DNA from: Clostridia bacterium
GTDB lineage: Bacteria; Bacillota; Clostridia; Christensenellales; DTU072
Length of the DNA stretch: 64,000 bases
Direction of reading: 5' to 3'
Assembly (NCBI GenBank): GCA_017504305.1
Contig: JAFVRJ010000026.1
Location: 62,001-126,000 of the forward strand
Shown here: piece by piece, positions 1 to 64,000 of the stretch
Position numbering within the stretch: the stretch's first letter is position 1
Layout of the letters: every line of letters starts with the position of its first letter
Notes under the pieces: model-generated
What the model saw: the letters and a program-made list of their open reading frames with translations, nothing else
What the model was told of the DNA's origin: nothing
The model's database searches: none
Translations under genes and position numbers: made by a program

Positions 1-3000
1 TTGATAACTTCGCTATTTACCCATGCTTCGATATAGGTAATACCATCCGAAGTGTCTTCTCTACCCTTTTCAAAACCGGTAACATAGTTGGTCCACGGAA
101 CAAATATGGGCTTGCCCATAACGTCGAGATATTGGGAGGTCGTATCGAATCCTTGAGCAGAACCAAGCAATGAATTAAATACGTTGCCAGTAACGCTACC
201 AAGGATGTTGCCACCAATACCGCCGATCGCGTTGGATATAGCATTAGAGATAGCGGAGGATGCTTGTCCCTTTGCGGTATCAACAAGCATGTTGAGCATC
301 TCGTTGCCTAATTGTTCTAAATATTGATATTGGGTTAGCGGTATGCCATCTTGAGTATAACCAGCATCCCAATCTTCTTGGTTAGAAGGATCTACACTTG
401 AGGCATCCGAATAGTCTGCACCAAGACGCAGTCTCAATCCCGTAACGTATTGAGATAAGTCTAATCCTGCTGACTTCTCGCTTTGCTTGTTCATCCATGG
501 CGGAACTTCTTTCGGAACAAGATAAATGGTACCAACGTCAACTACCGCCTCGTTTTCACTCATTATAATCTTATTTTTGATAGGCTTACCGCTTGAGTCA
601 ACGTTAAGCTTACCATCAACGTAGGTTAAACGTGAATCGTAATCGTAGTTTACGTAATCAGTACTTCTTACCTTCAAAATGTACTCGGTTCCGAGTGCAA
701 GTCCGTCGATGCTGATAACACCATTTTCTATATTGCTTAATGGGTTGCCATCGCCATCTACTGCATAGCTGCCCGTATAAACACCATCTACATAATTCAA
801 CTTTTTTGCATAGTTAAGTGCGTTATTACGTAAATAGTTGTTTTGGATTTCACTACCACCTTGGAACTTATTGCGTTCCATTCCATCAGCAGAGTCGGAC
901 AACCTGATAGTATGACCGGGTATTTCAAGCCATAACTCAAGGGAGCCAATGCTTGACGAGTCTTCCACTGCCTTTTTAGCCGCCAAAACGATTCTATAAA
1001 CGTTAGAGCTTGTTGCACCAGTTACGTGCTTTTGATTGAGGAATAATCTTACTTCAACAATAGCTCTTACGCCGTCTTGATAACTGATCGCATGATAGTA
1101 TCTACCCTTGATTTTTTCAGTTACAACAAATCCGAGCTTTCCATCAAGCTTATTGTCCTTAAATGCATTAAGTGCAGTTTGTGCCGTTGTTGCATCCTTA
1201 TAATCGTAAACGTGATATACAATATTATCACGAACAAAGCTTGCGTATAATCCTCCGTTTTCTGGATCTACCGGAACAAGATTATCGTCAAACGAGTTGT
1301 CAAACGACGTGCATATATCTTGCATTGCTTTTTGATTATACTTAAGCTCAGTCCTATTGCTTTGAGCATACGTAGCAAACACTGCCGTATCACTACCATT
1401 TAATATGGTTGCTGCGCCGTTATGGAATGCAACGACTATTCTATGTGCAACGATCTTTTGCGAACCATAGCTATATTTTTGGTTTACAAATGCTCTTGCC
1501 TCAACCATTGCGTTTGCTTTGGTTGCATAATGATATGTTGCGTTTACCTCGACTCTTGTGAAATCATTATTGCTATCAAGAGCCTTTGCAAATGCATTAA
1601 GTGCGGAAGTCGTATCAGCTTCCGAATTGTAATTATAGACACGATATTCAACGTTGTTTTCTACAAAGCTCGAGTAAAGGGTTCCATTTGCACTAAGATC
1701 TGCAACAAAGCTCTCCTTGAAGGCTACGTCAATAGACGTGGTCTTTGCTTCTTCAAATCGTGCCATATTGGTTGCATCGTGTGCGATATCGGTAAACACT
1801 TTAAGAGCAGACTCGCCCACAAGATATTCGTCTTTTAGCGTTACCAAAAGTCCGGTTATCTTGCCGGTTACAACGGTTTCGCCGCCTTCGCCACCGTCAC
1901 CGCCTTCGCCGCCTTCGCCACCTTCGCCGCCGTCACCACCGTCGCCGCCGCCACCGGTAGACTCGTTGATTAGCTTTTCGCAGAAAATTTCGTATCCACT
2001 AATTGCAGGCTTCGCGCCATCGAATTCTAAAGTTAGCGTTTCTCCATTTACAGTTTCGCCATTAGGTAGTTCTACTCTTATATCATACTGCCCAAAATAT
2101 AGTTTTTGAGTAATTTTAACTTTGGCTATACCTTCTGCATTGGTTAATACGCTGTCTCCACTATTAACGGGTGTATCTAAAGTGATCCATGCGCCGTTGT
2201 AGCTCATTTGTACTTTTGCGCCAACGATCGGAGTGGTTGTGCCGTTGCTTGCATCGAAAACATAAGCCTTAACCGTTAATTCAACGTTCTCCCAAGTCGT
2301 CTTATCCTTGCTGAGGGTATAGTTGAATGCGGTCGCAAAGTTACCTGCCGTACTTACAGGAATCCTCTCTATCGTGCCATCCTCTTTGTACTCAATGTTT
2401 TCTTCGTATCTGGTCGAAACTATGGTTAATTTGTAATGTTCGTCATTTTCGTTTTCTCTTGGCCACTCGTTAAGGAACCTACCGTCTTTATCAAACTCAT
2501 AGAATACAACGTCGTAAGTACCGGGTTCCATATTAACGAATAAATATTCGCCATTCCGATCGGTTACAGCTAAGTGTTGATTAATATTATGAGGATCTAG
2601 TTCGTCCGGATCATCAACCGTTATGTGAGACATCCACGTTCCGCCTTGATATAGAGCAACTGCAACGTTTACAGCAGGAACAAGAGTGTCGCCTTCCTCA
2701 AAAGTCACACGTCCAAAAGCCATAGAATGACCTTCTGTGGGCAATCCGCCCGTGGATCCGCCACCACTTATGCCACCTATTACGGTGTATAAATCGCCGC
2801 CTAACAGTCCGTTTAAAAAGAGCTTGGATAAGTTGGTCGCATTGGGATCGCCGTCTTCAAGTGCATTACCCCCGGCTATTCCACCTATCAATCCGCCTAA
2901 CGCTCCGCCACCGGAGTCAATGACGGCACCTATTCTAATCGGATTTCCCGTTGCGCCTATGAGGGAGCCGAGCCAGCCGGCAATAGCATCGGCGATAAAC

Positions 3001-6000
3001 TCATCAACTAAATCGTAAACGGTTGTACCGATAATAGAAACAATCGGTCCGCCTAAGTTGAGCAGCGTTCTAACCAACCACTTGGTTAGCTCGCTTATTA
3101 ATCCGGAAAGATCCAACGTGAAGATGTTGTTAAGGGACGCCCATACTTGATACTGCCTAATGAATGCAGTTATACCCATCGGCATCCAGTCGTCAGTGTC
3201 CGAAAGCGAATCTTTTACGTTAGATATCGCCGTTAATTGGTGAATATCGATTGACAGCTTATTGGTAACCGATTTGTTGAGTTGTAAACGTACTCTTCTA
3301 TATGCGTTGTCGAAGAAAATGGGGCTGTAAGTTGTAATAAGTGAACCTACGTCGATTTGGGTAATGCCAAGATCGATAACCCAGTTAAATGCATTTCCTT
3401 TAGAAACAAATGCGTTATCATACGGATCGACACCGTCAACGGTGTAGTCTTTTAGCATAGGTGAGTATACCGTAGGACCAGTCGAGTATCCGCCGGGGCC
3501 AGCAAAGCCGCCTAGATTATTCAAGAAGGAACCACCGAAATCGTTAAAATCCCATCTTGCGCCACCGGAACCATAGTCAAGGTTGCGTAAGAAGAAATAA
3601 TCATTACGTTTTTCGATGTAAATACTGAAGTCGGTAAACGACAAACTGTCTATCAAGCCCAAAACAAGCTTGCCTACTTGCAAGTTAGCGCCAATGCCAC
3701 CCTCGCCATTTACGCCAACGTTGACACCAATTACGCCGCCGTAAATGTTGTCTAACGCTGCGGTGTTATTGTTTTCGAATGCTTGATAGTTCTTTGCGGC
3801 TTTGCCTGCAGTTACAACTAAACCACCTTCGGGAATACCAAGGTTGAGATAGTTACCCTTTCTGTCAAGCTTAACGCGTAAGCCAAGCTTAATGCCACCG
3901 TGTAAGCTTAAAGCAATTCTAATGTCGGGAAGTTGCGGAAGCTCTACGCCTTCGCCTAATGAATCACCTAATAATGCACCAACTGCAAGGTTAAGTATCT
4001 CCATGTTGGGGTTGAGAATTAACTCATCGTTCGACAAGAGAACCTTGAGGAGCGGTGCATCCGTTGCGGTTATTAAGCCGATAGAGGCGTTTTGCGGAGC
4101 TTCTTGTTCAAGAGCTGCAGTCGACATATTGTTGAGCGTAGTTCCTTCGTAGGAAGCGTTTTGCGGAGCGTTGCTCTCTTCTCCTGACGAAGTCAAGCTG
4201 AACAACAAGTCGTTTATCAAATCGCCAGCGTTCAAGCCGGTATCGTATAAGTAGTCGCCAATTTGGCTTCCGCCAAGTTGTACGCCGGTAATCATCGGCA
4301 ATAAGAAGTCGTTAAACAATCCGATAACGTCGATACCGTTAAGCGATGCTTGGAAGAGTCCAAGTTCTTGTAAGTTAGCGTAAACGGTATTGGATTTACC
4401 TAAATAGTAAACACCGATGATTTCTTCACTATCGAGTTGGATGCTTATTACAAGCGTTGTATTGGTTATATCAAGTATGTCGATATAAGCCGTAACGATA
4501 AGATTGAGCGGTAACGACGTATCTTGAACGTCGATATTGATGGTATCCGCATCAAGACCGGTAACCTTTTGGAGCAAGTTCTCTAATGCGATAAGTTGCG
4601 GTGATTTTTCGGTGTCTTTGGTGCGCAATCTAATCTCTAAGTTGAGGTTGAGAGCCAATTGACCGAATTCGTTAAGGCTTTCGTATCTAATCTTATCTTC
4701 TTGTTCTGCTTCGCCTTCGATGTATTCTCTGGGATCGATTTTCGATTGGACGTCGGTGCCGAAGTTAGCATATTCACCTTGGAAGTCTAAGCCAAGGCGG
4801 AATGCTTTTTCGTACGGAGTATCGTCGGTAAGACGGATTAACAAGCCGTAAAGACCTTCACTGGGATCAAATCCGATTTGGAGGTTGCGGAACAAGGGGA
4901 TGCTAATAGCTCCGCCAAAGAGTTCGGTAAGCTTATCGTTCTGTCCGATACCTTCGAGGAGCGATCCGAGTAATGCGCCGGTTATTGCAAGAGAAGTCTT
5001 GTCATAGCCGATTGCAAAGAGGAGGAGTTTTTCAACCATCGTGTAATCGGAAATCTCAACTTCGTTCAAGTCGTCGGATAGGTTAGAGCTTGCATTGCGC
5101 GGTGCAGATGCATTTGCTACTTCTGTTCCTTCGCTTCCTTCAGTACCTTCGGTACCTGCGTTATCTTCCTTTTCTCCAAAGAGGTCAAGGGAGCTCAAGA
5201 GACCCTTAAGCATCGTACCTAATTGAATCTTTTCAATCTTAAGAGACGGTAAACCGAGTCCGCTTAAATCAAGGTAGATGGTGCTGGATTCATTTTGAAC
5301 TTCTTCACCTTTATCGTTAATAATCATCTCGTATCCACCCACGTAAGTGAGGAGGAGCATAGTGGTATCGTTGTACTTGATTTCAAGTTGTAATCTTACC
5401 GGAGTGATATCACTGAAGTCGATGAATATACGTAAGTAGATACCAAACATAATGTTGATATCGTCAACAGGTTGGAAAGCAAGTTTGAGTGCATTGATAA
5501 TATTGCCGATAGCCGGGTTATCCTTGAATACACCGCCGAGGAGGCTGAGGATTTCGCTCATATCGAAGATTCCACCAACGGTGTCGTCAACTCTGATTGC
5601 GATACCTGCTTCTAAATCTAACTTGTACTCATTGAGCGGTTTGAAGTCTTCAGCAAAATAGTCTGCTACATTAAATTGTTCAGCTTCCCTTTCTTTGATT
5701 TCTTGCTCGGTGGCATCTGCGGGGAGTGCGTTGCCATCTTTATCATAGTAAACGCCGTCGAGTTTTCCGTTGATGGGCGTTGCCTTGAAGATATTGGTCT
5801 TGCCTACGCCGATATCGAGGTTGTGTATCGAAAGAGATACGTTTACCATACTCTTGGTGCTCGATACTGCCATAAGTACTCTGCCAACGTTTGCAACGCC
5901 GGTTTGCTCTACGAGCACTTTAAGGGATACCGTTAATTGACTATGTGCGTGCGTTAAGTTATGCGTTTTAATTCCGCCCGATTGAACCATTGACCAAGTG

Positions 6001-9000
6001 AAGCCCTTCTTCTCGAGAAGCTTGCGTACGCCTTCAATAAACGCATCAGGGTTACCGCCGTAATTGTTCATGTCGTACAAGAAGTAGTAAACGTGACGAA
6101 TACCTAACTTGTCGAACGTTTCTTTTTCGCTACTTGAATCAGAGTTCTTTGCAACTACGAGTCTTTGTTCGTAAGCCGCCTCTGAAGCCATTGCGTATTC
6201 AACGTCGCCGATAGTAATAACGTTTTCAACCAAGAAGTCGTCAAGGTACTCTGCGCGGATTGCGTTTAATGCCTTCTCTTCGTTAGTCGTAGACATAACC
6301 TTTGCGCCTAAATCGCTATACTTAACGTTGTTAAGGTTAATGACAGGCATTGCGTTACTTATCATCATCGCGACTATAACTTTATTCTCCGATACCTTAA
6401 CGGTAATCGTAGTTTCGTCAATTGCGCTCAAGAAGCTTACGATGGGGCTGGAGGGAGCCGAAGTGATATCGAACGACGCGTTGTCAAATATATTTACAAT
6501 CGTGTCGCGTACTGCGTTAGCTGCTTGTAATTGCGCGCTCGGCAAATCGAATAGTTTCTTCGGATCGTAAACGAGATAGTATACGTCTTGCTCAACACCA
6601 GTAGGAATTATGCCAGCAGAAACCGAGTCGTATGCGGTACCGGTAAACGCTTCTTGTGCAACAAGTGCTACGGTGGTGCCGTCGAACGTTACGTTTTGAC
6701 CTCTCAAAGCTACTGCAACGGGGCTTACTGCACCTAACGTTTGCTCTACACCGCTTTCAATTGCGATGGTAGCTTCAATGTCTTCAAGATTGAACTTACT
6801 AATATCAACGGGTTGTTGGTCGTCCAAACCGACATTGATGGAAAGCTCGTTATTGTAGTTATCAAGCTCGAGGCTTAATCCGCCGATGTTGCTGAACTCC
6901 CAATGGGTTTCAACCAAAAGCTCGAACAGCGTTTGGAAAACGGACTTTGCAAGACCGATACCGATAGCGCCCTTCGAAATTTGGAGGTTTCCTATCATCC
7001 TAATTATTCTCTTGATAAGGACGTGTTGCGGATCTTCGGGCTCTTCTATCTCGGTGCCTTCCCCTTCTGCGTTAGATACATCTTCACCTTCGGTTCCTTC
7101 ACCTTCGGTGGAGCCTCCCTCTTCGGGTTTTACTTCCTCTTCACCATTGAGTCCTAATAAACCAAGGAGAAGGTCTAACACTGTCTGTGTAAAAGTCTGA
7201 TCTTCGCCGGTGCCCGCATCGATCGCTCCATCTAATCCGCCCGTTAGGTCAGAGGTCAAGCCGTTAAGCAATTCGCCAAGACCTTCGAAAACGGCTTCCA
7301 TATTCATGCCAATAAACTTGTTGAAGACTTCTGCATCAAGCTCGATGTTAACGCCACCAATACTTAAAAGGAGTTTGAAGTCGCCCATATCGAAGGGAAC
7401 CTTTTGCGTGGGGTCTTCTTTAATTACGCTATCGGGAACCTGTTCAATTTGGTTTAGGCTACCATATACGAAAAGTGCGAAGTGCTCTTCTTTTACGTCG
7501 TTAATTACGATAGCCTCGATTTCGCGCTTGATTAAGAGCTCGCGTTGTGCTTCGCTGAGGTCTTTATACTCATCGCTTGCATATTTGTCTCTGATTCTAT
7601 ACTCTTCAGCTTGACGCTCTGCGGCGATTTCCTTCTCGTCTTTAAGTGTTACGAGTTGGATGATAGCATCGAGTGCAAGTTGATCCAATGAATTGAGTTT
7701 AACGTCAGCTTTAATACGCAAGGTTGCTTCGCCCTTGATTGCATCAAGGAATTGTAGATAGAACGCCGCTTGTTTAGAGCCATCCGGAATTTGCTCATTT
7801 TTAAAGAGTTGGCTCCAATCGAGGATGTACTCTCTTACGTCAGCGCCAGCCGAAATATCCAAACCAAGATGTACGCGCCACTCGATAATATCAACGTCGT
7901 AGCAGCTCTCGTAGAACTCAACCATTTCTTCGCTCTTCATCGACTCGTAATAAGAATTATAGTTGCCTCTACCTAAAACGAGCGTGGAGTCGTGCAATAA
8001 GGATAACGTGAAGGAATATCCTGCGGAATCCCACTCTTCTCTGCCTTCGCCCTCAATGCCGTTATCGTCGGTGTCGGAATCTTTCTTGAGGTTGAGTTCT
8101 ATGCTGAAGCCACCGGTTTCTTTATCAAAATAGAGACCAAGTGCCATTTGATCGAGAATATCTTTACCAATCTTTACAAGCGTTGCTTTGTTAAAGAGGT
8201 TTTCCTTATTCTCAGGATCGATATACTCATCCTCAGTAAAGTTGTCGACTTGAAGGAATTTGACCAAGCCGTGTGCAACGCCAGTTAAAACGGAAGACGT
8301 TAGCATCAACGCAAAGCCTTGCGAGTTGAGGTAGATAAGCGGTCTTAAGAGATCCTCGATAAATCCGCTGTTCTCCTTATACATATCCTCTACCGGCGGG
8401 GTAACAATAGCGCTGTCTTTGCCCTCTTGCGCCTCTGCCGGAGCATTTACGGGAGCAGATTGATCGTCGCCACCAAGAATTACATCTTCATCAACGTCGA
8501 ATACGCCAACTGCAGTCAACAACCCGTGAACGAGCTCGCCAACGGAGAGAGTCTCAAGTTTTACGTTGAGTTGCGTATCGAATAACTCTACGCTTCCGTA
8601 GATAACGTCGTCTACGATGTAGAGTTGGATTAATTTTTGGTTATATAACGGCTCGTTTTTGAGGTTGTCATAAACGGTATATTGGATGATAATCTCCGCC
8701 GTTATGGCTTTATGTCTTTCTTCCTTATTAAGGAGGTAGCCAAGGTTGAACGCGAGATTAAGGTTAATCTCACCGCGTAAGGTTTCGTCACCACCGGAGA
8801 GGATCAATACGGGGTTGAACGAGTATTCAGTTAAGTCAATAGGCTTAATGCCCGCGATGGTCAGTATCGTATTGATAAGATCTGCCAAACGAACTTCGCC
8901 GTCTTGGAAGTCGATTTGGAAGCTTAGGTTGGTGCCAATCTCTAATGCAAGTTGGTCATAGTCGGTGTAGTCGGCTCTTTCAACTTCGTCGATAATCGGC

Positions 9001-12000
9001 TTTAAGGTGCTTACTTCACCTGAAGGCGTATGAACTTTATCTTCGCGTTCTAAACCGATCTTGAGTTCGTGACCAAGTATGCCGATACCGAGGTTGATGC
9101 CTGCACCTGCGTTGTCAAGGTGTTCTTGGTTTACAACGACGTACTTACCATCTTCCAAATACTCATCGAGCGTAACTAAATTCTTATCATCATCAAATTC
9201 CTCTGGATCAGCACAATTATAAATTTTAGCCGTCTTTTCTCCGTTATCATTGCGGATCCATTTTAGCCATCTGTAGCCTTCTTTGCTGGGATCACGATCC
9301 TCCTTTGCTGTACCCTCTGCTGCAACGATATATACCCAACCGTCTTTTTGCGCAGTACCACTATCGAGGTTAATATTTACTTCGTAGCTTGCGGTAAAGT
9401 CATCTTCACCTTCTGGATTATAATTAGGTACGATGCCAACGCCTACGTTAGGATTAATAACGTCGTCAACAAATGGACTTAAGTCTAAGCCTAACAACGA
9501 AGACAACAACATATTAATCATTTCGAAGGTTACGTTTAGAAGTAAACCGTCTCCTTCGCTAATAAGGATCTTGATAATACCCGCCATGCTTTCGGTCGCC
9601 TCTGCGTTATTCATGCCGAGGACGGTCGCCCACGTCGGATACTCCTCTACAAATGCTTGATCATAATCAATGCTCGGGTCAACCAAACCGTCGAACATAC
9701 TGATTGCTTCAGGTGCGTGTTGCGGACGGCCTTGATAATGTCTTTCGTCAAAGTTTTCAGCGATAGTCGGGTCATCAGGATTCATAAGACGTAGCAACAT
9801 GCTGATAACGTTCCAAATCTTGGTCTTACCAAGTCCAAGGGTAGATAGATCAAGGTAAATATCGTTATCGTAGTAGGTAATAACTACGTTGAACTTATGC
9901 GGAGCTTTTACCGAATACAAATCTAACTTAAGTTGTAAATTCAAAAGAATATTTTCGATAATTCCACTGCTTTCCGGATCGGGATTTAAGAAGTTTTCGA
10001 GGTTAAAGCTTGCCGCTATATCCAAACGGATAGTATCGCCCAAGCTTTCGCCTTCGCTAATAGTGCCGTCCTCGTTCTTTTGTCCCATATAGCCCAACGC
10101 TATAATTTGAGGCAATACGTTTGCCAAGGCGCCTTCGAGACCGAAGAAAGCCTCTGCTGCAGCGTCTTTATTATCTTCGGGAAGAAGTCCTACGATAAGA
10201 CCATCCTCATCCAAAAGGGTGTTGATAAGAGATTCAAGATTGATTGCACCGTCGTTTACGTTGAGTCTTAACTCAAAGCTTGCTTCTAATTCGATATTGG
10301 TGGACTCGGTGAAATCGATATAGTCGGATACTTGCGGTAATACCAATCTATCGCTTGAATACGGCTCAAAGTTAATACCGAGGTCGCCCAATCCGATGTG
10401 CAAGTGCAATACGTCGGATACGTTATTGTTCCAGATTGCATCTGCAACAACGTCAACGCCCAATTGGAAGCTATAGTCGTGCGGAGCAAGAGAGATTTGA
10501 GCTAAAACGTCGTTGAATATCTTAAGCTCCGTCATATCGAAGATGCCTAAAATCGAGTCAACAGCCATCTTATTTGCAAAGATAGCAAGGCCGTAAGAGC
10601 TAATATACTCAAGCTCTTTACTTAAATCGATATATACGGGAGTTTGCGTGCCGGATGCGCCTGCTCTCGGAGCGTTTTGCGCGTTAGAGGGTGCTCCGGT
10701 CGCACCTTCGCTTTCAGTAGATCCGTTGATAAGGCTGTCAAGGGGTCCTAAATCGATGCTTCCACCATTGAATAACGACTTAAGTACGTCGGGCATAGAA
10801 GCCTTGGGTCCGCCGATGAAGGATGCATCCAAGAAGATAATATCGTCATGGAGGTTTACTTGTAAGAGCTTGCCTTTGGCGTACTCTTCCGTTCTCGAAA
10901 CGGTAATTTGTGCTTGTACCCCTAAAATATTGGTAAGCGGTACGTTTGCGAGTATTTCAAGAACAACGCTCATCGATTGCTCGCCATTGATCTCTAATAA
11001 CAACGCAAGCGTTCCCTCAATTAAGCCGTTCAATAACGAACCCAACAAAGACGGTAGCGGCTCTTTATAGAGATCATAACCGGTATAATTTGTGGTGTCA
11101 AAGTAGCTCGGGAGCGGATCGCCGGAGATACCTTCAGAACTAATATCAAAGTATAAGTAAAGCTCTAAACCTACAACCGGGTTGGTTTGGTCGAAGTTTA
11201 CGTATTCTTTTTCTTCGGGAATCTCAATATCTTCTTCGTTAACTTCGCCATCAAGATAAGCGTATCTCGGAGCTTCGATTGCATGCTCAACGTAGGTGCT
11301 TTCAACTCTTATGGTCTCGTCTTCTTTACCATAATTATCAATATAATAAACGTCTTCGATCCAGTGGTGTCTGAATGCGATAGTCCAGTTATTTCTAATT
11401 CTTAGGTTGAGGGAAATCTCGCCACCGTCTGCGAACTTATACTTGGATGCACCGGGTTCGGTAGAGGTGTTTTCAACTCTTTGATCGCCGATAAACTCAT
11501 AGCCCTTGAATTTTAAACCAAGTCCTAATAATTCATCATCACCAAGGAGCGTTACGTCAACGAATAATTCACCAACGGGCTCAAGGAGCGGAGCAAATGC
11601 AAATTTTTCGCCTAAAATGAAGGGTAAAATTCCCAATACTGCGGAAGCAGCTATATTAAGGATAAGACCTTCCGGTTGAATTCTTAAGTTGATAAGCGCT
11701 GCAATTAAGTTACCCTCATCAGGAGCTTCGTTCAAAATAGCGTTTGGATTGAATCCTTCGGGGCAGAGATAGCCACCTATGCCCATGTTTTGGGGTTCGG
11801 TTGTGCCATCCCCTTCAGCGCCTTCGCCGGAGCTATCGCCACCGATTCCAAACGAAGCAATAAGGTCCACAACAAAGTCCCAAGCGTTTTCAATCTTAAC
11901 GGCTTGCAAGTTGAAGCATTCTGCGTTGATGTATATAGCTCTATCAACGTAGTAGATAGAAAGTACTTCTTTGTACTTAAGTTCGCCGTTATAGTAAGCC

Positions 12001-15000
12001 TCGTGGTTACGATCGCGTAAAATTACTGCAAAGTTAGTATCGTAAACGACTCCATCATCGATTATTTGCGTTAAGTTGATATTGCCGATTACTTCAAGCG
12101 TGAAGTGAGTGGAAACTCTTCTCAAGAGTTGGATAATAGGAGCAAGACCTAAATTCTTAATGGTATCGATGGCTTCGCCTTCAGCAGGAATTAGGTCGAA
12201 TACACCTTCAAGAGTTTGATCGAGGTTGAACTTAACGTCGTCGTCGCCTTCGATATCAAATTCGATTTCCAAGTTTACGTAAATTTGTTGTAGGTTGTCT
12301 GCAGGGGCAAAACCTTCCTCTATAAAGCCCGCGGGCTCAAGAGAAACTCTTTCGGATTGAGAGTTTGCAAGGTCAATCTTTAATCCGTCAATGCCGAGTC
12401 CTACCGTATATGCCCCAAGATTGAGACCCAAACCAAGCAAATTGGATTCCTCATCTTCCCAAATATCTTTAATCATGGGGAGTTTGGACATGATGCCAAT
12501 TTGTAAATTAATGGCGTCTTCTTTAGGATCAGACAACATTGATTTAACGATTTGCGGTAAATTGAGCGTTAATTTTTCACCCTCTTTGAAAGGATTATCG
12601 AGTTCAAGCTTTAAGCCACCAAGGATTGCATAAACAACGCCACCAACAACTTCAAGAACAAGGCCGTAACCATTGCCAAGAATAAATCTTACGTAAGGTA
12701 TCAAATCCTCATCGTCAAGCTCTGCGTTGTTAAGATCGTTTGCGGGAGCGTTTTGCGGATTTACAACGTCACCTTCAACAGCTCCGCCACCTTCTTCTTC
12801 AAGACCACCAAGCTCTTCAAGAAGGGCTTTAAGTTCTTCTTCGGGTAATGCGTTTAATAGCTTGAGCAGTTGATACAATGCGATATCAACTCTAACTCTC
12901 TGTATTCCTAATAGACGTGCGTCAATATATGCAGTACCGTCAACGTAATACAACGTGATATATTCCATCTCGTTACGTACTTCAGTCGAGCCGTCTTCTT
13001 TATAATAGGTACGCGCAACTTCAGTGCCTACGCGAAGGAGTAGTTCTGCATTGGCAAATAAGTTGACTATCGGACGACCTGCAACGACCGCCAAAATATC
13101 GTGCATCGATACGGTGATGCCAAGGTCAAATCTCAACTCTTTGTTGCCATAACCCAAGTTCTCGATCAAAGCATCAATATCGATTTCGGTAAAGAAAGCT
13201 TGTAGTAGAGGCTTTAGATTGATTGGGGGTACGGTACCGTTGCCTGCACCAGAGGTGTCTTGTGCGTCAAATCTTGCTTCGCCACCCAAATGGATGGTGA
13301 TGTGGTGATTTTCGGAATCTTCGGGATTTACCCAGTAGTAGTGGTTGCCTTCGTCAAGCAAGCCGCCGGTCAAGTTGCCGTAGCCGTCGTCTTTACCTAC
13401 ATAGTAGGTATCATCGGGTTCAACGCTTACTTCAATAGTAGCTATTTCAAGTTGCAACTTGAGAAGATCTTTAAGGCTTACGTTAACAAGCAAGAAGGCA
13501 TCACGATAGCCGGATTCTTCGTACTTATCCTTAATTTTGCCTGCGCCAAGTTGTACGAGCAATTCGGGATCGTGGAATTCAAAGAATCTCTTTATATCTA
13601 TCGATCCGTATTCGTAAGGATTGATAGTTTCTCCGTTGCTCAACTTAAGCAATCCTTCGGTCAAATAAATGTAGTTGGGATCTTCTTTATCTTCATATTG
13701 TGCATCAAGCTCTGCTTTGCGGAGAGAAATTAAACCCTTGCGGAGATTTTGATATTGTTCGTCGGTGTAAGAGCCGTCGTTGGCCTTAATCTTTGCATAT
13801 AACTCTTCAAATGCGGTTACGGCATCTACAAGTGCTTTATATGCAACGTCCGAGAAGTTCCCGTCTAATAAGGATTGTTTATAAGAAGCAAGATAGTTTG
13901 CGGTGATGGTATCGTAGTTACCAAACGTCGCGTTACCTGCTGCATATGCTTCGTTAAGAGATGCAACGTAGGTTGCCCATAACTCTTTAATGTGATTTTC
14001 GGTCGCAACACCGTTAGCATCGGTTTCGCTATTGAATAAACCGTCGCCACGCATTATAACTACCTTTTCAAGGTAGCTTGCTGCTAAACCGTGGAGTGCA
14101 TAGTAATACTCTTGCTCGGAGTATTTACCGCTATTCTTATAGGTCGTAATCTTGGTTTCGTCAATGGCTACTTCAAACTTTGAATCGGTTGAGAGCAACG
14201 AATCTACCAATCCGTAAATAGCCGCTGCAGGAGCAACGATAGATACGGGAGCCGCGTTCGGTACGCCGAACTCTTCAGGATGTGCGGTAATTGCGAGAAC
14301 GATGCTTGCGCCGGTAAGAATAGAGTGCGGTACTTTGCCCTCTTCATTACGCGGTAATACCAAGCCGTTGTTAATAGAGTTCATCGCAACGGGGTTGTAG
14401 CTTTCTTCTTTGCCGGTCATTTCGGTGGCAAAGCGTTCCATGTATTTTGCAAATCCGTTGAAGTTGTTTACACGGATAACGTCTTGGATCTTAAGCGCGT
14501 CACCAAATAGTTTGGTTAAGTCCGCAAAGATATTAAGGTCGTATTCACCAGTTTCCTCGTTTAATACTCCCATAAGGCTTACCCACGCGATATCACGCTT
14601 ATCCTCCTCCTCGGGAGAGCTTGAGAAGGATACCGAAGCCTTAAGGTTCATGATGTTGCTGATGTCGAGAATTACTTCTACGTCGTAATAAAGTTCTCCA
14701 CCGAAGGTTGCCTTACCATCAACTACGTTACCGAGCGCCTCGAGGAGTAATCCAAAGTTAAAGAATGCGTCAAAGTCGAGGTTTGCTCCAATGTGTTGTT
14801 CATAGTAACCCCTTAAATCTTCATCCGACATACCCTTGAATTGTTCGTCGCCATATAGAGATGTTTCGCGTATCCATTTGAGCATATCTTCCTTTGCACT
14901 TTCATTAAGCCACTCTTGTAGATACTTTACAATATGGGTTAGGTCGGTAATACCAACGCCGGTTCCTTCGCCGTCAGGGCCCTCCGTTTCGGGAGCATTG

Positions 15001-18000
15001 ATTTCAAACGCGCCAACGCCACCGAGCTTAACGCCTATGGTGGTTAATTCTTCAACGAGGTCGTACTTGCCCTTTTCTTCGTCCGAAAGAGTAATATCTG
15101 TATCTACCAATATTGCAAGTTTACCAATAGATGCGCCTAAAGTAATAAAGTTTTGATCGTTGGGTTCTTCGGTGTTTTCAGTATCTTCACCGTCTACGCC
15201 TACGTCACGAAGTTGTAATGCAAGGTAAATTTCAAGAGGACTTAAGTTTACGCCAACTTCTACGTCGAGATCGAGGCTGTCAAGATATGCGCTGAGATCC
15301 ACACCAAGTACGCTCAATACGCCGATAAGAACAGATTTGGTAACGTTTACGGTTAAACCGTAATCGGCAAGAGCAAGGTTAATATAGTACTTAACCATAT
15401 CGACTTCAACAGGATTGCCTTGATCGTTTTGACTACCTGCTTGTCCGGTGGGAGCTGCTGTGTTAATGAGTCCTGCAATAAGCTCGTTCGCATCGGGAAT
15501 ATGTACGTACTGGAGCTCTAATATGAAGGTATTGATATGTGCATAGATGTCGCCTTCAACATAATAGATTTCCATTACGGGCTTGGTAGCTCTGATGCCC
15601 TTTGCTTCATCTTCCCAATAATCTTCGGACGTTATATCAGAAGTTGCATAAGTGCTTAAGGAAAGTTTTAATGCGGTTTCTTGGATTTTTGCAAAATCAA
15701 ATCCGCCGTTGATGATACCTACGATTTCTTGGAGATTTACACTTGCGTTTATATCCAAGAACAAAGCTTCGTCAACAAGGCCTAAGAAGGCGATAAGTGC
15801 TTCAAGCTTAATGTCTCCTAACAATCCACTCAATGCGGGTGTAAGGTTTACCGTGTTATTGTCGGTTCCTTCAACTACTTCAGAGTTAATGGATAGTCCA
15901 ATTCCAAGCTCAAGATAAATGTTGGTCGGGAGGCCACTGTCGGTAAGGAAGAAGTCTTCACCTTCGGGGAGCTCAATCAATAAGTCGGAGTTGTTGAGGT
16001 CTTCGCCGTCAACCGCGATAAATAGTCTCGAAATACCTAAGTTAAGGTTGAATACTTCAACGCCGGTAGCTATGCTTAAGAAAGCTCCTTCTTCGCCAAC
16101 GCCAAGCTCTAATGAAGTGTCTTGGATTGCAACAGGTAGATCGCTACCTACAAGCATGCCAATAAGACCTGCGATTGCATCTTTTGTAAGATTTACGGCA
16201 AGTCTATCGGGATGTAAGAGAACTTGTAATGCTATCGCTTCAGGATTTGATGCATCTGCAAATTCAGCTACGTTATTGAGATGTAAGAGGTTTGCGGGCT
16301 CTTCGTCTTTATCTGCTTCTTTCGAGCCGGTAAGTTCGCCGATATCGGTAATAAGCTCTGCTACGTTATTGATACCGATGTTGGGCATACCGAAGAAGGA
16401 TAAATCGAGGTATGCGTTGCCATCTAATAGATAAACACCTAAAATTACACCGTCTTGACCGGCAACTTTTCTATCGTATATCTTTATAGCAAGTTCAGAT
16501 TTACTTAAAATGGTGTTGATAATATCTCCACCTTCGGAACCGTCAAGCTTAATAACGCCACCAAGGTGTACCTTCGCAATGATTTCAAAGCCAAGTTCGA
16601 TATCAAGTCTCGAAGTGTCTACCATCAAGCCCAAACCGCTGATTAATCCACTTAAAAGTTGGTTGAGATATGCGTTGGTGTATTCTTCAATATTTTTATA
16701 AACAGGGTTTCCATCTTTATCAACGCTTTGGATCTTGTTTCCATCGCTATCAAGAATAAACTCACCGTTTTCGTCAACTTCATAAACCGGCTCTTCTTGA
16801 ACGGTAAGATCAAGATTACCCTTTAGGTGCAAACCAACGGTAAGCGTATCGAGGAAGTCTTGTATTTCGACAAAGGACAATGCATAGTCGTCTTCGTCTA
16901 TATCTTGATACATATTTATCTTACCGGCGCGGAGCGTCAAATCCTTAATAATATCAATCTCCAAAGAAATTGCTTCAATTGAATTGTCGCCGTCGTCAAG
17001 AAGCGCCAAATAGATGCGTAAATATCCGTTTTCGGGGAGTTTATCACCAAAATCAAAATTTATCGCCTTAATCTCAACAAATGCGTTTAGGTTGGGCATG
17101 GTGATTTGTTCGGGATTACCAAATTCATCTACCGGAGCAAGGAGTAAGGTAAGTAAAGAGCTAAGGAAGTTTGCGGCAACGTATACGCCAAGCGTTCCCT
17201 TAACTTGATCTAATCTTACTTCGGAAATAGCCATTCCGATAATTTGCATTACATCGAGGCCACCGCCTTGGGTTCCTTCCGTAGTACCGTCGCCTTCGGT
17301 AGTTCCGTCTCCTGCGCCCTCTTCATTGAGAAGGCTAAGTGCATTCATAACGACTTGCTCGCTACCGCAAAGCAATACGCCGGAAGCAAGGTATTCATTT
17401 ACTGCAAGGTATTGATAAAGCGCAAGCTTTGCTTGATTTAAGAAATCGGGGCTTGAAGTATCGATGGTTAAAGCGTTCTTTACGTCATCGTTAACCAATA
17501 TACCCGAAATAATCGATGCTAAATCAAGACCGGCGAGAGTATCGCGCAAGCCAAGTCCGGTGTACTTAAGTCTCGGCAATTTTCCTAACGAGTTAAGTCC
17601 AATGTTCTTCAACGGCTCAAGATCGATATACAAAACGTCTTGCTTTAATCCACTGCCATCGTCGCCAAAATAGAGTACGCGTATGAACGGAGCGCCCGTA
17701 TCTGCGTTATATATGGTTATTTTTACTTCTAATTTGGTCATATCGATAATGTCGATATTACCTTCTATTTTGTATGCAATAGTGGTCTTACCATCGTAAG
17801 TTACGCCTACGGAAAGGAGTAAATTATCAACAAAGGTACCGATAAGGGAGCTTAAATCGAGACCGGTCGGGGTTGTAGCACCAGCGCCAATGGATACGTC
17901 GCCTTGTAACAAAATATTGTAGTTGCGGTTTGCATACATAAAGCCTTCTTCTTTGTTACCAAAGATAGAAAGGTTTACGTAAGAATTACGCTCTTCGACG

Positions 18001-20150
18001 GTATCAACCATTTCATAGTTGTTCCAGTCGGGCTCGCGCATATATGTAAGCGAATCAAGCGTTAAACCAAGGCGTACGCTATCGGTAATGTCGACCTTAA
18101 GAGCTAACGTGTTGAGCGGATCTTTTTGGTTGAAAGAAAGGTTAACGCCAAGGCCTTCACCAAGACTGCCGTTAAGCGCTAAACCAAACTTGGAAAGTAA
18201 AGCAGTGATTTCTTCTGCATTAAGATCTAATGCTATATTCCAGTCGTTAGGTATTTTATTTCCATTAGCATCAAGAATGGGGTTTCCTTCTATATCGCTA
18301 ACGTACTCTTTTGTTCCAGGAAGATCAAGTGCTTTGATAATCAAACCAATTGCCCCCATTACATCCATAGATGCGCCGGCTGCAGAACCTTCCTCAGAAC
18401 CATCTTCCGCATTGAATAATCCGTTGAGATTGAAGGGAAGTTCTTGCGGCTCTGTGACTGGAGGAACGTAATTGGGGTCAAGGTAAGGCTTTATGGAGGA
18501 AAGTACTCCATCAAGGAGCGAGTTCAAGCTAAATCCTTGCAACACAAGGTTGGGGAGTAGCGTGCCGGAATGAACTTTTAAGGTTTCAAAGTTCAAATAT
18601 AGATTGTTTTCAGATAAGAACAACCTCATTAACGGCGAATCGTTAAAGTTAATGGTTATTTCCGCCTGAGTCTTCATTGAATCGAAGAAATCAAGGGCAA
18701 TTTTTACGTCGAGACCTAACTCATAGCGCGCAGCATAAGGAAGATTTATGGGCATATCGCCAAGAGCACCGAGATTCAAATCAAACGCGGTGCCAAGAAT
18801 CTTGTTGATGGTGAGGTTGCCGTTATCGTCGTTTTCAACGTACAAGGAAAGGCCTAATCCGAGGTTGGCAAGACCACCTTCTTTGTAGGTTTCTTTACGT
18901 CCTTGTTCATTAAGACCAAGAGAACCGAAGTTGATAACGGTTTTTTCGTTAGATCCATACATCTCCAACGGAGAAAGGCTAATATTAACCGAAAAGTCTT
19001 CTACGAGTTCGCCTTCCGCCATATCTTCAGGATAAACGTCAACGTATTTCTGACGAGTTGCTTGAATGTCGTTAGGCGTATCTATCGTGATTTGGAAACC
19101 GCTAAGGACGTATCTTTCTTCTGTTGCGATAAAGTCGCCATCAGAAACTGTTACGGGCTTTTTCTCCGTATTAAAAACGAGTCTTGCGTCCATTAAAGGC
19201 CATTTTTTCTTTGTTAAGCCTTTCAAAGTAAATCCAAGGAATTGATTCAAAATAGGATCTACGTCAAATGGAAGAAGTTGATCAAGGTTGCCAAGAGAAA
19301 TCGGAGGTACGCCATTAAGGAACAAAGATAAATCCAATCCGGTAGGACTTATAAGGGCGTCCCAAATACCATTTCCTTCCGAATCGTTCAAATAAAGGGA
19401 AATAGCCAAGTCTTGGTTAAGGTACTCGCCTGTAACAGGATCTTGGTTATAAAAAACTTGGTAGCCTGCTTGATTGTAGAGCAACATATCACCGGCTAAA
19501 TTACCTACTAAAACGCCAAGGTCCATATTAAGAACGCTGATACCTGTTGTACCGCCACTGAACAAGTTAGCAATCAAAGGTAGAACTTCAATCCCCGAGC
19601 CATTTAATAACTCATAAAGCATCCCACCGACTTGAGTAAAGTTAAGTTCCGCCATGTAGTACTTTTGAGTGCCCACTACAAAGTACGTATAGCCAGTTGC
19701 ATAATAAATACACAAAACGGGATAGTTGTTGCTGTTTCGAACTTGAAAATAAAGCTCGCTCTTGTTATTATCTTTTAAATGAATGTTCGCTTTGAAGATA
19801 ATCGAGAAATTGGAGCTCTTTTCGTATTTTTCAGTGCTATCCAGCATAAAGTGGTCAAAATTGTAGTCGAATTCAACGTCAATGACAAACCACTCCGGAT
19901 CATCCGCTTTCTTTTCGCCATAATAGAGCTTATGGTTAGAAACCGATTCTTGGATCAACGATTTAACGTCTTTGGTATCGATTTCCTCGGTGAGGCGGAC
20001 TTCTTCCTCGATGTCGGAATCTTCGCCGAGGACGATGTCGTTATGCGGGTCGTTTTCGTCAGGCTCTCTCGGTGAACATGCAAAGAGAGCGCCAATTAAA
20101 GCGACTACGATGAGAATCAACACAAGTTTGTGGGCTAGACCGTGTTTCAT
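1..20150 (-). CDS. Giant repeat-containing surface lipoprotein, 3' end beyond window
   Basis: The ATG at 20148-20150 opens a frame with no stop down to the left edge: 6716 complete codons, over 700 kDa, and still unfinished. AAGGAG lies 6 nt upstream of the start. Residues 1-25 are a lipoprotein signal (hydrophobic core, then LFAC with Cys25), so the mature N-terminus should be lipid-anchored outside the membrane. An acidic stretch follows, then about 12-13 degenerate modules of 300-400 residues. Each has alternating polar/hydrophobic beta strands, a core like YVDLSxLGLxKLKI, a leucine-rich helix and an acidic or Asn-Ala-Pro linker. Two unlike domains interrupt the modules, and the tail has a carboxypeptidase-regulatory-like domain, a Gly-rich hinge and a duplicated domain of about 145 residues. 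Base and codon use are even throughout, arguing against decay. I recognise no named family; a structural, adhesive or lipid-handling surface role is inference. Confidence 0.9.
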   Translation of the reverse strand, partial: MKHGLAHKLVLILIVVALIGALFACSPREPDENDPHNDIVLGEDSDIEEEVRLTEEIDTKDVKSLIQESVSNHKLYYGEKKADDPEWFVIDVEFDYNFDHFMLDSTEKYEKSSNFSIIFKANIHLKDNNKSELYFQVRNSNNYPVLCIYYATGYTYFVVGTQKYYMAELNFTQVGGMLYELLNGSGIEVLPLIANLFSGGTTGISVLNMDLGVLVGNLAGDMLLYNQAGYQVFYNQDPVTGEYLNQDLAISLYLNDSEGNGIWDALISPTGLDLSLFLNGVPPISLGNLDQLLPFDVDPILNQFLGFTLKGLTKKKWPLMDARLVFNTEKKPVTVSDGDFIATEERYVLSGFQITIDTPNDIQATRQKYVDVYPEDMAEGELVEDFSVNISLSPLEMYGSNEKTVINFGSLGLNEQGRKETYKEGGLANLGLGLSLYVENDDNGNLTINKILGTAFDLNLGALGDMPINLPYAARYELGLDVKIALDFFDSMKTQAEITINFNDSPLMRLFLSENNLYLNFETLKVHSGTLLPNLVLQGFSLNSLLDGVLSSIKPYLDPNYVPPVTEPQELPFNLNGLFNAEDGSEEGSAAGASMDVMGAIGLIIKALDLPGTKEYVSDIEGNPILDANGNKIPNDWNIALDLNAEEITALLSKFGLALNGSLGEGLGVNLSFNQKDPLNTLALKVDITDSVRLGLTLDSLTYMREPDWNNYEMVDTVEERNSYVNLSIFGNKEEGFMYANRNYNILLQGDVSIGAGATTPTGLDLSSLIGTFVDNLLLSVGVTYDGKTTIAYKIEGNIDIIDMTKLEVKITIYNADTGAPFIRVLYFGDDGSGLKQDVLYIDLEPLKNIGLNSLGKLPRLKYTGLGLRDTLAGLDLASIISGILVNDDVKNALTIDTSSPDFLNQAKLALYQYLAVNEYLASGVLLCGSEQVVMNALSLLNEEGAGDGTTEGDGTTEGTQGGGLDVMQIIGMAISEVRLDQVKGTLGVYVAANFLSSLLTLLLAPVDEFGNPEQITMPNLNAFVEIKAINFDFGDKLPENGYLRIYLALLDDGDNSIEAISLEIDIIKDLTLRAGKINMYQDIDEDDYALSFVEIQDFLDTLTVGLHLKGNLDLTVQEEPVYEVDENGEFILDSDGNKIQSVDKDGNPVYKNIEEYTNAYLNQLLSGLISGLGLMVDTSRLDIELGFEIIAKVHLGGVIKLDGSEGGDIINTILSKSELAIKIYDRKVAGQDGVILGVYLLDGNAYLDLSFFGMPNIGINNVAELITDIGELTGSKEADKDEEPANLLHLNNVAEFADASNPEAIALQVLLHPDRLAVNLTKDAIAGLIGMLVGSDLPVAIQDTSLELGVGEEGAFLSIATGVEVFNLNLGISRLFIAVDGEDLNNSDLLIELPEGEDFFLTDSGLPTNIYLELGIGLSINSEVVEGTDNNTVNLTPALSGLLGDIKLEALIAFLGLVDEALFLDINASVNLQEIVGIINGGFDFAKIQETALKLSLSTYATSDITSEDYWEDEAKGIRATKPVMEIYYVEGDIYAHINTFILELQYVHIPDANELIAGLINTAAPTGQAGSQNDQGNPVEVDMVKYYINLALADYGLTVNVTKSVLIGVLSVLGVDLSAYLDSLDLDVEVGVNLSPLEIYLALQLRDVGVDGEDTENTEEPNDQNFITLGASIGKLAILVDTDITLSDEEKGKYDLVEELTTIGVKLGGVGAFEINAPETEGPDGEGTGVGITDLTHIVKYLQEWLNESAKEDMLKWIRETSLYGDEQFKGMSDEDLRGYYEQHIGANLDFDAFFNFGLLLEALGNVVDGKATFGGELYYDVEVILDISNIMNLKASVSFSSSPEEEDKRDIAWVSLMGVLNEETGEYDLNIFADLTKLFGDALKIQDVIRVNNFNGFAKYMERFATEMTGKEESYNPVAMNSINNGLVLPRNEEGKVPHSILTGASIVLAITAHPEEFGVPNAAPVSIVAPAAAIYGLVDSLLSTDSKFEVAIDETKITTYKNSGKYSEQEYYYALHGLAASYLEKVVIMRGDGLFNSETDANGVATENHIKELWATYVASLNEAYAAGNATFGNYDTITANYLASYKQSLLDGNFSDVAYKALVDAVTAFEELYAKIKANDGSYTDEQYQNLRKGLISLRKAELDAQYEDKEDPNYIYLTEGLLKLSNGETINPYEYGSIDIKRFFEFHDPELLVQLGAGKIKDKYEESGYRDAFLLVNVSLKDLLKLQLEIATIEVSVEPDDTYYVGKDDGYGNLTGGLLDEGNHYYWVNPEDSENHHITIHLGGEARFDAQDTSGAGNGTVPPINLKPLLQAFFTEIDIDALIENLGYGNKELRFDLGITVSMHDILAVVAGRPIVNLFANAELLLRVGTEVARTYYKEDGSTEVRNEMEYITLYYVDGTAYIDARLLGIQRVRVDIALYQLLKLLNALPEEELKALLEELGGLEEEGGGAVEGDVVNPQNAPANDLNNAELDDEDLIPYVRFILGNGYGLVLEVVGGVVYAILGGLKLELDNPFKEGEKLTLNLPQIVKSMLSDPKEDAINLQIGIMSKLPMIKDIWEDEESNLLGLGLNLGAYTVGLGIDGLKIDLANSQSERVSLEPAGFIEEGFAPADNLQQIYVNLEIEFDIEGDDDVKFNLDQTLEGVFDLIPAEGEAIDTIKNLGLAPIIQLLRRVSTHFTLEVIGNINLTQIIDDGVVYDTNFAVILRDRNHEAYYNGELKYKEVLSIYYVDRAIYINAECFNLQAVKIENAWDFVVDLIASFGIGGDSSGEGAEGDGTTEPQNMGIGGYLCPEGFNPNAILNEAPDEGNLIAALINLRIQPEGLILNIAASAVLGILPFILGEKFAFAPLLEPVGELFVDVTLLGDDELLGLGLKFKGYEFIGDQRVENTSTEPGASKYKFADGGEISLNLRIRNNWTIAFRHHWIEDVYYIDNYGKEDETIRVESTYVEHAIEAPRYAYLDGEVNEEDIEIPEEKEYVNFDQTNPVVGLELYLYFDISSEGISGDPLPSYFDTTNYTGYDLYKEPLPSLLGSLLNGLIEGTLALLLEINGEQSMSVVLEILANVPLTNILGVQAQITVSRTEEYAKGKLLQVNLHDDIIFLDASFIGGPKASMPDVLKSLFNGGSIDLGPLDSLINGSTESEGATGAPSNAQNAPRAGASGTQTPVYIDLSKELEYISSYGLAIFANKMAVDSILGIFDMTELKIFNDVLAQISLAPHDYSFQLGVDVVADAIWNNNVSDVLHLHIGLGDLGINFEPYSSDRLVLPQVSDYIDFTESTNIELEASFELRLNVNDGAINLESLINTLLDEDGLIVGLLPEDNKDAAAEAFFGLEGALANVLPQIIALGYMGQKNEDGTISEGESLGDTIRLDIAASFNLENFLNPDPESSGIIENILLNLQLKLDLYSVKAPHKFNVVITYYDNDIYLDLSTLGLGKTKIWNVISMLLRLMNPDDPTIAENFDERHYQGRPQHAPEAISMFDGLVDPSIDYDQAFVEEYPTWATVLGMNNAEATESMAGIIKILISEGDGLLLNVTFEMINMLLSSLLGLDLSPFVDDVINPNVGVGIVPNYNPEGEDDFTASYEVNINLDSGTAQKDGWVYIVAAEGTAKEDRDPSKEGYRWLKWIRNDNGEKTAKIYNCADPEEFDDDKNLVTLDEYLEDGKYVVVNQEHLDNAGAGINLGIGILGHELKIGLEREDKVHTPSGEVSTLKPIIDEVERADYTDYDQLALEIGTNLSFQIDFQDGEVRLADLINTILTIAGIKPIDLTEYSFNPVLILSGGDETLRGEINLNLAFNLGYLLNKEERHKAITAEIIIQYTVYDNLKNEPLYNQKLIQLYIVDDVIYGSVELFDTQLNVKLETLSVGELVHGLLTAVGVFDVDEDVILGGDDQSAPVNAPAEAQEGKDSAIVTPPVEDMYKENSGFIEDLLRPLIYLNSQGFALMLTSSVLTGVAHGLVKFLQVDNFTEDEYIDPENKENLFNKATLVKIGKDILDQMALGLYFDKETGGFSIELNLKKDSDTDDNGIEGEGREEWDSAGYSFTLSLLHDSTLVLGRGNYNSYYESMKSEEMVEFYESCYDVDIIEWRVHLGLDISAGADVREYILDWSQLFKNEQIPDGSKQAAFYLQFLDAIKGEATLRIKADVKLNSLDQLALDAIIQLVTLKDEKEIAAERQAEEYRIRDKYASDEYKDLSEAQRELLIKREIEAIVINDVKEEHFALFVYGSLNQIEQVPDSVIKEDPTQKVPFDMGDFKLLLSIGGVNIELDAEVFNKFIGMNMEAVFEGLGELLNGLTSDLTGGLDGAIDAGTGEDQTFTQTVLDLLLGLLGLNGEEEVKPEEGGSTEGEGTEGEDVSNAEGEGTEIEEPEDPQHVLIKRIIRMIGNLQISKGAIGIGLAKSVFQTLFELLVETHWEFSNIGGLSLELDNYNNELSINVGLDDQQPVDISKFNLEDIEATIAIESGVEQTLGAVSPVAVALRGQNVTFDGTTVALVAQEAFTGTAYDSVSAGIIPTGVEQDVYYLVYDPKKLFDLPSAQLQAANAVRDTIVNIFDNASFDITSAPSSPIVSFLSAIDETTITVKVSENKVIVAMMISNAMPVINLNNVKYSDLGAKVMSTTNEEKALNAIRAEYLDDFLVENVITIGDVEYAMASEAAYEQRLVVAKNSDSSSEKETFDKLGIRHVYYFLYDMNNYGGNPDAFIEGVRKLLEKKGFTWSMVQSGGIKTHNLTHAHSQLTVSLKVLVEQTGVANVGRVLMAVSSTKSMVNVSLSIHNLDIGVGKTNIFKATPINGKLDGVYYDKDGNALPADATEQEIKEREAEQFNVADYFAEDFKPLNEYKLDLEAGIAIRVDDTVGGIFDMSEILSLLGGVFKDNPAIGNIINALKLAFQPVDDINIMFGIYLRIFIDFSDITPVRLQLEIKYNDTTMLLLTYVGGYEMIINDKGEEVQNESSTIYLDLSGLGLPSLKIEKIQLGTMLKGLLSSLDLFGEKEDNAGTEGTEGSEGTEVANASAPRNASSNLSDDLNEVEISDYTMVEKLLLFAIGYDKTSLAITGALLGSLLEGIGQNDKLTELFGGAISIPLFRNLQIGFDPSEGLYGLLIRLTDDTPYEKAFRLGLDFQGEYANFGTDVQSKIDPREYIEGEAEQEDKIRYESLNEFGQLALNLNLEIRLRTKDTEKSPQLIALENLLQKVTGLDADTINIDVQDTSLPLNLIVTAYIDILDITNTTLVISIQLDSEEIIGVYYLGKSNTVYANLQELGLFQASLNGIDVIGLFNDFLLPMITGVQLGGSQIGDYLYDTGLNAGDLINDLLFSLTSSGEESNAPQNASYEGTTLNNMSTAALEQEAPQNASIGLITATDAPLLKVLLSNDELILNPNMEILNLAVGALLGDSLGEGVELPQLPDIRIALSLHGGIKLGLRVKLDRKGNYLNLGIPEGGLVVTAGKAAKNYQAFENNNTAALDNIYGGVIGVNVGVNGEGGIGANLQVGKLVLGLIDSLSFTDFSIYIEKRNDYFFLRNLDYGSGGARWDFNDFGGSFLNNLGGFAGPGGYSTGPTVYSPMLKDYTVDGVDPYDNAFVSKGNAFNWVIDLGITQIDVGSLITTYSPIFFDNAYRRVRLQLNKSVTNKLSIDIHQLTAISNVKDSLSDTDDWMPMGITAFIRQYQVWASLNNIFTLDLSGLISELTKWLVRTLLNLGGPIVSIIGTTVYDLVDEFIADAIAGWLGSLIGATGNPIRIGAVIDSGGGALGGLIGGIAGGNALEDGDPNATNLSKLFLNGLLGGDLYTVIGGISGGGSTGGLPTEGHSMAFGRVTFEEGDTLVPAVNVAVALYQGGTWMSHITVDDPDELDPHNINQHLAVTDRNGEYLFVNMEPGTYDVVFYEFDKDGRFLNEWPRENENDEHYKLTIVSTRYEENIEYKEDGTIERIPVSTAGNFATAFNYTLSKDKTTWENVELTVKAYVFDASNGTTTPIVGAKVQMSYNGAWITLDTPVNSGDSVLTNAEGIAKVKITQKLYFGQYDIRVELPNGETVNGETLTLEFDGAKPAISGYEIFCEKLINESTGGGGDGGDGGEGGEGGEGGDGGEGGETVVTGKITGLLVTLKDEYLVGESALKVFTDIAHDATNMARFEEAKTTSIDVAFKESFVADLSANGTLYSSFVENNVEYRVYNYNSEADTTSALNAFAKALDSNNDFTRVEVNATYHYATKANAMVEARAFVNQKYSYGSQKIVAHRIVVAFHNGAATILNGSDTAVFATYAQSNRTELKYNQKAMQDICTSFDNSFDDNLVPVDPENGGLYASFVRDNIVYHVYDYKDATTAQTALNAFKDNKLDGKLGFVVTEKIKGRYYHAISYQDGVRAIVEVRLFLNQKHVTGATSSNVYRIVLAAKKAVEDSSSIGSLELWLEIPGHTIRLSDSADGMERNKFQGGSEIQNNYLRNNALNYAKKLNYVDGVYTGSYAVDGDGNPLSNIENGVISIDGLALGTEYILKVRSTDYVNYDYDSRLTYVDGKLNVDSSGKPIKNKIIMSENEAVVDVGTIYLVPKEVPPWMNKQSEKSAGLDLSQYVTGLRLRLGADYSDASSVDPSNQEDWDAGYTQDGIPLTQYQYLEQLGNEMLNMLVDTAKGQASSAISNAISNAIGGIGGNILGSVTGNVFNSLLGSAQGFDTTSQYLDVMGKPIFVPWTNYVTGFEKGREDTSDGITYIEAWVNSEVI
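960..1866 (-). repeat. Duplicated domain of about 145 residues in the giant lipoprotein
   Basis: Two consecutive segments (about 1407-1866 and 960-1406) share the order: F..S/N..F, GxLYxSFVxxNxxYxVYxY, a helix with TxxALNAF, RYYHA or TYHYA, EVRxFxNQK and a closing xYRIVxA strand. They are clearly homologous at protein level. Function unknown; the position after a flexible hinge suggests an exposed ligand-binding or processing domain. Confidence 0.7.
1878..1959 (-). repeat. Gly/Glu/Asp-rich hinge in the giant lipoprotein
   Basis: A run of GG followed by D or E repeats for about 27 residues between the Ig-like segment and the duplicated C-terminal domains. At DNA level it is a 9-nt-type microrepeat of ccgccttcg/ccaccgtcg units and may vary in length. 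It reads as a flexible acidic linker. Confidence 0.85.
2460..2735 (-). other. Carboxypeptidase-regulatory/Cna-B-like domain of the giant lipoprotein
   Basis: The segment starting GRVTFEEGD contains VTDRNGEYLFVNMEPGTYDV, the typical 'TDxNGxYxFxxLxPGxY' signature of carboxypeptidase-regulatory-like and Cna-B folds found in surface proteins. A second Ig-like segment with NAEGIAKVKI follows at about 1970-2460. Both suggest a stalk near the C-terminal part. Confidence 0.65.
5960..6730 (-). other. Mixed alpha/beta domain inserted in the giant lipoprotein
   Basis: Residues about 4470-4730 lack the module pattern. They include two segments that begin with YYLVYDP and YYFLYDM and run on into helices, so this could be an internal duplication of a small alpha/beta domain. 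It fills the second long gap between module cores (7450 to 5260). No family recognised. Confidence 0.4.
13660..14190 (-). other. Helical domain inserted in the giant lipoprotein
   Basis: About 175 residues (roughly 1985-2165) rich in Ala, Lys, Glu, Tyr and Leu replace the beta-rich pattern. They read as several helices with regularly spaced Tyr and Ala, resembling the three-helix spacer modules of Gram-positive surface proteins. This explains the 2.6-kb gap between module cores at 15530 and 12930. The resemblance is pattern recognition only. Confidence 0.5.
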
Positions 20151-20243
20151 GATGTACTCCTTGGGTGGGTTTGGTGGTGGGATTGTTGCGCTCGGGCGCT
20201 TATAAAAGAATAACGGGACCACCCAGGCCCTCGTTCTACCGAA

Positions 20244-20272
20244 ATTCTACGCTTATCGCCGAAAAAAGTCAA
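20244..20272 (-). promoter_or_regulatory. Sigma-A promoter of the giant lipoprotein gene
   Basis: TTGACT (20267-20272), a 17-nt spacer and TAGAAT (20244-20249) on the minus strand give a near-consensus promoter. The leader to the ATG is about 85 nt and ends with AAGGAG at 20157-20162. Confidence 0.75.
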
Positions 20273-20570
20273 TACCCCCTTTATATAATAATAACGCGCA
20301 TTTTAATGTTTGTTCAAAAATCCTTCACCAAACCGACACTTAAAAAGTCGTTATTTTGTGGTAGTTTTCACATAAAACACAATATGTTGTGGTTGCTCCA
20401 AGTCACACGCGTAGAGTGTTGCGCGTAAGTGAATTTTGTGTGAATTTATATAAATATATAAAAGTTTTACTAAAGTTTTTCCATGCCGTCTTTATGACGC
20501 TCGTTTGGTCGCTAAAAGTGAGTCCCTATCACCATGGCGAAAAAGTAAAACCACCATGAGCGCCAACATG
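20273..20570. other. Gene-free stretch upstream of the giant gene
   Basis: No convincing gene. It is AT-rich, with a few short inverted repeats (for example CACAA..TTGTGG near 20380) whose role cannot be told. It separates the giant gene's promoter from the terminator of the PIG-L operon. Confidence 0.5.
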
Positions 20571-20592
20571 AAAAAAGGGCCCTATTGGGCCC
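20571..20592 (-). terminator. Terminator of the 20.6-26.6 kb operon
   Basis: Minus-strand hairpin GGGCCC-AATA-GGGCCC followed by six T, 27 nt after the PIG-L stop codon. Confidence 0.85.
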
Positions 20593-20618
20593 TCGATTTT
20601 AATAGAAATGCTGATGCT

Positions 20619-21425
20619 TTAGATTAAAACGTCGTTAGCGAAGTCGTAAATCTTCTTAACGATAAACTCCTTGATATCAATGCTGTCGTCCTCGATTAAA
20701 GGGGTTAAATCCATGCCGTAAGTAACGAATTCGGCTACGTCTACGCCGTGAGAAGCAGAGAACGTCGCGTTACCTGCGCGCCTACCTAAAGCAGCGGTGC
20801 AATACTCTTTGCCACCTGCGATTTGGCTCTCATAAACGTCCAATACGTCGCGCATGAGCTTCTCATAGCCCGTGAGGTCGAAGAAAACCTTTTCGTCGTC
20901 GGAAAGCCAGTCTAAAGCCCTCCAAACCTCACATCCGTAAAGCTTCTTCGGACGAAGTTCTTTGGGAAGCGCTCTAACCGCCTTAACAGAGTTAACCGCA
21001 GTACCTACGTGGGTGGGGTGCTTGTCGGCAAGATTGTGGATGTACATGGTTTCCGGACGATACTCCTCGATTATCGCTTTAATGTCAAGCATTGGAGAAT
21101 CGTTCGAGCGGTCCTTTAGCTCTTTGGAGGTGTAGTTAAGCATAATGAGTTCGGAGTAGTCGCCTATCTCTGCAGCCTTGATTTGCTCAACCCTTCTAAC
21201 CTTCATCATATCTTCGTCGGTCATGTCGGCAAACTTGCCTGTACGAGGGCTTCCCGCGCCGTCGGCACACACAACAGCTATAACGCCATATTTGTCACTT
21301 TGGTATCCCTTAATGATTGCTTGGGGACACATAATCTCGATATCGTCTTGGTGAGCTGCAACAACCAACTCTGTAAAAATTTGCTTTTTGCCGTGCACTA
21401 TTTCGGCATTTTTATTAAGTTGCAT
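20619..21425 (-). CDS. PIG-L family deacetylase
   Basis: 268 residues. The zinc-binding signature AAHQDDIEI near residues 23-31 (family AHPDD) and the downstream HNLADKHPTH motif (HxxDxHxxH) identify the PIG-L/LmbE N-deacetylase fold. Family members remove acetyl groups from GlcNAc-type sugars or related amides; the substrate is not readable here. AAGGAG lies 7 nt before ATG. It is the last gene of a four-gene minus-strand operon, 19 nt after the ROK gene. The sugar-linked neighbours (ROK protein, mutarotase-like protein) support a carbohydrate role, which is inference. Gln replaces the usual Pro in the first motif, a tolerated variation. Confidence 0.85.
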   Translation of the reverse strand: MQLNKNAEIVHGKKQIFTELVVAAHQDDIEIMCPQAIIKGYQSDKYGVIAVVCADGAGSPRTGKFADMTDEDMMKVRRVEQIKAAEIGDYSELIMLNYTSKELKDRSNDSPMLDIKAIIEEYRPETMYIHNLADKHPTHVGTAVNSVKAVRALPKELRPKKLYGCEVWRALDWLSDDEKVFFDLTGYEKLMRDVLDVYESQIAGGKEYCTAALGRRAGNATFSASHGVDVAEFVTYGMDLTPLIEDDSIDIKEFIVKKIYDFANDVLI

Positions 21426-21444
21426 AAGTCGTCTCCTTGATGTT

Positions 21445-22770
21445 TTATAAGTTTGCAGCAGTAAAACTCTGACCGAGTCTACGTTGCATTTCGTCCGGTA
21501 AAACTATTTCGAGAGAGCTACCCTCTCCCTTGATGATTTGGCGAGCTCTTTCCAGCAAAATGTCGCCACCTTTGCCTGAAGCAACTCTACCGAGGAAGAT
21601 CGCTCTATTGATATCATAGAAGCAACCAAACCACAGTAAGGTATATCCAAAGTAATCGCCCATACGCTCATAAAGGCCTATGGCGCGAGGATCCCCGTCG
21701 TTTGCAAGCGCTTGGACTACCTTTAACTTTTCCGCAGGAGAAAGGCTCTCGTCAATCTCTATGCCTGCTTGAGGTGCAAGTTTAATAACGGCGTCTTGGG
21801 AGTGATACATTACGCCCACTCCGCCGTCTCCGCTCCACTCGTCGATAGCGCTTGTATCGCAAGCGTCAACGGGCACGAAGGCGAGTTCGTTTAAGCATCC
21901 TCTTATGCGCATTTCCGGATCAACGTAGCCAGCTGCAAGACTGGTGCCCATTGCAATACCAAGTACTTTACCACATCCATCGGTAAGCGCGCCGGCAAGC
22001 GCTGCAACGTCGCCGTCGTTAGCGACTTTTACGGGACAATTATACCTTTGAGCAAGGTTCTTGTAAATTGGTCTTACTTTTTCGATCTGTTCGGTTTTGG
22101 AAACCTTTCTGAATAATGAGGATACCCTAACTTCGTTTTCTACAACGATGCCCGCAGTAGATACGCCTATTGCTTCGACCTTGCCGTCAAGCGCTTTAAG
22201 GGCGTTATCGATGCTATCTAAAATGCCGTCGAGATGGTACTGTGGATCGCTATTAAGCTTTGGGAACCAAACGGTTTCCTTCTCATAAACGACCTTGCCG
22301 TCGATGCAAGCGGTAACCTTTCTATCGGAGCCACCGGCATCAAAACCGATGCGCGAGCCCTTGGCGTTAGCGGTTGAGGGAATCGCCTTTGTCGAGGCCT
22401 TGGGAAGGTCTTCAAAGGCAACCTCGCAAAACTCCATGGGGCGAAGGTATACGTCGTTCATAAAGTTATAGTCGAAGGCTCTTTCGCCGTCTGCGCTGTA
22501 TATTGTTCTTAAACCTTCTATAACGCTTTCAGCGCCATACAAATGGAATTTATAACCGCCGTACGCCCAAATCATCGTCTTGACGATTTTTTTGGCATAG
22601 GTTAGGTTTTCTTCGTTGTGTTCATCAGCATAGAGATAGGTTTCGTATCTTTCATACTCGCCCTCTCCGCGCTCAAGAACTAAAATAAAGGGTTTACGGC
22701 CTGCTTTTTCAGCGCCTTGTAAAAAGTCCTTTTGATAAAGGTACATCGGATAATAAGTAGAATCTAACAC
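21445..22770 (-). CDS. ROK family protein (sugar kinase-like) with N-terminal extension
   Basis: 441 residues from a GTG start with AGGAGG 5 nt upstream. The C-terminal 300 residues have the ROK/actin-like ATPase pattern: phosphate-1 motif IGFDAGGSDRKV (about residue 140), VSTAGIV, VANDGDVAALAGA (phosphate-2/catalytic-Asp region) and GIAMGTSLAAGYV. The first ~130 residues are unlike ROK proteins and contain no HTH, so this is not a NagC/XylR-type repressor. The canonical ROK zinc-Cys cluster is not evident. Likely a sugar kinase or a ROK-fold regulator of the operon; 9 nt separate it from the upstream DUF4380-like gene. Confidence 0.75.
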   Translation of the reverse strand: MLDSTYYPMYLYQKDFLQGAEKAGRKPFILVLERGEGEYERYETYLYADEHNEENLTYAKKIVKTMIWAYGGYKFHLYGAESVIEGLRTIYSADGERAFDYNFMNDVYLRPMEFCEVAFEDLPKASTKAIPSTANAKGSRIGFDAGGSDRKVTACIDGKVVYEKETVWFPKLNSDPQYHLDGILDSIDNALKALDGKVEAIGVSTAGIVVENEVRVSSLFRKVSKTEQIEKVRPIYKNLAQRYNCPVKVANDGDVAALAGALTDGCGKVLGIAMGTSLAAGYVDPEMRIRGCLNELAFVPVDACDTSAIDEWSGDGGVGVMYHSQDAVIKLAPQAGIEIDESLSPAEKLKVVQALANDGDPRAIGLYERMGDYFGYTLLWFGCFYDINRAIFLGRVASGKGGDILLERARQIIKGEGSSLEIVLPDEMQRRLGQSFTAANL

Positions 22771-22779
22771 GGTTCCCTC

Positions 22780-23622
22780 CTATTTAATAGTCCACTTTTC
22801 GATATGAGTAAGCGTTTCGCCGGGAGCTACTTGCTTGATGGGCGAAAGTGTTTCTACTTCGTGAATATATTGATTGGTGTAAGTTTCCATATTAGAGCAG
22901 AAGTCGGGGTATTTAGAGCCTTCCTCGACCTCCACGTCTTTGATAAAGAGTGTATCGCCGTAGCTATACTCGGTATGGATGGGATTGAGATAACTGCCAA
23001 CCTTAAAGGGGCCTTTAGCATCCTTACTGCTCTTTAAAATAATCTTATCGTTTTCGAGAGAGAATCTCTCGTCCTTAATATCGTTATAGTGCCATATTAC
23101 CAAATTGCGGTTGGCAAGGTAGCCGGTATCTTTGGTGGAAAGCGGAACAACAACGGTACCGCCTACTTTAAGAACGGTGAGTGCCCAAACACAAAGGGTC
23201 TTTTGCTCGGCGCTAACGTTTTTCAAGCTCATGGCTACGTCCACTTGACCGTCGCCCTTGAAGGTGAGCTTAAGCTCGGGTTGAACGCCTCTTTCCGCCC
23301 AAACGGGAGGAGTAAAGGTCGCGTCGTTGCCGTCTATAGAATAGCTTACGGGATTGCAGTCGGGGTAGTACGTGGTTTCGTCTTCGGGGGAAATCCAAAT
23401 GCGGTGTCCGCCGTAGATGTGCCACCATTTGCCTTCGCCGTACTCTTTAGAAACGTCCTTGTTGACGTTATCGTCGACGTCTTGGTACATAATAGACTCA
23501 CCGCCTACTTTACCCATCGCGATAATGCGAGGACCGACGTCTAACGTTACGGCAAGATAAATTTTGCCGTCGGTAAGCTCAAGCGTTTTGCCTAAAAAAC
23601 AACTGCCGATTTTGTAATCCAT
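22780..23622 (-). CDS. Galactose-mutarotase-like (DUF4380-like) protein
   Basis: 280 residues, no signal peptide. The start, with LDVGPRIIAMGKVGGESIMYQD, matches the N-terminal strand pattern of aldose-1-epimerase-superfamily proteins of the DUF4380 type. It is followed by WWHIYGGHRIWISPE and a beta-rich body. Such proteins bind or epimerise sugars. It lies 5 nt after the transglutaminase lipoprotein gene and 9 nt before the ROK gene, so is surely co-transcribed. Catalytic residues of true mutarotases cannot be assigned confidently. Confidence 0.65.
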   Translation of the reverse strand: MDYKIGSCFLGKTLELTDGKIYLAVTLDVGPRIIAMGKVGGESIMYQDVDDNVNKDVSKEYGEGKWWHIYGGHRIWISPEDETTYYPDCNPVSYSIDGNDATFTPPVWAERGVQPELKLTFKGDGQVDVAMSLKNVSAEQKTLCVWALTVLKVGGTVVVPLSTKDTGYLANRNLVIWHYNDIKDERFSLENDKIILKSSKDAKGPFKVGSYLNPIHTEYSYGDTLFIKDVEVEEGSKYPDFCSNMETYTNQYIHEVETLSPIKQVAPGETLTHIEKWTIK

Positions 23623-23627
23623 AATTA

Positions 23628-26588
23628 TTACCTCTCGTATCTAATGCATATTCTGGAACCGCTGGTGTAAACGTTAACTTGTGCACCGCCTGCGGCGTCG
23701 ATAAGCGTAGTGTAAATAGCATCCATGCTACCCTTACTTTGTAGGTAGGCGGAGTCGATTTTGATTTCTGCAAAGACTTCCTCGCCTGCTTTGGAGTTCG
23801 CAAGAACGTAGGTTCCGACAAAGTAGATAAGCTCTGCATCGGACTCGATATAACTATCGAATTCGCCACCGAGTTTTATAGTATATTGAGCGAGGGTGGA
23901 CTTGGTAGCAAGCTCGGGGTAGACGCCAAAGGTGATGCGTGTCAACTTACTGTCGCCATATCCCATGCCAAAGTAGCTTCTGTTAAGGAGTTCGATGTTT
24001 TGGGGTGCCAAATCAACTTCAATAGTTGCCTTTTCGGAGCCCCAAGTTGCATCTACAACGTACCAATCGCCGTTGATTAAAGCAATATTCCAAGCGTGGC
24101 CGATACCGCTTCCTACGGTTACGCCGGCTACTTTGAAGCAGGGAATACCCTCCATCATGCACATTAATCTATATGCTTTTGCAATACCGTCGCATACCGC
24201 GCGGTTATTGAAGAATACGCCTTCTAAATAGAAGCTCTCGTAATCGTATACGTCATCAAGCGTACCGCTACCGGAAAGGTCTGCAAGCTTATAGTCGTAT
24301 ACCACGTTCAATGATAGCCACTCATAGATTGCAAGAGCTTTTTGTTCCGCACTCATACCTGCGTCAATAATCGAATAGAGAACGTTCTTTGCAATAGCGT
24401 AAATGCTTTCCGCCGAACTACCTTCGACCGGCACGGGCTTATATCCCATTGATACGGCAAGGTAGAGTTGGTTGGAGGTCGTTACGCTCATCTCGTCCTT
24501 TAAAGAATCGATTGCGAGTGCCCTATCGGTATTTAAGCCAAGCTTCGAGTAGTTGGTGAGGGTGTTGACTTCACTGTAGATATATCCATCGTCTTCACCC
24601 GGTACAAGTTCGATTTCCTTGCTGGGCTCTACGGGCGTGTCAAAGGAAACCAAAATGGTTACCGCGCCACCAACAACGCCTTCTACACCGCGGAGTGCTA
24701 TTCTTGCGCTTTCAGCATAGCTACGCGTTGCTGCAACGAACAATCTATAAGCGTTTACGTAGTAAGCTTCCTCTCTCGAGGGGTAGTCGCTTTCAGTAAG
24801 GTTATATACTTCCTCATCGAGGTCGGTCGCAGCAAAGGGGATATAAAGAGGCAATCTGTAAATATCGGTGGTTCCCGGTGCCAAAATGGATTCGGGACGG
24901 AATACGATGATGTAGTTGAGCATTGCGCCAAACTCCTCGATATTTGCTACGTAGGCGTTGTATTCGCCGACAAAGTTATCGAGATATGCCTCGGCAGATG
25001 CAGTAATAGTGCCGTTATAATCTACCCAATCTGTCCATCCATAACCGCTACTCTTAATTCTCAAGCTGAAGCTATCGCGTAGCGATACCATAGTCGCCGG
25101 AATAGTTGCGGTATTCTTTGTGAAGCTTGCGTTGTCCGTGATTGAGGACATTGTGTGATAGATGGTTTCACCATCTACTTCGTGACGGATTTCGATTTCA
25201 TATTCGGTGTTGTAGGGTAGTGCATCCCAGTGGATTACCGGTAAATAGTTTTCGCCGGAGTGCGTGCCGTCCACGTAGATGCCGGTAACGTCGGTTGCCT
25301 TTGCGGAAGAAGCTTCAAGCACGTCAATGGCAATGGGAGCGCTCTTAACGCCGGAAAGTCTACCTTTTACAACGGCCTCTGCAGTAATAACGTAGTTGCC
25401 AACCTCTGCGAACTCGTAATACAAGTCGGCTTTTACAAGCCCGCTCGTGTTGGTGCGCGGGGGCGCGTTAAGAATTTCGGTCGTGCCGTCGGGGTGAACT
25501 ATCGACCAGCGATAGCTTTCCGGAGGATAAACGTCGTTTGCATAGGTCACGAGGATTTGAGCTATGTCGCCTACGACGAAGCTCTTGTTCTCGTTGATAA
25601 TATCGGAGTTGATCGAGGTCAAGGGACGATAGATCTTGAGAAGATCTGATTGCAAGGTTTGGATTTGGGTGCTGTTTTTGATGACCGCTCTAATATGGTA
25701 TTCACCTGCGGGGAGGCCCGTGGGGGTATAGGTTAAAACCTTGCTGTCTTTGACGCCTATTTGATCGATTGCAGCGGTATTAACGTACCAAGTAATTTCG
25801 GGCGACGGATCGCAGTAAGCGTCGAGCTGGTTGAGAACGAAGCTTATATCTTCGGGCTCGCCCTCTATTTGTTTGAGGGTGGTGGGGCTCGATACCAAAT
25901 CCATACGATAATTCAACTCACTATAAGTGACGTTGATGGTAATAAAGTTCTCTGCTTGCTCGTCGAAAGCACCGGTTTTAGGCGTTTTAGCCCAAATTGC
26001 AACGTGTCCGATGCTTACCGGAGTTACGAAGCCTTCGGAGTTAACGGTTGCTATCGAAGGATCTTGAGAGGTATAGATTAAATCGCGACCTATCGAAGCG
26101 TGATAGGGATAAAATATCGGTTGAAGCTGTACTCCCAGCGAGTGAATCTCGAGGTCGATAAGGGAGGGATTGAACGCTATGCGTTCGACTTCTACTCTTT
26201 CGATGATGACGGTGATATCGAGAGTAACCTTATTGTCTTCCGCGCTGACAATGGTTATCGTGATGGGTAGAGGGTTACCCTCTTCATCCTCTTTGATTTT
26301 ACTTGCCGTCAAGAGGCCGTCGGTACCGACTGACAAGAACTCACGATCGGCGCCGTCCTTAAAGCTGTAGTAAACCTCCTGCGAGGCAGTTTCGGTAGGA
26401 AATACTACTGGATCAAGGTCATAAGTGCTTGCCTCGCCGTCCGGTGCAAGGTAAACACGGGTATCGAGTATTTGAATATACTCGGCGCTACCCTCCTTTT
26501 TTTGTTCGTTACAACCCACAAGCGCCAAAGACGTTGCGATTATTACGAGAATTAACGTTAAAACTGCCAAACGAGCTTTTGTTTTCAT
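23628..26588 (-). CDS. Lipoprotein with Ig-like repeats and transglutaminase-like domain
   Basis: 986 residues from the ATG at 26586-26588 (GGAGTG upstream); a longer in-frame start at 26642 lacks support and would bury the signal. Lipobox LVGC follows a strong hydrophobic core. The middle has Big_2-type Ig-like repeats (IALNPxxxxLxxGxxxxLxPxxxP type, e.g. IAFNPSLIDLEIHSLGVQL). The C-terminal part has the transglutaminase-like triad: Cys in AVCDGIAKAYR (about residue 799), His in GHAWN (about 831) and Asp in VVDATWG (about 844). Surface-anchored peptide- or protein-modifying enzyme; first gene of the operon behind a strong promoter. Confidence 0.85.
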   Translation of the reverse strand: MKTKARLAVLTLILVIIATSLALVGCNEQKKEGSAEYIQILDTRVYLAPDGEASTYDLDPVVFPTETASQEVYYSFKDGADREFLSVGTDGLLTASKIKEDEEGNPLPITITIVSAEDNKVTLDITVIIERVEVERIAFNPSLIDLEIHSLGVQLQPIFYPYHASIGRDLIYTSQDPSIATVNSEGFVTPVSIGHVAIWAKTPKTGAFDEQAENFITINVTYSELNYRMDLVSSPTTLKQIEGEPEDISFVLNQLDAYCDPSPEITWYVNTAAIDQIGVKDSKVLTYTPTGLPAGEYHIRAVIKNSTQIQTLQSDLLKIYRPLTSINSDIINENKSFVVGDIAQILVTYANDVYPPESYRWSIVHPDGTTEILNAPPRTNTSGLVKADLYYEFAEVGNYVITAEAVVKGRLSGVKSAPIAIDVLEASSAKATDVTGIYVDGTHSGENYLPVIHWDALPYNTEYEIEIRHEVDGETIYHTMSSITDNASFTKNTATIPATMVSLRDSFSLRIKSSGYGWTDWVDYNGTITASAEAYLDNFVGEYNAYVANIEEFGAMLNYIIVFRPESILAPGTTDIYRLPLYIPFAATDLDEEVYNLTESDYPSREEAYYVNAYRLFVAATRSYAESARIALRGVEGVVGGAVTILVSFDTPVEPSKEIELVPGEDDGYIYSEVNTLTNYSKLGLNTDRALAIDSLKDEMSVTTSNQLYLAVSMGYKPVPVEGSSAESIYAIAKNVLYSIIDAGMSAEQKALAIYEWLSLNVVYDYKLADLSGSGTLDDVYDYESFYLEGVFFNNRAVCDGIAKAYRLMCMMEGIPCFKVAGVTVGSGIGHAWNIALINGDWYVVDATWGSEKATIEVDLAPQNIELLNRSYFGMGYGDSKLTRITFGVYPELATKSTLAQYTIKLGGEFDSYIESDAELIYFVGTYVLANSKAGEEVFAEIKIDSAYLQSKGSMDAIYTTLIDAAGGAQVNVYTSGSRICIRYER

Positions 26589-26658
26589 ACTCACTCCGCG
26601 GATAATAGAGTTTAATTTACGCGAGCTTACGCGAGCGCGCAAAGCGCATACACACTAA

Positions 26659-26687
26659 AGTATACACTAAGCAAAAATCGTTGTCAA
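26659..26687 (-). promoter_or_regulatory. Sigma-A promoter of the transglutaminase/ROK/PIG-L operon
   Basis: Minus strand TTGACA (26682-26687), 17-nt spacer, TATACT (26659-26664), about 70 nt upstream of the ATG at 26588. Confidence 0.85.
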
Positions 26688-26745
26688 GATTAATCTTTAG
26701 TTATGCGCGCGCAAAGAAATCCCCCGCAGATTGGCTAAAAAATCA

Positions 26746-26774
26746 TTGTGTTAACGTAATTTGCGTGCTATAAT
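26746..26774 (+). promoter_or_regulatory. Promoter of mrnC, implying an almost leaderless mRNA
   Basis: TTGTGT (26746-26751), 17-nt spacer, TATAAT (26769-26774). The predicted +1 at about 26781 is within 2 nt of the mrnC ATG at 26783, and no Shine-Dalgarno sequence exists between them. Confidence 0.65.
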
Positions 26775-26782
26775 GAATATGT

Positions 26783-27217
26783 ATGGTCAAATTTCCCGTC
26801 CCTAAAATAGATAAACCGTTGGAAGAGCTGGAAGCTCGTCGCAAAGATGCAACCGCACTTGCCTTTATCGGCGATGCGGTACATACTCTTGCCGTACGTT
26901 CAAGGCTTGTCGAAGCGGTTGGCGCAAAGACGGGAGTTCTGCATAGACTGCAGTCGAAAGAGGTGAGTGCAACAGCACAAGCGTCGACGCTCAAGCGTAT
27001 CGAATCGGAACTGACCGAAGTGGAGCTTGACGTCTATAAACGCTGTCGTAACGCCCACCAAACCACCATGGCAAAAAACGCAAGCGCGGTGGAGTATAAG
27101 ATTGCATCGGGCTTTGAGGGACTACTTGGTTACCTATACCTTATCGGTAGTTCCGAGCGTATTGCAGAGCTGTTGAACAAATCGTTTGAATTACAAGAAC
27201 AGGTATCCCAAAATTAA
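26783..27217 (+). CDS. mrnC: Mini-ribonuclease III
   Basis: 144 residues, the usual size of MrnC. ALAFIGDAVHTLAVRSRLV (residues 25-43) is the RNase III-type catalytic helix with the conserved Gly-Asp, and the C-terminal half has the second signature EYKIASGFEGLLGYLYL. MrnC trims 23S rRNA ends and lacks the dsRNA-binding domain, as here. Order mrnC-rlmB-sigma matches the conserved Bacilli/Clostridia cluster. No SD precedes the ATG and the promoter abuts it, so translation is probably leaderless. Confidence 0.9.
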   Translation: MVKFPVPKIDKPLEELEARRKDATALAFIGDAVHTLAVRSRLVEAVGAKTGVLHRLQSKEVSATAQASTLKRIESELTEVELDVYKRCRNAHQTTMAKNASAVEYKIASGFEGLLGYLYLIGSSERIAELLNKSFELQEQVSQN

Positions 27218-27260
27218 GTTTGGGTTGCCTTAACCGCTCTTTTGCGGAAAGGAACGTTAT

Positions 27261-27989
27261 ATGATTATCGAAGGTAAAAACGCAGTTAACGAGTGCTTAA
27301 ACGCAGGCACTACCGTGGAAAAACTTTACGTGCAAAAGGGCAACTTTGCCGACCAATTAAACCGCATTATCGCCCTTGCTCGCAAGCAAGGCATAAAGGT
27401 TACTTTTGCCGATAAAGAAACCTTGGATAAGCTATCTCCCTCATCCAAGCACCAAGGCGTTATTGCAGTCACCACCGAGTACACTTACTACGAACTCGAA
27501 GACCTTGTAGAGGGTGCGAGAGAGCGTGGAGAGGACATGTTGTTTATCATTCTCGACGGCGTTGAGGATCCTCACAATTTAGGTGCCGTTATAAGGGTTG
27601 CCGATTGTGCGGGCGCTACCGGAGTAATCGTTCCAAAGCATCGTGGTACCGGCGTTACCGATACCGTTGTAAGAGTTAGCGCAGGGGCTTGCGCCCACGT
27701 TAAAGTGGCAAAAGTTACCAACGTTAACGACGCCATCCGTTATTTGAAGGATAACGGCGTATTCGTCTTCGCGGCGGATATGGACGGCGAAAGCATTTAT
27801 AAAACCAATCTTAAGGGCAACGTGGCTCTCGTTATCGGCGGAGAAGGCTCCGGCGTTCACGCGCTAACACGCAAACTTTCCGACGGCATCGTATCACTAC
27901 CCCTTTACGGCAAAGTAAACTCTCTTAACGCATCGGTTGCAACGGGCATCGTCGTATACGAAGCGTTACGTCAAAGGAATAATGGATAA
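27261..27989 (+). CDS. rlmB: 23S rRNA 2'-O-ribose methyltransferase of the TrmH/RlmB family
   Basis: 242 residues. N-terminal substrate-binding domain starts IIEGKNAVNECL; the SpoU/TrmH knot follows with DGVEDPHNLGAVIRVADCAGATGV (motif 1), VIGGEGSGV (motif 2) and LPLYGKVNSLNASVATGIVV (motif 3, SAM pocket). AAAGGA precedes the ATG. Predicted to methylate G2251 of 23S rRNA; TrmH-family relatives of other sites cannot be excluded by sequence alone. Confidence 0.9.
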   Translation: MIIEGKNAVNECLNAGTTVEKLYVQKGNFADQLNRIIALARKQGIKVTFADKETLDKLSPSSKHQGVIAVTTEYTYYELEDLVEGARERGEDMLFIILDGVEDPHNLGAVIRVADCAGATGVIVPKHRGTGVTDTVVRVSAGACAHVKVAKVTNVNDAIRYLKDNGVFVFAADMDGESIYKTNLKGNVALVIGGEGSGVHALTRKLSDGIVSLPLYGKVNSLNASVATGIVVYEALRQRNNG

Positions 27990-28611
27990 TACCTTACCCC
28001 CCGAAACCTCTTTTCCCTATTCGGACAAAGAGCAAGTCAGCGACGAGCAACTCGCTTTACTTTACTCCTCTCAAAAGGATGAGGAGGCTATTGCCGAGCT
28101 TATAAGTCGTTATGACGGGATGGTAAACTCCAACGTCGAGAGGTTTAAGGACCTGCCTGCTATAGACGTAGTCGATCTTAAGCAGGAAGCCACCCTCGGT
28201 TTAGTCAACGCAGCTAACGAATACAAGGTGCAATCGGGCGTTCCCTTCTTTGGATTTGCTTCCCGTTGCATCAAAAATAAAATATTGGATGCCGTACGCG
28301 CTCACTCACGTGTGAAAAATATTGCCTTCAACGAGGCGATATCCATTACCGACGAGGATGGTAGCGATAACGAGCGCATCCCCGACACCACCGTAATCGA
28401 CCCCTTGCATGCTTATGCACAAAAGGAGTTTATCGATAACTTCTACGCTCTTGCAAAGGACAACTTGCCCGAAAGGCAATACAAAGCCCTAACGATGTCC
28501 CTCAACGACTACTCCTACAAAGAGATTATGGAGGAGCTCGGGCTCGATAACTTAAAACAAGTAGACAACGCCCTCGCCGCAGCAAAGCGGACGATGCGAA
28601 AACTATTATAA
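27982..28611 (+). CDS. sigH: Sigma-70 family factor, SigH-like
   Basis: 209 residues from the ATG at 27982, overlapping the rlmB stop by 8 nt; AAAGGA lies just upstream, and an upstream in-frame ATG at 27937 sits deep inside rlmB. Region 2 reads DVVDLKQEATLGLVNAANEY, then FFGFASRCIKNKILDAVR; region 4 has LPERQYKALTMSLNDYSYKEI and an HTH. Position after mrnC-rlmB equals that of sigH in Bacillus, although yacP, which normally sits between, is absent. It may direct stationary-phase or sporulation-like genes (family knowledge). Confidence 0.75.
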   Translation: MDNTLPPETSFPYSDKEQVSDEQLALLYSSQKDEEAIAELISRYDGMVNSNVERFKDLPAIDVVDLKQEATLGLVNAANEYKVQSGVPFFGFASRCIKNKILDAVRAHSRVKNIAFNEAISITDEDGSDNERIPDTTVIDPLHAYAQKEFIDNFYALAKDNLPERQYKALTMSLNDYSYKEIMEELGLDNLKQVDNALAAAKRTMRKLL

Positions 28612-28632
28612 TCATTATATAAAGAGGACGAT

Positions 28633-29718
28633 ATGAAACTCGGAATTTTAGGTCTACCCAACGTAGGTAAATCCACCCTTTTCAACGCGCTTACCGCTAA
28701 CAAAGCCGAAGCCGCCAACTACCCCTTTTGCACCATCGAGCCAAACGTAGGCATCGTGCAAATTCCCGATGAAAGACTACCTAAACTTGCAGCCCTTTAC
28801 AACTGCAAAAAGATAGTTTATACCACCATGGAGTTTGTAGATATCGCAGGTCTTGTTAAGGGCGCAAGCAAAGGTGAAGGCCTTGGTAACAAGTTCCTTT
28901 CTCACGTTCGCGAGGTCGATGCTTTGGTACACGTAGTAAGATGTTTCGAAAACGAAAACATTACTCACGTCGATGGTAGCGTATCTCCCTTGCGCGACAT
29001 CGAAACCATAGATTTGGAACTCGTTCTCGCAGATTTGGAAACCCTAACTCGCCGTATCGACAAAACCAAAACGGCAATGAAGGGTGGCGACAAAAAGTAT
29101 CTTGCAGAGCTTGAAGTACAACAAAAGCTCTATGCCGCACTTGAAGAAGGCAAGCCTGCTCGTTCCGTAAAGTTAACCAAAGAGGAGCAAGCTATGGCGG
29201 ACGAGTTGTTCCTACTTACCACCAAAAAGGTCATCTATTGCGCCAACGTCGGCGAAGGGGACGACCTTGATAACGACATGGTAAAAGCGGTTAAGGCCCA
29301 CGCTGAAGCAGAAGGCAGCGAGGTTATCGTTTTATGCGCTCAAGTAGAAAGTGAGCTTGCCGTACTTCCTCCCGAAGAAAAGGAAATCTTTATGGAAGAA
29401 CTCGGCGTAACCTGTTCCGGCCTCGAGCAACTTATTAAGAGCTCCTATCGTTTGCTCGGGCTCACCTCCTTCCTCACCGCAGGTGAAAAGGAAACCCGTG
29501 CTTGGACCATCAAAATCGGCTCCAAAGCTCCACAAGCCGCAGGTAAAATTCATAGCGATTTCGAGCGTGGATTTATCCGTGCGGAGATCGTCGATTACGA
29601 TACTTTGATAGAGTGCGGTTCCTTCAACGTCGCCAAAGAACGCGGCAAAGTCCGCAGTGAAGGCAAAGATTACGTAATGCAAGAAGGAGACGTCGTTCTT
29701 TTCCGCTTTAACGTGTAA
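28633..29718 (+). CDS. ychF: Redox-regulated ribosome-binding ATPase YchF
   Basis: 361 residues, full family length. P-loop GLPNVGKST (residues 7-15), DIAGLV, the coiled-coil arm (residues about 120-200), ANVGE (NxxE nucleotide-specificity motif of YchF) and C-terminal TGS domain with VVLFRFNV end. GAGGA precedes the ATG, 21 nt after the sigma gene, so it is likely in the same operon. Obg-family ATPase linked to translation and oxidative stress. Confidence 0.95.
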   Translation: MKLGILGLPNVGKSTLFNALTANKAEAANYPFCTIEPNVGIVQIPDERLPKLAALYNCKKIVYTTMEFVDIAGLVKGASKGEGLGNKFLSHVREVDALVHVVRCFENENITHVDGSVSPLRDIETIDLELVLADLETLTRRIDKTKTAMKGGDKKYLAELEVQQKLYAALEEGKPARSVKLTKEEQAMADELFLLTTKKVIYCANVGEGDDLDNDMVKAVKAHAEAEGSEVIVLCAQVESELAVLPPEEKEIFMEELGVTCSGLEQLIKSSYRLLGLTSFLTAGEKETRAWTIKIGSKAPQAAGKIHSDFERGFIRAEIVDYDTLIECGSFNVAKERGKVRSEGKDYVMQEGDVVLFRFNV

Positions 29719-29751
29719 ATTATTGGGAAAGATAAATTTTATAATTACCAC

Positions 29752-29780
29752 TTGAAATTCGGGCGCGCGTGTAGTATAAT
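29752..29780 (+). promoter_or_regulatory. Sigma-A promoter of the 474-residue membrane protein gene
   Basis: TTGAAA (29752-29757), 17-nt spacer, TATAAT (29775-29780), 65 nt before the ATG; GAGGAG precedes the start. Confidence 0.8.
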
Positions 29781-29845
29781 GCTATTATCTATACCGCGCC
29801 CTTGCGCATATTAGGCGTATACGAGCGCGTAAAGAGGAGAGATTT

Positions 29846-31270
29846 ATGGCACAAGCACCGCTAACCACATCCAAAATGTTTACAGCAAGCTGGACCGAAC
29901 GCGACGAAGCGGTCCTCGTAGAGCTTTTAAACCGTAAAATCAAAGAGCTCAAGTACGATATGAAGGAGTGTGACTCCCCCTACGCTCGCGCAAAGCTTCG
30001 CAGTAAACGCGAGGAGTACAAAAGACTTCTCGACAAAGTCGAGCGCAGCGATTACGACCCCAATATTTTGGCGGCAGAGCTCAAAACTCACAGCCAATAT
30101 AACGCCGTTCAACGCGACAAAAAGGAACGCAAGCTCGGCAGATACGCCGACGCTTACTCCGACGTCAACTTTGACTTCGAAGGTTACTTTAGCAAAACCC
30201 GTTATTTCGGCGCGCTCTTGCCCATAATTTCTATCATCTTGATAATCGTTTTCGTCGCTATTCTTCTTGGACCGGCGTTTATGCAAAACGAGCTCGATAT
30301 GATCGAATCTAACCTCGCCGTAGGCGACGCTAACCTCTCGATCGACTCGGTATTCTTTGTCAAACTCGGACCGGATACGATGGATATTCAAGTTAAAAAC
30401 GGCGAGCAACCCAAGGGTACTTTTATGTACGAAGAAGAAGCCATACCTCTTGGCGAAAAATACGCTGACGCCACCGGCGAAAAACCGGAATACGTATGGT
30501 TATATAAAGACCTCGGCATGATTAGCATCGACGTTACCGTATTCGACGTTCTCAAGGCGTTATTCCGCACCCCGATGTTCAGCCAAAACCGCGTTGACGT
30601 AATCGAAAACCTCGATGCAATGCAAGGCGTAAGCTGGTACTACGTACGCTTTATGTTCGACGAGGACAGCAAAGAAGCCATCACCATCGAAAAGGGTGAC
30701 GACGGTAACTACGACGGCGTTAAGATCGTTAGACACATTGCTACCTACGGCACCATCATCTTCCTCGTATTGATGCTCCTCCTCTGCGTAGTAGAACTCA
30801 TCCTCAATATCGGCAGATTGTTCAGTTACACCTCCCGTAGAGTACACGTTATACCGATTTTGATCCTTATCTGCGGTGTATTGACGCTCATTTGTCCTGC
30901 ACTTCTCGACTTAACCACCTTCGAAAACGGCGGAATAGGCACTGCGTTCACCAACTACTTCAACACCGTATGGGAAGACTTTGCAAACAACCCCGAACTT
31001 ATGGTTTCCTTCAACATGTTGTTCGCAATCCTCCTCGTAATACCTTTCGTAGAACTTATACTCCCCTTGCTATTCCGTAACCGTCAAGCAAAGACCGTTG
31101 CTTACGTTCCGAAGGGCAACAAGAAACACACCTACGCAGGTAACGATAAGCCCACCAAGGCAGGTCAACCCGGCGACCGCAACGCAATGCGCACCGCCAA
31201 ACAGAATAACACCAAGGTGGCTAAAGCAGGCTCTCGCGCACCTTCAAGCGCCAGACATCCTGCAAGATAA
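29846..31270 (+). CDS. Membrane protein with N-terminal coiled coil, function unknown
   Basis: 474 residues. Residues 15-100 are charged and helical, likely a cytoplasmic coiled coil. A first membrane segment (about 125-150, rich in Ile/Leu) is followed by an extracytoplasmic domain of about 140 residues, then three more membrane segments (about 295-320, 335-355, 390-410) and a basic Lys/Asn/Ala-rich tail, which should be cytoplasmic. No family recognised and no catalytic motif seen. The gene has its own promoter between ychF and cysE. Confidence 0.8.
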   Translation: MAQAPLTTSKMFTASWTERDEAVLVELLNRKIKELKYDMKECDSPYARAKLRSKREEYKRLLDKVERSDYDPNILAAELKTHSQYNAVQRDKKERKLGRYADAYSDVNFDFEGYFSKTRYFGALLPIISIILIIVFVAILLGPAFMQNELDMIESNLAVGDANLSIDSVFFVKLGPDTMDIQVKNGEQPKGTFMYEEEAIPLGEKYADATGEKPEYVWLYKDLGMISIDVTVFDVLKALFRTPMFSQNRVDVIENLDAMQGVSWYYVRFMFDEDSKEAITIEKGDDGNYDGVKIVRHIATYGTIIFLVLMLLLCVVELILNIGRLFSYTSRRVHVIPILILICGVLTLICPALLDLTTFENGGIGTAFTNYFNTVWEDFANNPELMVSFNMLFAILLVIPFVELILPLLFRNRQAKTVAYVPKGNKKHTYAGNDKPTKAGQPGDRNAMRTAKQNNTKVAKAGSRAPSSARHPAR

Positions 31271-31284
31271 AAACTATAAAAGTA

Positions 31285-31312
31285 AACCGAGAATGGAGGC
31301 AAATGCCTTCAT
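31285..31312 (+). promoter_or_regulatory. Hairpin between the membrane protein gene and cysE
   Basis: A 13-bp stem with one mismatch (GAGAATGGAGGCA with TGCCTTCATTCTC) and an AA loop. It lacks a T-run, and no Shine-Dalgarno sequence follows before the cysE ATG; the only GGAGG sits in the 5' arm. It may mask or position the cysE ribosome site; role inferred. Confidence 0.45.
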
Positions 31313-31330
31313 TCTCGCATAGATACTAAT

Positions 31331-32017
31331 ATGTTTAAGCATCTAAAAAAAGATATCGCCGTCGCAATGGAAAAGGATCCTGCGGCGCGCAGTAAAATTG
31401 AAGTTTTTTTAACCTACAGCGGAGTTAAAGCACTTTCTTACTACAGAGTAGCCCATGCGCTTTATAAGCGCAATTTTCGTTTGCTGTCTCGCATGTTAAG
31501 TCAACGTGCAAAACGCCTTACCGGCATCGAAATCCACCCCGCTGCAACTCTCGGCGAAGGCATCTTTATCGACCACGGCGCAGGAGTCGTTATCGGCGAA
31601 ACAGCCGAAATCGGCAACAACGTCACCATTTATCAAGGCGTTACCCTTGGCGGTACCGGTAAACACACCGGCAAGCGCCATCCCACCATCGGCAATAACG
31701 TAATGATTTCTTCGGGCGCTAAAGTTTTGGGCCCCGTAAAAATCGGCGATTTCGTTAAAGTCGGTGCAGGTTCCGTCGTCCTAAAGGACGTTCCTCCGCA
31801 CTCCACTATCGTAGGCGTTCCCGGTCGCATCGTGCGCCAATACGGCGAAAAAGTTACCGACCTCGACCAAAAGCTCCCCGACCCGATTTTGGAAGAATTT
31901 GCTCGCCTAAACAACCGCATTATCGCTTTGGAAGAAAAACTCGGCGTACAATCTTGCAAGTACTCCATTTCAAACGATATCAACTCCAACAACACTAATA
32001 CCAACCAAGAGGACTAA
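31331..32017 (+). CDS. cysE: Serine O-acetyltransferase
   Basis: 228 residues. N-terminal helical domain, then left-handed beta-helix hexapeptide repeats: IEIHPAATLGEGIFIDHG, VVIGETAEIGNNVTIYQGV, GGTGKHTGKRHPTIGNNVMI, with catalytic His in DHG and HPT. Makes O-acetylserine, the cysteine precursor. The C-terminal tail is Asn/Ser-rich and lacks the usual closing Ile seen in synthase-binding CysE, so interaction with CysK is doubtful. Coupled to cysS 3 nt downstream. Confidence 0.92.
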   Translation: MFKHLKKDIAVAMEKDPAARSKIEVFLTYSGVKALSYYRVAHALYKRNFRLLSRMLSQRAKRLTGIEIHPAATLGEGIFIDHGAGVVIGETAEIGNNVTIYQGVTLGGTGKHTGKRHPTIGNNVMISSGAKVLGPVKIGDFVKVGAGSVVLKDVPPHSTIVGVPGRIVRQYGEKVTDLDQKLPDPILEEFARLNNRIIALEEKLGVQSCKYSISNDINSNNTNTNQED

Positions 32018-32020
32018 TAT

Positions 32021-33412
32021 ATGTTACGTTTTTACAACACCCTTTCGAGGACGAAAGAAGAATTTAAACCCATAAATCCCAAGTTCGTTACCATGTACTC
32101 CTGCGGACCGACCGTATACAACTACGCGCACATCGGCAACCTCCGCACCTACATCTTTATGGACTTGGTACGCAGAGCTTTACGTCTATCGGGCTACAAA
32201 ATTAAAGGTGTCATGAATATAACCGACGTAGGCCACCTTATGGCGGACTCCGACGACGGCGAAGATAAAATGGCGGTAGCAAGCCGTCAACAAAACAAAA
32301 CTCCTTGGGAAATCGCAGAGTACTACTCCAAGATATTCTTCGAGGATCTTGCAAAACTCAATATCGGCAAGCCGGAAATCATCGCTAAAGCTACCGACCA
32401 TATCGAAGATATGATCAATTACGTTTTGGACCTCGAGGCACACGGCTTTAGCTACGAAACCTCCGACGGTATCTACTTCGATATAGCTAAATTCCCGAAC
32501 TACGGTTGCCTTTCACGCGCCAATCTCGACGATCAACTCGCCGGCGCAAGAGTAGAGGTTAACGACGAAAAACGTCACCCTGCAGATTTCGCTCTCTGGA
32601 AGAAGGCAGACCCTCTACACATTATGCAATGGCAAAGTCCGTGGGGTATGGGATATCCCGGTTGGCACATCGAGTGCTCGGCAATGAGCCAAAAATACCT
32701 CGGTAAAACCTTCGACATCCACTCCGGTGGCGTAGACCATATACCGATCCACCACGAAAACGAGATAGCCCAAAACGAAGCTATAACCGGCGAAAAAAGC
32801 GTTAACTATTGGCTTCACGGTGAATTTATGCTTGTTGACAACGGCAAAATGAGCAAGTCTTTAGGTAATACCTATACCATCGCTCAATTGGAAGAAAAGG
32901 GATATAGCCCACTCGACTTCCGCTTCTTCTGCTTAAATACCCACTACCGCAAAAAGCTCAACTTCACCTTCGACGGCTTGGACGCAGCAAAGATTTCGCG
33001 CGAACGCTTAATGCAATCTCTTGCTCAACATAAGGCTTCCAGCGCAAAAACCGACGAGGCAAAGCTTGAAAAATATAAAGCCGACTTCCATGCCGCTATC
33101 GAGGACGATATTAACGTTCCGCTCGCTTTAGGTATTCTGTTTACTGCAATTAAGGAGCCCAAATCTAAAGATATCTACGAGCTCGCACTTTACTTTGATA
33201 AGGCACTCGGTTTGTCTCTCGACAAGCTCCCTGCCGTTAAGGAAGAAACCATCGTTATCCCCGACGAAGTAGCTGATCTCATCGAAAAACGCAAGACGGC
33301 AAAGGCCAACAAGGACTACGCTCTTGCCGACCAAATCCGCGGACAAATCACCGCGCTTGGTTATAACGTAATGGATACTAAAGACGGCGTAAAGGTAACG
33401 CTTATAAAATAA
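32021..33412 (+). CDS. cysS: Cysteine--tRNA ligase
   Basis: 463 residues, full length. SCGPTVYNYAHIGNLRT has the zinc Cys and the HIGH-like HIGN; GWHIECSAMS and HSGGVDHIPIHHENEIAQ hold the other zinc ligands; KMSKSLGN binds ATP. GAGGA precedes ATG. cysE-cysS coupling (cysteine supply and charging) is classic in Firmicutes. No T-box is seen upstream. Confidence 0.97.
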   Translation: MLRFYNTLSRTKEEFKPINPKFVTMYSCGPTVYNYAHIGNLRTYIFMDLVRRALRLSGYKIKGVMNITDVGHLMADSDDGEDKMAVASRQQNKTPWEIAEYYSKIFFEDLAKLNIGKPEIIAKATDHIEDMINYVLDLEAHGFSYETSDGIYFDIAKFPNYGCLSRANLDDQLAGARVEVNDEKRHPADFALWKKADPLHIMQWQSPWGMGYPGWHIECSAMSQKYLGKTFDIHSGGVDHIPIHHENEIAQNEAITGEKSVNYWLHGEFMLVDNGKMSKSLGNTYTIAQLEEKGYSPLDFRFFCLNTHYRKKLNFTFDGLDAAKISRERLMQSLAQHKASSAKTDEAKLEKYKADFHAAIEDDINVPLALGILFTAIKEPKSKDIYELALYFDKALGLSLDKLPAVKEETIVIPDEVADLIEKRKTAKANKDYALADQIRGQITALGYNVMDTKDGVKVTLIK

Positions 33413-34098
33413 TGATACGATGCCCCTATTGCCAAGTGGATATCGCCACGCGCACAGAGGTTTGTCCCCTCTGTCACAAGAGCTTAACCGAAGCAGGTGT
33501 GGCAAAAGAGGAAATCAAAAAGACTCCTTTGGATTTCCCTAAAAAAGCACATCTCCCTTGGCTTGCCGGCACACTTTTTGATAAAGTTTATTTGCTCGTT
33601 GCGTTGAATTTGGCGGTTGTTTTAATAGTCGCCGAGCTCCTCGTAATGGGCAAAATTTATTTTTCGTGGTTTATACTCTCGCTTGTTGCCTACTTTTACG
33701 TTTTCTTGCGCTTTACTTTGAGGCAAGATAACTTTTTCCCTCAAAAGGTGGTTGGTCAAGCGGTAATACTATCGATAGTTGCTCTATCTACAAGACGTTT
33801 TTTACCGGAGCCCGAAATCATCTTCGAGCTAATGTTACCTATAATATATCTTATTTCGTTGATAATTATAGGTATCTTCCTAATCATCAACTATAAAAAT
33901 CCCTCTCGCTATCTACTAAACGTCATAACAATTGCGTTACTTGGACTATTACCTTTTACCGCAGACATGTTAGAGGATGCAACCGCACATCCCCTTGCAA
34001 TTGCAACCGCGGTTCTTGCAGGCGTAACGCTTATAACGCTTATAATCTTCTACGCGCGCGTAATCATATCGGAACTAAAACGCAACTTCCACGTTTAA
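33412..34098 (+). CDS. Zinc-ribbon membrane protein (DUF6320-like)
   Basis: 228 residues. The N-terminal IRCPYCQVDI and VCPLCHKSL make a CxxC..CxxC zinc ribbon; six or so hydrophobic segments follow from residue 55 to the end. This matches the DUF6320-type architecture known in Clostridia. Its ATG overlaps the cysS stop by 1 nt (TAATG), so translation is coupled. Function unknown. Confidence 0.75.
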   Translation: MIRCPYCQVDIATRTEVCPLCHKSLTEAGVAKEEIKKTPLDFPKKAHLPWLAGTLFDKVYLLVALNLAVVLIVAELLVMGKIYFSWFILSLVAYFYVFLRFTLRQDNFFPQKVVGQAVILSIVALSTRRFLPEPEIIFELMLPIIYLISLIIIGIFLIINYKNPSRYLLNVITIALLGLLPFTADMLEDATAHPLAIATAVLAGVTLITLIIFYARVIISELKRNFHV

Positions 34099-34183
34099 AT
34101 TTGACTTTAGCGGTAATAATTTTTAAAAAAGCCCATATATTTAAAAGGTCACCTGCTATAAAATAAAAAGTATGAGAAATCGT

Positions 34184-34212
34184 TTGACAAATATAAAATC
34201 TATTGTTATTAT
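34184..34212 (+). promoter_or_regulatory. Promoter of the initiator tRNA gene
   Basis: TTGACA (34184-34189), 17-nt spacer, TATTAT (34207-34212), 11 nt before the tRNA 5' end. Confidence 0.8.
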
Positions 34213-34223
34213 AATGTAGCTAT

Positions 34224-34301
<78 letters not shown>

Positions 34302-34303
34302 TT

Positions 34304-34340
34304 AAAAGAAAAACACGCTAACGGCGTGTTTTTTCTTTTA
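34304..34340 (+). terminator. Terminator of tRNA-fMet
   Basis: AAAACACGC-TAACG-GCGTGTTTTTT with flanking AAAAGAA and TTCTTTT arms; starts 3 nt after CCA. Confidence 0.85.
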
Positions 34341-34349
34341 ATTATACGA

Positions 34350-34500
34350 GGCGGACAGTGCGCCCATTGGCTTTAGCCAAAGTGGTGCACAAGTTTGGCT
34401 TTGCCAAACCTGACGAGTGAGCCACGTTCTTATTGCCCTATAAACCCCTTAATGATACCTCTTGGCGTTACCTTAACTACACTACGTCGAGTGGTCCCGC
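34350..34500 (+). repeat. Post-tRNA hairpin element, copy 1 (after tRNA-fMet)
   Basis: Contains TTGGC-TTTA-GCCAA (34367-34380) flanked by GTGCGCC..GGTGCAC, then GTTTGGC-TTT-GCCAAAC (34393-34409), then CTGACGAGTGAGCC. The trailing block includes AATGATACCTCTTGG. Same layout as the copies after the second fMet block, tRNA-Leu and tRNA-Pro. Confidence 0.75.
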
Positions 34501-34512
34501 CAAGTATAACTT

Positions 34513-34713
34513 GTAACACGCTAACGGCGTGTTTTTTTCTTTTAATTATACGAGGTGGACAGTGTACCCATTTGGCTTTAGCCAAAGTGGTGCACAAGTT
34601 GCGAAGCAACCTGACGAGTGAGCCTCGTTCTTGTTGCCACCTAAACACCATAATGATACCTCTTGGCGCTCCCTTAACTACACTACGTCGAGTGGCCCCG
34701 CCCCCGCTACCAA
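34513..34713 (+). repeat. Tandem second copy of terminator plus post-tRNA element, ending in a tRNA tail
   Basis: Positions 34513-34713 repeat 34308-34500 at high identity. They begin with the same terminator hairpin and carry GTGTACC, TTTGGC-TTTA-GCCAAA, GGTGCAC, GTTGC-GAA-GCAAC and CTGACGAGTGAGCC. The copy ends with CCCGCCCCCGCTACCA, identical to the last 16 nt of tRNA-fMet. So the repeated unit carries tRNA 3'-end sequence, suggesting duplication or integration at the tRNA end. Confidence 0.8.
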
Positions 34714-34720
34714 AAACAAT

Positions 34721-34880
34721 TCCATAGTCGATACAATTTCGACTATGGAATTTTACTTTTCAGCCCTAAAACCACTGTTTTTGATGGTTTTTAAGGCCCT
34801 TTTTTTTGTAAACGATAAATCCGCCATCCTCTGCCCCAGCAAGACAAGAACGGCGGATATGCTATCGTTCAAGGAGTGTA
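34721..34880. other. Cluster of inverted repeats upstream of the accessory island genes
   Basis: Three hairpins: a 14-bp stem AATTCCATAGTCGA/TCGACTATGGAATT followed by TTTTACTTTT (terminator-like, 34724-34762), a Lys-rich A/T hairpin ending in eight T (about 34768-34808), and ATCCGCC..GGCGGAT with outer AACGAT/ATCGTT arms (about 34810-34872). No gene seen. Confidence 0.55.
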
Positions 34881-34911
34881 ATCGTTCAAGGAATAAATTT
34901 ACAAAAAGTTA

Positions 34912-34940
34912 TTGTTTTTTGCTTGCAAATGTGTTATAAT
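34912..34940 (+). promoter_or_regulatory. Promoter with structured leader for the 267-residue gene
   Basis: TTGTTT (34912-34917), 17-nt spacer, TATAAT (34935-34940). The 150-nt leader contains two inverted repeats: AAAGATTTTTA with TAAAATCTTTA (about 34976-35015) and TTATTGTC with GACAATAA (about 35025-35071). AAGGAG precedes the ATG. Confidence 0.65.
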
Positions 34941-35097
34941 GAATTCGCGTTTATGGCAAGCGTGCTCGTTCGTGCAAAGATTTTTAATCAGCCATTACAT
35001 GATAATAAAATCTTTATTTAGGGTTTATTGTCGAAAAAGTTTACGAACGCATTTTTTATTTTAGACAATAAGCTCAATCAATAAGGAGAATATTATT

Positions 35098-35901
35098 ATG
35101 ACGAATGTTGAATTTTTCAAGCAGCAGTCCAAGAACTTTATGAAGGACTACAAAACAAGAGCATTTAATGAGGCTGAAGGTTTTTATGAATACAGCCCTC
35201 GTTACTTCCAGGACATCGATGAGCTTCTTCACAATTTTGGCTTCAAAGATGATGAATCGTTTACGTTGATGAATGCTCAGCACATTATAGCTCGACTTTC
35301 AGGTTTTTATAAGTGGAATGAATTAATCAAAGCTTCCGACGCAGCGCTGGAAATCGGCAAGCTTCTTCTCACCAACCGCGAAGCTTATCAGCAAAAGCAA
35401 GGTATCTTTACGAATATGGTAGAAAGCCTCATAGTTGCGGATTGGCAAGAATATGAAAGTCAGTATCTCCAAGATTTTGATGACGAAGCAAAGTTAGAGA
35501 TCTTCAAAAAGGTTATTTTGGAGGAAGGCGCTTCTTCAAAAAGAAAAGCTCCTGTTATTACTGTCGATTTCAGCGAAGAAACCGATGCCCAGGATATGTT
35601 AAGTAAGATTATGAAAAAGAAAAACTTAACGCCTGAAAAAGCATTACTTTCCACAATAACCCAGAAGAACTGTGTAACGATACTTGCAACCGGATGGGCA
35701 GGTATGGCTGTCTCATTGTGGGGTCACGCTGACCCGGACGGAGAGCGAGAAAAGTTAGAAGATCCGATTGTTAAAATCAAGTTGAGCAAAGATAAAGAAC
35801 GACTCGTTCATATTGTCATGGAAAAAGAAAATGTTTCTTTTGGCGAGGCTCTACTTTATTTTATGATTTTCACATTAGAATCATTGGGTTATCATATTTG
35901 A
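35098..35901 (+). CDS. Hypothetical protein of an accessory island
   Basis: 267 residues, soluble, acidic, no signal peptide or membrane segment. The N-terminal 75 residues (FFKQQSKNFMKDY, RYFQDIDELL, NAQHIIARLSGFYKWNELI) resemble a small helical module found at the start of several uncharacterised bacterial proteins; I cannot name it. The rest is helical with a short hydrophobic Gly-rich patch around residue 200. A good SD and promoter show it is a real gene. Codon choice differs from the housekeeping block, consistent with acquisition. It sits between repeats next to tRNA-fMet and ends in its own terminator. Confidence 0.75.
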   Translation: MTNVEFFKQQSKNFMKDYKTRAFNEAEGFYEYSPRYFQDIDELLHNFGFKDDESFTLMNAQHIIARLSGFYKWNELIKASDAALEIGKLLLTNREAYQQKQGIFTNMVESLIVADWQEYESQYLQDFDDEAKLEIFKKVILEEGASSKRKAPVITVDFSEETDAQDMLSKIMKKKNLTPEKALLSTITQKNCVTILATGWAGMAVSLWGHADPDGEREKLEDPIVKIKLSKDKERLVHIVMEKENVSFGEALLYFMIFTLESLGYHI

Positions 35902-35934
35902 TGAAATCTCCCCGATAAGTAAATAAAATTTGTC

Positions 35935-35970
35935 CCAAGGCAAGCATAATGCAACCCTTGGGACTTTTCT
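35935..35970 (+). terminator. Terminator of the 267-residue gene
   Basis: GTCCCAAGG / CCTTGGGAC stem with a 14-nt loop and TTTTCT tail. Confidence 0.8.
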
Positions 35971-36092
35971 ATTCTTCCTCCACAGTACCCATAAAACAAT
36001 ACAAAAGGCACTTCGCGCGTCACAAAAAATTGTATCAGTGTGTCGATGCTCTGGTCACCCTTTCACACAAATCAATACAAAATATAGTCACA

Positions 36093-36158
36093 TTGTTCCG
36101 ATAAACGCAAGAATATTATTCCGCAACTATTGATATTGTTCCGCAAATGTGATATAAT
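36093..36158 (+). promoter_or_regulatory. Strong promoter and repeated operator-like boxes ahead of the Fic leader
   Basis: TTGATA (36130-36135), 17-nt spacer, TATAAT (36153-36158). Three T-G/A-TTCCG boxes at 36093-36100, 36116-36123 and 36136-36143, spaced 23 and 20 nt, lie over and upstream of it. They could bind a regulator about once per two helical turns. Confidence 0.65.
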
Positions 36159-36159
36159 A

Positions 36160-36306
36160 ATCTCGCGGGGCGCTCTCTTAAGGAGCGCTAATGCAAGGAA
36201 ACCTTGCCTTTTGCAGAGCAAAAGCCGCGAGATCATTGGCATAACACAGGTCGCATTGCGATGCGACTTCAAAAGCTTTGCCTTTGTACAAGCCGAGAGG
36301 CTTGTA
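36160..36306 (+). ncRNA. Highly structured leader RNA of the fic gene
   Basis: The predicted transcript starts at about 36163. P1 36160-36168 pairs with 36225-36233 (9 bp). Inside are P2 GCGCTC/GAGCGC (36170-36188), P3 GCAAGG-AAA-CCTTGC (36193-36207) and P4 CTTTTGC-AGA-GCAAAAG (36208-36224): a four-way junction. Downstream come P5 TCGCAT-TGCG-ATGCGA (36251-36266), a small CAAA/TTTG hairpin and P6, an 8-bp stem with GAGA tetraloop (36287-36306). No terminator run follows, so it likely forms the fic 5' leader. No known riboswitch class recognised. Confidence 0.6.
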
Positions 36307-36344
36307 GTTGATTATGCTATAATACTAAAAAAGAGGATAGATTT

Positions 36345-37235
36345 ATGTTTATGACCATAAAACAGGCTTCCGAAAAGTGGGGCATCTCGGACAGAAGAAT
36401 CCGTGTGCTTTGCTCCGAGGGCAAAATATCGGGTGCATACCAAGACGGACGTGCATGGAAAATTCCCAGTGATGCTGATAAACCTGCCGACGGAAGATAT
36501 AAATCAAGAAAAAGCATTCTTGCACGAATTGAACAGAAAAAGAAGGAGCTTGACGGTAGACGACCCTTGACCGAGGGAGAGGTCGCAAGGCTCAATGAAG
36601 AGTTCATAGTTGAATACACATATAATTCCAACGCCATCGAAGGCAACACCCTCACACTGCGTGAAACAGACCTTGTGCTCCGAGGTCTTACAATAGACCA
36701 AAAGCCGCTCAAGGATCATATGGAGGCTGTAGGTCACAAAGAGGCTTTCGACTACGTATGTGAGCTGGTAAGGGATAGTGTGCCAATCAGCGAGAGAGTT
36801 ATCAAACAAATTCACTATTTGGTTCTTGTGGACAAAAAAGAAGACCGTGGTGTTTACCGTCGCGTTCCCGTTCGTATTATGGGGGCGCATCACGAACCTG
36901 TTCAGCCATATCTGATAGAGCCAAAGATGGATCAGCTTATCCGTGAGTTTTTAGAGAGCGATGAGAATATTGTCACCAAGCTTGCACGTTTTCATATTGA
37001 ATTTGAGGGTATCCATCCGTTTATTGACGGTAACGGCAGAACCGGACGTTTGTTGGTAAATCTTGAGTTGATGAAAGCAGGCTATCCGCCAATTGACATC
37101 AAGTTTACCGACCGTTTGGCTTATTACAATGCTTTTGATGAATACCACGTCAAGGGTAAGCTCTCCACAATGGAGAATTTGTTTGCCGGATACATCGAGG
37201 CAAGGCTTGACAGATATTTAAAAATTCTGGAGTGA
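36345..37235 (+). CDS. Fic family protein with N-terminal helix-turn-helix
   Basis: 296 residues; GAGGAT 6 nt before ATG. Residues 4-45 are a MerR/excisionase-like HTH (TIKQASEKWGISDRRIRVLC). The inhibitory helix motif S95-x3-E99-G-N101 (SNAIEGN) marks a class II, self-inhibited Fic. The catalytic core is HPFIDGNGRTGR at 224-235, with all key residues. Fic enzymes add AMP or other phosphate-containing groups to proteins; the target is not readable. The leader RNA, operator boxes and island location next to a tRNA suggest a regulated accessory or defence-type gene (inference). Confidence 0.9.
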   Translation: MFMTIKQASEKWGISDRRIRVLCSEGKISGAYQDGRAWKIPSDADKPADGRYKSRKSILARIEQKKKELDGRRPLTEGEVARLNEEFIVEYTYNSNAIEGNTLTLRETDLVLRGLTIDQKPLKDHMEAVGHKEAFDYVCELVRDSVPISERVIKQIHYLVLVDKKEDRGVYRRVPVRIMGAHHEPVQPYLIEPKMDQLIREFLESDENIVTKLARFHIEFEGIHPFIDGNGRTGRLLVNLELMKAGYPPIDIKFTDRLAYYNAFDEYHVKGKLSTMENLFAGYIEARLDRYLKILE

Positions 37236-37304
37236 TAAGTGCCTTTCAAAATGCACCGCCCACATACAAAACTATTAATTGTATCGGTTTAGCGGTACTC
37301 TTCC

Positions 37305-37345
37305 ATTAAAAGAAAAACACGCTAAATGCGTGTTTTTTCTTTTTA
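37305..37345 (+). terminator. Terminator, near-copy of the tRNA-fMet terminator
   Basis: CCATTAAAAGAAAAACACG plus TAAATGCGTGTTTTTTCTTTT repeats the sequence right after tRNA-fMet (34300-34340) with only the loop changed. It closes the fic island, so the two copies bracket 34.30-37.34 kb as direct repeats. Confidence 0.8.
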
Positions 37346-37440
37346 TGTCACCTTTTTATTGTCTATATGGAAAAAGCCGTTACTCTATGATATACTAAAA
37401 TTAACCTACGTTTTACGTAAAGTCAAAGGTATCACCATAT

Positions 37441-38322
37441 ATGAAGTATTTGTTTTGCTATTTTGTTGGAAATAATCCAAAAGAGGAGTCTGTACGCTTT
37501 GCGGTATCTGAAGACGGATATCATTTTAAAGCTTTAAATAAAAACAGACCGATCATTAAACAAAGAAAGGGCAAAAAGTGTTGTCGTGATCCATATATTT
37601 TCCGCGATCAGAACAATCTTTTTCATATTATAGCCACCGACATGCGCTCGCGCGACGGATGGAGTAGCAACAATTCAATGGTGGTATGGGATAGCTACGA
37701 CCTTTTGACTTGGAAAAATGAAAGGATTATAGATTTTTCGAGCTTTGAAGCGACTAAAAACGCCGACCGTGTTTGGGCTCCTGAAGTTATATTTGATAAA
37801 AATCGTAATGAATACATGATTTATTGGACGCATCACAACAAGGATGACGAGCTCGACACCATAACTTGGTACGCTTACACCAAAGATTTTAAAACACTAT
37901 CAACCGAGCCGAAAATTTTGTTTAAACCCAAAAGCGGAAAGTGCGGTATTGATGCGGATATTATCGAAAGATTGGGAAAATTCTATCTTTATCAAGCAGA
38001 CGGCGAAAAAGAAGCTATCTGCTACGCCGTTGCCGAAAACCCAAACGGGCCCTATTACGAGCCGGATGACAACAAGGTATCGGTTGCAACCGTTGCTTTG
38101 GAAGGCAACTGTATTTACCCTATCCACGGTACGAACACATACGTTATGATAGCAGACCAATTCCAATCCGGCGGATACTTTATGCAATCCACCACCGATA
38201 TGATTAACTTTAAAAAGGTGGAGGAAACTGATTTTTCGCTCAACCATTTAAGACCGCGACACGGCTCGATGCTACAAATCACGGACTACGAATACCTACG
38301 ACTTGTTAAATACCTTAAATGA
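37441..38322 (+). CDS. GH43-like five-bladed beta-propeller glycosidase, cytoplasmic
   Basis: 293 residues, no signal peptide. Propeller motifs: CRDPYIFRDQNNLFHIIATD (catalytic-base Asp region), WAPEVIFDKNRNEYMIYWT (the PEV.. blade), GIDADI (pKa-modulating Asp region) and RPRHGSM near the end. These fit GH43/GH117-type arabinosidases or xylosidases. Substrate cannot be named. It converges with the MFS transporter gene with a 1-nt gap and no obvious terminator. Confidence 0.75.
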   Translation: MKYLFCYFVGNNPKEESVRFAVSEDGYHFKALNKNRPIIKQRKGKKCCRDPYIFRDQNNLFHIIATDMRSRDGWSSNNSMVVWDSYDLLTWKNERIIDFSSFEATKNADRVWAPEVIFDKNRNEYMIYWTHHNKDDELDTITWYAYTKDFKTLSTEPKILFKPKSGKCGIDADIIERLGKFYLYQADGEKEAICYAVAENPNGPYYEPDDNKVSVATVALEGNCIYPIHGTNTYVMIADQFQSGGYFMQSTTDMINFKKVEETDFSLNHLRPRHGSMLQITDYEYLRLVKYLK

Positions 38323-38323
38323 T

Positions 38324-39505
38324 TTAAGCTCTTTTTTTCGCGGTAAACTTATTAACAAGCTCCGATACGACAAGCATTATTCCGGTGAGCGCCATCATTA
38401 CGTAAGGCATAATCTTAAAGGTGGTTGCCGTTGCGATATAGCCAAACGCTACTTGTACGCTAAAACCGATTGCGTAAGCTCCACCCATATGGTAACCGGT
38501 AAAGTGGGTGGAGAACTCTTTGCCAAACCTTGTAGGTATCGCGTGTAAAGTAGATGGGAATATTGGTCCGCAACCGGTACCGATAAGAAGCAAACCTATC
38601 ATTGCACAAGCGTTAACGGGGATGGCAAAAATCACAAAGCCAACAAACATTACTATAACGCCACCACGTATGAGGTTGACGTCGTTTACCTTTAATGAAA
38701 TTATACCCGAAATAAACCTGCCGAGCATTATCCCGCCAAAGTAAAACGATACGTATCGAGCGGCTATTTCCGGCGAAAGTCCCCTTGCGTTTATGAGGTA
38801 ACTCGCACCCCACGTGCCCATATTAAACTCGACCGAACAGTATAATCCAAGCGTTAAAATACCAAGCAGTAACCCTTTGTTTGAGAAGATATCTTTAATG
38901 GTAAGCTTAATCTCGGGAGCTTGCTCGTTTTGTTCAATATCTTCTTTTTTGGGTTCCCTATTTTCGTATTTACGCCACACAAACAGCGATAAAAATACAA
39001 TTGCGCTGATGCCGAATTGTATATATGAAACCGTCCTGTAACCTGCGTGCCAATTACCATCACCAAGGAATATTGACATAATAAGCGGGCTTACCGTAAC
39101 GCCAACTCCCCAGAAGCAATGTAGCCAATTCATGTGTATGGCTTTATAGTTGAGCGATACGAAGTTATTAAGCCCTGTGTCGATAGCTCCTGCGCCAAGA
39201 CCGGAGATTATCGAGCCAAGCATCATTACGTAAATGTTTGGTGCAAAGCCGATGGTCAATAAGCCAACTGCGGTAAGCACTACGGAAACGGCGGTTACTA
39301 TACCCGTCCCGAACTTCTTTATCAACGGCCCTGCAAAAAAGCTAACGCTTCCTCCGCAAAGGGCGGTTATTACCGAGTAAATGGAAGCAAAGCTTTCCGG
39401 CAAGCCAAACTCAACGTGAGCAAGGGGCCACGCAACACCGAACAATGAGTCCGGTAGTCCCAGTGAAATGAACGTGATGTAAATAACTATAAGTAAAATT
39501 GCCAT
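38324..39505 (-). CDS. Major facilitator superfamily transporter
   Basis: 393 residues with 12 hydrophobic segments in two six-helix halves and a charged central loop (EPKKEDIEQNEQ near residue 195). LPDSLFGVAWPLA in helix 1 and the GAIDTGLNNFV segment resemble the FucP/YbjJ-like sugar or metabolite MFS group. AAGGG precedes ATG. Neighbouring GH43-like gene hints at sugar uptake; not proven. Confidence 0.85.
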   Translation of the reverse strand: MAILLIVIYITFISLGLPDSLFGVAWPLAHVEFGLPESFASIYSVITALCGGSVSFFAGPLIKKFGTGIVTAVSVVLTAVGLLTIGFAPNIYVMMLGSIISGLGAGAIDTGLNNFVSLNYKAIHMNWLHCFWGVGVTVSPLIMSIFLGDGNWHAGYRTVSYIQFGISAIVFLSLFVWRKYENREPKKEDIEQNEQAPEIKLTIKDIFSNKGLLLGILTLGLYCSVEFNMGTWGASYLINARGLSPEIAARYVSFYFGGIMLGRFISGIISLKVNDVNLIRGGVIVMFVGFVIFAIPVNACAMIGLLLIGTGCGPIFPSTLHAIPTRFGKEFSTHFTGYHMGGAYAIGFSVQVAFGYIATATTFKIMPYVMMALTGIMLVVSELVNKFTAKKRA

Positions 39506-39632
39506 AAGTCACCCTTGTCGATTATATCACTTGCCGATAGGATAGGCAACGATATATTTCAAAGATATTGGGGCGTTTTACCGCCTTTTCTAACCATCTT
39601 CTAAAAAAATAATATTTTTTTATTAAAATCTA

Positions 39633-39662
39633 TTGTGTTTTTGGGCTACTCGCGTATATAAT
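39633..39662 (+). promoter_or_regulatory. Promoter of the CofE-like gene
   Basis: TTGTGT (39633-39638), 18-nt spacer, TATAAT (39657-39662), 48 nt before the ATG; AAGGAG is the SD. Confidence 0.65.
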
Positions 39663-39709
39663 TTATTGGCGTTAGTAAATCAACGCATTTTTTCCAAGGA
39701 GAAATAACA

Positions 39710-40906
39710 ATGGGTCGTATGTTTGGTACCGTATCTCGTGGCGTTCGCGCGCCGATCATCCGCAACGGCGATGACATCGTCGAAATCGTTGCTAACTCCG
39801 TCCTCGATGCTTGCAACGCAGAGGGCGTTACTTTGCGCGACCGTGACGTTGTTGCTATGACTGAAGCTATCGTCGCAAGAGCTCAAGGCAATTACGCCTC
39901 TGTAAACGACATTAGTTTGGACGTCAAGGCAAAGTTCGGCGGAGAAACCGTTGGCGTTATCTTCCCCATTTTGAGCCGTAACCGCTTTGCTATTTGCTTG
40001 CGCGGTATCGCTATGGGCGTTAAAAAGGTTGTTTTGATGCTTTCATACCCCTCTGACGAAGTCGGTAACCACCTCATCAGCCTCGACTCCGTTGATGAAA
40101 AGGGCGTTGATCCCTACAAAGACGTGCTTGACCTTGCTACTTATCGCAATCTTTTCGGTTACGTAAAGCACCCCTTTACCGGCATCGATTACGTTGAGTA
40201 CTACGAAAAACTTATTAAAGACTGTGGCGCAGAGTGCGAAATTATTTTTGCAAACAATCCTAAAGCCATCCTCAATTATACCGGCAACGTTCTTTGCTGT
40301 GATATCCACACCCGTGCCCGCACCAAGCGCATCTTGAAAAAGGCCGGCGCAGATATCGTTCTCGGTCTTGACGAAATCCTCAACGCACCCGTTAACGGAA
40401 GCGGATATAATGCAGATTATGGCCTACTCGGCTCCAACAAAGCGACCGAGGACAGTGTTAAGCTCTTCCCCCGCGACTGCCAACCCGTTGTGGATGCTAT
40501 CCAAGCAAAACTCTATGAAGCAACCGGCAAAACCATCGAAGTTATGGTATACGGCGACGGCGCCTTTAAAGATCCCGTTGGTAAAATTTGGGAACTTGCA
40601 GACCCGGTAGTTGCTCCCGCTTATACTTCGGGCCTCGAAGGCACTCCCAACGAGCTTAAGCTCAAGTACCTTGCCGACAACGAATTCGCCTCCCTTTCCG
40701 GCGACGAACTAAAGGAGGCTATCAAAGGTAAGATTACCGAAAAAGACGGCAACCTCGTAGGTAAAATGGCTTCTGAAGGCACAACTCCTCGTCGTCTTAC
40801 CGACCTTATCGGATCCCTTTGCGACCTAACCTCCGGCTCGGGCGACAAAGGCACTCCTATCATACTTATCCAAGGCTACTTTGATAACTACACCACCGAG
40901 TATTAA
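39710..40906 (+). CDS. CofE-like (coenzyme F420-0:L-glutamate ligase family) protein
   Basis: 398 residues. PF01996-type motifs: VRAPIIRNGDDI, RDRDVVAMTEAIVARAQGNY, a Rossmann-less central domain, then VYGDGAFKDPVGKIWELADPVV (metal/GTP-binding region) and a Ser/Gly-rich end. Members add glutamate to F420-0 in actinobacteria and archaea, but Clostridia have homologues without known F420. No other F420 gene is in the window, so the real substrate is open. Strong codon optimisation and a good promoter suggest high expression. Confidence 0.75.
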   Translation: MGRMFGTVSRGVRAPIIRNGDDIVEIVANSVLDACNAEGVTLRDRDVVAMTEAIVARAQGNYASVNDISLDVKAKFGGETVGVIFPILSRNRFAICLRGIAMGVKKVVLMLSYPSDEVGNHLISLDSVDEKGVDPYKDVLDLATYRNLFGYVKHPFTGIDYVEYYEKLIKDCGAECEIIFANNPKAILNYTGNVLCCDIHTRARTKRILKKAGADIVLGLDEILNAPVNGSGYNADYGLLGSNKATEDSVKLFPRDCQPVVDAIQAKLYEATGKTIEVMVYGDGAFKDPVGKIWELADPVVAPAYTSGLEGTPNELKLKYLADNEFASLSGDELKEAIKGKITEKDGNLVGKMASEGTTPRRLTDLIGSLCDLTSGSGDKGTPIILIQGYFDNYTTEY

Positions 40907-40922
40907 TCCTAATAACTAAAAT

Positions 40923-40971
40923 AGAAAAGAGCAAGAAAAAGGGTAAACCCTTCTATTCTTGCTCTTTTTGT
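40923..40971. terminator. Bidirectional terminator between cofE-like and SLOG genes
   Basis: AAAAGAGCAAGAA and TTCTTGCTCTTTTT form a 13-bp stem containing an AAGGGT/ACCCTT inner pair; T-runs on both strands. Confidence 0.8.
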
Positions 40972-41453
40972 TTGCATTTTTCTTCTGCCAAATTATAAAT
41001 GATTTTTTTCTTATTTCGAGCATAGCAATATGCTTTGTACGCACCGCTTCTTTCATTTGCATATGCAAGAAAAACCACCACGTCACTACGATTTATGATT
41101 TCAAGATTGCGGTAATATATCCGATTATACCACCAATCAAACTCGAGCGGTAAGTATACCACCTTTTCAAAGTGTAGATCTTTTAACCATTGCGGTCTTT
41201 TATGCTCTCTAACGTGTTGAGGATTATAGAGGCAAAAAATCCTATTAATACATGGATATTTTTTCTTTAACTCGCTTGTGATAAAATAACAAGTTTCATC
41301 AAACAGACTTAACCCGCCAAAATAAAAGGTGTCTATTTTGTATTCGACAATTAACACCTCTATTAGTTGTTTCAATCGAAAAAGTTGCGTTTTTGTTAAT
41401 TCAATTTCTCTATGTCCAAAAAACGAACATGCCTTATGTAACGATGTGTTCAC
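40953..41453 (-). CDS. SLOG-domain (DUF1273/YpsA-like) protein, probably leaderless
   Basis: 166 residues from the GTG at 41451-41453. KACSFFGHREI near the N-terminus is the typical strand-loop entry of the SLOG nucleotide-binding fold; FYFGGLSLFDE and SDVVVFLAYANERSGAYKA complete it (Gly-rich loop and R/SGA motif). A longer in-frame ATG start at 41516 would lie upstream of the promoter, which occupies codons 10-19 of that version. From a perfect promoter, +1 falls on the GTG itself, hence leaderless translation. SLOG proteins sense or process nucleotide-type ligands, often in defence or stress systems. Divergent from an HTH gene. Confidence 0.75.
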   Translation of the reverse strand: MNTSLHKACSFFGHREIELTKTQLFRLKQLIEVLIVEYKIDTFYFGGLSLFDETCYFITSELKKKYPCINRIFCLYNPQHVREHKRPQWLKDLHFEKVVYLPLEFDWWYNRIYYRNLEIINRSDVVVFLAYANERSGAYKAYCYARNKKKIIYNLAEEKCKQKEQE

Positions 41454-41562
41454 AACTTTATTATACATACGACACAACTTGTTGTCAATGCATTCACAAG
41501 TTGTGCATGTATTCACAACCTCTTTTTTCTTTTGTTGTTACCCTACTTGTGTGAATACATTA
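41446..41562. promoter_or_regulatory. Divergent operator region with repeated TTCACAA boxes
   Basis: TTCACAA occurs at about 41449, 41492 and 41511 and inverted as TTGTGTGAA at about 41547-41555; TGTATTCACA and TGTGTGAATACA form an inverted pair. A weak plus-strand promoter (TTGTTG 41532-41537, 18 nt, TACATT 41556-41561) serves the HTH gene. Likely binding sites of that HTH protein. Confidence 0.65.
41460..41488 (-). promoter_or_regulatory. Consensus promoter of the SLOG gene overlapping an operator
   Basis: TTGACA (41483-41488), 17-nt spacer, TATAAT (41460-41465) on the minus strand: both hexamers are perfect. The spacer carries an imperfect palindrome GACACAACTTGTTGTC (41471-41486). Confidence 0.85.
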
Positions 41563-41587
41563 ACATTCTGAGGGTAATTTTATTAAT

Positions 41588-41821
41588 ATGAAACTTCATG
41601 AGGCTGTAGGACAAAGAATTCTTGAATATTGTCACGAACGTAATTTAACCCCCAACAAACTATGTACCATGTCGGGCGTAATTCAATCGACTGTCAACAG
41701 TATATTTTCTGGAAGAAGTCAAAATCCAAAACTGGCTACTATACAATGCCTTTGTATTGGATTGGGTATTAAATTAACGGACTTTTTCGATAGCCCTCTG
41801 TTTGATGACCTTGAAGATTAA
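41588..41821 (+). CDS. XRE-family HTH regulator
   Basis: 77 residues: a single Cro/C1-type HTH (RILEYCHERNLTPNKLCTMSGVIQSTVNSIFSGRSQNP) with an acidic C-terminal end. GAGGG lies 12 nt before ATG. Divergent from the SLOG gene with shared TTCACAA boxes, so it probably represses both. Followed by a strong terminator. Confidence 0.9.
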   Translation: MKLHEAVGQRILEYCHERNLTPNKLCTMSGVIQSTVNSIFSGRSQNPKLATIQCLCIGLGIKLTDFFDSPLFDDLED

Positions 41822-41855
41822 CTCTTTTTTACGTCGCTTACCTAAAAATCAAAAA

Positions 41856-41886
41856 ATTAAAGCACGGCTTGTCCGTGCTTTTTTAT
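41856..41886 (+). terminator. Terminator of the HTH gene
   Basis: AAAGCACGG-CTTGT-CCGTGCTTTTTT, 35 nt after the stop codon. Confidence 0.9.
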
Positions 41887-41901
41887 TTATAAAAATTTAA
41901 C

Positions 41902-42462
41902 TTATCCTAATATCATTATTAATACGTCTTGTATTTCCACTATTCTTACCACGGCGCAAATAAGCGTTGCCACCAAACCGGCTATTACCACCACGTAGAT
42001 TGCCCCTTTTACCCTTGCGCCAAGCCATCTGAATATGAGGTGATATATTGCTAATCCTACAAAGTAACTTATAACGTTGGTTATGAGGTCCGCAGGAGCA
42101 AAACCGCCTATCAAAGTAAAGTACTGCACTACCTCGATTGTAAGAGAAAATAAAAAGCATATTAAAAGGTGTAACCATATCCTTTTCTTTTTATCAATCT
42201 CGTTGAAGGCTACGCCAAAGGGAGCAAGCACGAAACAATTGAGTAGAATTTCGCGATAAAAAAAATCGGTACTCCACTTGCGCTTCACAAAGGGGATGAT
42301 ATCAAGTAAAAACCGCTCCTTGTCGGTTAAGGTCAACAGCTTCTCGTAATTTACAAGAATAAGGTCTGTGCGACAAAGCTTTAACCAAAGCGCCCAAATG
42401 AGAAAAAGGGCGAACAAGACGCTTGCAACTATTGCTAAATTTCTAACCGTTTTAGGATTCAC
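41902..42462 (-). CDS. VanZ-like membrane protein
   Basis: 186 residues from the GTG at 42460-42462, placed 10 nt after the NUDIX stop with AGGGGG upstream; the longer ATG version (42597) would overlap NUDIX by 125 nt. Five hydrophobic segments. The VanZ signature is visible: NCFVLAPFGVAFNEI, then IEVVQYFTLIGGFAPADLITNVISYFVG. VanZ-like proteins are integral membrane proteins, some giving low-level teicoplanin resistance; most are of unknown role. Confidence 0.8.
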   Translation of the reverse strand: MNPKTVRNLAIVASVLFALFLIWALWLKLCRTDLILVNYEKLLTLTDKERFLLDIIPFVKRKWSTDFFYREILLNCFVLAPFGVAFNEIDKKKRIWLHLLICFLFSLTIEVVQYFTLIGGFAPADLITNVISYFVGLAIYHLIFRWLGARVKGAIYVVVIAGLVATLICAVVRIVEIQDVLIMILG

Positions 42463-42472
42463 TCCACACCCC

Positions 42473-43012
42473 CTAATTTGCCTTACGCGCATCCAAAATG
42501 CGCTTCGCTTGTTCGAGTATAGGGAGTTCCCTTTTTGCCAAAATTCGCCCGAGTCTTGTGGTCGCACGTTTGTTGTACTCCGCCACCGCCTCGTCATAGG
42601 TAAGCGTAAGAGTCGTTAAGTGGAAGCTGTTGATTTCATCTTCCGTAAGGTTGGTTTTGCCAAACGAAATCACCCTACAAAGGTAATAGTTGTTGATATT
42701 ATGTCTGTGTATGAGGTTATAGTAGTCTTCGACCACCCCTATTTTGCACTCGATTTCCACGTTAACGCCAAGCTCCTCTTGAAGCTCTCTAACAATTGCG
42801 GTGGTAAGCTCCTCGCCCTTTTCCACACCTCCACCGGAGGTTTCGATAACTATGGCCTTGCCAAAAATATCGTCGCGGTCAAGGCGCGCAAAATAGAAGT
42901 TACCGCAGTCGTCGTAAACTACCCCTCTAACGATCTCTCTATCGTGATCGGTGCCCTCATAGGGCCACTCCTCGTCTTGAAAATGTAGTTTTATTTCCTC
43001 TACTTGTTGCAT
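42473..43012 (-). CDS. NUDIX hydrolase
   Basis: 179 residues. The Nudix box GGGVEKGEELTTAIVRELQEELG (residues about 60-82) has the canonical G-x5-E-x7-REUxEExGU spacing with all metal-binding Glu. Substrate probably a nucleoside diphosphate derivative. It starts 5 nt after the metalloprotease stop and precedes vanZ-like, so the three are an operon. Confidence 0.9.
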   Translation of the reverse strand: MQQVEEIKLHFQDEEWPYEGTDHDREIVRGVVYDDCGNFYFARLDRDDIFGKAIVIETSGGGVEKGEELTTAIVRELQEELGVNVEIECKIGVVEDYYNLIHRHNINNYYLCRVISFGKTNLTEDEINSFHLTTLTLTYDEAVAEYNKRATTRLGRILAKRELPILEQAKRILDARKAN

Positions 43013-43017
43013 GGTTA

Positions 43018-45591
43018 TTATTTCTTGGTAAAAGTGATGGTAAGCTCATCCGCCGTCTTTGCGGTAACGGTGAAGCCGTACTTGAGCGCAGTGCCTTGGT
43101 CGGTAGTAACTGCACCAAGGCTATCGCCCACGCCGTAAACGTAGTCGCTTCCCGCGCGCGATACGTACTCAATAAGGTTATCAAAGGTGCCGTACTCGTC
43201 GGAAGGATCAGTATTGTTATTGTATACGTCGTAATAGGTTTCACCCTCGTAATCCTCTGAATATAGGGAGGCGTTTACGTGATAAACAACCAAGCCCTCC
43301 TCGTCAAAGTAGCCGTAGTCGCCGGCATTTAAGCCGTTGTTGGTATAGTAAACAAGTACGTAATACTCTTGATATGCACCGAGCGTTGCATCCCAGTTGT
43401 TAGCAAGAATAATGGTGTCGCCGTTTTTAGAAAAATCTTCAAGCGTTAGCGTTACGCTACTATCGGTTACCACAAGGCGAGAGGTCGTTAGCCAGCCGTA
43501 ATTGAACTTACTATACGCGTTGTGATCGCCTGCCATCGAGTCCATAACGTCATAGCCGTCCATGGGTGCGCCCGAGTAAGAAGTATCGTAATAATCATCT
43601 GCGCCAAGCACGTGACCAAACTCGTGAATAAAAGTATAGGTGTTCATGTTTGTGGCATCGTCGTAATTAACGTCTTCGCCGTTATAGTCTTCATAAAGGA
43701 ACTGATAAGGTACCCAAAGATAGTCGTTTGCGCTTACGCCATCGTACTCGTAATAGTAGTCTTGATCATCGGTATAGACGTTCCAATACCTATACGCCCA
43801 ATAAAAATCCACGTCGGAATCGATCTCAAGAGTGGTAACTAAAACTACCGCGTCGATAATATCATTACCATCGGAATCAAAATCTGATAAATCCATTTTA
43901 CTTTCGAGATACTTGAGTGCTTCGTCCATAATCATTTGATCGCCTATAAGCACCTCTTGACCGTCATAATCCATGGTGGCGTTTGCGTAGTAAGTACTTA
44001 CGTTCGAAGGGCGGAACCAGCTATCCAAAACGGTAATATCGAGGGTAAGCTTTCCGTAGCTCGAAAGGTAGTAGTAATCGTAAACGGAATAATAATCGGT
44101 TACGCCGTCTTTTAAAAAGGCGTTTTTGATTTTATCGATGCTATAACCTTTAGAGGTAGCGGTAACGTCGCTAAAGTCAACGGGAATAACAAGTACTTTG
44201 GGCGAGCCTACCGTGGGGCATCCGTCAACGTAATAGCCTTGGTCGGTTACGTCCTTGACGTTTGTTGCCGTGGTGAAGTCCACGTTATAAACGCCGTTAG
44301 TTCCGCTTGGAAGCCCTGCTCCCTCGTTAGTTATAACGTTGCCATCTTCCTCTTGGTCGCCTCCGGTTGAACCGCTATCAGACTCCATATAGGCATCGAC
44401 TTCTACGTAGTAATCACCGCCTTCTTCGAAGTAGTATATATCGATATAGACGTCGCCCTGACTATATAGATACATTGTGTCGCCGTAGTCGTCAACGTCG
44501 GTGCCCTCGTAGCTGTAAATTGAAAACTGTGCCTTGTATGCATTAAAGTCCTCCTGGCCTTCGCATAACGCGCTAAAGTAAACGCCTACCCAGCCGTCCT
44601 CATCGTAATTCTCGACGTAATAATCGTTGTTGGGCATAAAGGGGATAATGAGCCCGATAGAATCGGTATAAAGGCCCTTTTCGTAGGCGGTAAAATCATT
44701 AAACTCGTATTCCGGCTCCTCGGGAAGCTCGGGTGTTGAGGGGTCTTCCGGCTCCTCGGGTGTTGAGGGGGTAGATGGCGTCTCGGGAGTTGTGGCGTCG
44801 CCAGCCTCTCCAAGGTATATAACTTTAATATTTGCTACGTAAACTCTATCTTTCGATTTATTTTCTCCGCTCGCCTTAATGGTAACGGTGTTTGCACCTT
44901 CATCTGCGGTTACCGTTATGACGTGAGTATACTTGTCTACCGAAGCGGTGCCTCCGGCAACTACAAGCCCGCTACCGCCATCCATGCTATTTGCGGTAGT
45001 AATAATAATTTGATCGATCGTTTTGCCGTTAAGAGCTGTGATCTTGATTATACCGCCCTTTTGATAAACGCGAACGGCGTCTTCATAGAAGGAAGGTTTT
45101 GTGCCTGCCGAGCCTTGTTGGAACTCGAGTTTTATATTTTGGTCGAGCATTATCGCGCTACCAGTCATATTTGCGCCCTTGGAAGTGTCGCCAAGATACT
45201 CCGCCATTTCAAGAGCATCCATTTCCGCCGTAACGTAAACGGGTCCCGATGGATCTTCCGGAGTAGAAGGCTCGCTGGGCTCCGATGGCGTTGAGGGTTG
45301 TTGAGGCTCTTCGGGGGTGGAGGGCTCGCTGGGTTCGGAGGGCTCGCTGGGTTCGGAGGGCTCGCTGGGTTCGGAGGGCTCGCTGGGCGCGGGCGGAGTC
45401 GACGGTGTCCCATCGTTTGTAGAATCATCAGAATCATCAGGATCGGTTGGAATCTCTATAACGGGAGTATCGTCCTCGTCGATCGTATCTTTCACTACGC
45501 CGTTAAAAGTAAAGTTTTCCATAAAGCTACACGCGGTCATACAACCGATGAGCATAGCTAAAATCACCAGTAAAACCAATAATTTTTTCAT
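43018..45591 (-). CDS. M6-like metalloprotease lipoprotein with Ser-Glu-Pro linker
   Basis: 857 residues. Signal peptide ending MTAC (lipobox, Cys21), then an acidic Asp/Thr/Pro region and a long Glu-Pro-Ser repeat linker (residues about 65-120), a carbohydrate-binding-like beta domain (about 125-260), a second Pro/Glu linker, and the protease: HEFGHVLGADDYYD at about 655 (HExxH zinc site with the third Asp ligand of M6/immune-inhibitor-A type) and a Met-turn VMDSMAGD. Secreted but membrane-anchored protease. SD GGGAGGGG is strong. A palindrome overlaps its promoter. Confidence 0.88.
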   Translation of the reverse strand: MKKLLVLLVILAMLIGCMTACSFMENFTFNGVVKDTIDEDDTPVIEIPTDPDDSDDSTNDGTPSTPPAPSEPSEPSEPSEPSEPSEPSEPSTPEEPQQPSTPSEPSEPSTPEDPSGPVYVTAEMDALEMAEYLGDTSKGANMTGSAIMLDQNIKLEFQQGSAGTKPSFYEDAVRVYQKGGIIKITALNGKTIDQIIITTANSMDGGSGLVVAGGTASVDKYTHVITVTADEGANTVTIKASGENKSKDRVYVANIKVIYLGEAGDATTPETPSTPSTPEEPEDPSTPELPEEPEYEFNDFTAYEKGLYTDSIGLIIPFMPNNDYYVENYDEDGWVGVYFSALCEGQEDFNAYKAQFSIYSYEGTDVDDYGDTMYLYSQGDVYIDIYYFEEGGDYYVEVDAYMESDSGSTGGDQEEDGNVITNEGAGLPSGTNGVYNVDFTTATNVKDVTDQGYYVDGCPTVGSPKVLVIPVDFSDVTATSKGYSIDKIKNAFLKDGVTDYYSVYDYYYLSSYGKLTLDITVLDSWFRPSNVSTYYANATMDYDGQEVLIGDQMIMDEALKYLESKMDLSDFDSDGNDIIDAVVLVTTLEIDSDVDFYWAYRYWNVYTDDQDYYYEYDGVSANDYLWVPYQFLYEDYNGEDVNYDDATNMNTYTFIHEFGHVLGADDYYDTSYSGAPMDGYDVMDSMAGDHNAYSKFNYGWLTTSRLVVTDSSVTLTLEDFSKNGDTIILANNWDATLGAYQEYYVLVYYTNNGLNAGDYGYFDEEGLVVYHVNASLYSEDYEGETYYDVYNNNTDPSDEYGTFDNLIEYVSRAGSDYVYGVGDSLGAVTTDQGTALKYGFTVTAKTADELTITFTKK
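45255..45400 (-). repeat. 9/18-bp minisatellite encoding Ser-Glu-Pro repeats
   Basis: Tandem units around CGAGCCCTCCGAACCCAG (minus strand) encode repeated PSEPSE. Copies between 45317 and 45390 are near-identical and prone to slippage, so linker length may vary between strains. Confidence 0.85.
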
Positions 45592-45635
45592 AATCTGCCC
45601 CTCCCTAATGCGAGTAAAGCGTTTAGCTTAATTAA

Positions 45636-45667
45636 AATATAACATTTATTGCATTTAAATGCAATAA
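45636..45667 (-). promoter_or_regulatory. Promoter and perfect palindrome of the metalloprotease operon
   Basis: TTGCAT (45659-45664), 17-nt spacer, TATATT (45636-45641) on the minus strand. A perfect 22-nt palindrome (45646-45667; half-site TTATTGCATTT) covers the -35 and spacer: an operator candidate. Confidence 0.65.
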
Positions 45668-45689
45668 CCACATATATAATTCATACTCA

Positions 45690-45785
45690 AGTGCTTTGCA
45701 CTTGCTTTCGCCAGGTTTGGCTTTGTCAAACTAATGCACCCGTTTGCCTAAAGGCAAAGGGTACACTCCCCGCTATAGGCGCAAC
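45690..45785 (-). repeat. Post-tRNA hairpin element (after tRNA-Leu)
   Basis: Minus orientation: AGCGGGGAGTGTACCC, TTTGCC-TTTA-GGCAAA, CGGGTGCA, then GTTTGAC-AAA-GCCAAAC and CTGGCGAAAG, ending with a CAAGTGC/GCACTTG hairpin (45688-45704). Same plan as the fMet and Pro copies. Confidence 0.7.
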
Positions 45786-45823
45786 AAAAAGAAAAGCAAG
45801 CCTTTTAGACTTGCTTTCTTTTT
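45786..45823 (-). terminator. Terminator of tRNA-Leu
   Basis: Minus-strand AAAGCAAG-TCTAAAAGG-CTTGCTTT followed by TCTTTTT, directly after the CCA. Confidence 0.85.
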
Positions 45824-45910
45824 TGGTGCCGAAGGCGGGACTTGAACCCGCACGAGGTCATCCCTCAGCGGATTTTGAGTCCGCCGCGTCTGCCATTCCA
45901 CCACTTCGGC
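45824..45910 (-). tRNA. tRNA-Leu (CAA), CCA encoded
   Basis: Minus strand cloverleaf: acceptor GCCGAAG/CTTCGGC, anticodon loop CTCAAAA (anticodon CAA, reads TTG), long class II variable arm, T arm GCGGG-TTCAAGT-CCCGC, discriminator A, CCA at 45824-45826. Confidence 0.95.
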
Positions 45911-45985
45911 TTAGTGCTAAATTATATTATCATAGGAAAAGGCGAAATGCAAGACTTTTTTTGTGTTTGCCGTACATTTTCTTTC

Positions 45986-46015
45986 TTGACCGACGGCGGT
46001 TTTTGACAGTATAAT
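45986..46015 (+). promoter_or_regulatory. Promoter of the alpha/beta hydrolase gene
   Basis: TTGACC (45986-45991), 18-nt spacer, TATAAT (46010-46015); AGGAG precedes the ATG at 46044. Confidence 0.75.
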
Positions 46016-46043
46016 GTTAGTATCAACTTTTTAGGAGTTCACT

Positions 46044-46979
46044 ATGGGTGTTATATACGGCATTTTAGGTGGAGCGTTCGGTTTGTTATTGCTGTTCGCA
46101 GTTGGTTGCGGATTCGGTTTTTACGCTATGATTGTTAACCCCAAAAGCTCTTCCGCCGGCAAGTCGGACGATGAGCTTACCGATTACGAACGCACTGTAA
46201 GGCGTGAAGAAAAGGTTTTGCGCGCTATGCCCAATCAAGAGGTATCGATTGTTACCTTCGATAACTTAACCCTACGCGGTAATTTTATAAGGGCGGAAGG
46301 GGAAAGTAAAATCACCATACTCTGCTTGCACGGTTACACCTCTAACGGATATGCGGAGTTTTCTATGAGGGCACAAGCTTATTTGAAGTCCGGCTACAAC
46401 GTTTTGCTCGTAAACCACCGCAATCACGGACCGAGTGACGGTAAATACGTAGGCTTTGCGACTTTGGACCGCCTTGACGCCTTAAAATGGCTTGCTCTCA
46501 TCGACGAGCTTGTGCCCGGTGGCGAAATCTTTATTACCGGTGTTTCGATGGGTGGAGCGACCGCGATGCAATGCGCTGATTTGGATTTGCCCAAATCGGT
46601 CAAGGGTATCATTGAGGACTGTGGTTTTACCAATTGCGAGGAAGAATTTGCTTGGCGTGCAAAGAAGGTAGCAGGATTTGCCCCGAAGCTTACCCTCAAA
46701 GGAATTGGTCTATATATGAAGATTTTTGCCGGCTACGGACTTAAAGATTCTTGCTCCCTTAAGTCCTGCCAAAACGCTAAAGTACCTATGATGTTTATAC
46801 ACGGCAACGTCGACAAGGTTGTTCCCTACGAAATGGGTGTTGCTTGTTACGAGGCGTGTATTACCGAAAAGGAGTTTGTAGAGTTTGACAACTGTGAGCA
46901 CGCACAAGCCTTTTATCACGATAGCGAACTATACATAAATGCGGTAAATAGATTTATCGATAAACACAAAAACCATTGA
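46044..46979 (+). CDS. Membrane-anchored alpha/beta hydrolase
   Basis: 311 residues. One N-terminal membrane segment (residues 4-30). Alpha/beta-hydrolase core: LCLHGYTSNGY (oxyanion loop), VNHRNHGPSDG, nucleophile elbow GVSMGG (Ser about 173), acid Asp in HGNVDKVVPY and catalytic His in NCEHAQAF. Resembles the YqkD/BEM46-like group of bacterial hydrolases. Substrate unknown. Ends 36 nt before tRNA-Pro, whose promoter overlaps its last codons. Confidence 0.88.
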   Translation: MGVIYGILGGAFGLLLLFAVGCGFGFYAMIVNPKSSSAGKSDDELTDYERTVRREEKVLRAMPNQEVSIVTFDNLTLRGNFIRAEGESKITILCLHGYTSNGYAEFSMRAQAYLKSGYNVLLVNHRNHGPSDGKYVGFATLDRLDALKWLALIDELVPGGEIFITGVSMGGATAMQCADLDLPKSVKGIIEDCGFTNCEEEFAWRAKKVAGFAPKLTLKGIGLYMKIFAGYGLKDSCSLKSCQNAKVPMMFIHGNVDKVVPYEMGVACYEACITEKEFVEFDNCEHAQAFYHDSELYINAVNRFIDKHKNH

Positions 46980-47004
46980 CTTTAACCTCTTATTGTGGTA
47001 AATT
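46976..47004 (+). promoter_or_regulatory. Promoter of tRNA-Pro
   Basis: TTGACT (46976-46981), 17-nt spacer, TAAATT (46999-47004), overlapping the hydrolase stop codon. Confidence 0.65.
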
Positions 47005-47015
47005 ATAAACCGCAC

Positions 47016-47092
47016 CGAGGTGTAGCGCAGTTTGGTAGCGCGCTTGGTTCGGGACCAAGAGGCCATGGGTTCAAATCCCGTCACCTCGACCA
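47016..47092 (+). tRNA. tRNA-Pro (CGG), CCA encoded
   Basis: Acceptor CGAGGTG/CACCTCG, D arm GCGC, anticodon arm CTTGG-TTCGGGA-CCAAG (anticodon CGG), T arm ATGGG-TTCAAAT-CCCGT, A, CCA. 77 nt. Confidence 0.95.
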
Positions 47093-47096
47093 AAAA

Positions 47097-47134
47097 AGAA
47101 AAACACGCCTGATTGCGTGTTTTCTTTTTTTGCG
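47097..47134 (+). terminator. Terminator of tRNA-Pro
   Basis: AAAACACGC-CTGATT-GCGTGTTTT flanked by AAAGA and TCTTTTTTT; nearly the same hairpin as after tRNA-fMet. Confidence 0.85.
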
Positions 47135-47262
47135 CCCATAGCGGGGAGTGTAGCCTTTGCTTTTAAGCAAACGGGTGCACAAGTTTGCGTGAGCAAACCT
47201 GATGAGTGAGCCACTTAAACTTATACTACGCACCACTCTTTAATAATACCTCTTGGGTGGCT
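47135..47262 (+). repeat. Post-tRNA hairpin element (after tRNA-Pro)
   Basis: AGCGGGGAGTGTAGCC, TTTGC-TTTTAA-GCAAA (47156-47171), CGGGTGCAC, GTTTGC-GTGA-GCAAAC (47183-47198), CTGATGAGTGAGCC, then a tail with AATAATACCTCTTGG shared with the fMet copies. Confidence 0.75.
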
Positions 47263-47267
47263 ATGCG

Positions 47268-47477
47268 ATATATAGCCCTTAAAAAAGAAAAGCCCTGACT
47301 TTCGTCAGGACCGTTTGTAAATGGGCTATTGATATGAATTTCAACCCTATCGTTATAAAGAATAATTTCTTTTACAAAGTAGTTTACAATCATATTATCT
47401 TCAAGCTTAATTGCTTCCTATAGTGTTCCCTTATTGTTTGTTCGGGTACCTTTACTGCTGTTTTTACGCTTTTTTGC
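47268..47477 (-). pseudogene. Serine-recombinase tail remnant, direct repeat copy 1
   Basis: About 95% identical to 49846-50055. On the minus strand one frame reads EAIKLEDNMIVNYFVKEIIL and then a short beta-strand end with VEIHINSP, which resembles the extreme C-terminus of large serine recombinases of Clostridia elements. A TAG interrupts the frame just upstream in both copies. Ends in a terminator-like hairpin (GCCCTGAC/GTCAGGAC, T-run on the minus strand, 47283-47312). Identification is from memory of the family and moderate. Confidence 0.5.
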
Positions 47478-47551
47478 TTGTCTAAAGTTTTGTAGTCTTC
47501 TCCGAGGTAATATACCCATCCACCTTGATTAACTATTTTCATTCTTTCCAT
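47390..47551 (-). CDS. Small ORF overlapping the zinc-ribbon gene's end
   Basis: 53 residues from the ATG at 47549-47551, with a perfect AGGAGG 3 nt upstream (a second ATG at 47540-47542 has better spacing). Starts MERMKIVNQGGWVYYLGEDY. It overlaps the last codons of the nuclease gene, and its own last ~25 codons lie inside the 210-bp repeat, read in a frame other than the recombinase remnant. Real but probably truncated small gene; function unknown. Confidence 0.45.
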   Translation of the reverse strand: MERMKIVNQGGWVYYLGEDYKTLDKQKSVKTAVKVPEQTIREHYRKQLSLKII

Positions 47552-49658
47552 TATCCTCCTTTTTAAATTCCCATACATAACCCCCAGCGGATTTACTTTT
47601 ACCCCTACAACAATTTGAAATACTCCTCGGATTCACACCCGTTCTTTCGCTTGCTTCTTTAATGCTTTCAAATATTTCATTTGTAGTAATGTTAATGACT
47701 TTCTTGTAATGAGATGATATGGTTTTTAATCTTGCACAATCTGGACAGCTGCGATTTCTTCCCACCCTGGCACTTAAAGGTGATAGGTAACTTTTACCAC
47801 ATTTACTGCAAACCCACCAGTACTTTCTATTATCCATGGGCCTAACTTCCGATGGTTGTTTTACATTTTGGGTATAATCCCACTCTTTTGCTAAATCAGG
47901 ATATAACGTTGCGAAATCATTTTCCCCTTTTTCTACCTTTTGGCCGGCACAAACAGGGCACCCACATTGTTGCGTTCCAGCTCTGCTACTCACAGTCGCT
48001 TGCCATTCATGACCATTTTCACAAACCCACCACACCTTTTTATGTGACCCAAGACTAATTGTTTCTGGTGATAACGTTCCATTCCTTTTATAGTTCCAAG
48101 ATTTAATCAAGTCTGTTGATGCAACTGATTTTTCTTTCTTTGATGTGGATATTTTGCTTAATATTTCGGTATAATCTTTATCTACATCAATTTCTCCATT
48201 TAAATTAAGATTATATATTTCTTCAATTAAATCTTTTATTTTTTGAATACTTTGAGTTAGTCCAATACTTCTCTTGTCGCTTCTGATTATTTTGCGTGAT
48301 GAACTTTCATATAGTGGGCATTCTTTTTCCCGCACTCTTATAAGCACAATATTATTGTCTTGGCATAGTTTGTCTTTTTTAATGTCACGCTTTATGTCTT
48401 GATGCCAAACCTTGCCATCATATTCCACCCCCAAACCAAGTTCTTTTACATATATGTCTATTTCACTTTGACCAAGCCATGCAAATTTTTTGTTTTCTTC
48501 AACATTAAACCATTTGGCTAAATAATAAGCAATTGCTTTTTCTGGGAAAGAAGAGCTTAATTCTTTTTTACATTTTGGGCAACCAGTACGTTGACTTGTT
48601 CTACTTGCTACTGTCGTAGACCACTCATGTCCACAAACCTTACATTTCCATTCAACCTTACCACCATATCCCTTGGTTATCTTTGTAGGCAGTATTCCTA
48701 AAGACGTGTTCTTTTCCCAATTCCATTCCACCATTAATTCGGGACTTGTTGTTTGAAAATCATTTACTCCGACTATTATTTTTTGGTTAGAGCAAATAGG
48801 ACAGACAATTTCACCTTTTGTAACGTGATTAATTCTTGCCGGAAACACATGTCTATTGTCTTTATCACAGACCCACCAAGCATCTGAATTGCTAAAAGCA
48901 GTAAATTCACAAGGTTGCTTTTTGTTTTTTGTAGGATGCCATTTCTTTGCGATATCTGGAAATTTAGTTGCTAAATCATTTACTCCAGCAACAACAACTC
49001 TTCCACTGCAACAGGGGCAACCCGTTTTTCCACTTGTCCTATGGTTAGGTGATGCCTTCCACTCATAGCCACAAATTTTACATTTCCAATAAACCGATTT
49101 GGTATGTCCATATGTAATGGAATCTGGATATTTGCCTATTAAATTGTTCTTTGAATAATCCCATTCTTCTAACAAATATGGATGTGTTGTTGCTAAATCA
49201 TTAATACCTTTAATGACACGTTTCCCACTACAAATTGGGCACCCTTGTCCTTGTGTTCTATCTAAAATTGGCATATCATAAATATGCCCCTTTGGGCAAG
49301 TCCAATAAACCTTTTTCTTATTACCACCTAAAACATCCGTTGGCCGTAAAGGGTAATTTTTTTCATAATTCCATTCTTTTGCTATTTCTGGGAATTTTGT
49401 TTGTAAATCATTAAACCCTGCTAAAACCTTATGATTTGAACAATATGGGCAACCTCTGCCGTGTGATTTATGGCTAATGCTTGCAAGGTATGAATGATTG
49501 TTTGAACAAATCCAATAAACTTTTATATTACTACCGCAAGTTAACATATAGGGCGAGTAGCCTAATTTTTCATTATTTATCCAATCCCATTCTGCCATTA
49601 AAATAGGGTTATCTATCACATATTGTTTTACTTTTTCTTTGGCCATAAGCATTACCAT
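47529..49658 (-). CDS. Multi-zinc-ribbon protein with PD-(D/E)XK-like nuclease domain and NUMOD1-like tail
   Basis: 709 residues. Five DUF4379-type zinc ribbons (each: W-x-C-xx-GH/CG ... CPxC, followed by GxNDLxTxxPxxxxEWxxxxN) occupy residues 1-365, for example WICSNNHSYLASISHKSHG at 49-67. Residues 369-445 form a restriction-endonuclease-like domain: E373, SEIDIYVKELGLGVEYDGK (E399, D401, E412, D414, K416), WH and RDIKKDKLCQDNNIVLIRV, resembling Vsr/DUF559 nucleases. Two more ribbons follow (546-572, 617-641). The tail INITTNEIFESIKEASERTG (655-674) plus GKSKSAGGYVWEF matches NUMOD1, a DNA-binding module of homing endonucleases. Likely a DNA nuclease of a selfish or defence element; activity inferred. 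It sits between 210-bp direct repeats and is AT-rich relative to its neighbours. Confidence 0.8.
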   Translation of the reverse strand: MVMLMAKEKVKQYVIDNPILMAEWDWINNEKLGYSPYMLTCGSNIKVYWICSNNHSYLASISHKSHGRGCPYCSNHKVLAGFNDLQTKFPEIAKEWNYEKNYPLRPTDVLGGNKKKVYWTCPKGHIYDMPILDRTQGQGCPICSGKRVIKGINDLATTHPYLLEEWDYSKNNLIGKYPDSITYGHTKSVYWKCKICGYEWKASPNHRTSGKTGCPCCSGRVVVAGVNDLATKFPDIAKKWHPTKNKKQPCEFTAFSNSDAWWVCDKDNRHVFPARINHVTKGEIVCPICSNQKIIVGVNDFQTTSPELMVEWNWEKNTSLGILPTKITKGYGGKVEWKCKVCGHEWSTTVASRTSQRTGCPKCKKELSSSFPEKAIAYYLAKWFNVEENKKFAWLGQSEIDIYVKELGLGVEYDGKVWHQDIKRDIKKDKLCQDNNIVLIRVREKECPLYESSSRKIIRSDKRSIGLTQSIQKIKDLIEEIYNLNLNGEIDVDKDYTEILSKISTSKKEKSVASTDLIKSWNYKRNGTLSPETISLGSHKKVWWVCENGHEWQATVSSRAGTQQCGCPVCAGQKVEKGENDFATLYPDLAKEWDYTQNVKQPSEVRPMDNRKYWWVCSKCGKSYLSPLSARVGRNRSCPDCARLKTISSHYKKVINITTNEIFESIKEASERTGVNPRSISNCCRGKSKSAGGYVWEFKKEDNGKNENS

Positions 49659-49790
49659 AACCCTAAATTTATTTTACTGTTATTATACAATATATTTGTT
49701 TGCTTTTCAACAACCAACCTTTATTACATTAAATCACAAAAGAGGCTTGTCCTTAAATCGTTACACCTTAACTATTTGGGCACCATGGCG

Positions 49791-49843
49791 TGTGCTTGTC
49801 TTTGGCGGAGCGAAGCGACGCCACTTGTATCAAGACAAGCACA
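49791..49843. repeat. Strong hairpin at the edge of the repeat
   Basis: TGTGCTTGTCTT (49791-49802) pairs with AAGACAAGCACA (49832-49843); an inner TGGCG/CGCCA stem lies inside. It borders copy 2 of the 210-bp repeat and may mark an element end. Confidence 0.5.
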
Positions 49844-49845
49844 GT

Positions 49846-50055
49846 ATATATAGCCCTTAAAAAAGAAAAGCCCTGACTTTCGTCAGGGCCATTTGTAAAT
49901 GGGCTATTGATATGAATTTCAACCCTATCGTTATAAAGAATAATTTCTTTTACAAAGTAGTTTATAGTCATATTATCTTCAAGCTTAATTGCTTCCTATA
50001 GTATTCCCTTATTGTTTGTTCGGGTACCTTTAGCGCTATTTTTGCGCTTTTTTGC
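49846..50055 (-). pseudogene. Serine-recombinase tail remnant, direct repeat copy 2
   Basis: Same content as copy 1, including the TAG before EAIKLEDN. It encodes the same C-terminal-like segment (INYFVKEIILYNDRVEIHIN) and the terminator hairpin GCCCTGAC-TTTC-GTCAGGGC (49867-49886) for the minus strand. Its left part supplies the last ~20 codons of the 100-residue membrane protein. Confidence 0.5.
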
Positions 50056-50298
50056 CGGTTGCGTTTTGTTTTGACGCCATATCATAATGAAAATCGGTAT
50101 GATAGTAATTATATACAGTATCATGTCTGCAACTGCCACCCAAACGCCCCAAGATATGCCAAGAAGAGATACGTCTTCACTTCCCGGCACAAAGACGTTT
50201 ATTAATAGAACGACAAAAAGGACTACAAATGCAAATCCCGATGATAATAGTAAAACGTTAGTTATTATTGCTTTTTGTTTTTGGTTATTATTTTTCAT
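49996..50298 (-). CDS. Small two-segment membrane protein
   Basis: 100 residues. Two hydrophobic segments (about 12-35 and 48-72) with basic ends; the last ~20 residues (KKRKNSAKGTRTNNKGIL) come from the 210-bp repeat, and the stop is the TAG seen in both copies. It starts 21 nt after the LRR gene's stop and is likely its operon partner, with its original C-terminus replaced. Function unknown. Confidence 0.6.
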   Translation of the reverse strand: MKNNNQKQKAIITNVLLLSSGFAFVVLFVVLLINVFVPGSEDVSLLGISWGVWVAVADMILYIITIIPIFIMIWRQNKTQPAKKRKNSAKGTRTNNKGIL

Positions 50299-50319
50299 AT
50301 CTTTTTAGCACACGTAAAA

Positions 50320-52584
50320 CTATCTCTTTTTTAGGATGGCAATTAGCTCATTGAAAGTCTTCTTTTTGATAACAAACCAGAAGATTGCAAATCCACCTAC
50401 TGCAAGTAAGATTACGCCGGCAACGGAGCCAATTACGATGCCGGCTATTGCGCCACCACTTAAACCATTGTTAACACCAATTACTGCATATTTGGAGAAG
50501 TGGTCTGTTTCAAAGGTGATAGTTCCGTCCTCGTTAATAGTTGTTGCACATTCTTCAAAGTTGCCATTGTCGTCAATATAAACGACTTTAATGGTGTCGT
50601 ACTCTACTTCAACGGCGGGGATTGTTACCATAACTTTACCGTTTGGTTGAACGGGTGCGCCCTCAAGAAGAAGGCTCATGTCGTAAACGGCAAGAACGTC
50701 GGGACTGCCGTCAAGATAGATAGCGATTTCACCAAGGGTTTCCTCGCTAACGTCCTCCTTTTCAAGCTCAACAACTTCAAATATAGTACCAGCCGGAAGG
50801 TAGGCATTACTTCCTTCGGGCACGTTGACAACGGCATTTGTTCTATCGTTAACAACTCTATCTATCTCGTTTTCATCGGGTGTTTCGTTGGGCGTTTCAC
50901 TTGGGGTGTTGTCGGGATTGCCGGGAATAGTTGGAGTGCTCTCAGGGTCTTCTTCGGGTTCTCCACCAACGTACTCTACACCACTAATATAAACCGTTGT
51001 GGGAGCGGAAATTTGACCTGCCAACCAGTATTTATCACCCTCTCTACCGGTAACTTCGCCGGCAGTACGACGAGAAGTTTCATCTCCCACTTGATATTCT
51101 ATAACAAGACCGCTCTCGCTAATTTGATAGTTATCCTTTACAAAAACGTCAAACGTGCAAGAACTTTCAGCTATCATAGTTGTAATCCTTTCACCAACAC
51201 CCGTCATCCATTCGTAAGCATGAACGTCTACGCCCTCGCCAACAAAGTTTACGGTATAGTAGCGCTTGTTAATACCAAGGCTTGCTTGTGCCTCCGAATA
51301 TTGGCTACCGTTTGCGCTGTCTACACGAATTGTAAAAAAGATTTCGTCATAGGATGCTTCGTTGACGGGAACTATGGGCTCGGTCAACAAAAGGGCTTCA
51401 TTATTTGTGAAAGCATTTCTATTTTGTCTAACGATAAAGTTATAAGTACCCATATCTACAACACTGTCAAAATCAAAGCCTTCTAACTTGGATAGGTCTG
51501 CCTTTTTGTCCAAAATATCAATTCGGCGCGATTGAGAACTAATGCTTACGTAAGAACGGTTGCCTACCTTAAGGGCGGGATTATTTGAAAAATCAAAGCC
51601 CAAAATGTGGTTGCTGCTAACGTCAAGCATCTCCAAAAGCGGATTGTTTGAAGTGTCGAGAGCGCTTAAAGCGCACATTGAAGCGTCTAACTCCACGAGT
51701 TTTACGTTCTTTGATATATCAAGCTCGGTTAAATCTTCGTTACTTTCCACACAAACCGTTGTTAACTCTACGCACTTTGAAAGGTCGATGCTTTCAAAAT
51801 TAGCGTTCATTGCGTTTAGTTCTTCCAAAAGCGTACAGTTTGTAAGGTCGAGCTGGCCCATATGACAATTGGAAACGTTCAGTTTTTTCAGTTTGGTATT
51901 ATTGGTAACGTCCAGGCTTGAAATGTTTTGGAAAAAAATATCCAGCTCTTCCAAGTCGGGAAGCATGGATATATCCAGCTCGTTTATTTTTTTGAAGGCT
52001 TCATAGTCTGTGCGTAGGTTGATTTTTTTGAGTTTTGTATTATTAGTAAAATCAATCTCGGTCAGATGATTATACGGTGCAATAAACTCCTCTAAATTTA
52101 CGTTGCGAGAAAGCTCTATATGCTCAACGTAACGCTCACTCATATCAAGTTTTTTAAGGTTAACAAAATACTCTATGCCCTTATAGGTGCTATGGTCGCC
52201 TGCGCTGTACACACCGGGACTTAACTCCGTGATGTCATCCACCTCGCTTAATGAAAAATAATATTCAGTTGACGAGGCATCTGCACTCATATTCTTATAA
52301 CGCTGGATAAAATAAGCCCTAAAGGAATTATCGGGGAAATTTTTTGCGCAAAGGTGCAGCTCTCCCGACCCACTGACACAAGCGGACGAGCCGTTAAAGG
52401 TTCCAAGCGTTACCCCACTCTCGCCACAGCATTCGGTTACTGTATAGTAGCCGTTTGCGTCCACGTAGTCTTCGGGATTAATGTTTGCATCATAGGCGCT
52501 TGCGGTAATGCCCATTGTAGGAATTAGAGCAAATAATGCAACAATTACAACAAAGTAGGTTAGTCTTTTCAAGTTAGGTTTCAT
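50320..52584 (-). CDS. Surface leucine-rich-repeat protein with C-terminal membrane anchor
   Basis: 754 residues. Signal peptide (residues 1-29, ending ITASA). Residues ~80-340 hold about ten bacterial LRRs (LxxLDxSxNxxLxxLDxSNN type, e.g. LKKLNVSNCHMGQLDLTNC). A beta-rich region follows, then a Pro/Thr/Glu/Asn linker (~560-590), a further beta domain and a single membrane helix (GGAIAGIVIGSVAGVILLAV) with KKK stop-transfer. AGGAG 5 nt before ATG. Similar LRR-plus-helix proteins are adhesins or display scaffolds; the ligand is unknown. Confidence 0.85.
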   Translation of the reverse strand: MKPNLKRLTYFVVIVALFALIPTMGITASAYDANINPEDYVDANGYYTVTECCGESGVTLGTFNGSSACVSGSGELHLCAKNFPDNSFRAYFIQRYKNMSADASSTEYYFSLSEVDDITELSPGVYSAGDHSTYKGIEYFVNLKKLDMSERYVEHIELSRNVNLEEFIAPYNHLTEIDFTNNTKLKKINLRTDYEAFKKINELDISMLPDLEELDIFFQNISSLDVTNNTKLKKLNVSNCHMGQLDLTNCTLLEELNAMNANFESIDLSKCVELTTVCVESNEDLTELDISKNVKLVELDASMCALSALDTSNNPLLEMLDVSSNHILGFDFSNNPALKVGNRSYVSISSQSRRIDILDKKADLSKLEGFDFDSVVDMGTYNFIVRQNRNAFTNNEALLLTEPIVPVNEASYDEIFFTIRVDSANGSQYSEAQASLGINKRYYTVNFVGEGVDVHAYEWMTGVGERITTMIAESSCTFDVFVKDNYQISESGLVIEYQVGDETSRRTAGEVTGREGDKYWLAGQISAPTTVYISGVEYVGGEPEEDPESTPTIPGNPDNTPSETPNETPDENEIDRVVNDRTNAVVNVPEGSNAYLPAGTIFEVVELEKEDVSEETLGEIAIYLDGSPDVLAVYDMSLLLEGAPVQPNGKVMVTIPAVEVEYDTIKVVYIDDNGNFEECATTINEDGTITFETDHFSKYAVIGVNNGLSGGAIAGIVIGSVAGVILLAVGGFAIFWFVIKKKTFNELIAILKKR

Positions 52585-52603
52585 ATATACTCCTAAACGG
52601 GTA

Positions 52604-52690
52604 AAGGCGGTGGGTGTTTTCCCCCACCGCCTTATTTATTTTATTTGAAATTTCTTTTGTGCGGTGGATGTTTCCACCCACCGCCGTGGG
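52604..52690 (-). repeat. Twin GGCGGTGG hairpins between the MBG and LRR genes
   Basis: Two similar hairpins: AAGGCGGTGGG/CCCACCGCCTT (52604-52633) and GCGGTGG/CCACCGC (about 52661-52687). They lie in the 150-nt gap between the upstream MBG stop and the LRR start on the minus strand, without T-runs, so they could be attenuators or mRNA-stability hairpins. Confidence 0.55.
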
Positions 52691-52735
52691 GTTGCGCGTC
52701 AGCAACATATGTCGATGTTACATTGGGGCTGCAGA

Positions 52736-55700
52736 TCAATAGAAGGTCAGCTCAACGCTGTCTACAGCCTTGGTCAGCGTCAGCACAACGTATACGGTCT
52801 GACCGTCAGCAACCGCATACTCTGTGCTGTCGGACTTATCAAACGTGTACTGATCAACGTCGTACGTTGCCTCGATCAAAGCGCCATTGCTATCATAAAG
52901 AGCAACGGTGTACGCATCATCCTTGGCATCCAATCTTGCGGAGTCACCCCACAGGGCAAAGCGGGTAACGTTTCTGCCGAGCGTGTTGGTGATCTTGAAC
53001 ACCACGGTCTCACCTGCGGCAATATCGATCGGATCGTGAACAAGCTGCGTCTGGCCTACGGTCGTCTCGGTGTCGACCGCGACGGTGATATCCTCAACCG
53101 TACCGGTGGCCATCGGATTCAGCGTGGCGCTTCGAATGGTAAAGGCCTCGCCGGCTACGGTATATACCGTTCCTCCCGTCAGGCTGATCATCACCTGCGC
53201 AGAGCCGCCCTCGGCAATCATCTGATCGGCATTCAAGGGCGTGATCTTACAAGCAAAGGTAAGACCGTGAATCACAATATCGTAGGAGTTGCTCGGAGTG
53301 ACGACATAGGTCACGCTGTCACTTGTAACCGTACTCATCGTACCGAAGATAACGCTTGTGGCTTTGGGCGCAGTATCACCCTCGTGGATCAGAACCGCAC
53401 CTCTTACCAGCTTGTTGGTATCACCGATATTGGTGAGCCCAAGACCGTAGTTGCCAAAATCACTGGACGTATGGGATACGTAATTTTTCTCACTTCCGCC
53501 CTTCACAATCTTAGCAACCGTTACTGTCGTAGTGGTGCCGTCGGGTGCGATAACGGTAAGCACGTCACCCGGCTTGATGGCACCGCGATCGACGCTAAGC
53601 AGATTGATCAAGTTGCGCGAAGAGTAATAGGTGTCGATCGTAGCAAACAGCTCGCCCGTAATTTCAACCGTAAACTGGCGGTCGGCAAGATCGTCCGGAT
53701 AGAAGCTATCGGAAAGATCGTAGCCTTCGACCACAGCATCGTTGACGTAGAAGGCCGGAGTACCGAACGTTGCGCTCAACTCAGTGTAAATACCGGATGC
53801 GGTAATGGGGGTTCCCTGCAGATCAAGCAAAGGAAGCACGACCTTCACAGTAACGTCACCGTAACTGTGGTTGACGGTCTGGGTGAAGGTAACGTTGTTC
53901 GTACCGTCGGCATCCTTCACGTACTCACCCGTAAAGTCAAGGACGTAAGGCATCACGGTAATCTCACCAACGCTTTCATCGGTCGCGTAGGTAAACTCGT
54001 AATTCGCCGCGTCTGCGCCCCTGATTTCTACGTATTCCTTCGTGTAGGCGTTATTGCCCTCCCAATCGAGTGCAAACAGCGTATATTCGTCGGGGGCCTC
54101 ATCGTAGCTTTGGTTACAGTCGCCGTAAAGCCAAACGTCATCGCCTGCGATTACGCCGTCCGCAGCGGTCAAATCAAAGCTACTGGGAATGTTGCCGCCG
54201 TCGTAGGTGAACTCAATATCCAGACGGTTCAGCTTTTTGGGTACGATGGAGAAGTTATAGTTGTCGCCAAGCTCGTAGTTATCGTCAATAAACACGGGAG
54301 CCATTTCGGGCGAGCTTGTATCCACAGCCGCACCTACAATGGAGTCTACAAAGCAAACCTCAAGGGTTACTTGATCACTGCCGAGGATACCGCTATGGTT
54401 TGCGCTTGTAAGAACAACCTGCTGATAATCGCTTCCGTTGTAGGTAAAGCTGTAGGTTATGTTGTTAAGCACCTTGGGAACGATATTCAACGTGATCTCG
54501 CTCTTGTCGAGGTTATAGTTGCTATTGTTATACGAAATGCTTGCAATCTCCACGGCATTGCCGACGTCCTTGCTTGCAGTGGTCGCCTGAAGCGTAAAGG
54601 TTTCGCCCGATACCAAGCCGTGATATGCTGACAATACAAATGTGAAATTTGTTGTGCCCTTATACGTGGCGTCCCCCACGGAAATATTGGTAAGTACCTT
54701 GGGAACGATGCTTGCGGTGAAGGTCGCCATATCGATTTCGTAGTTTTCATAAGAATCAGCCTCTTCGCCAAAGTCAATTTCAGCATCTGTTACAGTCGCT
54801 CCAACGTTTTTGCTATCGAACTGAACAAAGATGAAAATTCCGTCCGCTACGTCCGTTGCAAGGATACCTTGCGCTTCGGTTAAGTAATCGGTATCGAAGT
54901 TGGCTTCGCCTCCATAAACAAATTCAAACGAAAGGTTGGAAAGCACCTTTTCCGCAATGGTAAATTCCTTTTCTGCGCTGATACCGGTATAGGTTGCGCT
55001 TTCAGCAATGATTACCTTTACCTTATATGTACCTGCATTAACGGGCTTGCTATCAAGCTTTGTGTCGCCCTGATACCACTCGATGGTAACTGCGCCGTCA
55101 GAGTTGGTTTCGTAGGTAGGATTTGCAAGCTCTACCTTGTCATATGTCTTGGAAAGGTCTTGAATATTAGCAAGAGTGCCTGTTGTCTTATCTGTTTCAA
55201 AATACTCGGTAGCGGATGCTTTACCGCATACGCAAGACTTGTAGTACTGCGCCTTGGTTGTTGCGGTTGCCTCAGCCTTCAAATATTCGCTACTTGCAAC
55301 GGTCTTGTCAAACACGTGAGCAACTTCGTCTTTCTTATCACCACAAACGGAGCAGAGATAATAGTGAGTGGTATCGCCAGCAGTTAAGGTGTCTGCATGG
55401 TCGTGAGTAATGGCACGTGTTGCGCCACAATTGTTACAGGTGGTATCGCAAGCATTGTCGTATACGTGTGCGCCTACTGTACGGGTTGCACCACAAGTGT
55501 TACAAGTGGTGTCGCAGTCGTTATCGTATACGTGTGCGCCTACGGTACGGGTTGCTCCACAAGTGTTACAAGTGGTGTCGCAGTCATTATCGTATACGTG
55601 TGCGCCTACGGTACGGGTTGCTCCACAAACGTTACACGTGGTATCACAAGCATTATCATATGCATGCGCACCAAGGTCGCTCGTTTCTTCCTCGTGAGAG

Positions 55701-55945
55701 CAAATTGCGGAGTGCCAATGGTTATTGGCATCGGAGCTCCACTCGGTAGCAAAATCGTGTTCGTGTAAAGCAATAGGAAGCGCAATAGCACAAGCTATAC
55801 CACCTACAAGAACTACTGCTACGGGAATTGATATCAACTTATTAGCAACAATCCACTTGCCGGCTTTAATGGAAAAAGCCTTTGTTGCAGTCCATGCTTT
55901 ACTGAAAAATGCCTTTATAGGAGCCATAAAGTTTGCGTTTTTCAT
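52736..55945 (-). CDS. Membrane-anchored MBG-type repeat surface protein
   Basis: 1069 residues. AAGGAGG precedes ATG. One membrane helix near residues 36-60 (type II orientation, no cleavage site). Then four 22-residue repeats with CDTTCNTCGATRT (CxxxCxxC), each 66 bp, and two further Cys-rich units: probable zinc or disulfide microdomains. Residues ~260-690 are five or six MBG-like beta domains (ISAEKEFTIAEKVL, with 'TYDG..Y' and 'NAGTYKV' motifs). The C-terminal ~350 residues are beta-rich. The 3' half (below about 54.4 kb) uses GC-richer codons than the 5' part, suggesting a mosaic. Adhesin-like; role inferred. Confidence 0.8.
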   Translation of the reverse strand: MKNANFMAPIKAFFSKAWTATKAFSIKAGKWIVANKLISIPVAVVLVGGIACAIALPIALHEHDFATEWSSDANNHWHSAICSHEEETSDLGAHAYDNACDTTCNVCGATRTVGAHVYDNDCDTTCNTCGATRTVGAHVYDNDCDTTCNTCGATRTVGAHVYDNACDTTCNNCGATRAITHDHADTLTAGDTTHYYLCSVCGDKKDEVAHVFDKTVASSEYLKAEATATTKAQYYKSCVCGKASATEYFETDKTTGTLANIQDLSKTYDKVELANPTYETNSDGAVTIEWYQGDTKLDSKPVNAGTYKVKVIIAESATYTGISAEKEFTIAEKVLSNLSFEFVYGGEANFDTDYLTEAQGILATDVADGIFIFVQFDSKNVGATVTDAEIDFGEEADSYENYEIDMATFTASIVPKVLTNISVGDATYKGTTNFTFVLSAYHGLVSGETFTLQATTASKDVGNAVEIASISYNNSNYNLDKSEITLNIVPKVLNNITYSFTYNGSDYQQVVLTSANHSGILGSDQVTLEVCFVDSIVGAAVDTSSPEMAPVFIDDNYELGDNYNFSIVPKKLNRLDIEFTYDGGNIPSSFDLTAADGVIAGDDVWLYGDCNQSYDEAPDEYTLFALDWEGNNAYTKEYVEIRGADAANYEFTYATDESVGEITVMPYVLDFTGEYVKDADGTNNVTFTQTVNHSYGDVTVKVVLPLLDLQGTPITASGIYTELSATFGTPAFYVNDAVVEGYDLSDSFYPDDLADRQFTVEITGELFATIDTYYSSRNLINLLSVDRGAIKPGDVLTVIAPDGTTTTVTVAKIVKGGSEKNYVSHTSSDFGNYGLGLTNIGDTNKLVRGAVLIHEGDTAPKATSVIFGTMSTVTSDSVTYVVTPSNSYDIVIHGLTFACKITPLNADQMIAEGGSAQVMISLTGGTVYTVAGEAFTIRSATLNPMATGTVEDITVAVDTETTVGQTQLVHDPIDIAAGETVVFKITNTLGRNVTRFALWGDSARLDAKDDAYTVALYDSNGALIEATYDVDQYTFDKSDSTEYAVADGQTVYVVLTLTKAVDSVELTFY
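55425..55690 (-). repeat. 66-bp tandem repeats in the MBG gene
   Basis: Four units encoding GAHVYDNDCDTTCNTCGATR-type repeats; the two central units are nearly identical in DNA, so recent expansion or copy-number variation is likely. Confidence 0.85.
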
Positions 55946-56116
55946 GTTTAGTCCTCCTTATTAATAAAGTTTAGCGTTAATGGGAACTTTTTTAGTCTTT
56001 ATCCCTTTTTGTTGCAATAATGCTCAATGCGGTTCAAGAAAGAACGTTTGAGCAATATATATAATCATTTTATCAAACGCACACGCGTACGTGCATTGTA
56101 CTAAAGTACAGTTTTT
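55946..56116. other. Gene-free region upstream of the MBG gene
   Basis: Contains the MBG SD (AAGGAGG), an inverted repeat CGTTTGA/TCAAACG (about 56045-56080), a TGTACT/AGTACA hairpin (56097-56110) and TATATATAAT. No convincing gene or clear promoter. Confidence 0.45.
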
Positions 56117-56325
56117 GTGCGTCAGTAATAGAGATTATTGCTGACGCACAGTTATATTTGCCTATCGGCAAGTTATATTGCTTTCGCAGTTATATTTTGC
56201 TACGCAAAGTTATATTTACCCATAGGGTAAGTTGTGGCAAATATAATATAACTTTGACTGCAAGTCAAAATATAACTTTTAGACTTGCTCTAAAAATATA
56301 ACTGTTTGCTATGCAAACAATATCA
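56117..56325. repeat. Comb-like array of mini-hairpins spaced by AGTTATATT / AATATAACT
   Basis: AGTTATATT starts at 56150, 56171, 56188 and 56208; its complement AATATAACT starts at 56245, 56269, 56295 and (one change) 56317. Each gap between spacers holds a short perfect hairpin of different sequence: TTGCC/GGCAA, TGC/GCA, TTTGC/GCAAA, TTACCC/GGGTAA, TTTGACT/AGTCAAA, TTTTAGA/TCTAAAA, GTTTGC/GCAAAC. Spacers can pair in nested order (56150 with 56317, 56171 with 56295, 56188 with 56269, 56208 with 56245), giving three stacked four-way junctions. A 14-bp hairpin with loop GAGAT (56117-56149) flanks it on the left. Confidence 0.85.
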
Positions 56326-56361
56326 CTTTATTTTAAACTTGATTTATGCTATAAATAACTT

Positions 56362-56720
56362 ATGAGTGAAAGCATTTTAAGAGAAAAAGCAAAAGAGTTT
56401 GCTAAAAACATTGTATTCATTACAAGAGAAATTAAAGCCAATAATAAAGAAAGTGTTTTATCTAATCAACTTTTGCGTTCGGGAACAAGCATTGGCGCAA
56501 ATATCCACGAAGCGCAATACGCTCAAGGAACGGCTGATTTTATTTCTAAACTTGAAATAGCGTAAAAGAGTGCTTTGAAAGCGAATATTGGTTAGAATTG
56601 CTTTTTGAAACAGGTTATTTAGTAGAAACTCAATATAAAAAACTTAACAATGATTGTGGCACTATACGGAAAATGCTAATCTCTTCGTGTAAAACGTTAA
56701 AGGAAAAGACTAACGAATAA
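56362..56720 (+). pseudogene. Four-helix-bundle (S23/IVS-like) protein gene with frameshift
   Basis: The first 67 codons (starting ESILREKAKEFAKNIVFITR, with LLRSGTSIGANIHEAQYAQG) are typical of the four-helix-bundle/23S-IVS protein family. A stop at 56563-56565 ends the frame right after SKLEIA, where the family continues LKECFESEYWLELL; that continuation is present in another frame (to KEKTNE, stop 56718-56720). One base, most simply a C between GCG and TAA, appears lost. So it is a frameshifted gene, unless a sequencing error or programmed shift. The comb-like hairpin array lies directly upstream. Confidence 0.8.
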
Positions 56721-56742
56721 TTTTTCGTTAGTCTTTTATAAT
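56702..56742 (+). terminator. Terminator overlapping the four-helix-bundle stop
   Basis: AAAGACTAACGAA / TTCGTTAGTCTTT, 13-bp stem, T-run after; the stop codon lies in the loop. Confidence 0.85.
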
Positions 56743-56784
56743 ATCTAAAAATCCCTATTCTTTATATTATAGTGTTTTGATTTT

Positions 56785-57423
56785 TTATTCCTTTGGTTCA
56801 ACAATAACAAGACCGGCATCTCTCACTCTTACAGCAAGCTCGGTACGGTTGCGCAATCCTGTCTTTTCCTTCATATTTTGCACGTGTGCCTTTACGGTAC
56901 GCAAGGTAATACAAAGCTCTTTTGCTATGTCGGCGTCCCTTTCCCCTGCTACTATCAAGCGCAGTACTTCAAGTTCTCTATCGGTAAAATCAACGCTCAA
57001 AGCATTACCTATTGCAAGGGTAGGAGTATTGTCGGGATATATATGCTCACCGGCCATCGTTTTATCAAGAAGGGTTATAAACTCATCGGCAATAACCGTC
57101 TTATACCAAAAACTATCAACGCCAATTTCTCTTGCTCTTGACAAATAGGAGTGCTCGGGTTGACTGGTTATAATGATTATCTTAACAAGTGGGAAATTCT
57201 TTTTTATCTTTTCTGCAGCCTCTAAACCACTTGAGTTCATCGCAGTACAAACGTCCATTAAAATCAAGTCGCATTTGTGTTTGAAAAGATATATTTCCGC
57301 CATACCTGCCGACTCAATGGAGGTTTCCAAAGCGTAGTTTTCACTCTTTTCAATAAACATTTCTATTAGTTGACGAGCAAGGGGGTCGTCCTCTACCAAC
57401 ATAACTTTATACTTTGACATCAT
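56785..57423 (-). CDS. NarL/LuxR-family response regulator
   Basis: 212 residues. Receiver domain: acidic pair E11-D12-D13, phospho-Asp D57 (LILMDVCTA), T86 and K108 (FWYKT). The LuxR-type HTH spans about 148-205 (FTDRELEVLRLIVAGERDAD, then TLRTVKAHVQNM). The ATG overlaps the kinase stop by 3-4 nt, so they are translationally coupled. Confidence 0.92.
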   Translation of the reverse strand: MMSKYKVMLVEDDPLARQLIEMFIEKSENYALETSIESAGMAEIYLFKHKCDLILMDVCTAMNSSGLEAAEKIKKNFPLVKIIIITSQPEHSYLSRAREIGVDSFWYKTVIADEFITLLDKTMAGEHIYPDNTPTLAIGNALSVDFTDRELEVLRLIVAGERDADIAKELCITLRTVKAHVQNMKEKTGLRNRTELAVRVRDAGLVIVEPKE

Positions 57424-58697
57424 CGTTCACTCCTTTTTGGAACGGTTATTATTAACTCGTATTTTGGGTAACTGTTTACCAGCATTGTACCACCCAATCT
57501 CTTTGTACTGTAACGAAGTGAGGAAAGCCCACCACCCTCGGTTATCTCGCCGGTCGGAGAATCCCCATCGTTGGTGTAATGCACGGATATTTCCTTTTCG
57601 TCTTCCATTATCTCAATAAACAAGGTGCTTGCATTTGCGTGTCTAACACCATTTACAAGACACTCTACGCCAGCCGTTACAAACAAATAAAGCTCTTCCT
57701 TACCCTTTGGTAAAGTACCTTTTAATTCCACCTTCACGCCTGCAGATTCTGCTGCTTGCATAAAGAGCTCATAGGGATTTTGTTCACCTTTATACTCCGC
57801 TTCGCTTTTCAAAACCGCTACGTTCTTTTTCCAAATATCTACGGGGGGCTCCACCTTGCCCGTTTCGTCAAGTATGTACCTTCTCGTAATAAGTAAGGCT
57901 TGCCCTAACTCACGGTGTATGTTGGCTTTGGTTTCAATTCTTTCCCTTGTCCTTGTCAGCTCGTCTACGCTCTCGCCATATTTTCTTAATCTTGCGTTCA
58001 TATCAACGAGTTCTTCATTACGCATGGCAAGCTCTGCGTTTATTTTTGAAAGCTCGGTTACGTCTACTGCGACAAGCTGATGCATATCTTTAAGCTTGGT
58101 GTGTGCAAAGCTCCAAACCATACCATCCGGTAGTTTGATAGTAGGTGTATCCCCTGCTGACAATCTAATATAGCCCTTCCCCAAATCTTTGCCTTTAAGA
58201 TTTTCCCAAAAGAGTATAGCGTTTTGTAAGTCCTCACCAAAAACCTTGTGGGAAAGCTCATCCATTACAGCATTTATTAGAATTACTCTACCATTATCTT
58301 TGTAAAAGCATAATCCGGTAGGTAGCTTATCCAAGCTTTCTTTAATTGCATCTGTTGAAAGTCTTTTTTTGCTCTGCCTCATTTCTTGCACAATGATAAA
58401 CGTAATATACACTATACAAACAAAAAGTGAAAGCGACGTGGCCCAAATTGGGAATTTACAAAAATCGTCAACTGCTTTGGGGATGATAAACGACCATTGG
58501 AGAGCTTGAGCAAGAGTTGCATAAAAGGTTGTAATAATTCCACTTGCCACAGCGCAAATGGAGATTAAAGCCATGGTTGCCACTTTCCTTCTTTTGTATA
58601 GCAATGGTAGTAACGAAATAGCCACGCACATTGTAACAAAGGCAAGAGAAGTAAAGGCTATTTTCACATAGAAAGGCAGGTCATAATAATTTAGCAT
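57420..58697 (-). CDS. Sensor histidine kinase
   Basis: 425 residues. Three hydrophobic segments (about 12-32, 42-62, 84-105), a PAS-like region (~125-215), a coiled coil, and the phospho-acceptor H261 in KANIHRELGQALL. The ATPase domain has an N-box variant (ECLVNGVRHANA) and a G-box (EGGGLSSLRYSTKRLGG). This fits the NarX/DesK-like class that partners LuxR-type regulators. Overlaps the upstream 7TM gene by 7 nt. Confidence 0.85.
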   Translation of the reverse strand: MLNYYDLPFYVKIAFTSLAFVTMCVAISLLPLLYKRRKVATMALISICAVASGIITTFYATLAQALQWSFIIPKAVDDFCKFPIWATSLSLFVCIVYITFIIVQEMRQSKKRLSTDAIKESLDKLPTGLCFYKDNGRVILINAVMDELSHKVFGEDLQNAILFWENLKGKDLGKGYIRLSAGDTPTIKLPDGMVWSFAHTKLKDMHQLVAVDVTELSKINAELAMRNEELVDMNARLRKYGESVDELTRTRERIETKANIHRELGQALLITRRYILDETGKVEPPVDIWKKNVAVLKSEAEYKGEQNPYELFMQAAESAGVKVELKGTLPKGKEELYLFVTAGVECLVNGVRHANASTLFIEIMEDEKEISVHYTNDGDSPTGEITEGGGLSSLRYSTKRLGGTMLVNSYPKYELIITVPKRSER

Positions 58698-60343
58698 TTT
58701 ACCCCACCTCCCAACGTTAGCGTTACGAAAATATCCTCGTCATCTAACTCAACGTTGACCTCATCGCTAACTGCGATAAAGCCCAGTCTATCCATTGAAA
58801 TTTGAGTCTTTGCGCCAAGCTCGAGCGTTAGCTTTACTCCGCCATGAAGCACCTTCAACCTAACGAATACTGCGCTTAAATCCTCAAGCAAAGCCTCTAT
58901 GATTTCCTCGTATAAGTCATAAGCTTTTAGTGCGTCACAAAGGGGGATTTCTCCATCCACTATAACGTCAAATGCAGAACTTATGCCAAGGAGTTTTAGG
59001 TTGTCGCTTGACTCCCTAAACGCGCTTGCAAGTTCACTTGATGATACAAGCTCGTTTTCATTATTAAGGAGTATTAGGTTTCCACGCCTCTTAATATAGG
59101 TTCCTATTATTGCAATTTGTGCTAAATTCTTTTTCGTAGCCTTTTCGTTTTCTGCAATGGATATTAATCCCAAAACCTTTGTGAGCTGAGTGGATACCTC
59201 TCTTGCAACCTTGTCATATAGTAAGCTCTTTTCGTCTGCTTGTGCTTGCTTTTCTTTTATCTCGTTTTCCGCTTGTATAAGGGTGCCTTCTTCTGCTAAG
59301 CTTTCGTGAATTTCATCAAGCTCTAATCTTTGCTGGTTGAGCTCTTCAACGTCGTCTTGCCATACAACTCTACCCCCTCTTATGGGGGAAGACGAAAGTA
59401 TCTTATTGCCCATAGATACCGCTCCTGTTGCGGTTAATAACATATCTTCTTTGGAAAAAGAGGTAGCTCCACCCGAACAATACTTTGTTACGTAACCATT
59501 ATCTATAATCGCAACGGGGATGGTGGTGGATTCAAATATCTCATGATAATTTGTGTTAATGGGAATAAGACCTGTTTGCATTGCGCTTTCAAGTAGTGCA
59601 ATTATAATCAAGCAGTCTATAATTGTAAGGTCCGCATCTATTACTTCTGTTGCGTATAGTATCCAAAATACTATTGCGACACATATTATATAAAGAGGCA
59701 CCTTTTGCATTTTTTTGCTTCCCGGAAGCTTGCTTTTGCGTATGAGCAATACAACGAAAAGTATGCCTAAACCGCAAAACCAAGTGGCGGTTATCCAAAA
59801 TAGTACGCCATATGAATAGTCATCGTTAAAGTTCTCTATACCGTTTGGGAAAGTAAAAGCCCAATTATGAAGGTCGTTTGTAAATATTCCCACAAGCAAA
59901 ATTAATGCCGGAATATAAAAGAGGTATGTCCAAGAAGGCTTTTTGTAATTATAGGGCTTACCAATATACATTGTGATAAAGATACCAATAAGCGGAATAA
60001 GTATCATTGGTATATAATAGCCATACCACATATATCGTATTGCTACGTCGGTAACGTTTGGGAAAAACTCAATTTTAATGGTTTTGGAAAGTATCCAAAA
60101 CAGCATCAAAGCACCAACTACTAACAATAGATTGCGCACTTGTTTGTTAACAACGCGATAATAAACCGAAGAACACCACAAGGACACAAGGGTAATATGT
60201 ATAACACTACGCAAAATTGTAAGTATTGTTTTTACAAAAACGTCGGATACGTTAAGAGCAATAAGGCGAAAAGCATACGCCACGATAAGCAATATCGCAA
60301 CGGAAATAAATATTGGCAATGATTTTTTGACCTCTTTTGCCAC
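58691..60343 (-). CDS. 7TM sensor protein with degenerate kinase-like C-terminus
   Basis: 550 residues from a GTG start (GGAGAG 6 nt upstream). Seven hydrophobic segments in residues 10-265 resemble the hisKA 7TM N-terminal sensor domain. A PAS-like segment (STTIPVAIIDNGYVTKYCSG) and a long coiled coil (~330-395) follow. The C-terminus resembles a dimerisation/ATPase region, but no phospho-His H-box, N-box or Gly-rich lid is recognisable. Probably a non-catalytic sensor that modulates the downstream kinase; inference. First gene of a three-gene operon. Confidence 0.7.
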   Translation of the reverse strand: MAKEVKKSLPIFISVAILLIVAYAFRLIALNVSDVFVKTILTILRSVIHITLVSLWCSSVYYRVVNKQVRNLLLVVGALMLFWILSKTIKIEFFPNVTDVAIRYMWYGYYIPMILIPLIGIFITMYIGKPYNYKKPSWTYLFYIPALILLVGIFTNDLHNWAFTFPNGIENFNDDYSYGVLFWITATWFCGLGILFVVLLIRKSKLPGSKKMQKVPLYIICVAIVFWILYATEVIDADLTIIDCLIIIALLESAMQTGLIPINTNYHEIFESTTIPVAIIDNGYVTKYCSGGATSFSKEDMLLTATGAVSMGNKILSSSPIRGGRVVWQDDVEELNQQRLELDEIHESLAEEGTLIQAENEIKEKQAQADEKSLLYDKVAREVSTQLTKVLGLISIAENEKATKKNLAQIAIIGTYIKRRGNLILLNNENELVSSSELASAFRESSDNLKLLGISSAFDVIVDGEIPLCDALKAYDLYEEIIEALLEDLSAVFVRLKVLHGGVKLTLELGAKTQISMDRLGFIAVSDEVNVELDDEDIFVTLTLGGGVKC

Positions 60344-60372
60344 CTTATTCTCTCCTTTTTTGTTTTTAAAAT

Positions 60373-60401
60373 ATTATATCATATTGAAATATATTGTTCA
60401 A
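60373..60401 (-). promoter_or_regulatory. Sigma-A promoter of the 7TM/kinase/regulator operon
   Basis: Minus strand TTGAAC (60396-60401), 17-nt spacer, TATAAT (60373-60378), 30 nt before the GTG. Confidence 0.85.
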
Positions 60402-60504
60402 GGATGAACTGTGTAGCCTTGAATGTGATTTAATAGTATTCAATTATGCTTATCACCACCCCAGAGTATTACGTGATAAAAATGCGACGTGGATGTTTAA
60501 TATA

Positions 60505-60549
60505 TAAAAAGAGCGTAAGCCAAACCTTTCGGTTCAACTTACGCTTTTA
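60505..60549 (-). terminator. Terminator of the aconitase-X operon
   Basis: AGCGTAAG / CTTACGCT outer stem with inner GAACC-GAAA-GGTT and a CTTTTT tail on the minus strand. Confidence 0.85.
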
Positions 60550-60565
60550 ATTTGCTGTAAAATTA

Positions 60566-61009
60566 CTATTCTACCGTTACTACGCCGTCTTCGCCAATGG
60601 TGATGGTCATGCCGTCTTTAACGTAGTTTAAGAATTCGTCGCCAAGGCTATCTACTACCGGCATGTTGACGTCGTCAAGCCATACGTCTGCAAGTACTGC
60701 ACCTGCAAGAGCCAACGAGTCGATGGGGTTGGAGAACAACATGCAAGCAGGTTGTCTTTTCATTGCGCATGCGCAGTAAAGTACCAATCCGCCGGTGGTC
60801 GAGCCGATGGTTTGGGGAAGACATAGCGCCGCCCCTGCCATTTGCTTACCGTATAGGTCGGGGTTGTTTTGATCGCCACAAGTTGCCATCTTATCGCCAA
60901 ATTGTAAGGCCTTTTGGAAGGATGCAAGGGTGTTCAATCCGCCGTGAGATACCAACGCCTTTGCACTTGCTTGTCCGGGAGTTATAACGCGTCCTTTAAA
61001 AGTTTTCAT
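60566..61009 (-). CDS. Aconitase X small (swivel) subunit
   Basis: 147 residues, the size of a separate AcnX small subunit (DUF126). Starts KTFKGRVITPGQASAKALVS and contains GSTTGGLVLYCACAM and FSNPIDSLALAGAV, typical of the swivel domain that closes over the active site. ATG overlaps the large-subunit stop by 1 nt (TAATG). Confidence 0.85.
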   Translation of the reverse strand: MKTFKGRVITPGQASAKALVSHGGLNTLASFQKALQFGDKMATCGDQNNPDLYGKQMAGAALCLPQTIGSTTGGLVLYCACAMKRQPACMLFSNPIDSLALAGAVLADVWLDDVNMPVVDSLGDEFLNYVKDGMTITIGEDGVVTVE

Positions 61010-62286
61010 TATGCCTTACCTCCTTTGGTTATTTGGATTAAGATTTCGTCATCGGTATAATATCTTGCCGTTGTATAGGTGCGGAGCTTGTTGGAAGAAG
61101 TTATAACCGGCTTCTTGCCACAAAGGGGATTATTCATATACATCAAGGGGCAAATGTATGAAGTAATTACTCCCGTTGCCTTGAGCCTCTTTGCGTAATC
61201 GGTCTTTTCAAATTCCTTTAATACTGCAGGTGCTGCGGTGAATACGGTGGGAATTACAACCTTGCTGTTACCAGCTTCTTTAAGACCTGCTTCTACCTTG
61301 TCGGTCCAGCTCTTTAATTGCTCTAAAGACATATGTGGGCATCCCATAAAGCAGAGTTTGGGAGTCGCATCTTTGTTTTTCCAGATAACAGGATATGAGT
61401 CCTTAACCCTCTTGAGTTCGGCGTCGTCTATGACGTATTCTTTGGCGCCTTCAACTACTAAACTCTCCCCTTGGAGCTTTGCTTCGGGGGTAAGGTTTGC
61501 GATGTGATAAAGGCCTACCGCGCCGTTAGAAGCGGTAGCTGCACCAAAGTCCTTAAGATAGGTGCAAGCGGCATCGTCAAGCTCGGTGCCAAGCCACTTA
61601 TCAAGACCTACTACGTAAGGAACGTCTTCCATAACCTTCATGCCGATAGCAGAACCAAGAAGTTGTGCTTCCGGCTTTTTGGTGGTTTCGATCTTGATAA
61701 CCCAAGTTGCTTTACGGCCTTCATCGGTAAGCAAACCAAAGTGGGGTACGTACCCTACTATCGAGCCCATTACGTCCATGATACCGGAGTTACGGTTACA
61801 TCTTGCACCGAGTACGGAGTTGGCGTATACAACGGCGCTGGACTCCGACCAGCTTAAGATATCACCAAACTTGGGCTTGTTGCCTACTTCGTTCATGTAG
61901 CAAGTACAGGTGAAAGCATCCTTGTTCAAAAGTCCGAGCTTTTCAAGTTGACCTTCGTAAAAGTCTTGCTTGGAGTACATGAACTTATTAAAAATAAACT
62001 TTTCAAGGAAGTTGGCAGGAACGTTCTTATCTACGGGACGGGGGTCTGCAGAAAACTTTTGACCAGACTTCGCGCCCGCTTCTAAAATTTGATCCATGAG
62101 TTCGTACACGGGTGTCAACGCTTTAAGGCCGAAAGAGGTAACAAGGTGGTTGTACTCCGAAGTAACCGCAACCATCTTATCTGCGTTGAACGCCTCGCCG
62201 TACTTGACGAGAGTCTTCATAACTTTTGCAAGGGTTTCGCCCTGCTCGCCGTTTAATATGGCTTGTTGTTTTTCATTTAATTGCAT
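61009..62286 (-). CDS. Aconitase X catalytic (large) subunit
   Basis: 425 residues, full length. AcnX motifs: ADPRPVD, SWSESSAVVYANSVLGARCNRNSG (Fe-S/substrate region), GCPHMSLEQL and the C-terminal Cys-containing YICPLMYMNNPLCGKKP. AcnX enzymes dehydrate cis-3-hydroxyproline or mevalonate-5-phosphate. AAAGGA 8 nt before ATG. Directly downstream of an enoate-reductase-like gene and coupled to the small subunit. Substrate cannot be told from sequence. Confidence 0.85.
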   Translation of the reverse strand: MQLNEKQQAILNGEQGETLAKVMKTLVKYGEAFNADKMVAVTSEYNHLVTSFGLKALTPVYELMDQILEAGAKSGQKFSADPRPVDKNVPANFLEKFIFNKFMYSKQDFYEGQLEKLGLLNKDAFTCTCYMNEVGNKPKFGDILSWSESSAVVYANSVLGARCNRNSGIMDVMGSIVGYVPHFGLLTDEGRKATWVIKIETTKKPEAQLLGSAIGMKVMEDVPYVVGLDKWLGTELDDAACTYLKDFGAATASNGAVGLYHIANLTPEAKLQGESLVVEGAKEYVIDDAELKRVKDSYPVIWKNKDATPKLCFMGCPHMSLEQLKSWTDKVEAGLKEAGNSKVVIPTVFTAAPAVLKEFEKTDYAKRLKATGVITSYICPLMYMNNPLCGKKPVITSSNKLRTYTTARYYTDDEILIQITKGGKA

Positions 62287-62311
62287 AGTCTTTTTCCTTT
62301 ATAAGCGTTGA

Positions 62312-64000
62312 TTAAATCTTCATTGCTACGTCCCAAGCACCCCAGATTACGGTGCGGAGGCTTCCTACCGCCTTGGCGTCGCCTATTACGTGGACGTTTC
62401 TGCCCTTGGGGGCTACGGGAGTGGGTATATATCCAACCGACATGATTACGGAATCGGCGTTAACTTCTACTACGCTTCCATCCTTGCCGGCAACCTTAAC
62501 GGTGCCGTTTGCAATTTCCTTAACCATGCTCTCGAGATATACCGGAACCTTCTTCGCGTTAAAGAAATCGCGTAGATAACTGCTGTTGGGGAAGGGTACT
62601 TTTGCCGATACCATCAAGTCGTGTTGGGTTTCGACGATTACCGGCTTCTTGCCCTTGTTGTAAAGGTCGTATGCGATTTCACAACCGGTAAGACCGCCGC
62701 CGATAATAACTACGTTCTCGCCAACTTCCTTTTCACCAAGCAAATATTCTACCGCTTCAACTGCCGTTTCCGCGCCCTTGATGGGGAGTTTTCTTGCCTT
62801 TGCGCCCGTTGCAACTATTACTTCGTCGGCGCCAAGTGCTTGAACGTCTTTAACTTCGGTATTTAGTTTAACCTCGATGGGATACTTGGTGATTTCGCGT
62901 CTGTACCAAGTGATGAGAGCTTTATCCTTTTCCTTAAATTCGGGAGCCGCCGCTGCAATAAATACACCGCCGAGTTTATCGCTCTTTTCGTATAAGGTTA
63001 CGGAGTGTCCGCGCTTTGCGCAAACTATAGCCGCCTCCATACCGCCGATACCACCGCCGATAACGGCAACTTTCTTTGCCTTTTTAGCGGGAATAAGCTT
63101 GTACTTGTTGGATTGCATTACGGTGGGGTTCAACGCGCAACGTGCAATATGACTTGCATCGTGTATCGATTGTGCGTTAGCTACTCCCTTATAGTGAGCC
63201 ATATTAAAGCAAGCGTTATGACAGCAAATACACGGACGTATATCTTCAAGACGATTGTCAATAAGCTTGGTTACCCACTCTGCGTCTGCAAGGAATTGTC
63301 TTGCTACGCCAAGACCGTCGATTAAACCTTCTTCTATAGCCTTTGCACCTACGTCAGGCTCCATACGTCCTGCACAAACTACGGGAATATCTACAACCTT
63401 CTTGATGTGAGCTACGTCTTCAAGGTTGCAGTTTTGGGGCATATACATCGGGGGATGTGCCCAATACCAAGAGTCGTATGTACCGTTATCCGCGTTGAGC
63501 ATGTCGTAGCCGGCATCTTGTAGATATTTTGCAGCCTTTTCGCTCTCTGCCATATCTCTGCCGATTTCAACGTAATCTTCGCCGGGAATTGCTCCGACGC
63601 AGAAATCCTTAACTTTGGACTCTACCGAGTAACGTAACGATACGGGATAATCTTCACCGCAGGTTGCCTTGATCGCCTTGACGATATCTACAGCAAAACG
63701 ATATCTGTTTTCAAACGAGCCACCATATTCGTCGGTACGCTTATTGGTGTACTTCAACGAGAATTGGTCGAGAAGATATCCTTCGTGTACGGCGTGAACT
63801 TCAACACCGTCTACGTCCGCTTCCTTCAAAAGGGCGGCGGTTTTTGCAAAGGCATCTATGATTTCCTTAATTTCCTTAACGGTCATCGCACGGCAGGTTA
63901 CCTTATCAGACCATCTGGAGGGAAGTTCCGAGGGACTTGCCGATTGGTACTTGATGTCCATAATAGGCTTAATAAGACTGCCTACTACCGGCATATTGTG
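62312..64000 (-). CDS. Old-yellow-enzyme/2,4-dienoyl-CoA reductase-like Fe-S flavoprotein, 5' end beyond window
   Basis: At least 562 residues; the frame is open to the right edge (codons encoding HN precede the first visible Met), so the FMN barrel's start is missing. Visible: barrel C-half with GVEVHAVHEGYLLDQF and RTDEYGGSFENR (catalytic/FMN loop), GVARQFLADAEW, the 4Fe-4S cysteines RPCICCHNAC and RCALNP, then FAD domain VAVIGGGIGGMEAA and NAD(P) domain VVIIGGGLTGCEIA. This is the FadH/BaiCD/enoate-reductase layout, which reduces C=C bonds. It leads the operon with AcnX 25 nt downstream. Confidence 0.9.
   Translation of the reverse strand, partial: HNMPVVGSLIKPIMDIKYQSASPSELPSRWSDKVTCRAMTVKEIKEIIDAFAKTAALLKEADVDGVEVHAVHEGYLLDQFSLKYTNKRTDEYGGSFENRYRFAVDIVKAIKATCGEDYPVSLRYSVESKVKDFCVGAIPGEDYVEIGRDMAESEKAAKYLQDAGYDMLNADNGTYDSWYWAHPPMYMPQNCNLEDVAHIKKVVDIPVVCAGRMEPDVGAKAIEEGLIDGLGVARQFLADAEWVTKLIDNRLEDIRPCICCHNACFNMAHYKGVANAQSIHDASHIARCALNPTVMQSNKYKLIPAKKAKKVAVIGGGIGGMEAAIVCAKRGHSVTLYEKSDKLGGVFIAAAAPEFKEKDKALITWYRREITKYPIEVKLNTEVKDVQALGADEVIVATGAKARKLPIKGAETAVEAVEYLLGEKEVGENVVIIGGGLTGCEIAYDLYNKGKKPVIVETQHDLMVSAKVPFPNSSYLRDFFNAKKVPVYLESMVKEIANGTVKVAGKDGSVVEVNADSVIMSVGYIPTPVAPKGRNVHVIGDAKAVGSLRTVIWGAWDVAMKI

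Follow-up and report, generated by a model that had tools for sequence, protein, structure and literature searches.

A 9,566-residue predicted surface lipoprotein and its module family in gut Clostridia

The locus analysed here raises the question of whether an exceptionally long open frame encodes a genuine protein and, if so, what that protein might do for the cell. The window is a stretch of 64,000 nucleotides corresponding to positions 62001-126000 of contig C26 of the source genome (G000, 1.80 Mb in 27 contigs). It was found that one minus-strand frame was stop-free from GTG 20222 (6,740 codons) or ATG 20150 (6,716 codons) to the left edge of the window, which the first-pass annotation had read as a giant single-ORF lipoprotein of at least 6716 residues. 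After the contig was extended 20 kb leftwards, the stop was located at C26:53450 (L001:11450), and the whole ORF was calculated to be 9,566 aa (28.7 kb, zero N). At 44% GC, chance would not plausibly leave 9,566 successive codons free of stops.

The giant frame and its modules

Inspection of the sequence at the proximal end (Table 1) showed a well-spaced AAGGAG motif and a promoter-like site, and an intrinsic-terminator-like hairpin was observed at 20594-20575, between the PIG-L gene and the giant gene. Judging from these elements, the giant gene probably forms a transcription unit by itself. The N-terminus of the giant, MKHGLAHKLVLILIVVALIGALFAC-S, contains the cleavage-site pattern LFAC followed by S. 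A signal peptide, a lipobox and an invariant Cys were present both in the giant and in the orthologues that were read, supporting its prediction as an Lgt/LspA-type lipoprotein, and we infer that it is expressed, exported by Sec and lipidated. The first-pass annotation had suggested looking to the left for a stop and an anchor; the stop was found, but no C-terminal anchor was visible. Because the giant contained neither an LPXTG-like motif nor a hydrophobic C-terminal segment, the predicted lipid on Cys25 is its only visible anchor.

Table 1. Features of the giant gene and its upstream neighbours in the window (residue numbers refer to the giant protein)
Feature	Window position	Strand	Evidence
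Giant lipoprotein CDS, residues 1-6716 of 9566	1..20150, continues left to C26:53450	-	frame and colinear orthologues
Module 14, residues 5197-5430	3861..4562	-	iterative profile, E=2.1e-19
Module 13, residues 4888-5081	4908..5489	-	iterative profile, E=1.6e-25
Module 12, residues 4130-4443, insert-interrupted	6822..7763	-	two partial matches, E=0.0088 and 1.7e-15
Module 11, residues 3781-3965	8256..8810	-	iterative profile, E=1.1e-22
Module 10, residues 3369-3574	9429..10046	-	iterative profile, E=1.1e-34
Module 9, residues 3048-3238	10437..11009	-	iterative profile, E=1.4e-34
Module 8, residues 2669-2881	11508..12146	-	iterative profile, E=1.2e-40
Module 7, residues 2323-2530	12561..13184	-	iterative profile, E=3.2e-35
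Module 6, residues 1815-1999	14154..14708	-	iterative profile, E=7.5e-12
Module 5, residues 1447-1654, profile seed	15189..15812	-	E=4.7e-40; AF2 model
Module 4, residues 1180-1366	16053..16613	-	iterative profile, E=1e-36
Module 3, residues 788-1008	17127..17789	-	iterative profile, E=2.6e-12
Module 2, residues 477-690	18081..18722	-	iterative profile, E=1.6e-21
Module 1, residues 113-188, partial match	19587..19814	-	iterative profile
Predicted lipoprotein signal peptide, residues 1-25, lipobox LFAC, Cys25	20076..20150	-	sequence; also in orthologues
Shine-Dalgarno AAGGAG, 7 nt 5' of ATG 20150	20157..20162	-	sequence
Promoter-like site TTGACT-17-TAGAAT	20244..20272	-	10/12 matches, consensus match only
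PIG-L family N-deacetylase, adjacent upstream gene beyond the terminator-like hairpin	20619..21425	-	PF02585 E=1.5e-17; synteny
ROK-family protein, conserved neighbourhood	21445..22770	-	PF00480 E=5.9e-8
Weak DUF4380/DUF6786 protein (below cut-off), conserved neighbour; similar at same place in G114, G109	22780..23622	-	
1004-aa protein, transglutaminase-like core, probable conserved neighbour	23628..26642	-	PF01841 E=2.1e-9

The repeats were located by profile self-comparison and an iterated profile. Fourteen degenerate copies of a ∼210-aa alpha/beta module were found over residues 113-5,430 at a spacing of ∼270-760 aa, and the same number was counted in G004 and G014. Between half-units lay acidic, low-complexity linkers in which E, G, T and (S/Q)NA motifs are frequent. 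An AlphaFold2 (AF2) model of one unit, made with 86 aligned units, had a mean pLDDT of 68 (72-93 over residues 21-130) and exhibited a predicted order of strand-helix-four strands-helix, then two strands-helix-three strands, which is not a solenoid. A longer piece spanning two modules gave the same order of elements at a pLDDT of 53.

Searches with the translated frame agreed with the first-pass annotation, which had recognised no family for the repeated body and had proposed a database comparison. No match above cut-off was obtained in Pfam-A, NCBIfam or PDB sequences for the body, the middle or the C-terminal half; no Pfam family was matched repeatedly by the 86 module units; and Foldseek of both AF2 models against the PDB and viral structures returned nothing at E<=0.001. 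As Pfam and NCBIfam hold no entry for the module, annotation by those libraries misses the family. A literature search, whose coverage leaves out most subscription journals, found no paper on it. Below the Pfam cut-offs, CarboxypepD_reg and Big_4 signals (Big_4 E=7e-4) were observed at residues ∼5,860 and ∼8,670, and the C-terminal half gave weak Ig-like signals. Region 7,001-7,420 was well conserved across genera and had no PDB match. Neither a carbohydrate-binding family nor a known adhesin domain could be recognised in the giant, which counts against the glycoprotein-capture reading given below.

The predicted unit has ∼11 strands and 3 helices, an element count which we take to be that of LolA-type carriers. 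The modules might accordingly be pictured as LolA/LppX-type half-barrels that would form an array passing lipids or other hydrophobic ligands outward, like bridge-like transfer proteins. LolA and RseB were indeed among the weak Foldseek matches, but their E values of 1.0 and 3.7 were at chance level. Moreover, hhalign against LolA (approximate sequence) and a DUF6612 protein gave probabilities of 0.04-0.13%, no lipid-carrier Pfam family recurred among the 86 modules, and the AF2 confidence was only 68 and 53. The likeness to LolA/LppX carriers is a similar element count in a low-confidence model; such an array is without statistical support and is considered improbable.

It was also observed that the linkers between half-modules (window 3861-13300) carry recurrent (S/Q)NA-P/S/E motifs, in orthologues too. 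The giant contains 12 [SQ]NA versus 3.8 expected after shuffling, and the motif is nearly missing from five other large proteins of the source genome (one in all). It is possibly a modification or cleavage site.

Orthologues, distribution and selection

Using residues 1-1000 as the query, the giant was found in 19/38 relatives, all in the source family (f1). Five complete frames in the source genus were 9,550, 9,630, 9,404, 9,649 and 9,482 aa, and those from other genera were 8,194, 8,472, 8,317 and 11,335 aa; MAFFT alignment showed that they were colinear from end to end. The longest member read, from G251 (L072-L074), had a lipobox and 13,588 aa in one open frame, and the G153 giant had at least 12,457 aa. 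Orthologues in the source family thus ranged over 8,194-13,588 aa, with a lipobox in each. One giant of such size was present per genome at the locus, with no run of consecutive giant genes.

At the distal end, left of the window, a 438-aa ORF in a different frame (L001:10311-11627, C26:52311-53627) was 26-48% identical to the conserved C-terminal part of the orthologues, to which it corresponds. Over its last 600 residues the giant aligned with orthologues as far as residue ∼9,505, and the 438-aa ORF carried the match to the very end; that is, a single frameshift lies near residue 9,506 in the G000 assembly and costs the giant its last ∼430 conserved residues in frame. A long homopolymer was absent at the junction, and the frameshift may be an assembly error or a true truncation. 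The giants of G017 and G018 were also broken into consecutive ORFs, of 1,846 and 6,732 aa (L039/L040) and of 1,391 and at least 2,190 aa (L043), respectively, indicating that frame breaks recur in these assemblies; the G017 split may be similar in kind to that of G000.

The first-pass annotation had named a chimeric assembly or frameshifts as observations that would speak against a giant protein, and this one frameshift, outside the window, was the point found in favour of a chimera or of a decaying gene with an accidentally open frame. Five complete orthologues of 9.4-9.6 kaa, from independent genomes of the genus and colinear throughout, exclude an assembly chimera. A chance ORF was ruled out by the same orthologues together with the codon comparison, and since the frame is under purifying selection (see below), decay is extremely improbable.

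In the order, the module profile (cut-off E<=1e-5) matched 75/297 genomes, distributed over families f1, f3, f6, f8, f14 and f17, and among the matches listed the module lay mostly within open frames of 6-13.6 kaa. The frames read in f3, f8 and f17 were lipoproteins of 8,080-10,277 aa with 13-22 modules at a permissive threshold; that of G037 had at least 7,855 aa, bounded by the stretch read. A single-sequence scan of contigs detected zero loci and an alignment-based scan nine. No match was obtained in the ∼370 genomes sampled from other orders of the class or in 397 others sampled from the rest of the phylum, the only matches in these samples being the source genome and one genome of the order, which fits the earlier view that such giants are rare in Bacillota. 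Many genomes of the order, including two checked genomes of the source family, likewise gave no module match. Sheep, goat and roe-deer gut MAGs were among the named relatives. Taken together, an order-wide family of giant surface lipoproteins in gut Clostridia is well supported. The profile built here makes the family countable, and single modules (∼210-360 residues) are small enough for expression and testing.

A second large lipoprotein of 3,834 aa was noticed in the source genome (L085:2592-14096, on contig C20). It contains one module copy at residues 341-541, and its N-terminus resembles that of the giant.

Giant genes that are single ORFs of extreme length occur in Omnitrophota and Planctomycetota, which the present gene resembles, by description alone, in ORF length; those are other phyla. 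Closer in kind are Giant1-5 of Apilactobacillus kunkeei, extracellular single-ORF proteins of 3,000-8,000 aa with predicted elongated shape, whose five genes follow one another and four of which carry a beta-solenoid at the N-terminus (PMC12863079). Both cases concern very large single-ORF surface proteins of small-genome Bacillota bacteria, but, as judged from the descriptions, the source genome differs in having one longer, predicted lipid-anchored giant with an alpha/beta module. A surface giant is a kind already known, whereas the module, the anchor and the order-wide conservation appear new.

By the Nei-Gojobori method, dN/dS values of 0.06 (G011 versus G002, 89% identical; 5,468 codons), 0.14 (G003 versus G008; 7,253 codons) and 0.16 (G001 versus G009; 7,813 codons) were obtained, which are approximate as dS was near or above 1. 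In each 1000-residue block the value was 0.04-0.24, and close species showed no hypervariable stretch. In the G011/G002 pair, PIG-L and ROK gave 0.04, compared with 0.06 for the giant. These results support strong and even purifying selection on the giant, near the level of the neighbouring enzymes as far as codon comparison can tell. The first-pass annotation had arrived at strong selection too, and in this it was right, although the support comes from codon comparison rather than from the open frame itself, on which it had argued. That ∼1.6% of a 1.8 Mb genome is spent on one protein nearly as constrained as neighbouring enzymes, and that the same module occurs in at least six families of the order, points to a major part of the cell surface in uncultured gut Clostridia.

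Adhesion or cell interaction is a frequent role of large repetitive bacterial surface proteins (PMC12863079), and the giant could be an adhesin or decoy that meets host cells or competitors at the gut surface, unrelated to any sugar genes. Its weak Ig-like/Big_4 and CarboxypepD_reg-like signals recall MSCRAMM-like Ig-fold adhesins, from which it differs in having a predicted lipid anchor instead of an LPXTG motif. The low block values without a hypervariable stretch and the constant module number in the genus, however, argue against such a role, which we regard as unlikely.

Gene neighbourhood and possible roles

The minus-strand order in the source genome was the transglutaminase-like 1,004-aa protein, the weak DUF4380/DUF6786 protein, ROK, PIG-L, the giant, the 438-aa tail and an M6 metalloprotease, followed by a 247-aa Ig-like protein and GH20. 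In G109, a lipoprotein sized like the 1004-aa protein was found at the corresponding place. The 2,085-aa M6 protein adjoining the giant (L001:3920-10177; TIGR03296 1.4e-36, above cut-off) carries RCC1 and Ig-like repeats and a weak dockerin-like C-terminus; it was kept in G003, G004, G011, G014 and G020 and in part in G017, and is predicted to be a large secreted partner kept in relatives. PIG-L was directly upstream of the giant on the same strand in eight f1 genomes (G000, G002, G004, G011, G013, G015, G020 and G109), and GH20 was ∼9 kb downstream in four (G000, G003, G004 and G011); genomes within one genus are non-independent in these counts. In f3, the sole PIG-L (nine genomes) and a GH20 (ten genomes) were just upstream on the contig and strand of the giant, as seen from the gene order read out except for G274 (position only). 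The order was GH20, a 306-aa protein, a 443-aa protein, PIG-L and giant in G114, and GH20, PIG-L and giant in G023, G144, G192 and G214. PIG-L, ROK and GH20 were beside the giant in two families, and the M6 protease in one of these. No signal peptide was found at the N-termini of PIG-L, ROK and GH20 in the orthologues read.

On this basis, we tentatively propose, at a probability of roughly one in three, that the giant is a lipid-anchored surface fibre which captures GlcNAc-rich glycoproteins, as a scaffold or receptor cooperating with the M6 protease and the sugar genes. The chain would be exported by Sec and project outward from the cytoplasmic membrane, in which its Cys25-linked lipid would anchor it, with the 14 tandem alpha/beta modules (residues ∼110-5,430), the middle region and an Ig-like C-terminal half without wall anchor in succession. 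Glycoproteins such as mucin would be held at the cell by the modules and the tip, and the captured protein would be cut by the secreted M6 metalloprotease; the sugar would then be used by other products of the locus that are presumably cytosolic, namely the GH20 hexosaminidase, the PIG-L deacetylase and the ROK protein. The colinear lipobox orthologues, the constant 14 modules, the low dN/dS and the PIG-L/GH20/M6 synteny are in favour of this function, which they support weakly. Selection so even is, on the other hand, unusual for an exposed adhesin, and the terminator-like hairpin and separate promoter-like site between PIG-L and the giant also speak against it. Neither PIG-L nor GH20 was matched in giant-bearing genomes of f8, f17 (except G289) and the f3 genus g43, and the giant can therefore exist without the sugar link; in addition, the neighbours differed in orthologues G001 and G007. 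The link between the giant and the sugar genes thus appears real but lineage-limited.

A role in building the envelope is nearly as likely as the glycoprotein-fibre reading, given the evenness of selection and the dispensability of the sugar genes. In that case the giant would serve as structure rather than bind a particular ligand, acting as a spacer or a sheath that is S-layer-like or spans the wall. Tethered at one end by the lipid, it would pass through the wall with its modules, and its Ig-like half would pack outside. This is consistent with one copy per genome at such size, a length that varies by only a few per cent inside the genus, strong and even constraint comparable to that on adjacent enzymes, the acidic composition (1468 D+E versus 680 K+R) and the persistence of the giant in families without the sugar genes. 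Nevertheless, the giant showed no recognisable wall-binding domain (SLH, LysM, sortase or other), and the genomes of the order and of the source family that lack a match imply that it is dispensable, unless they reflect assembly gaps. A further idea, possible but doubtful, is that an undescribed module confined to one order, at 13-22 copies on a lipid-anchored chain of 8-13.6 kaa, might form a continuous surface conduit or fibre, an envelope device without known counterpart.

Elsewhere in the window, ORFs at 43018-45591 (857 aa) and 52736-55945 (1,069 aa) gave no Pfam match, and a 754-aa leucine-rich-repeat protein (50320-52584) matched the EndoS LRR domain weakly. A 709-aa protein with seven treble-clef zinc fingers of the DUF4379 type and an end weakly resembling I-HmuI/NUMOD is encoded at 47529-49658, in an AT-rich stretch (GC 0.34); its gene looks mobile or selfish.
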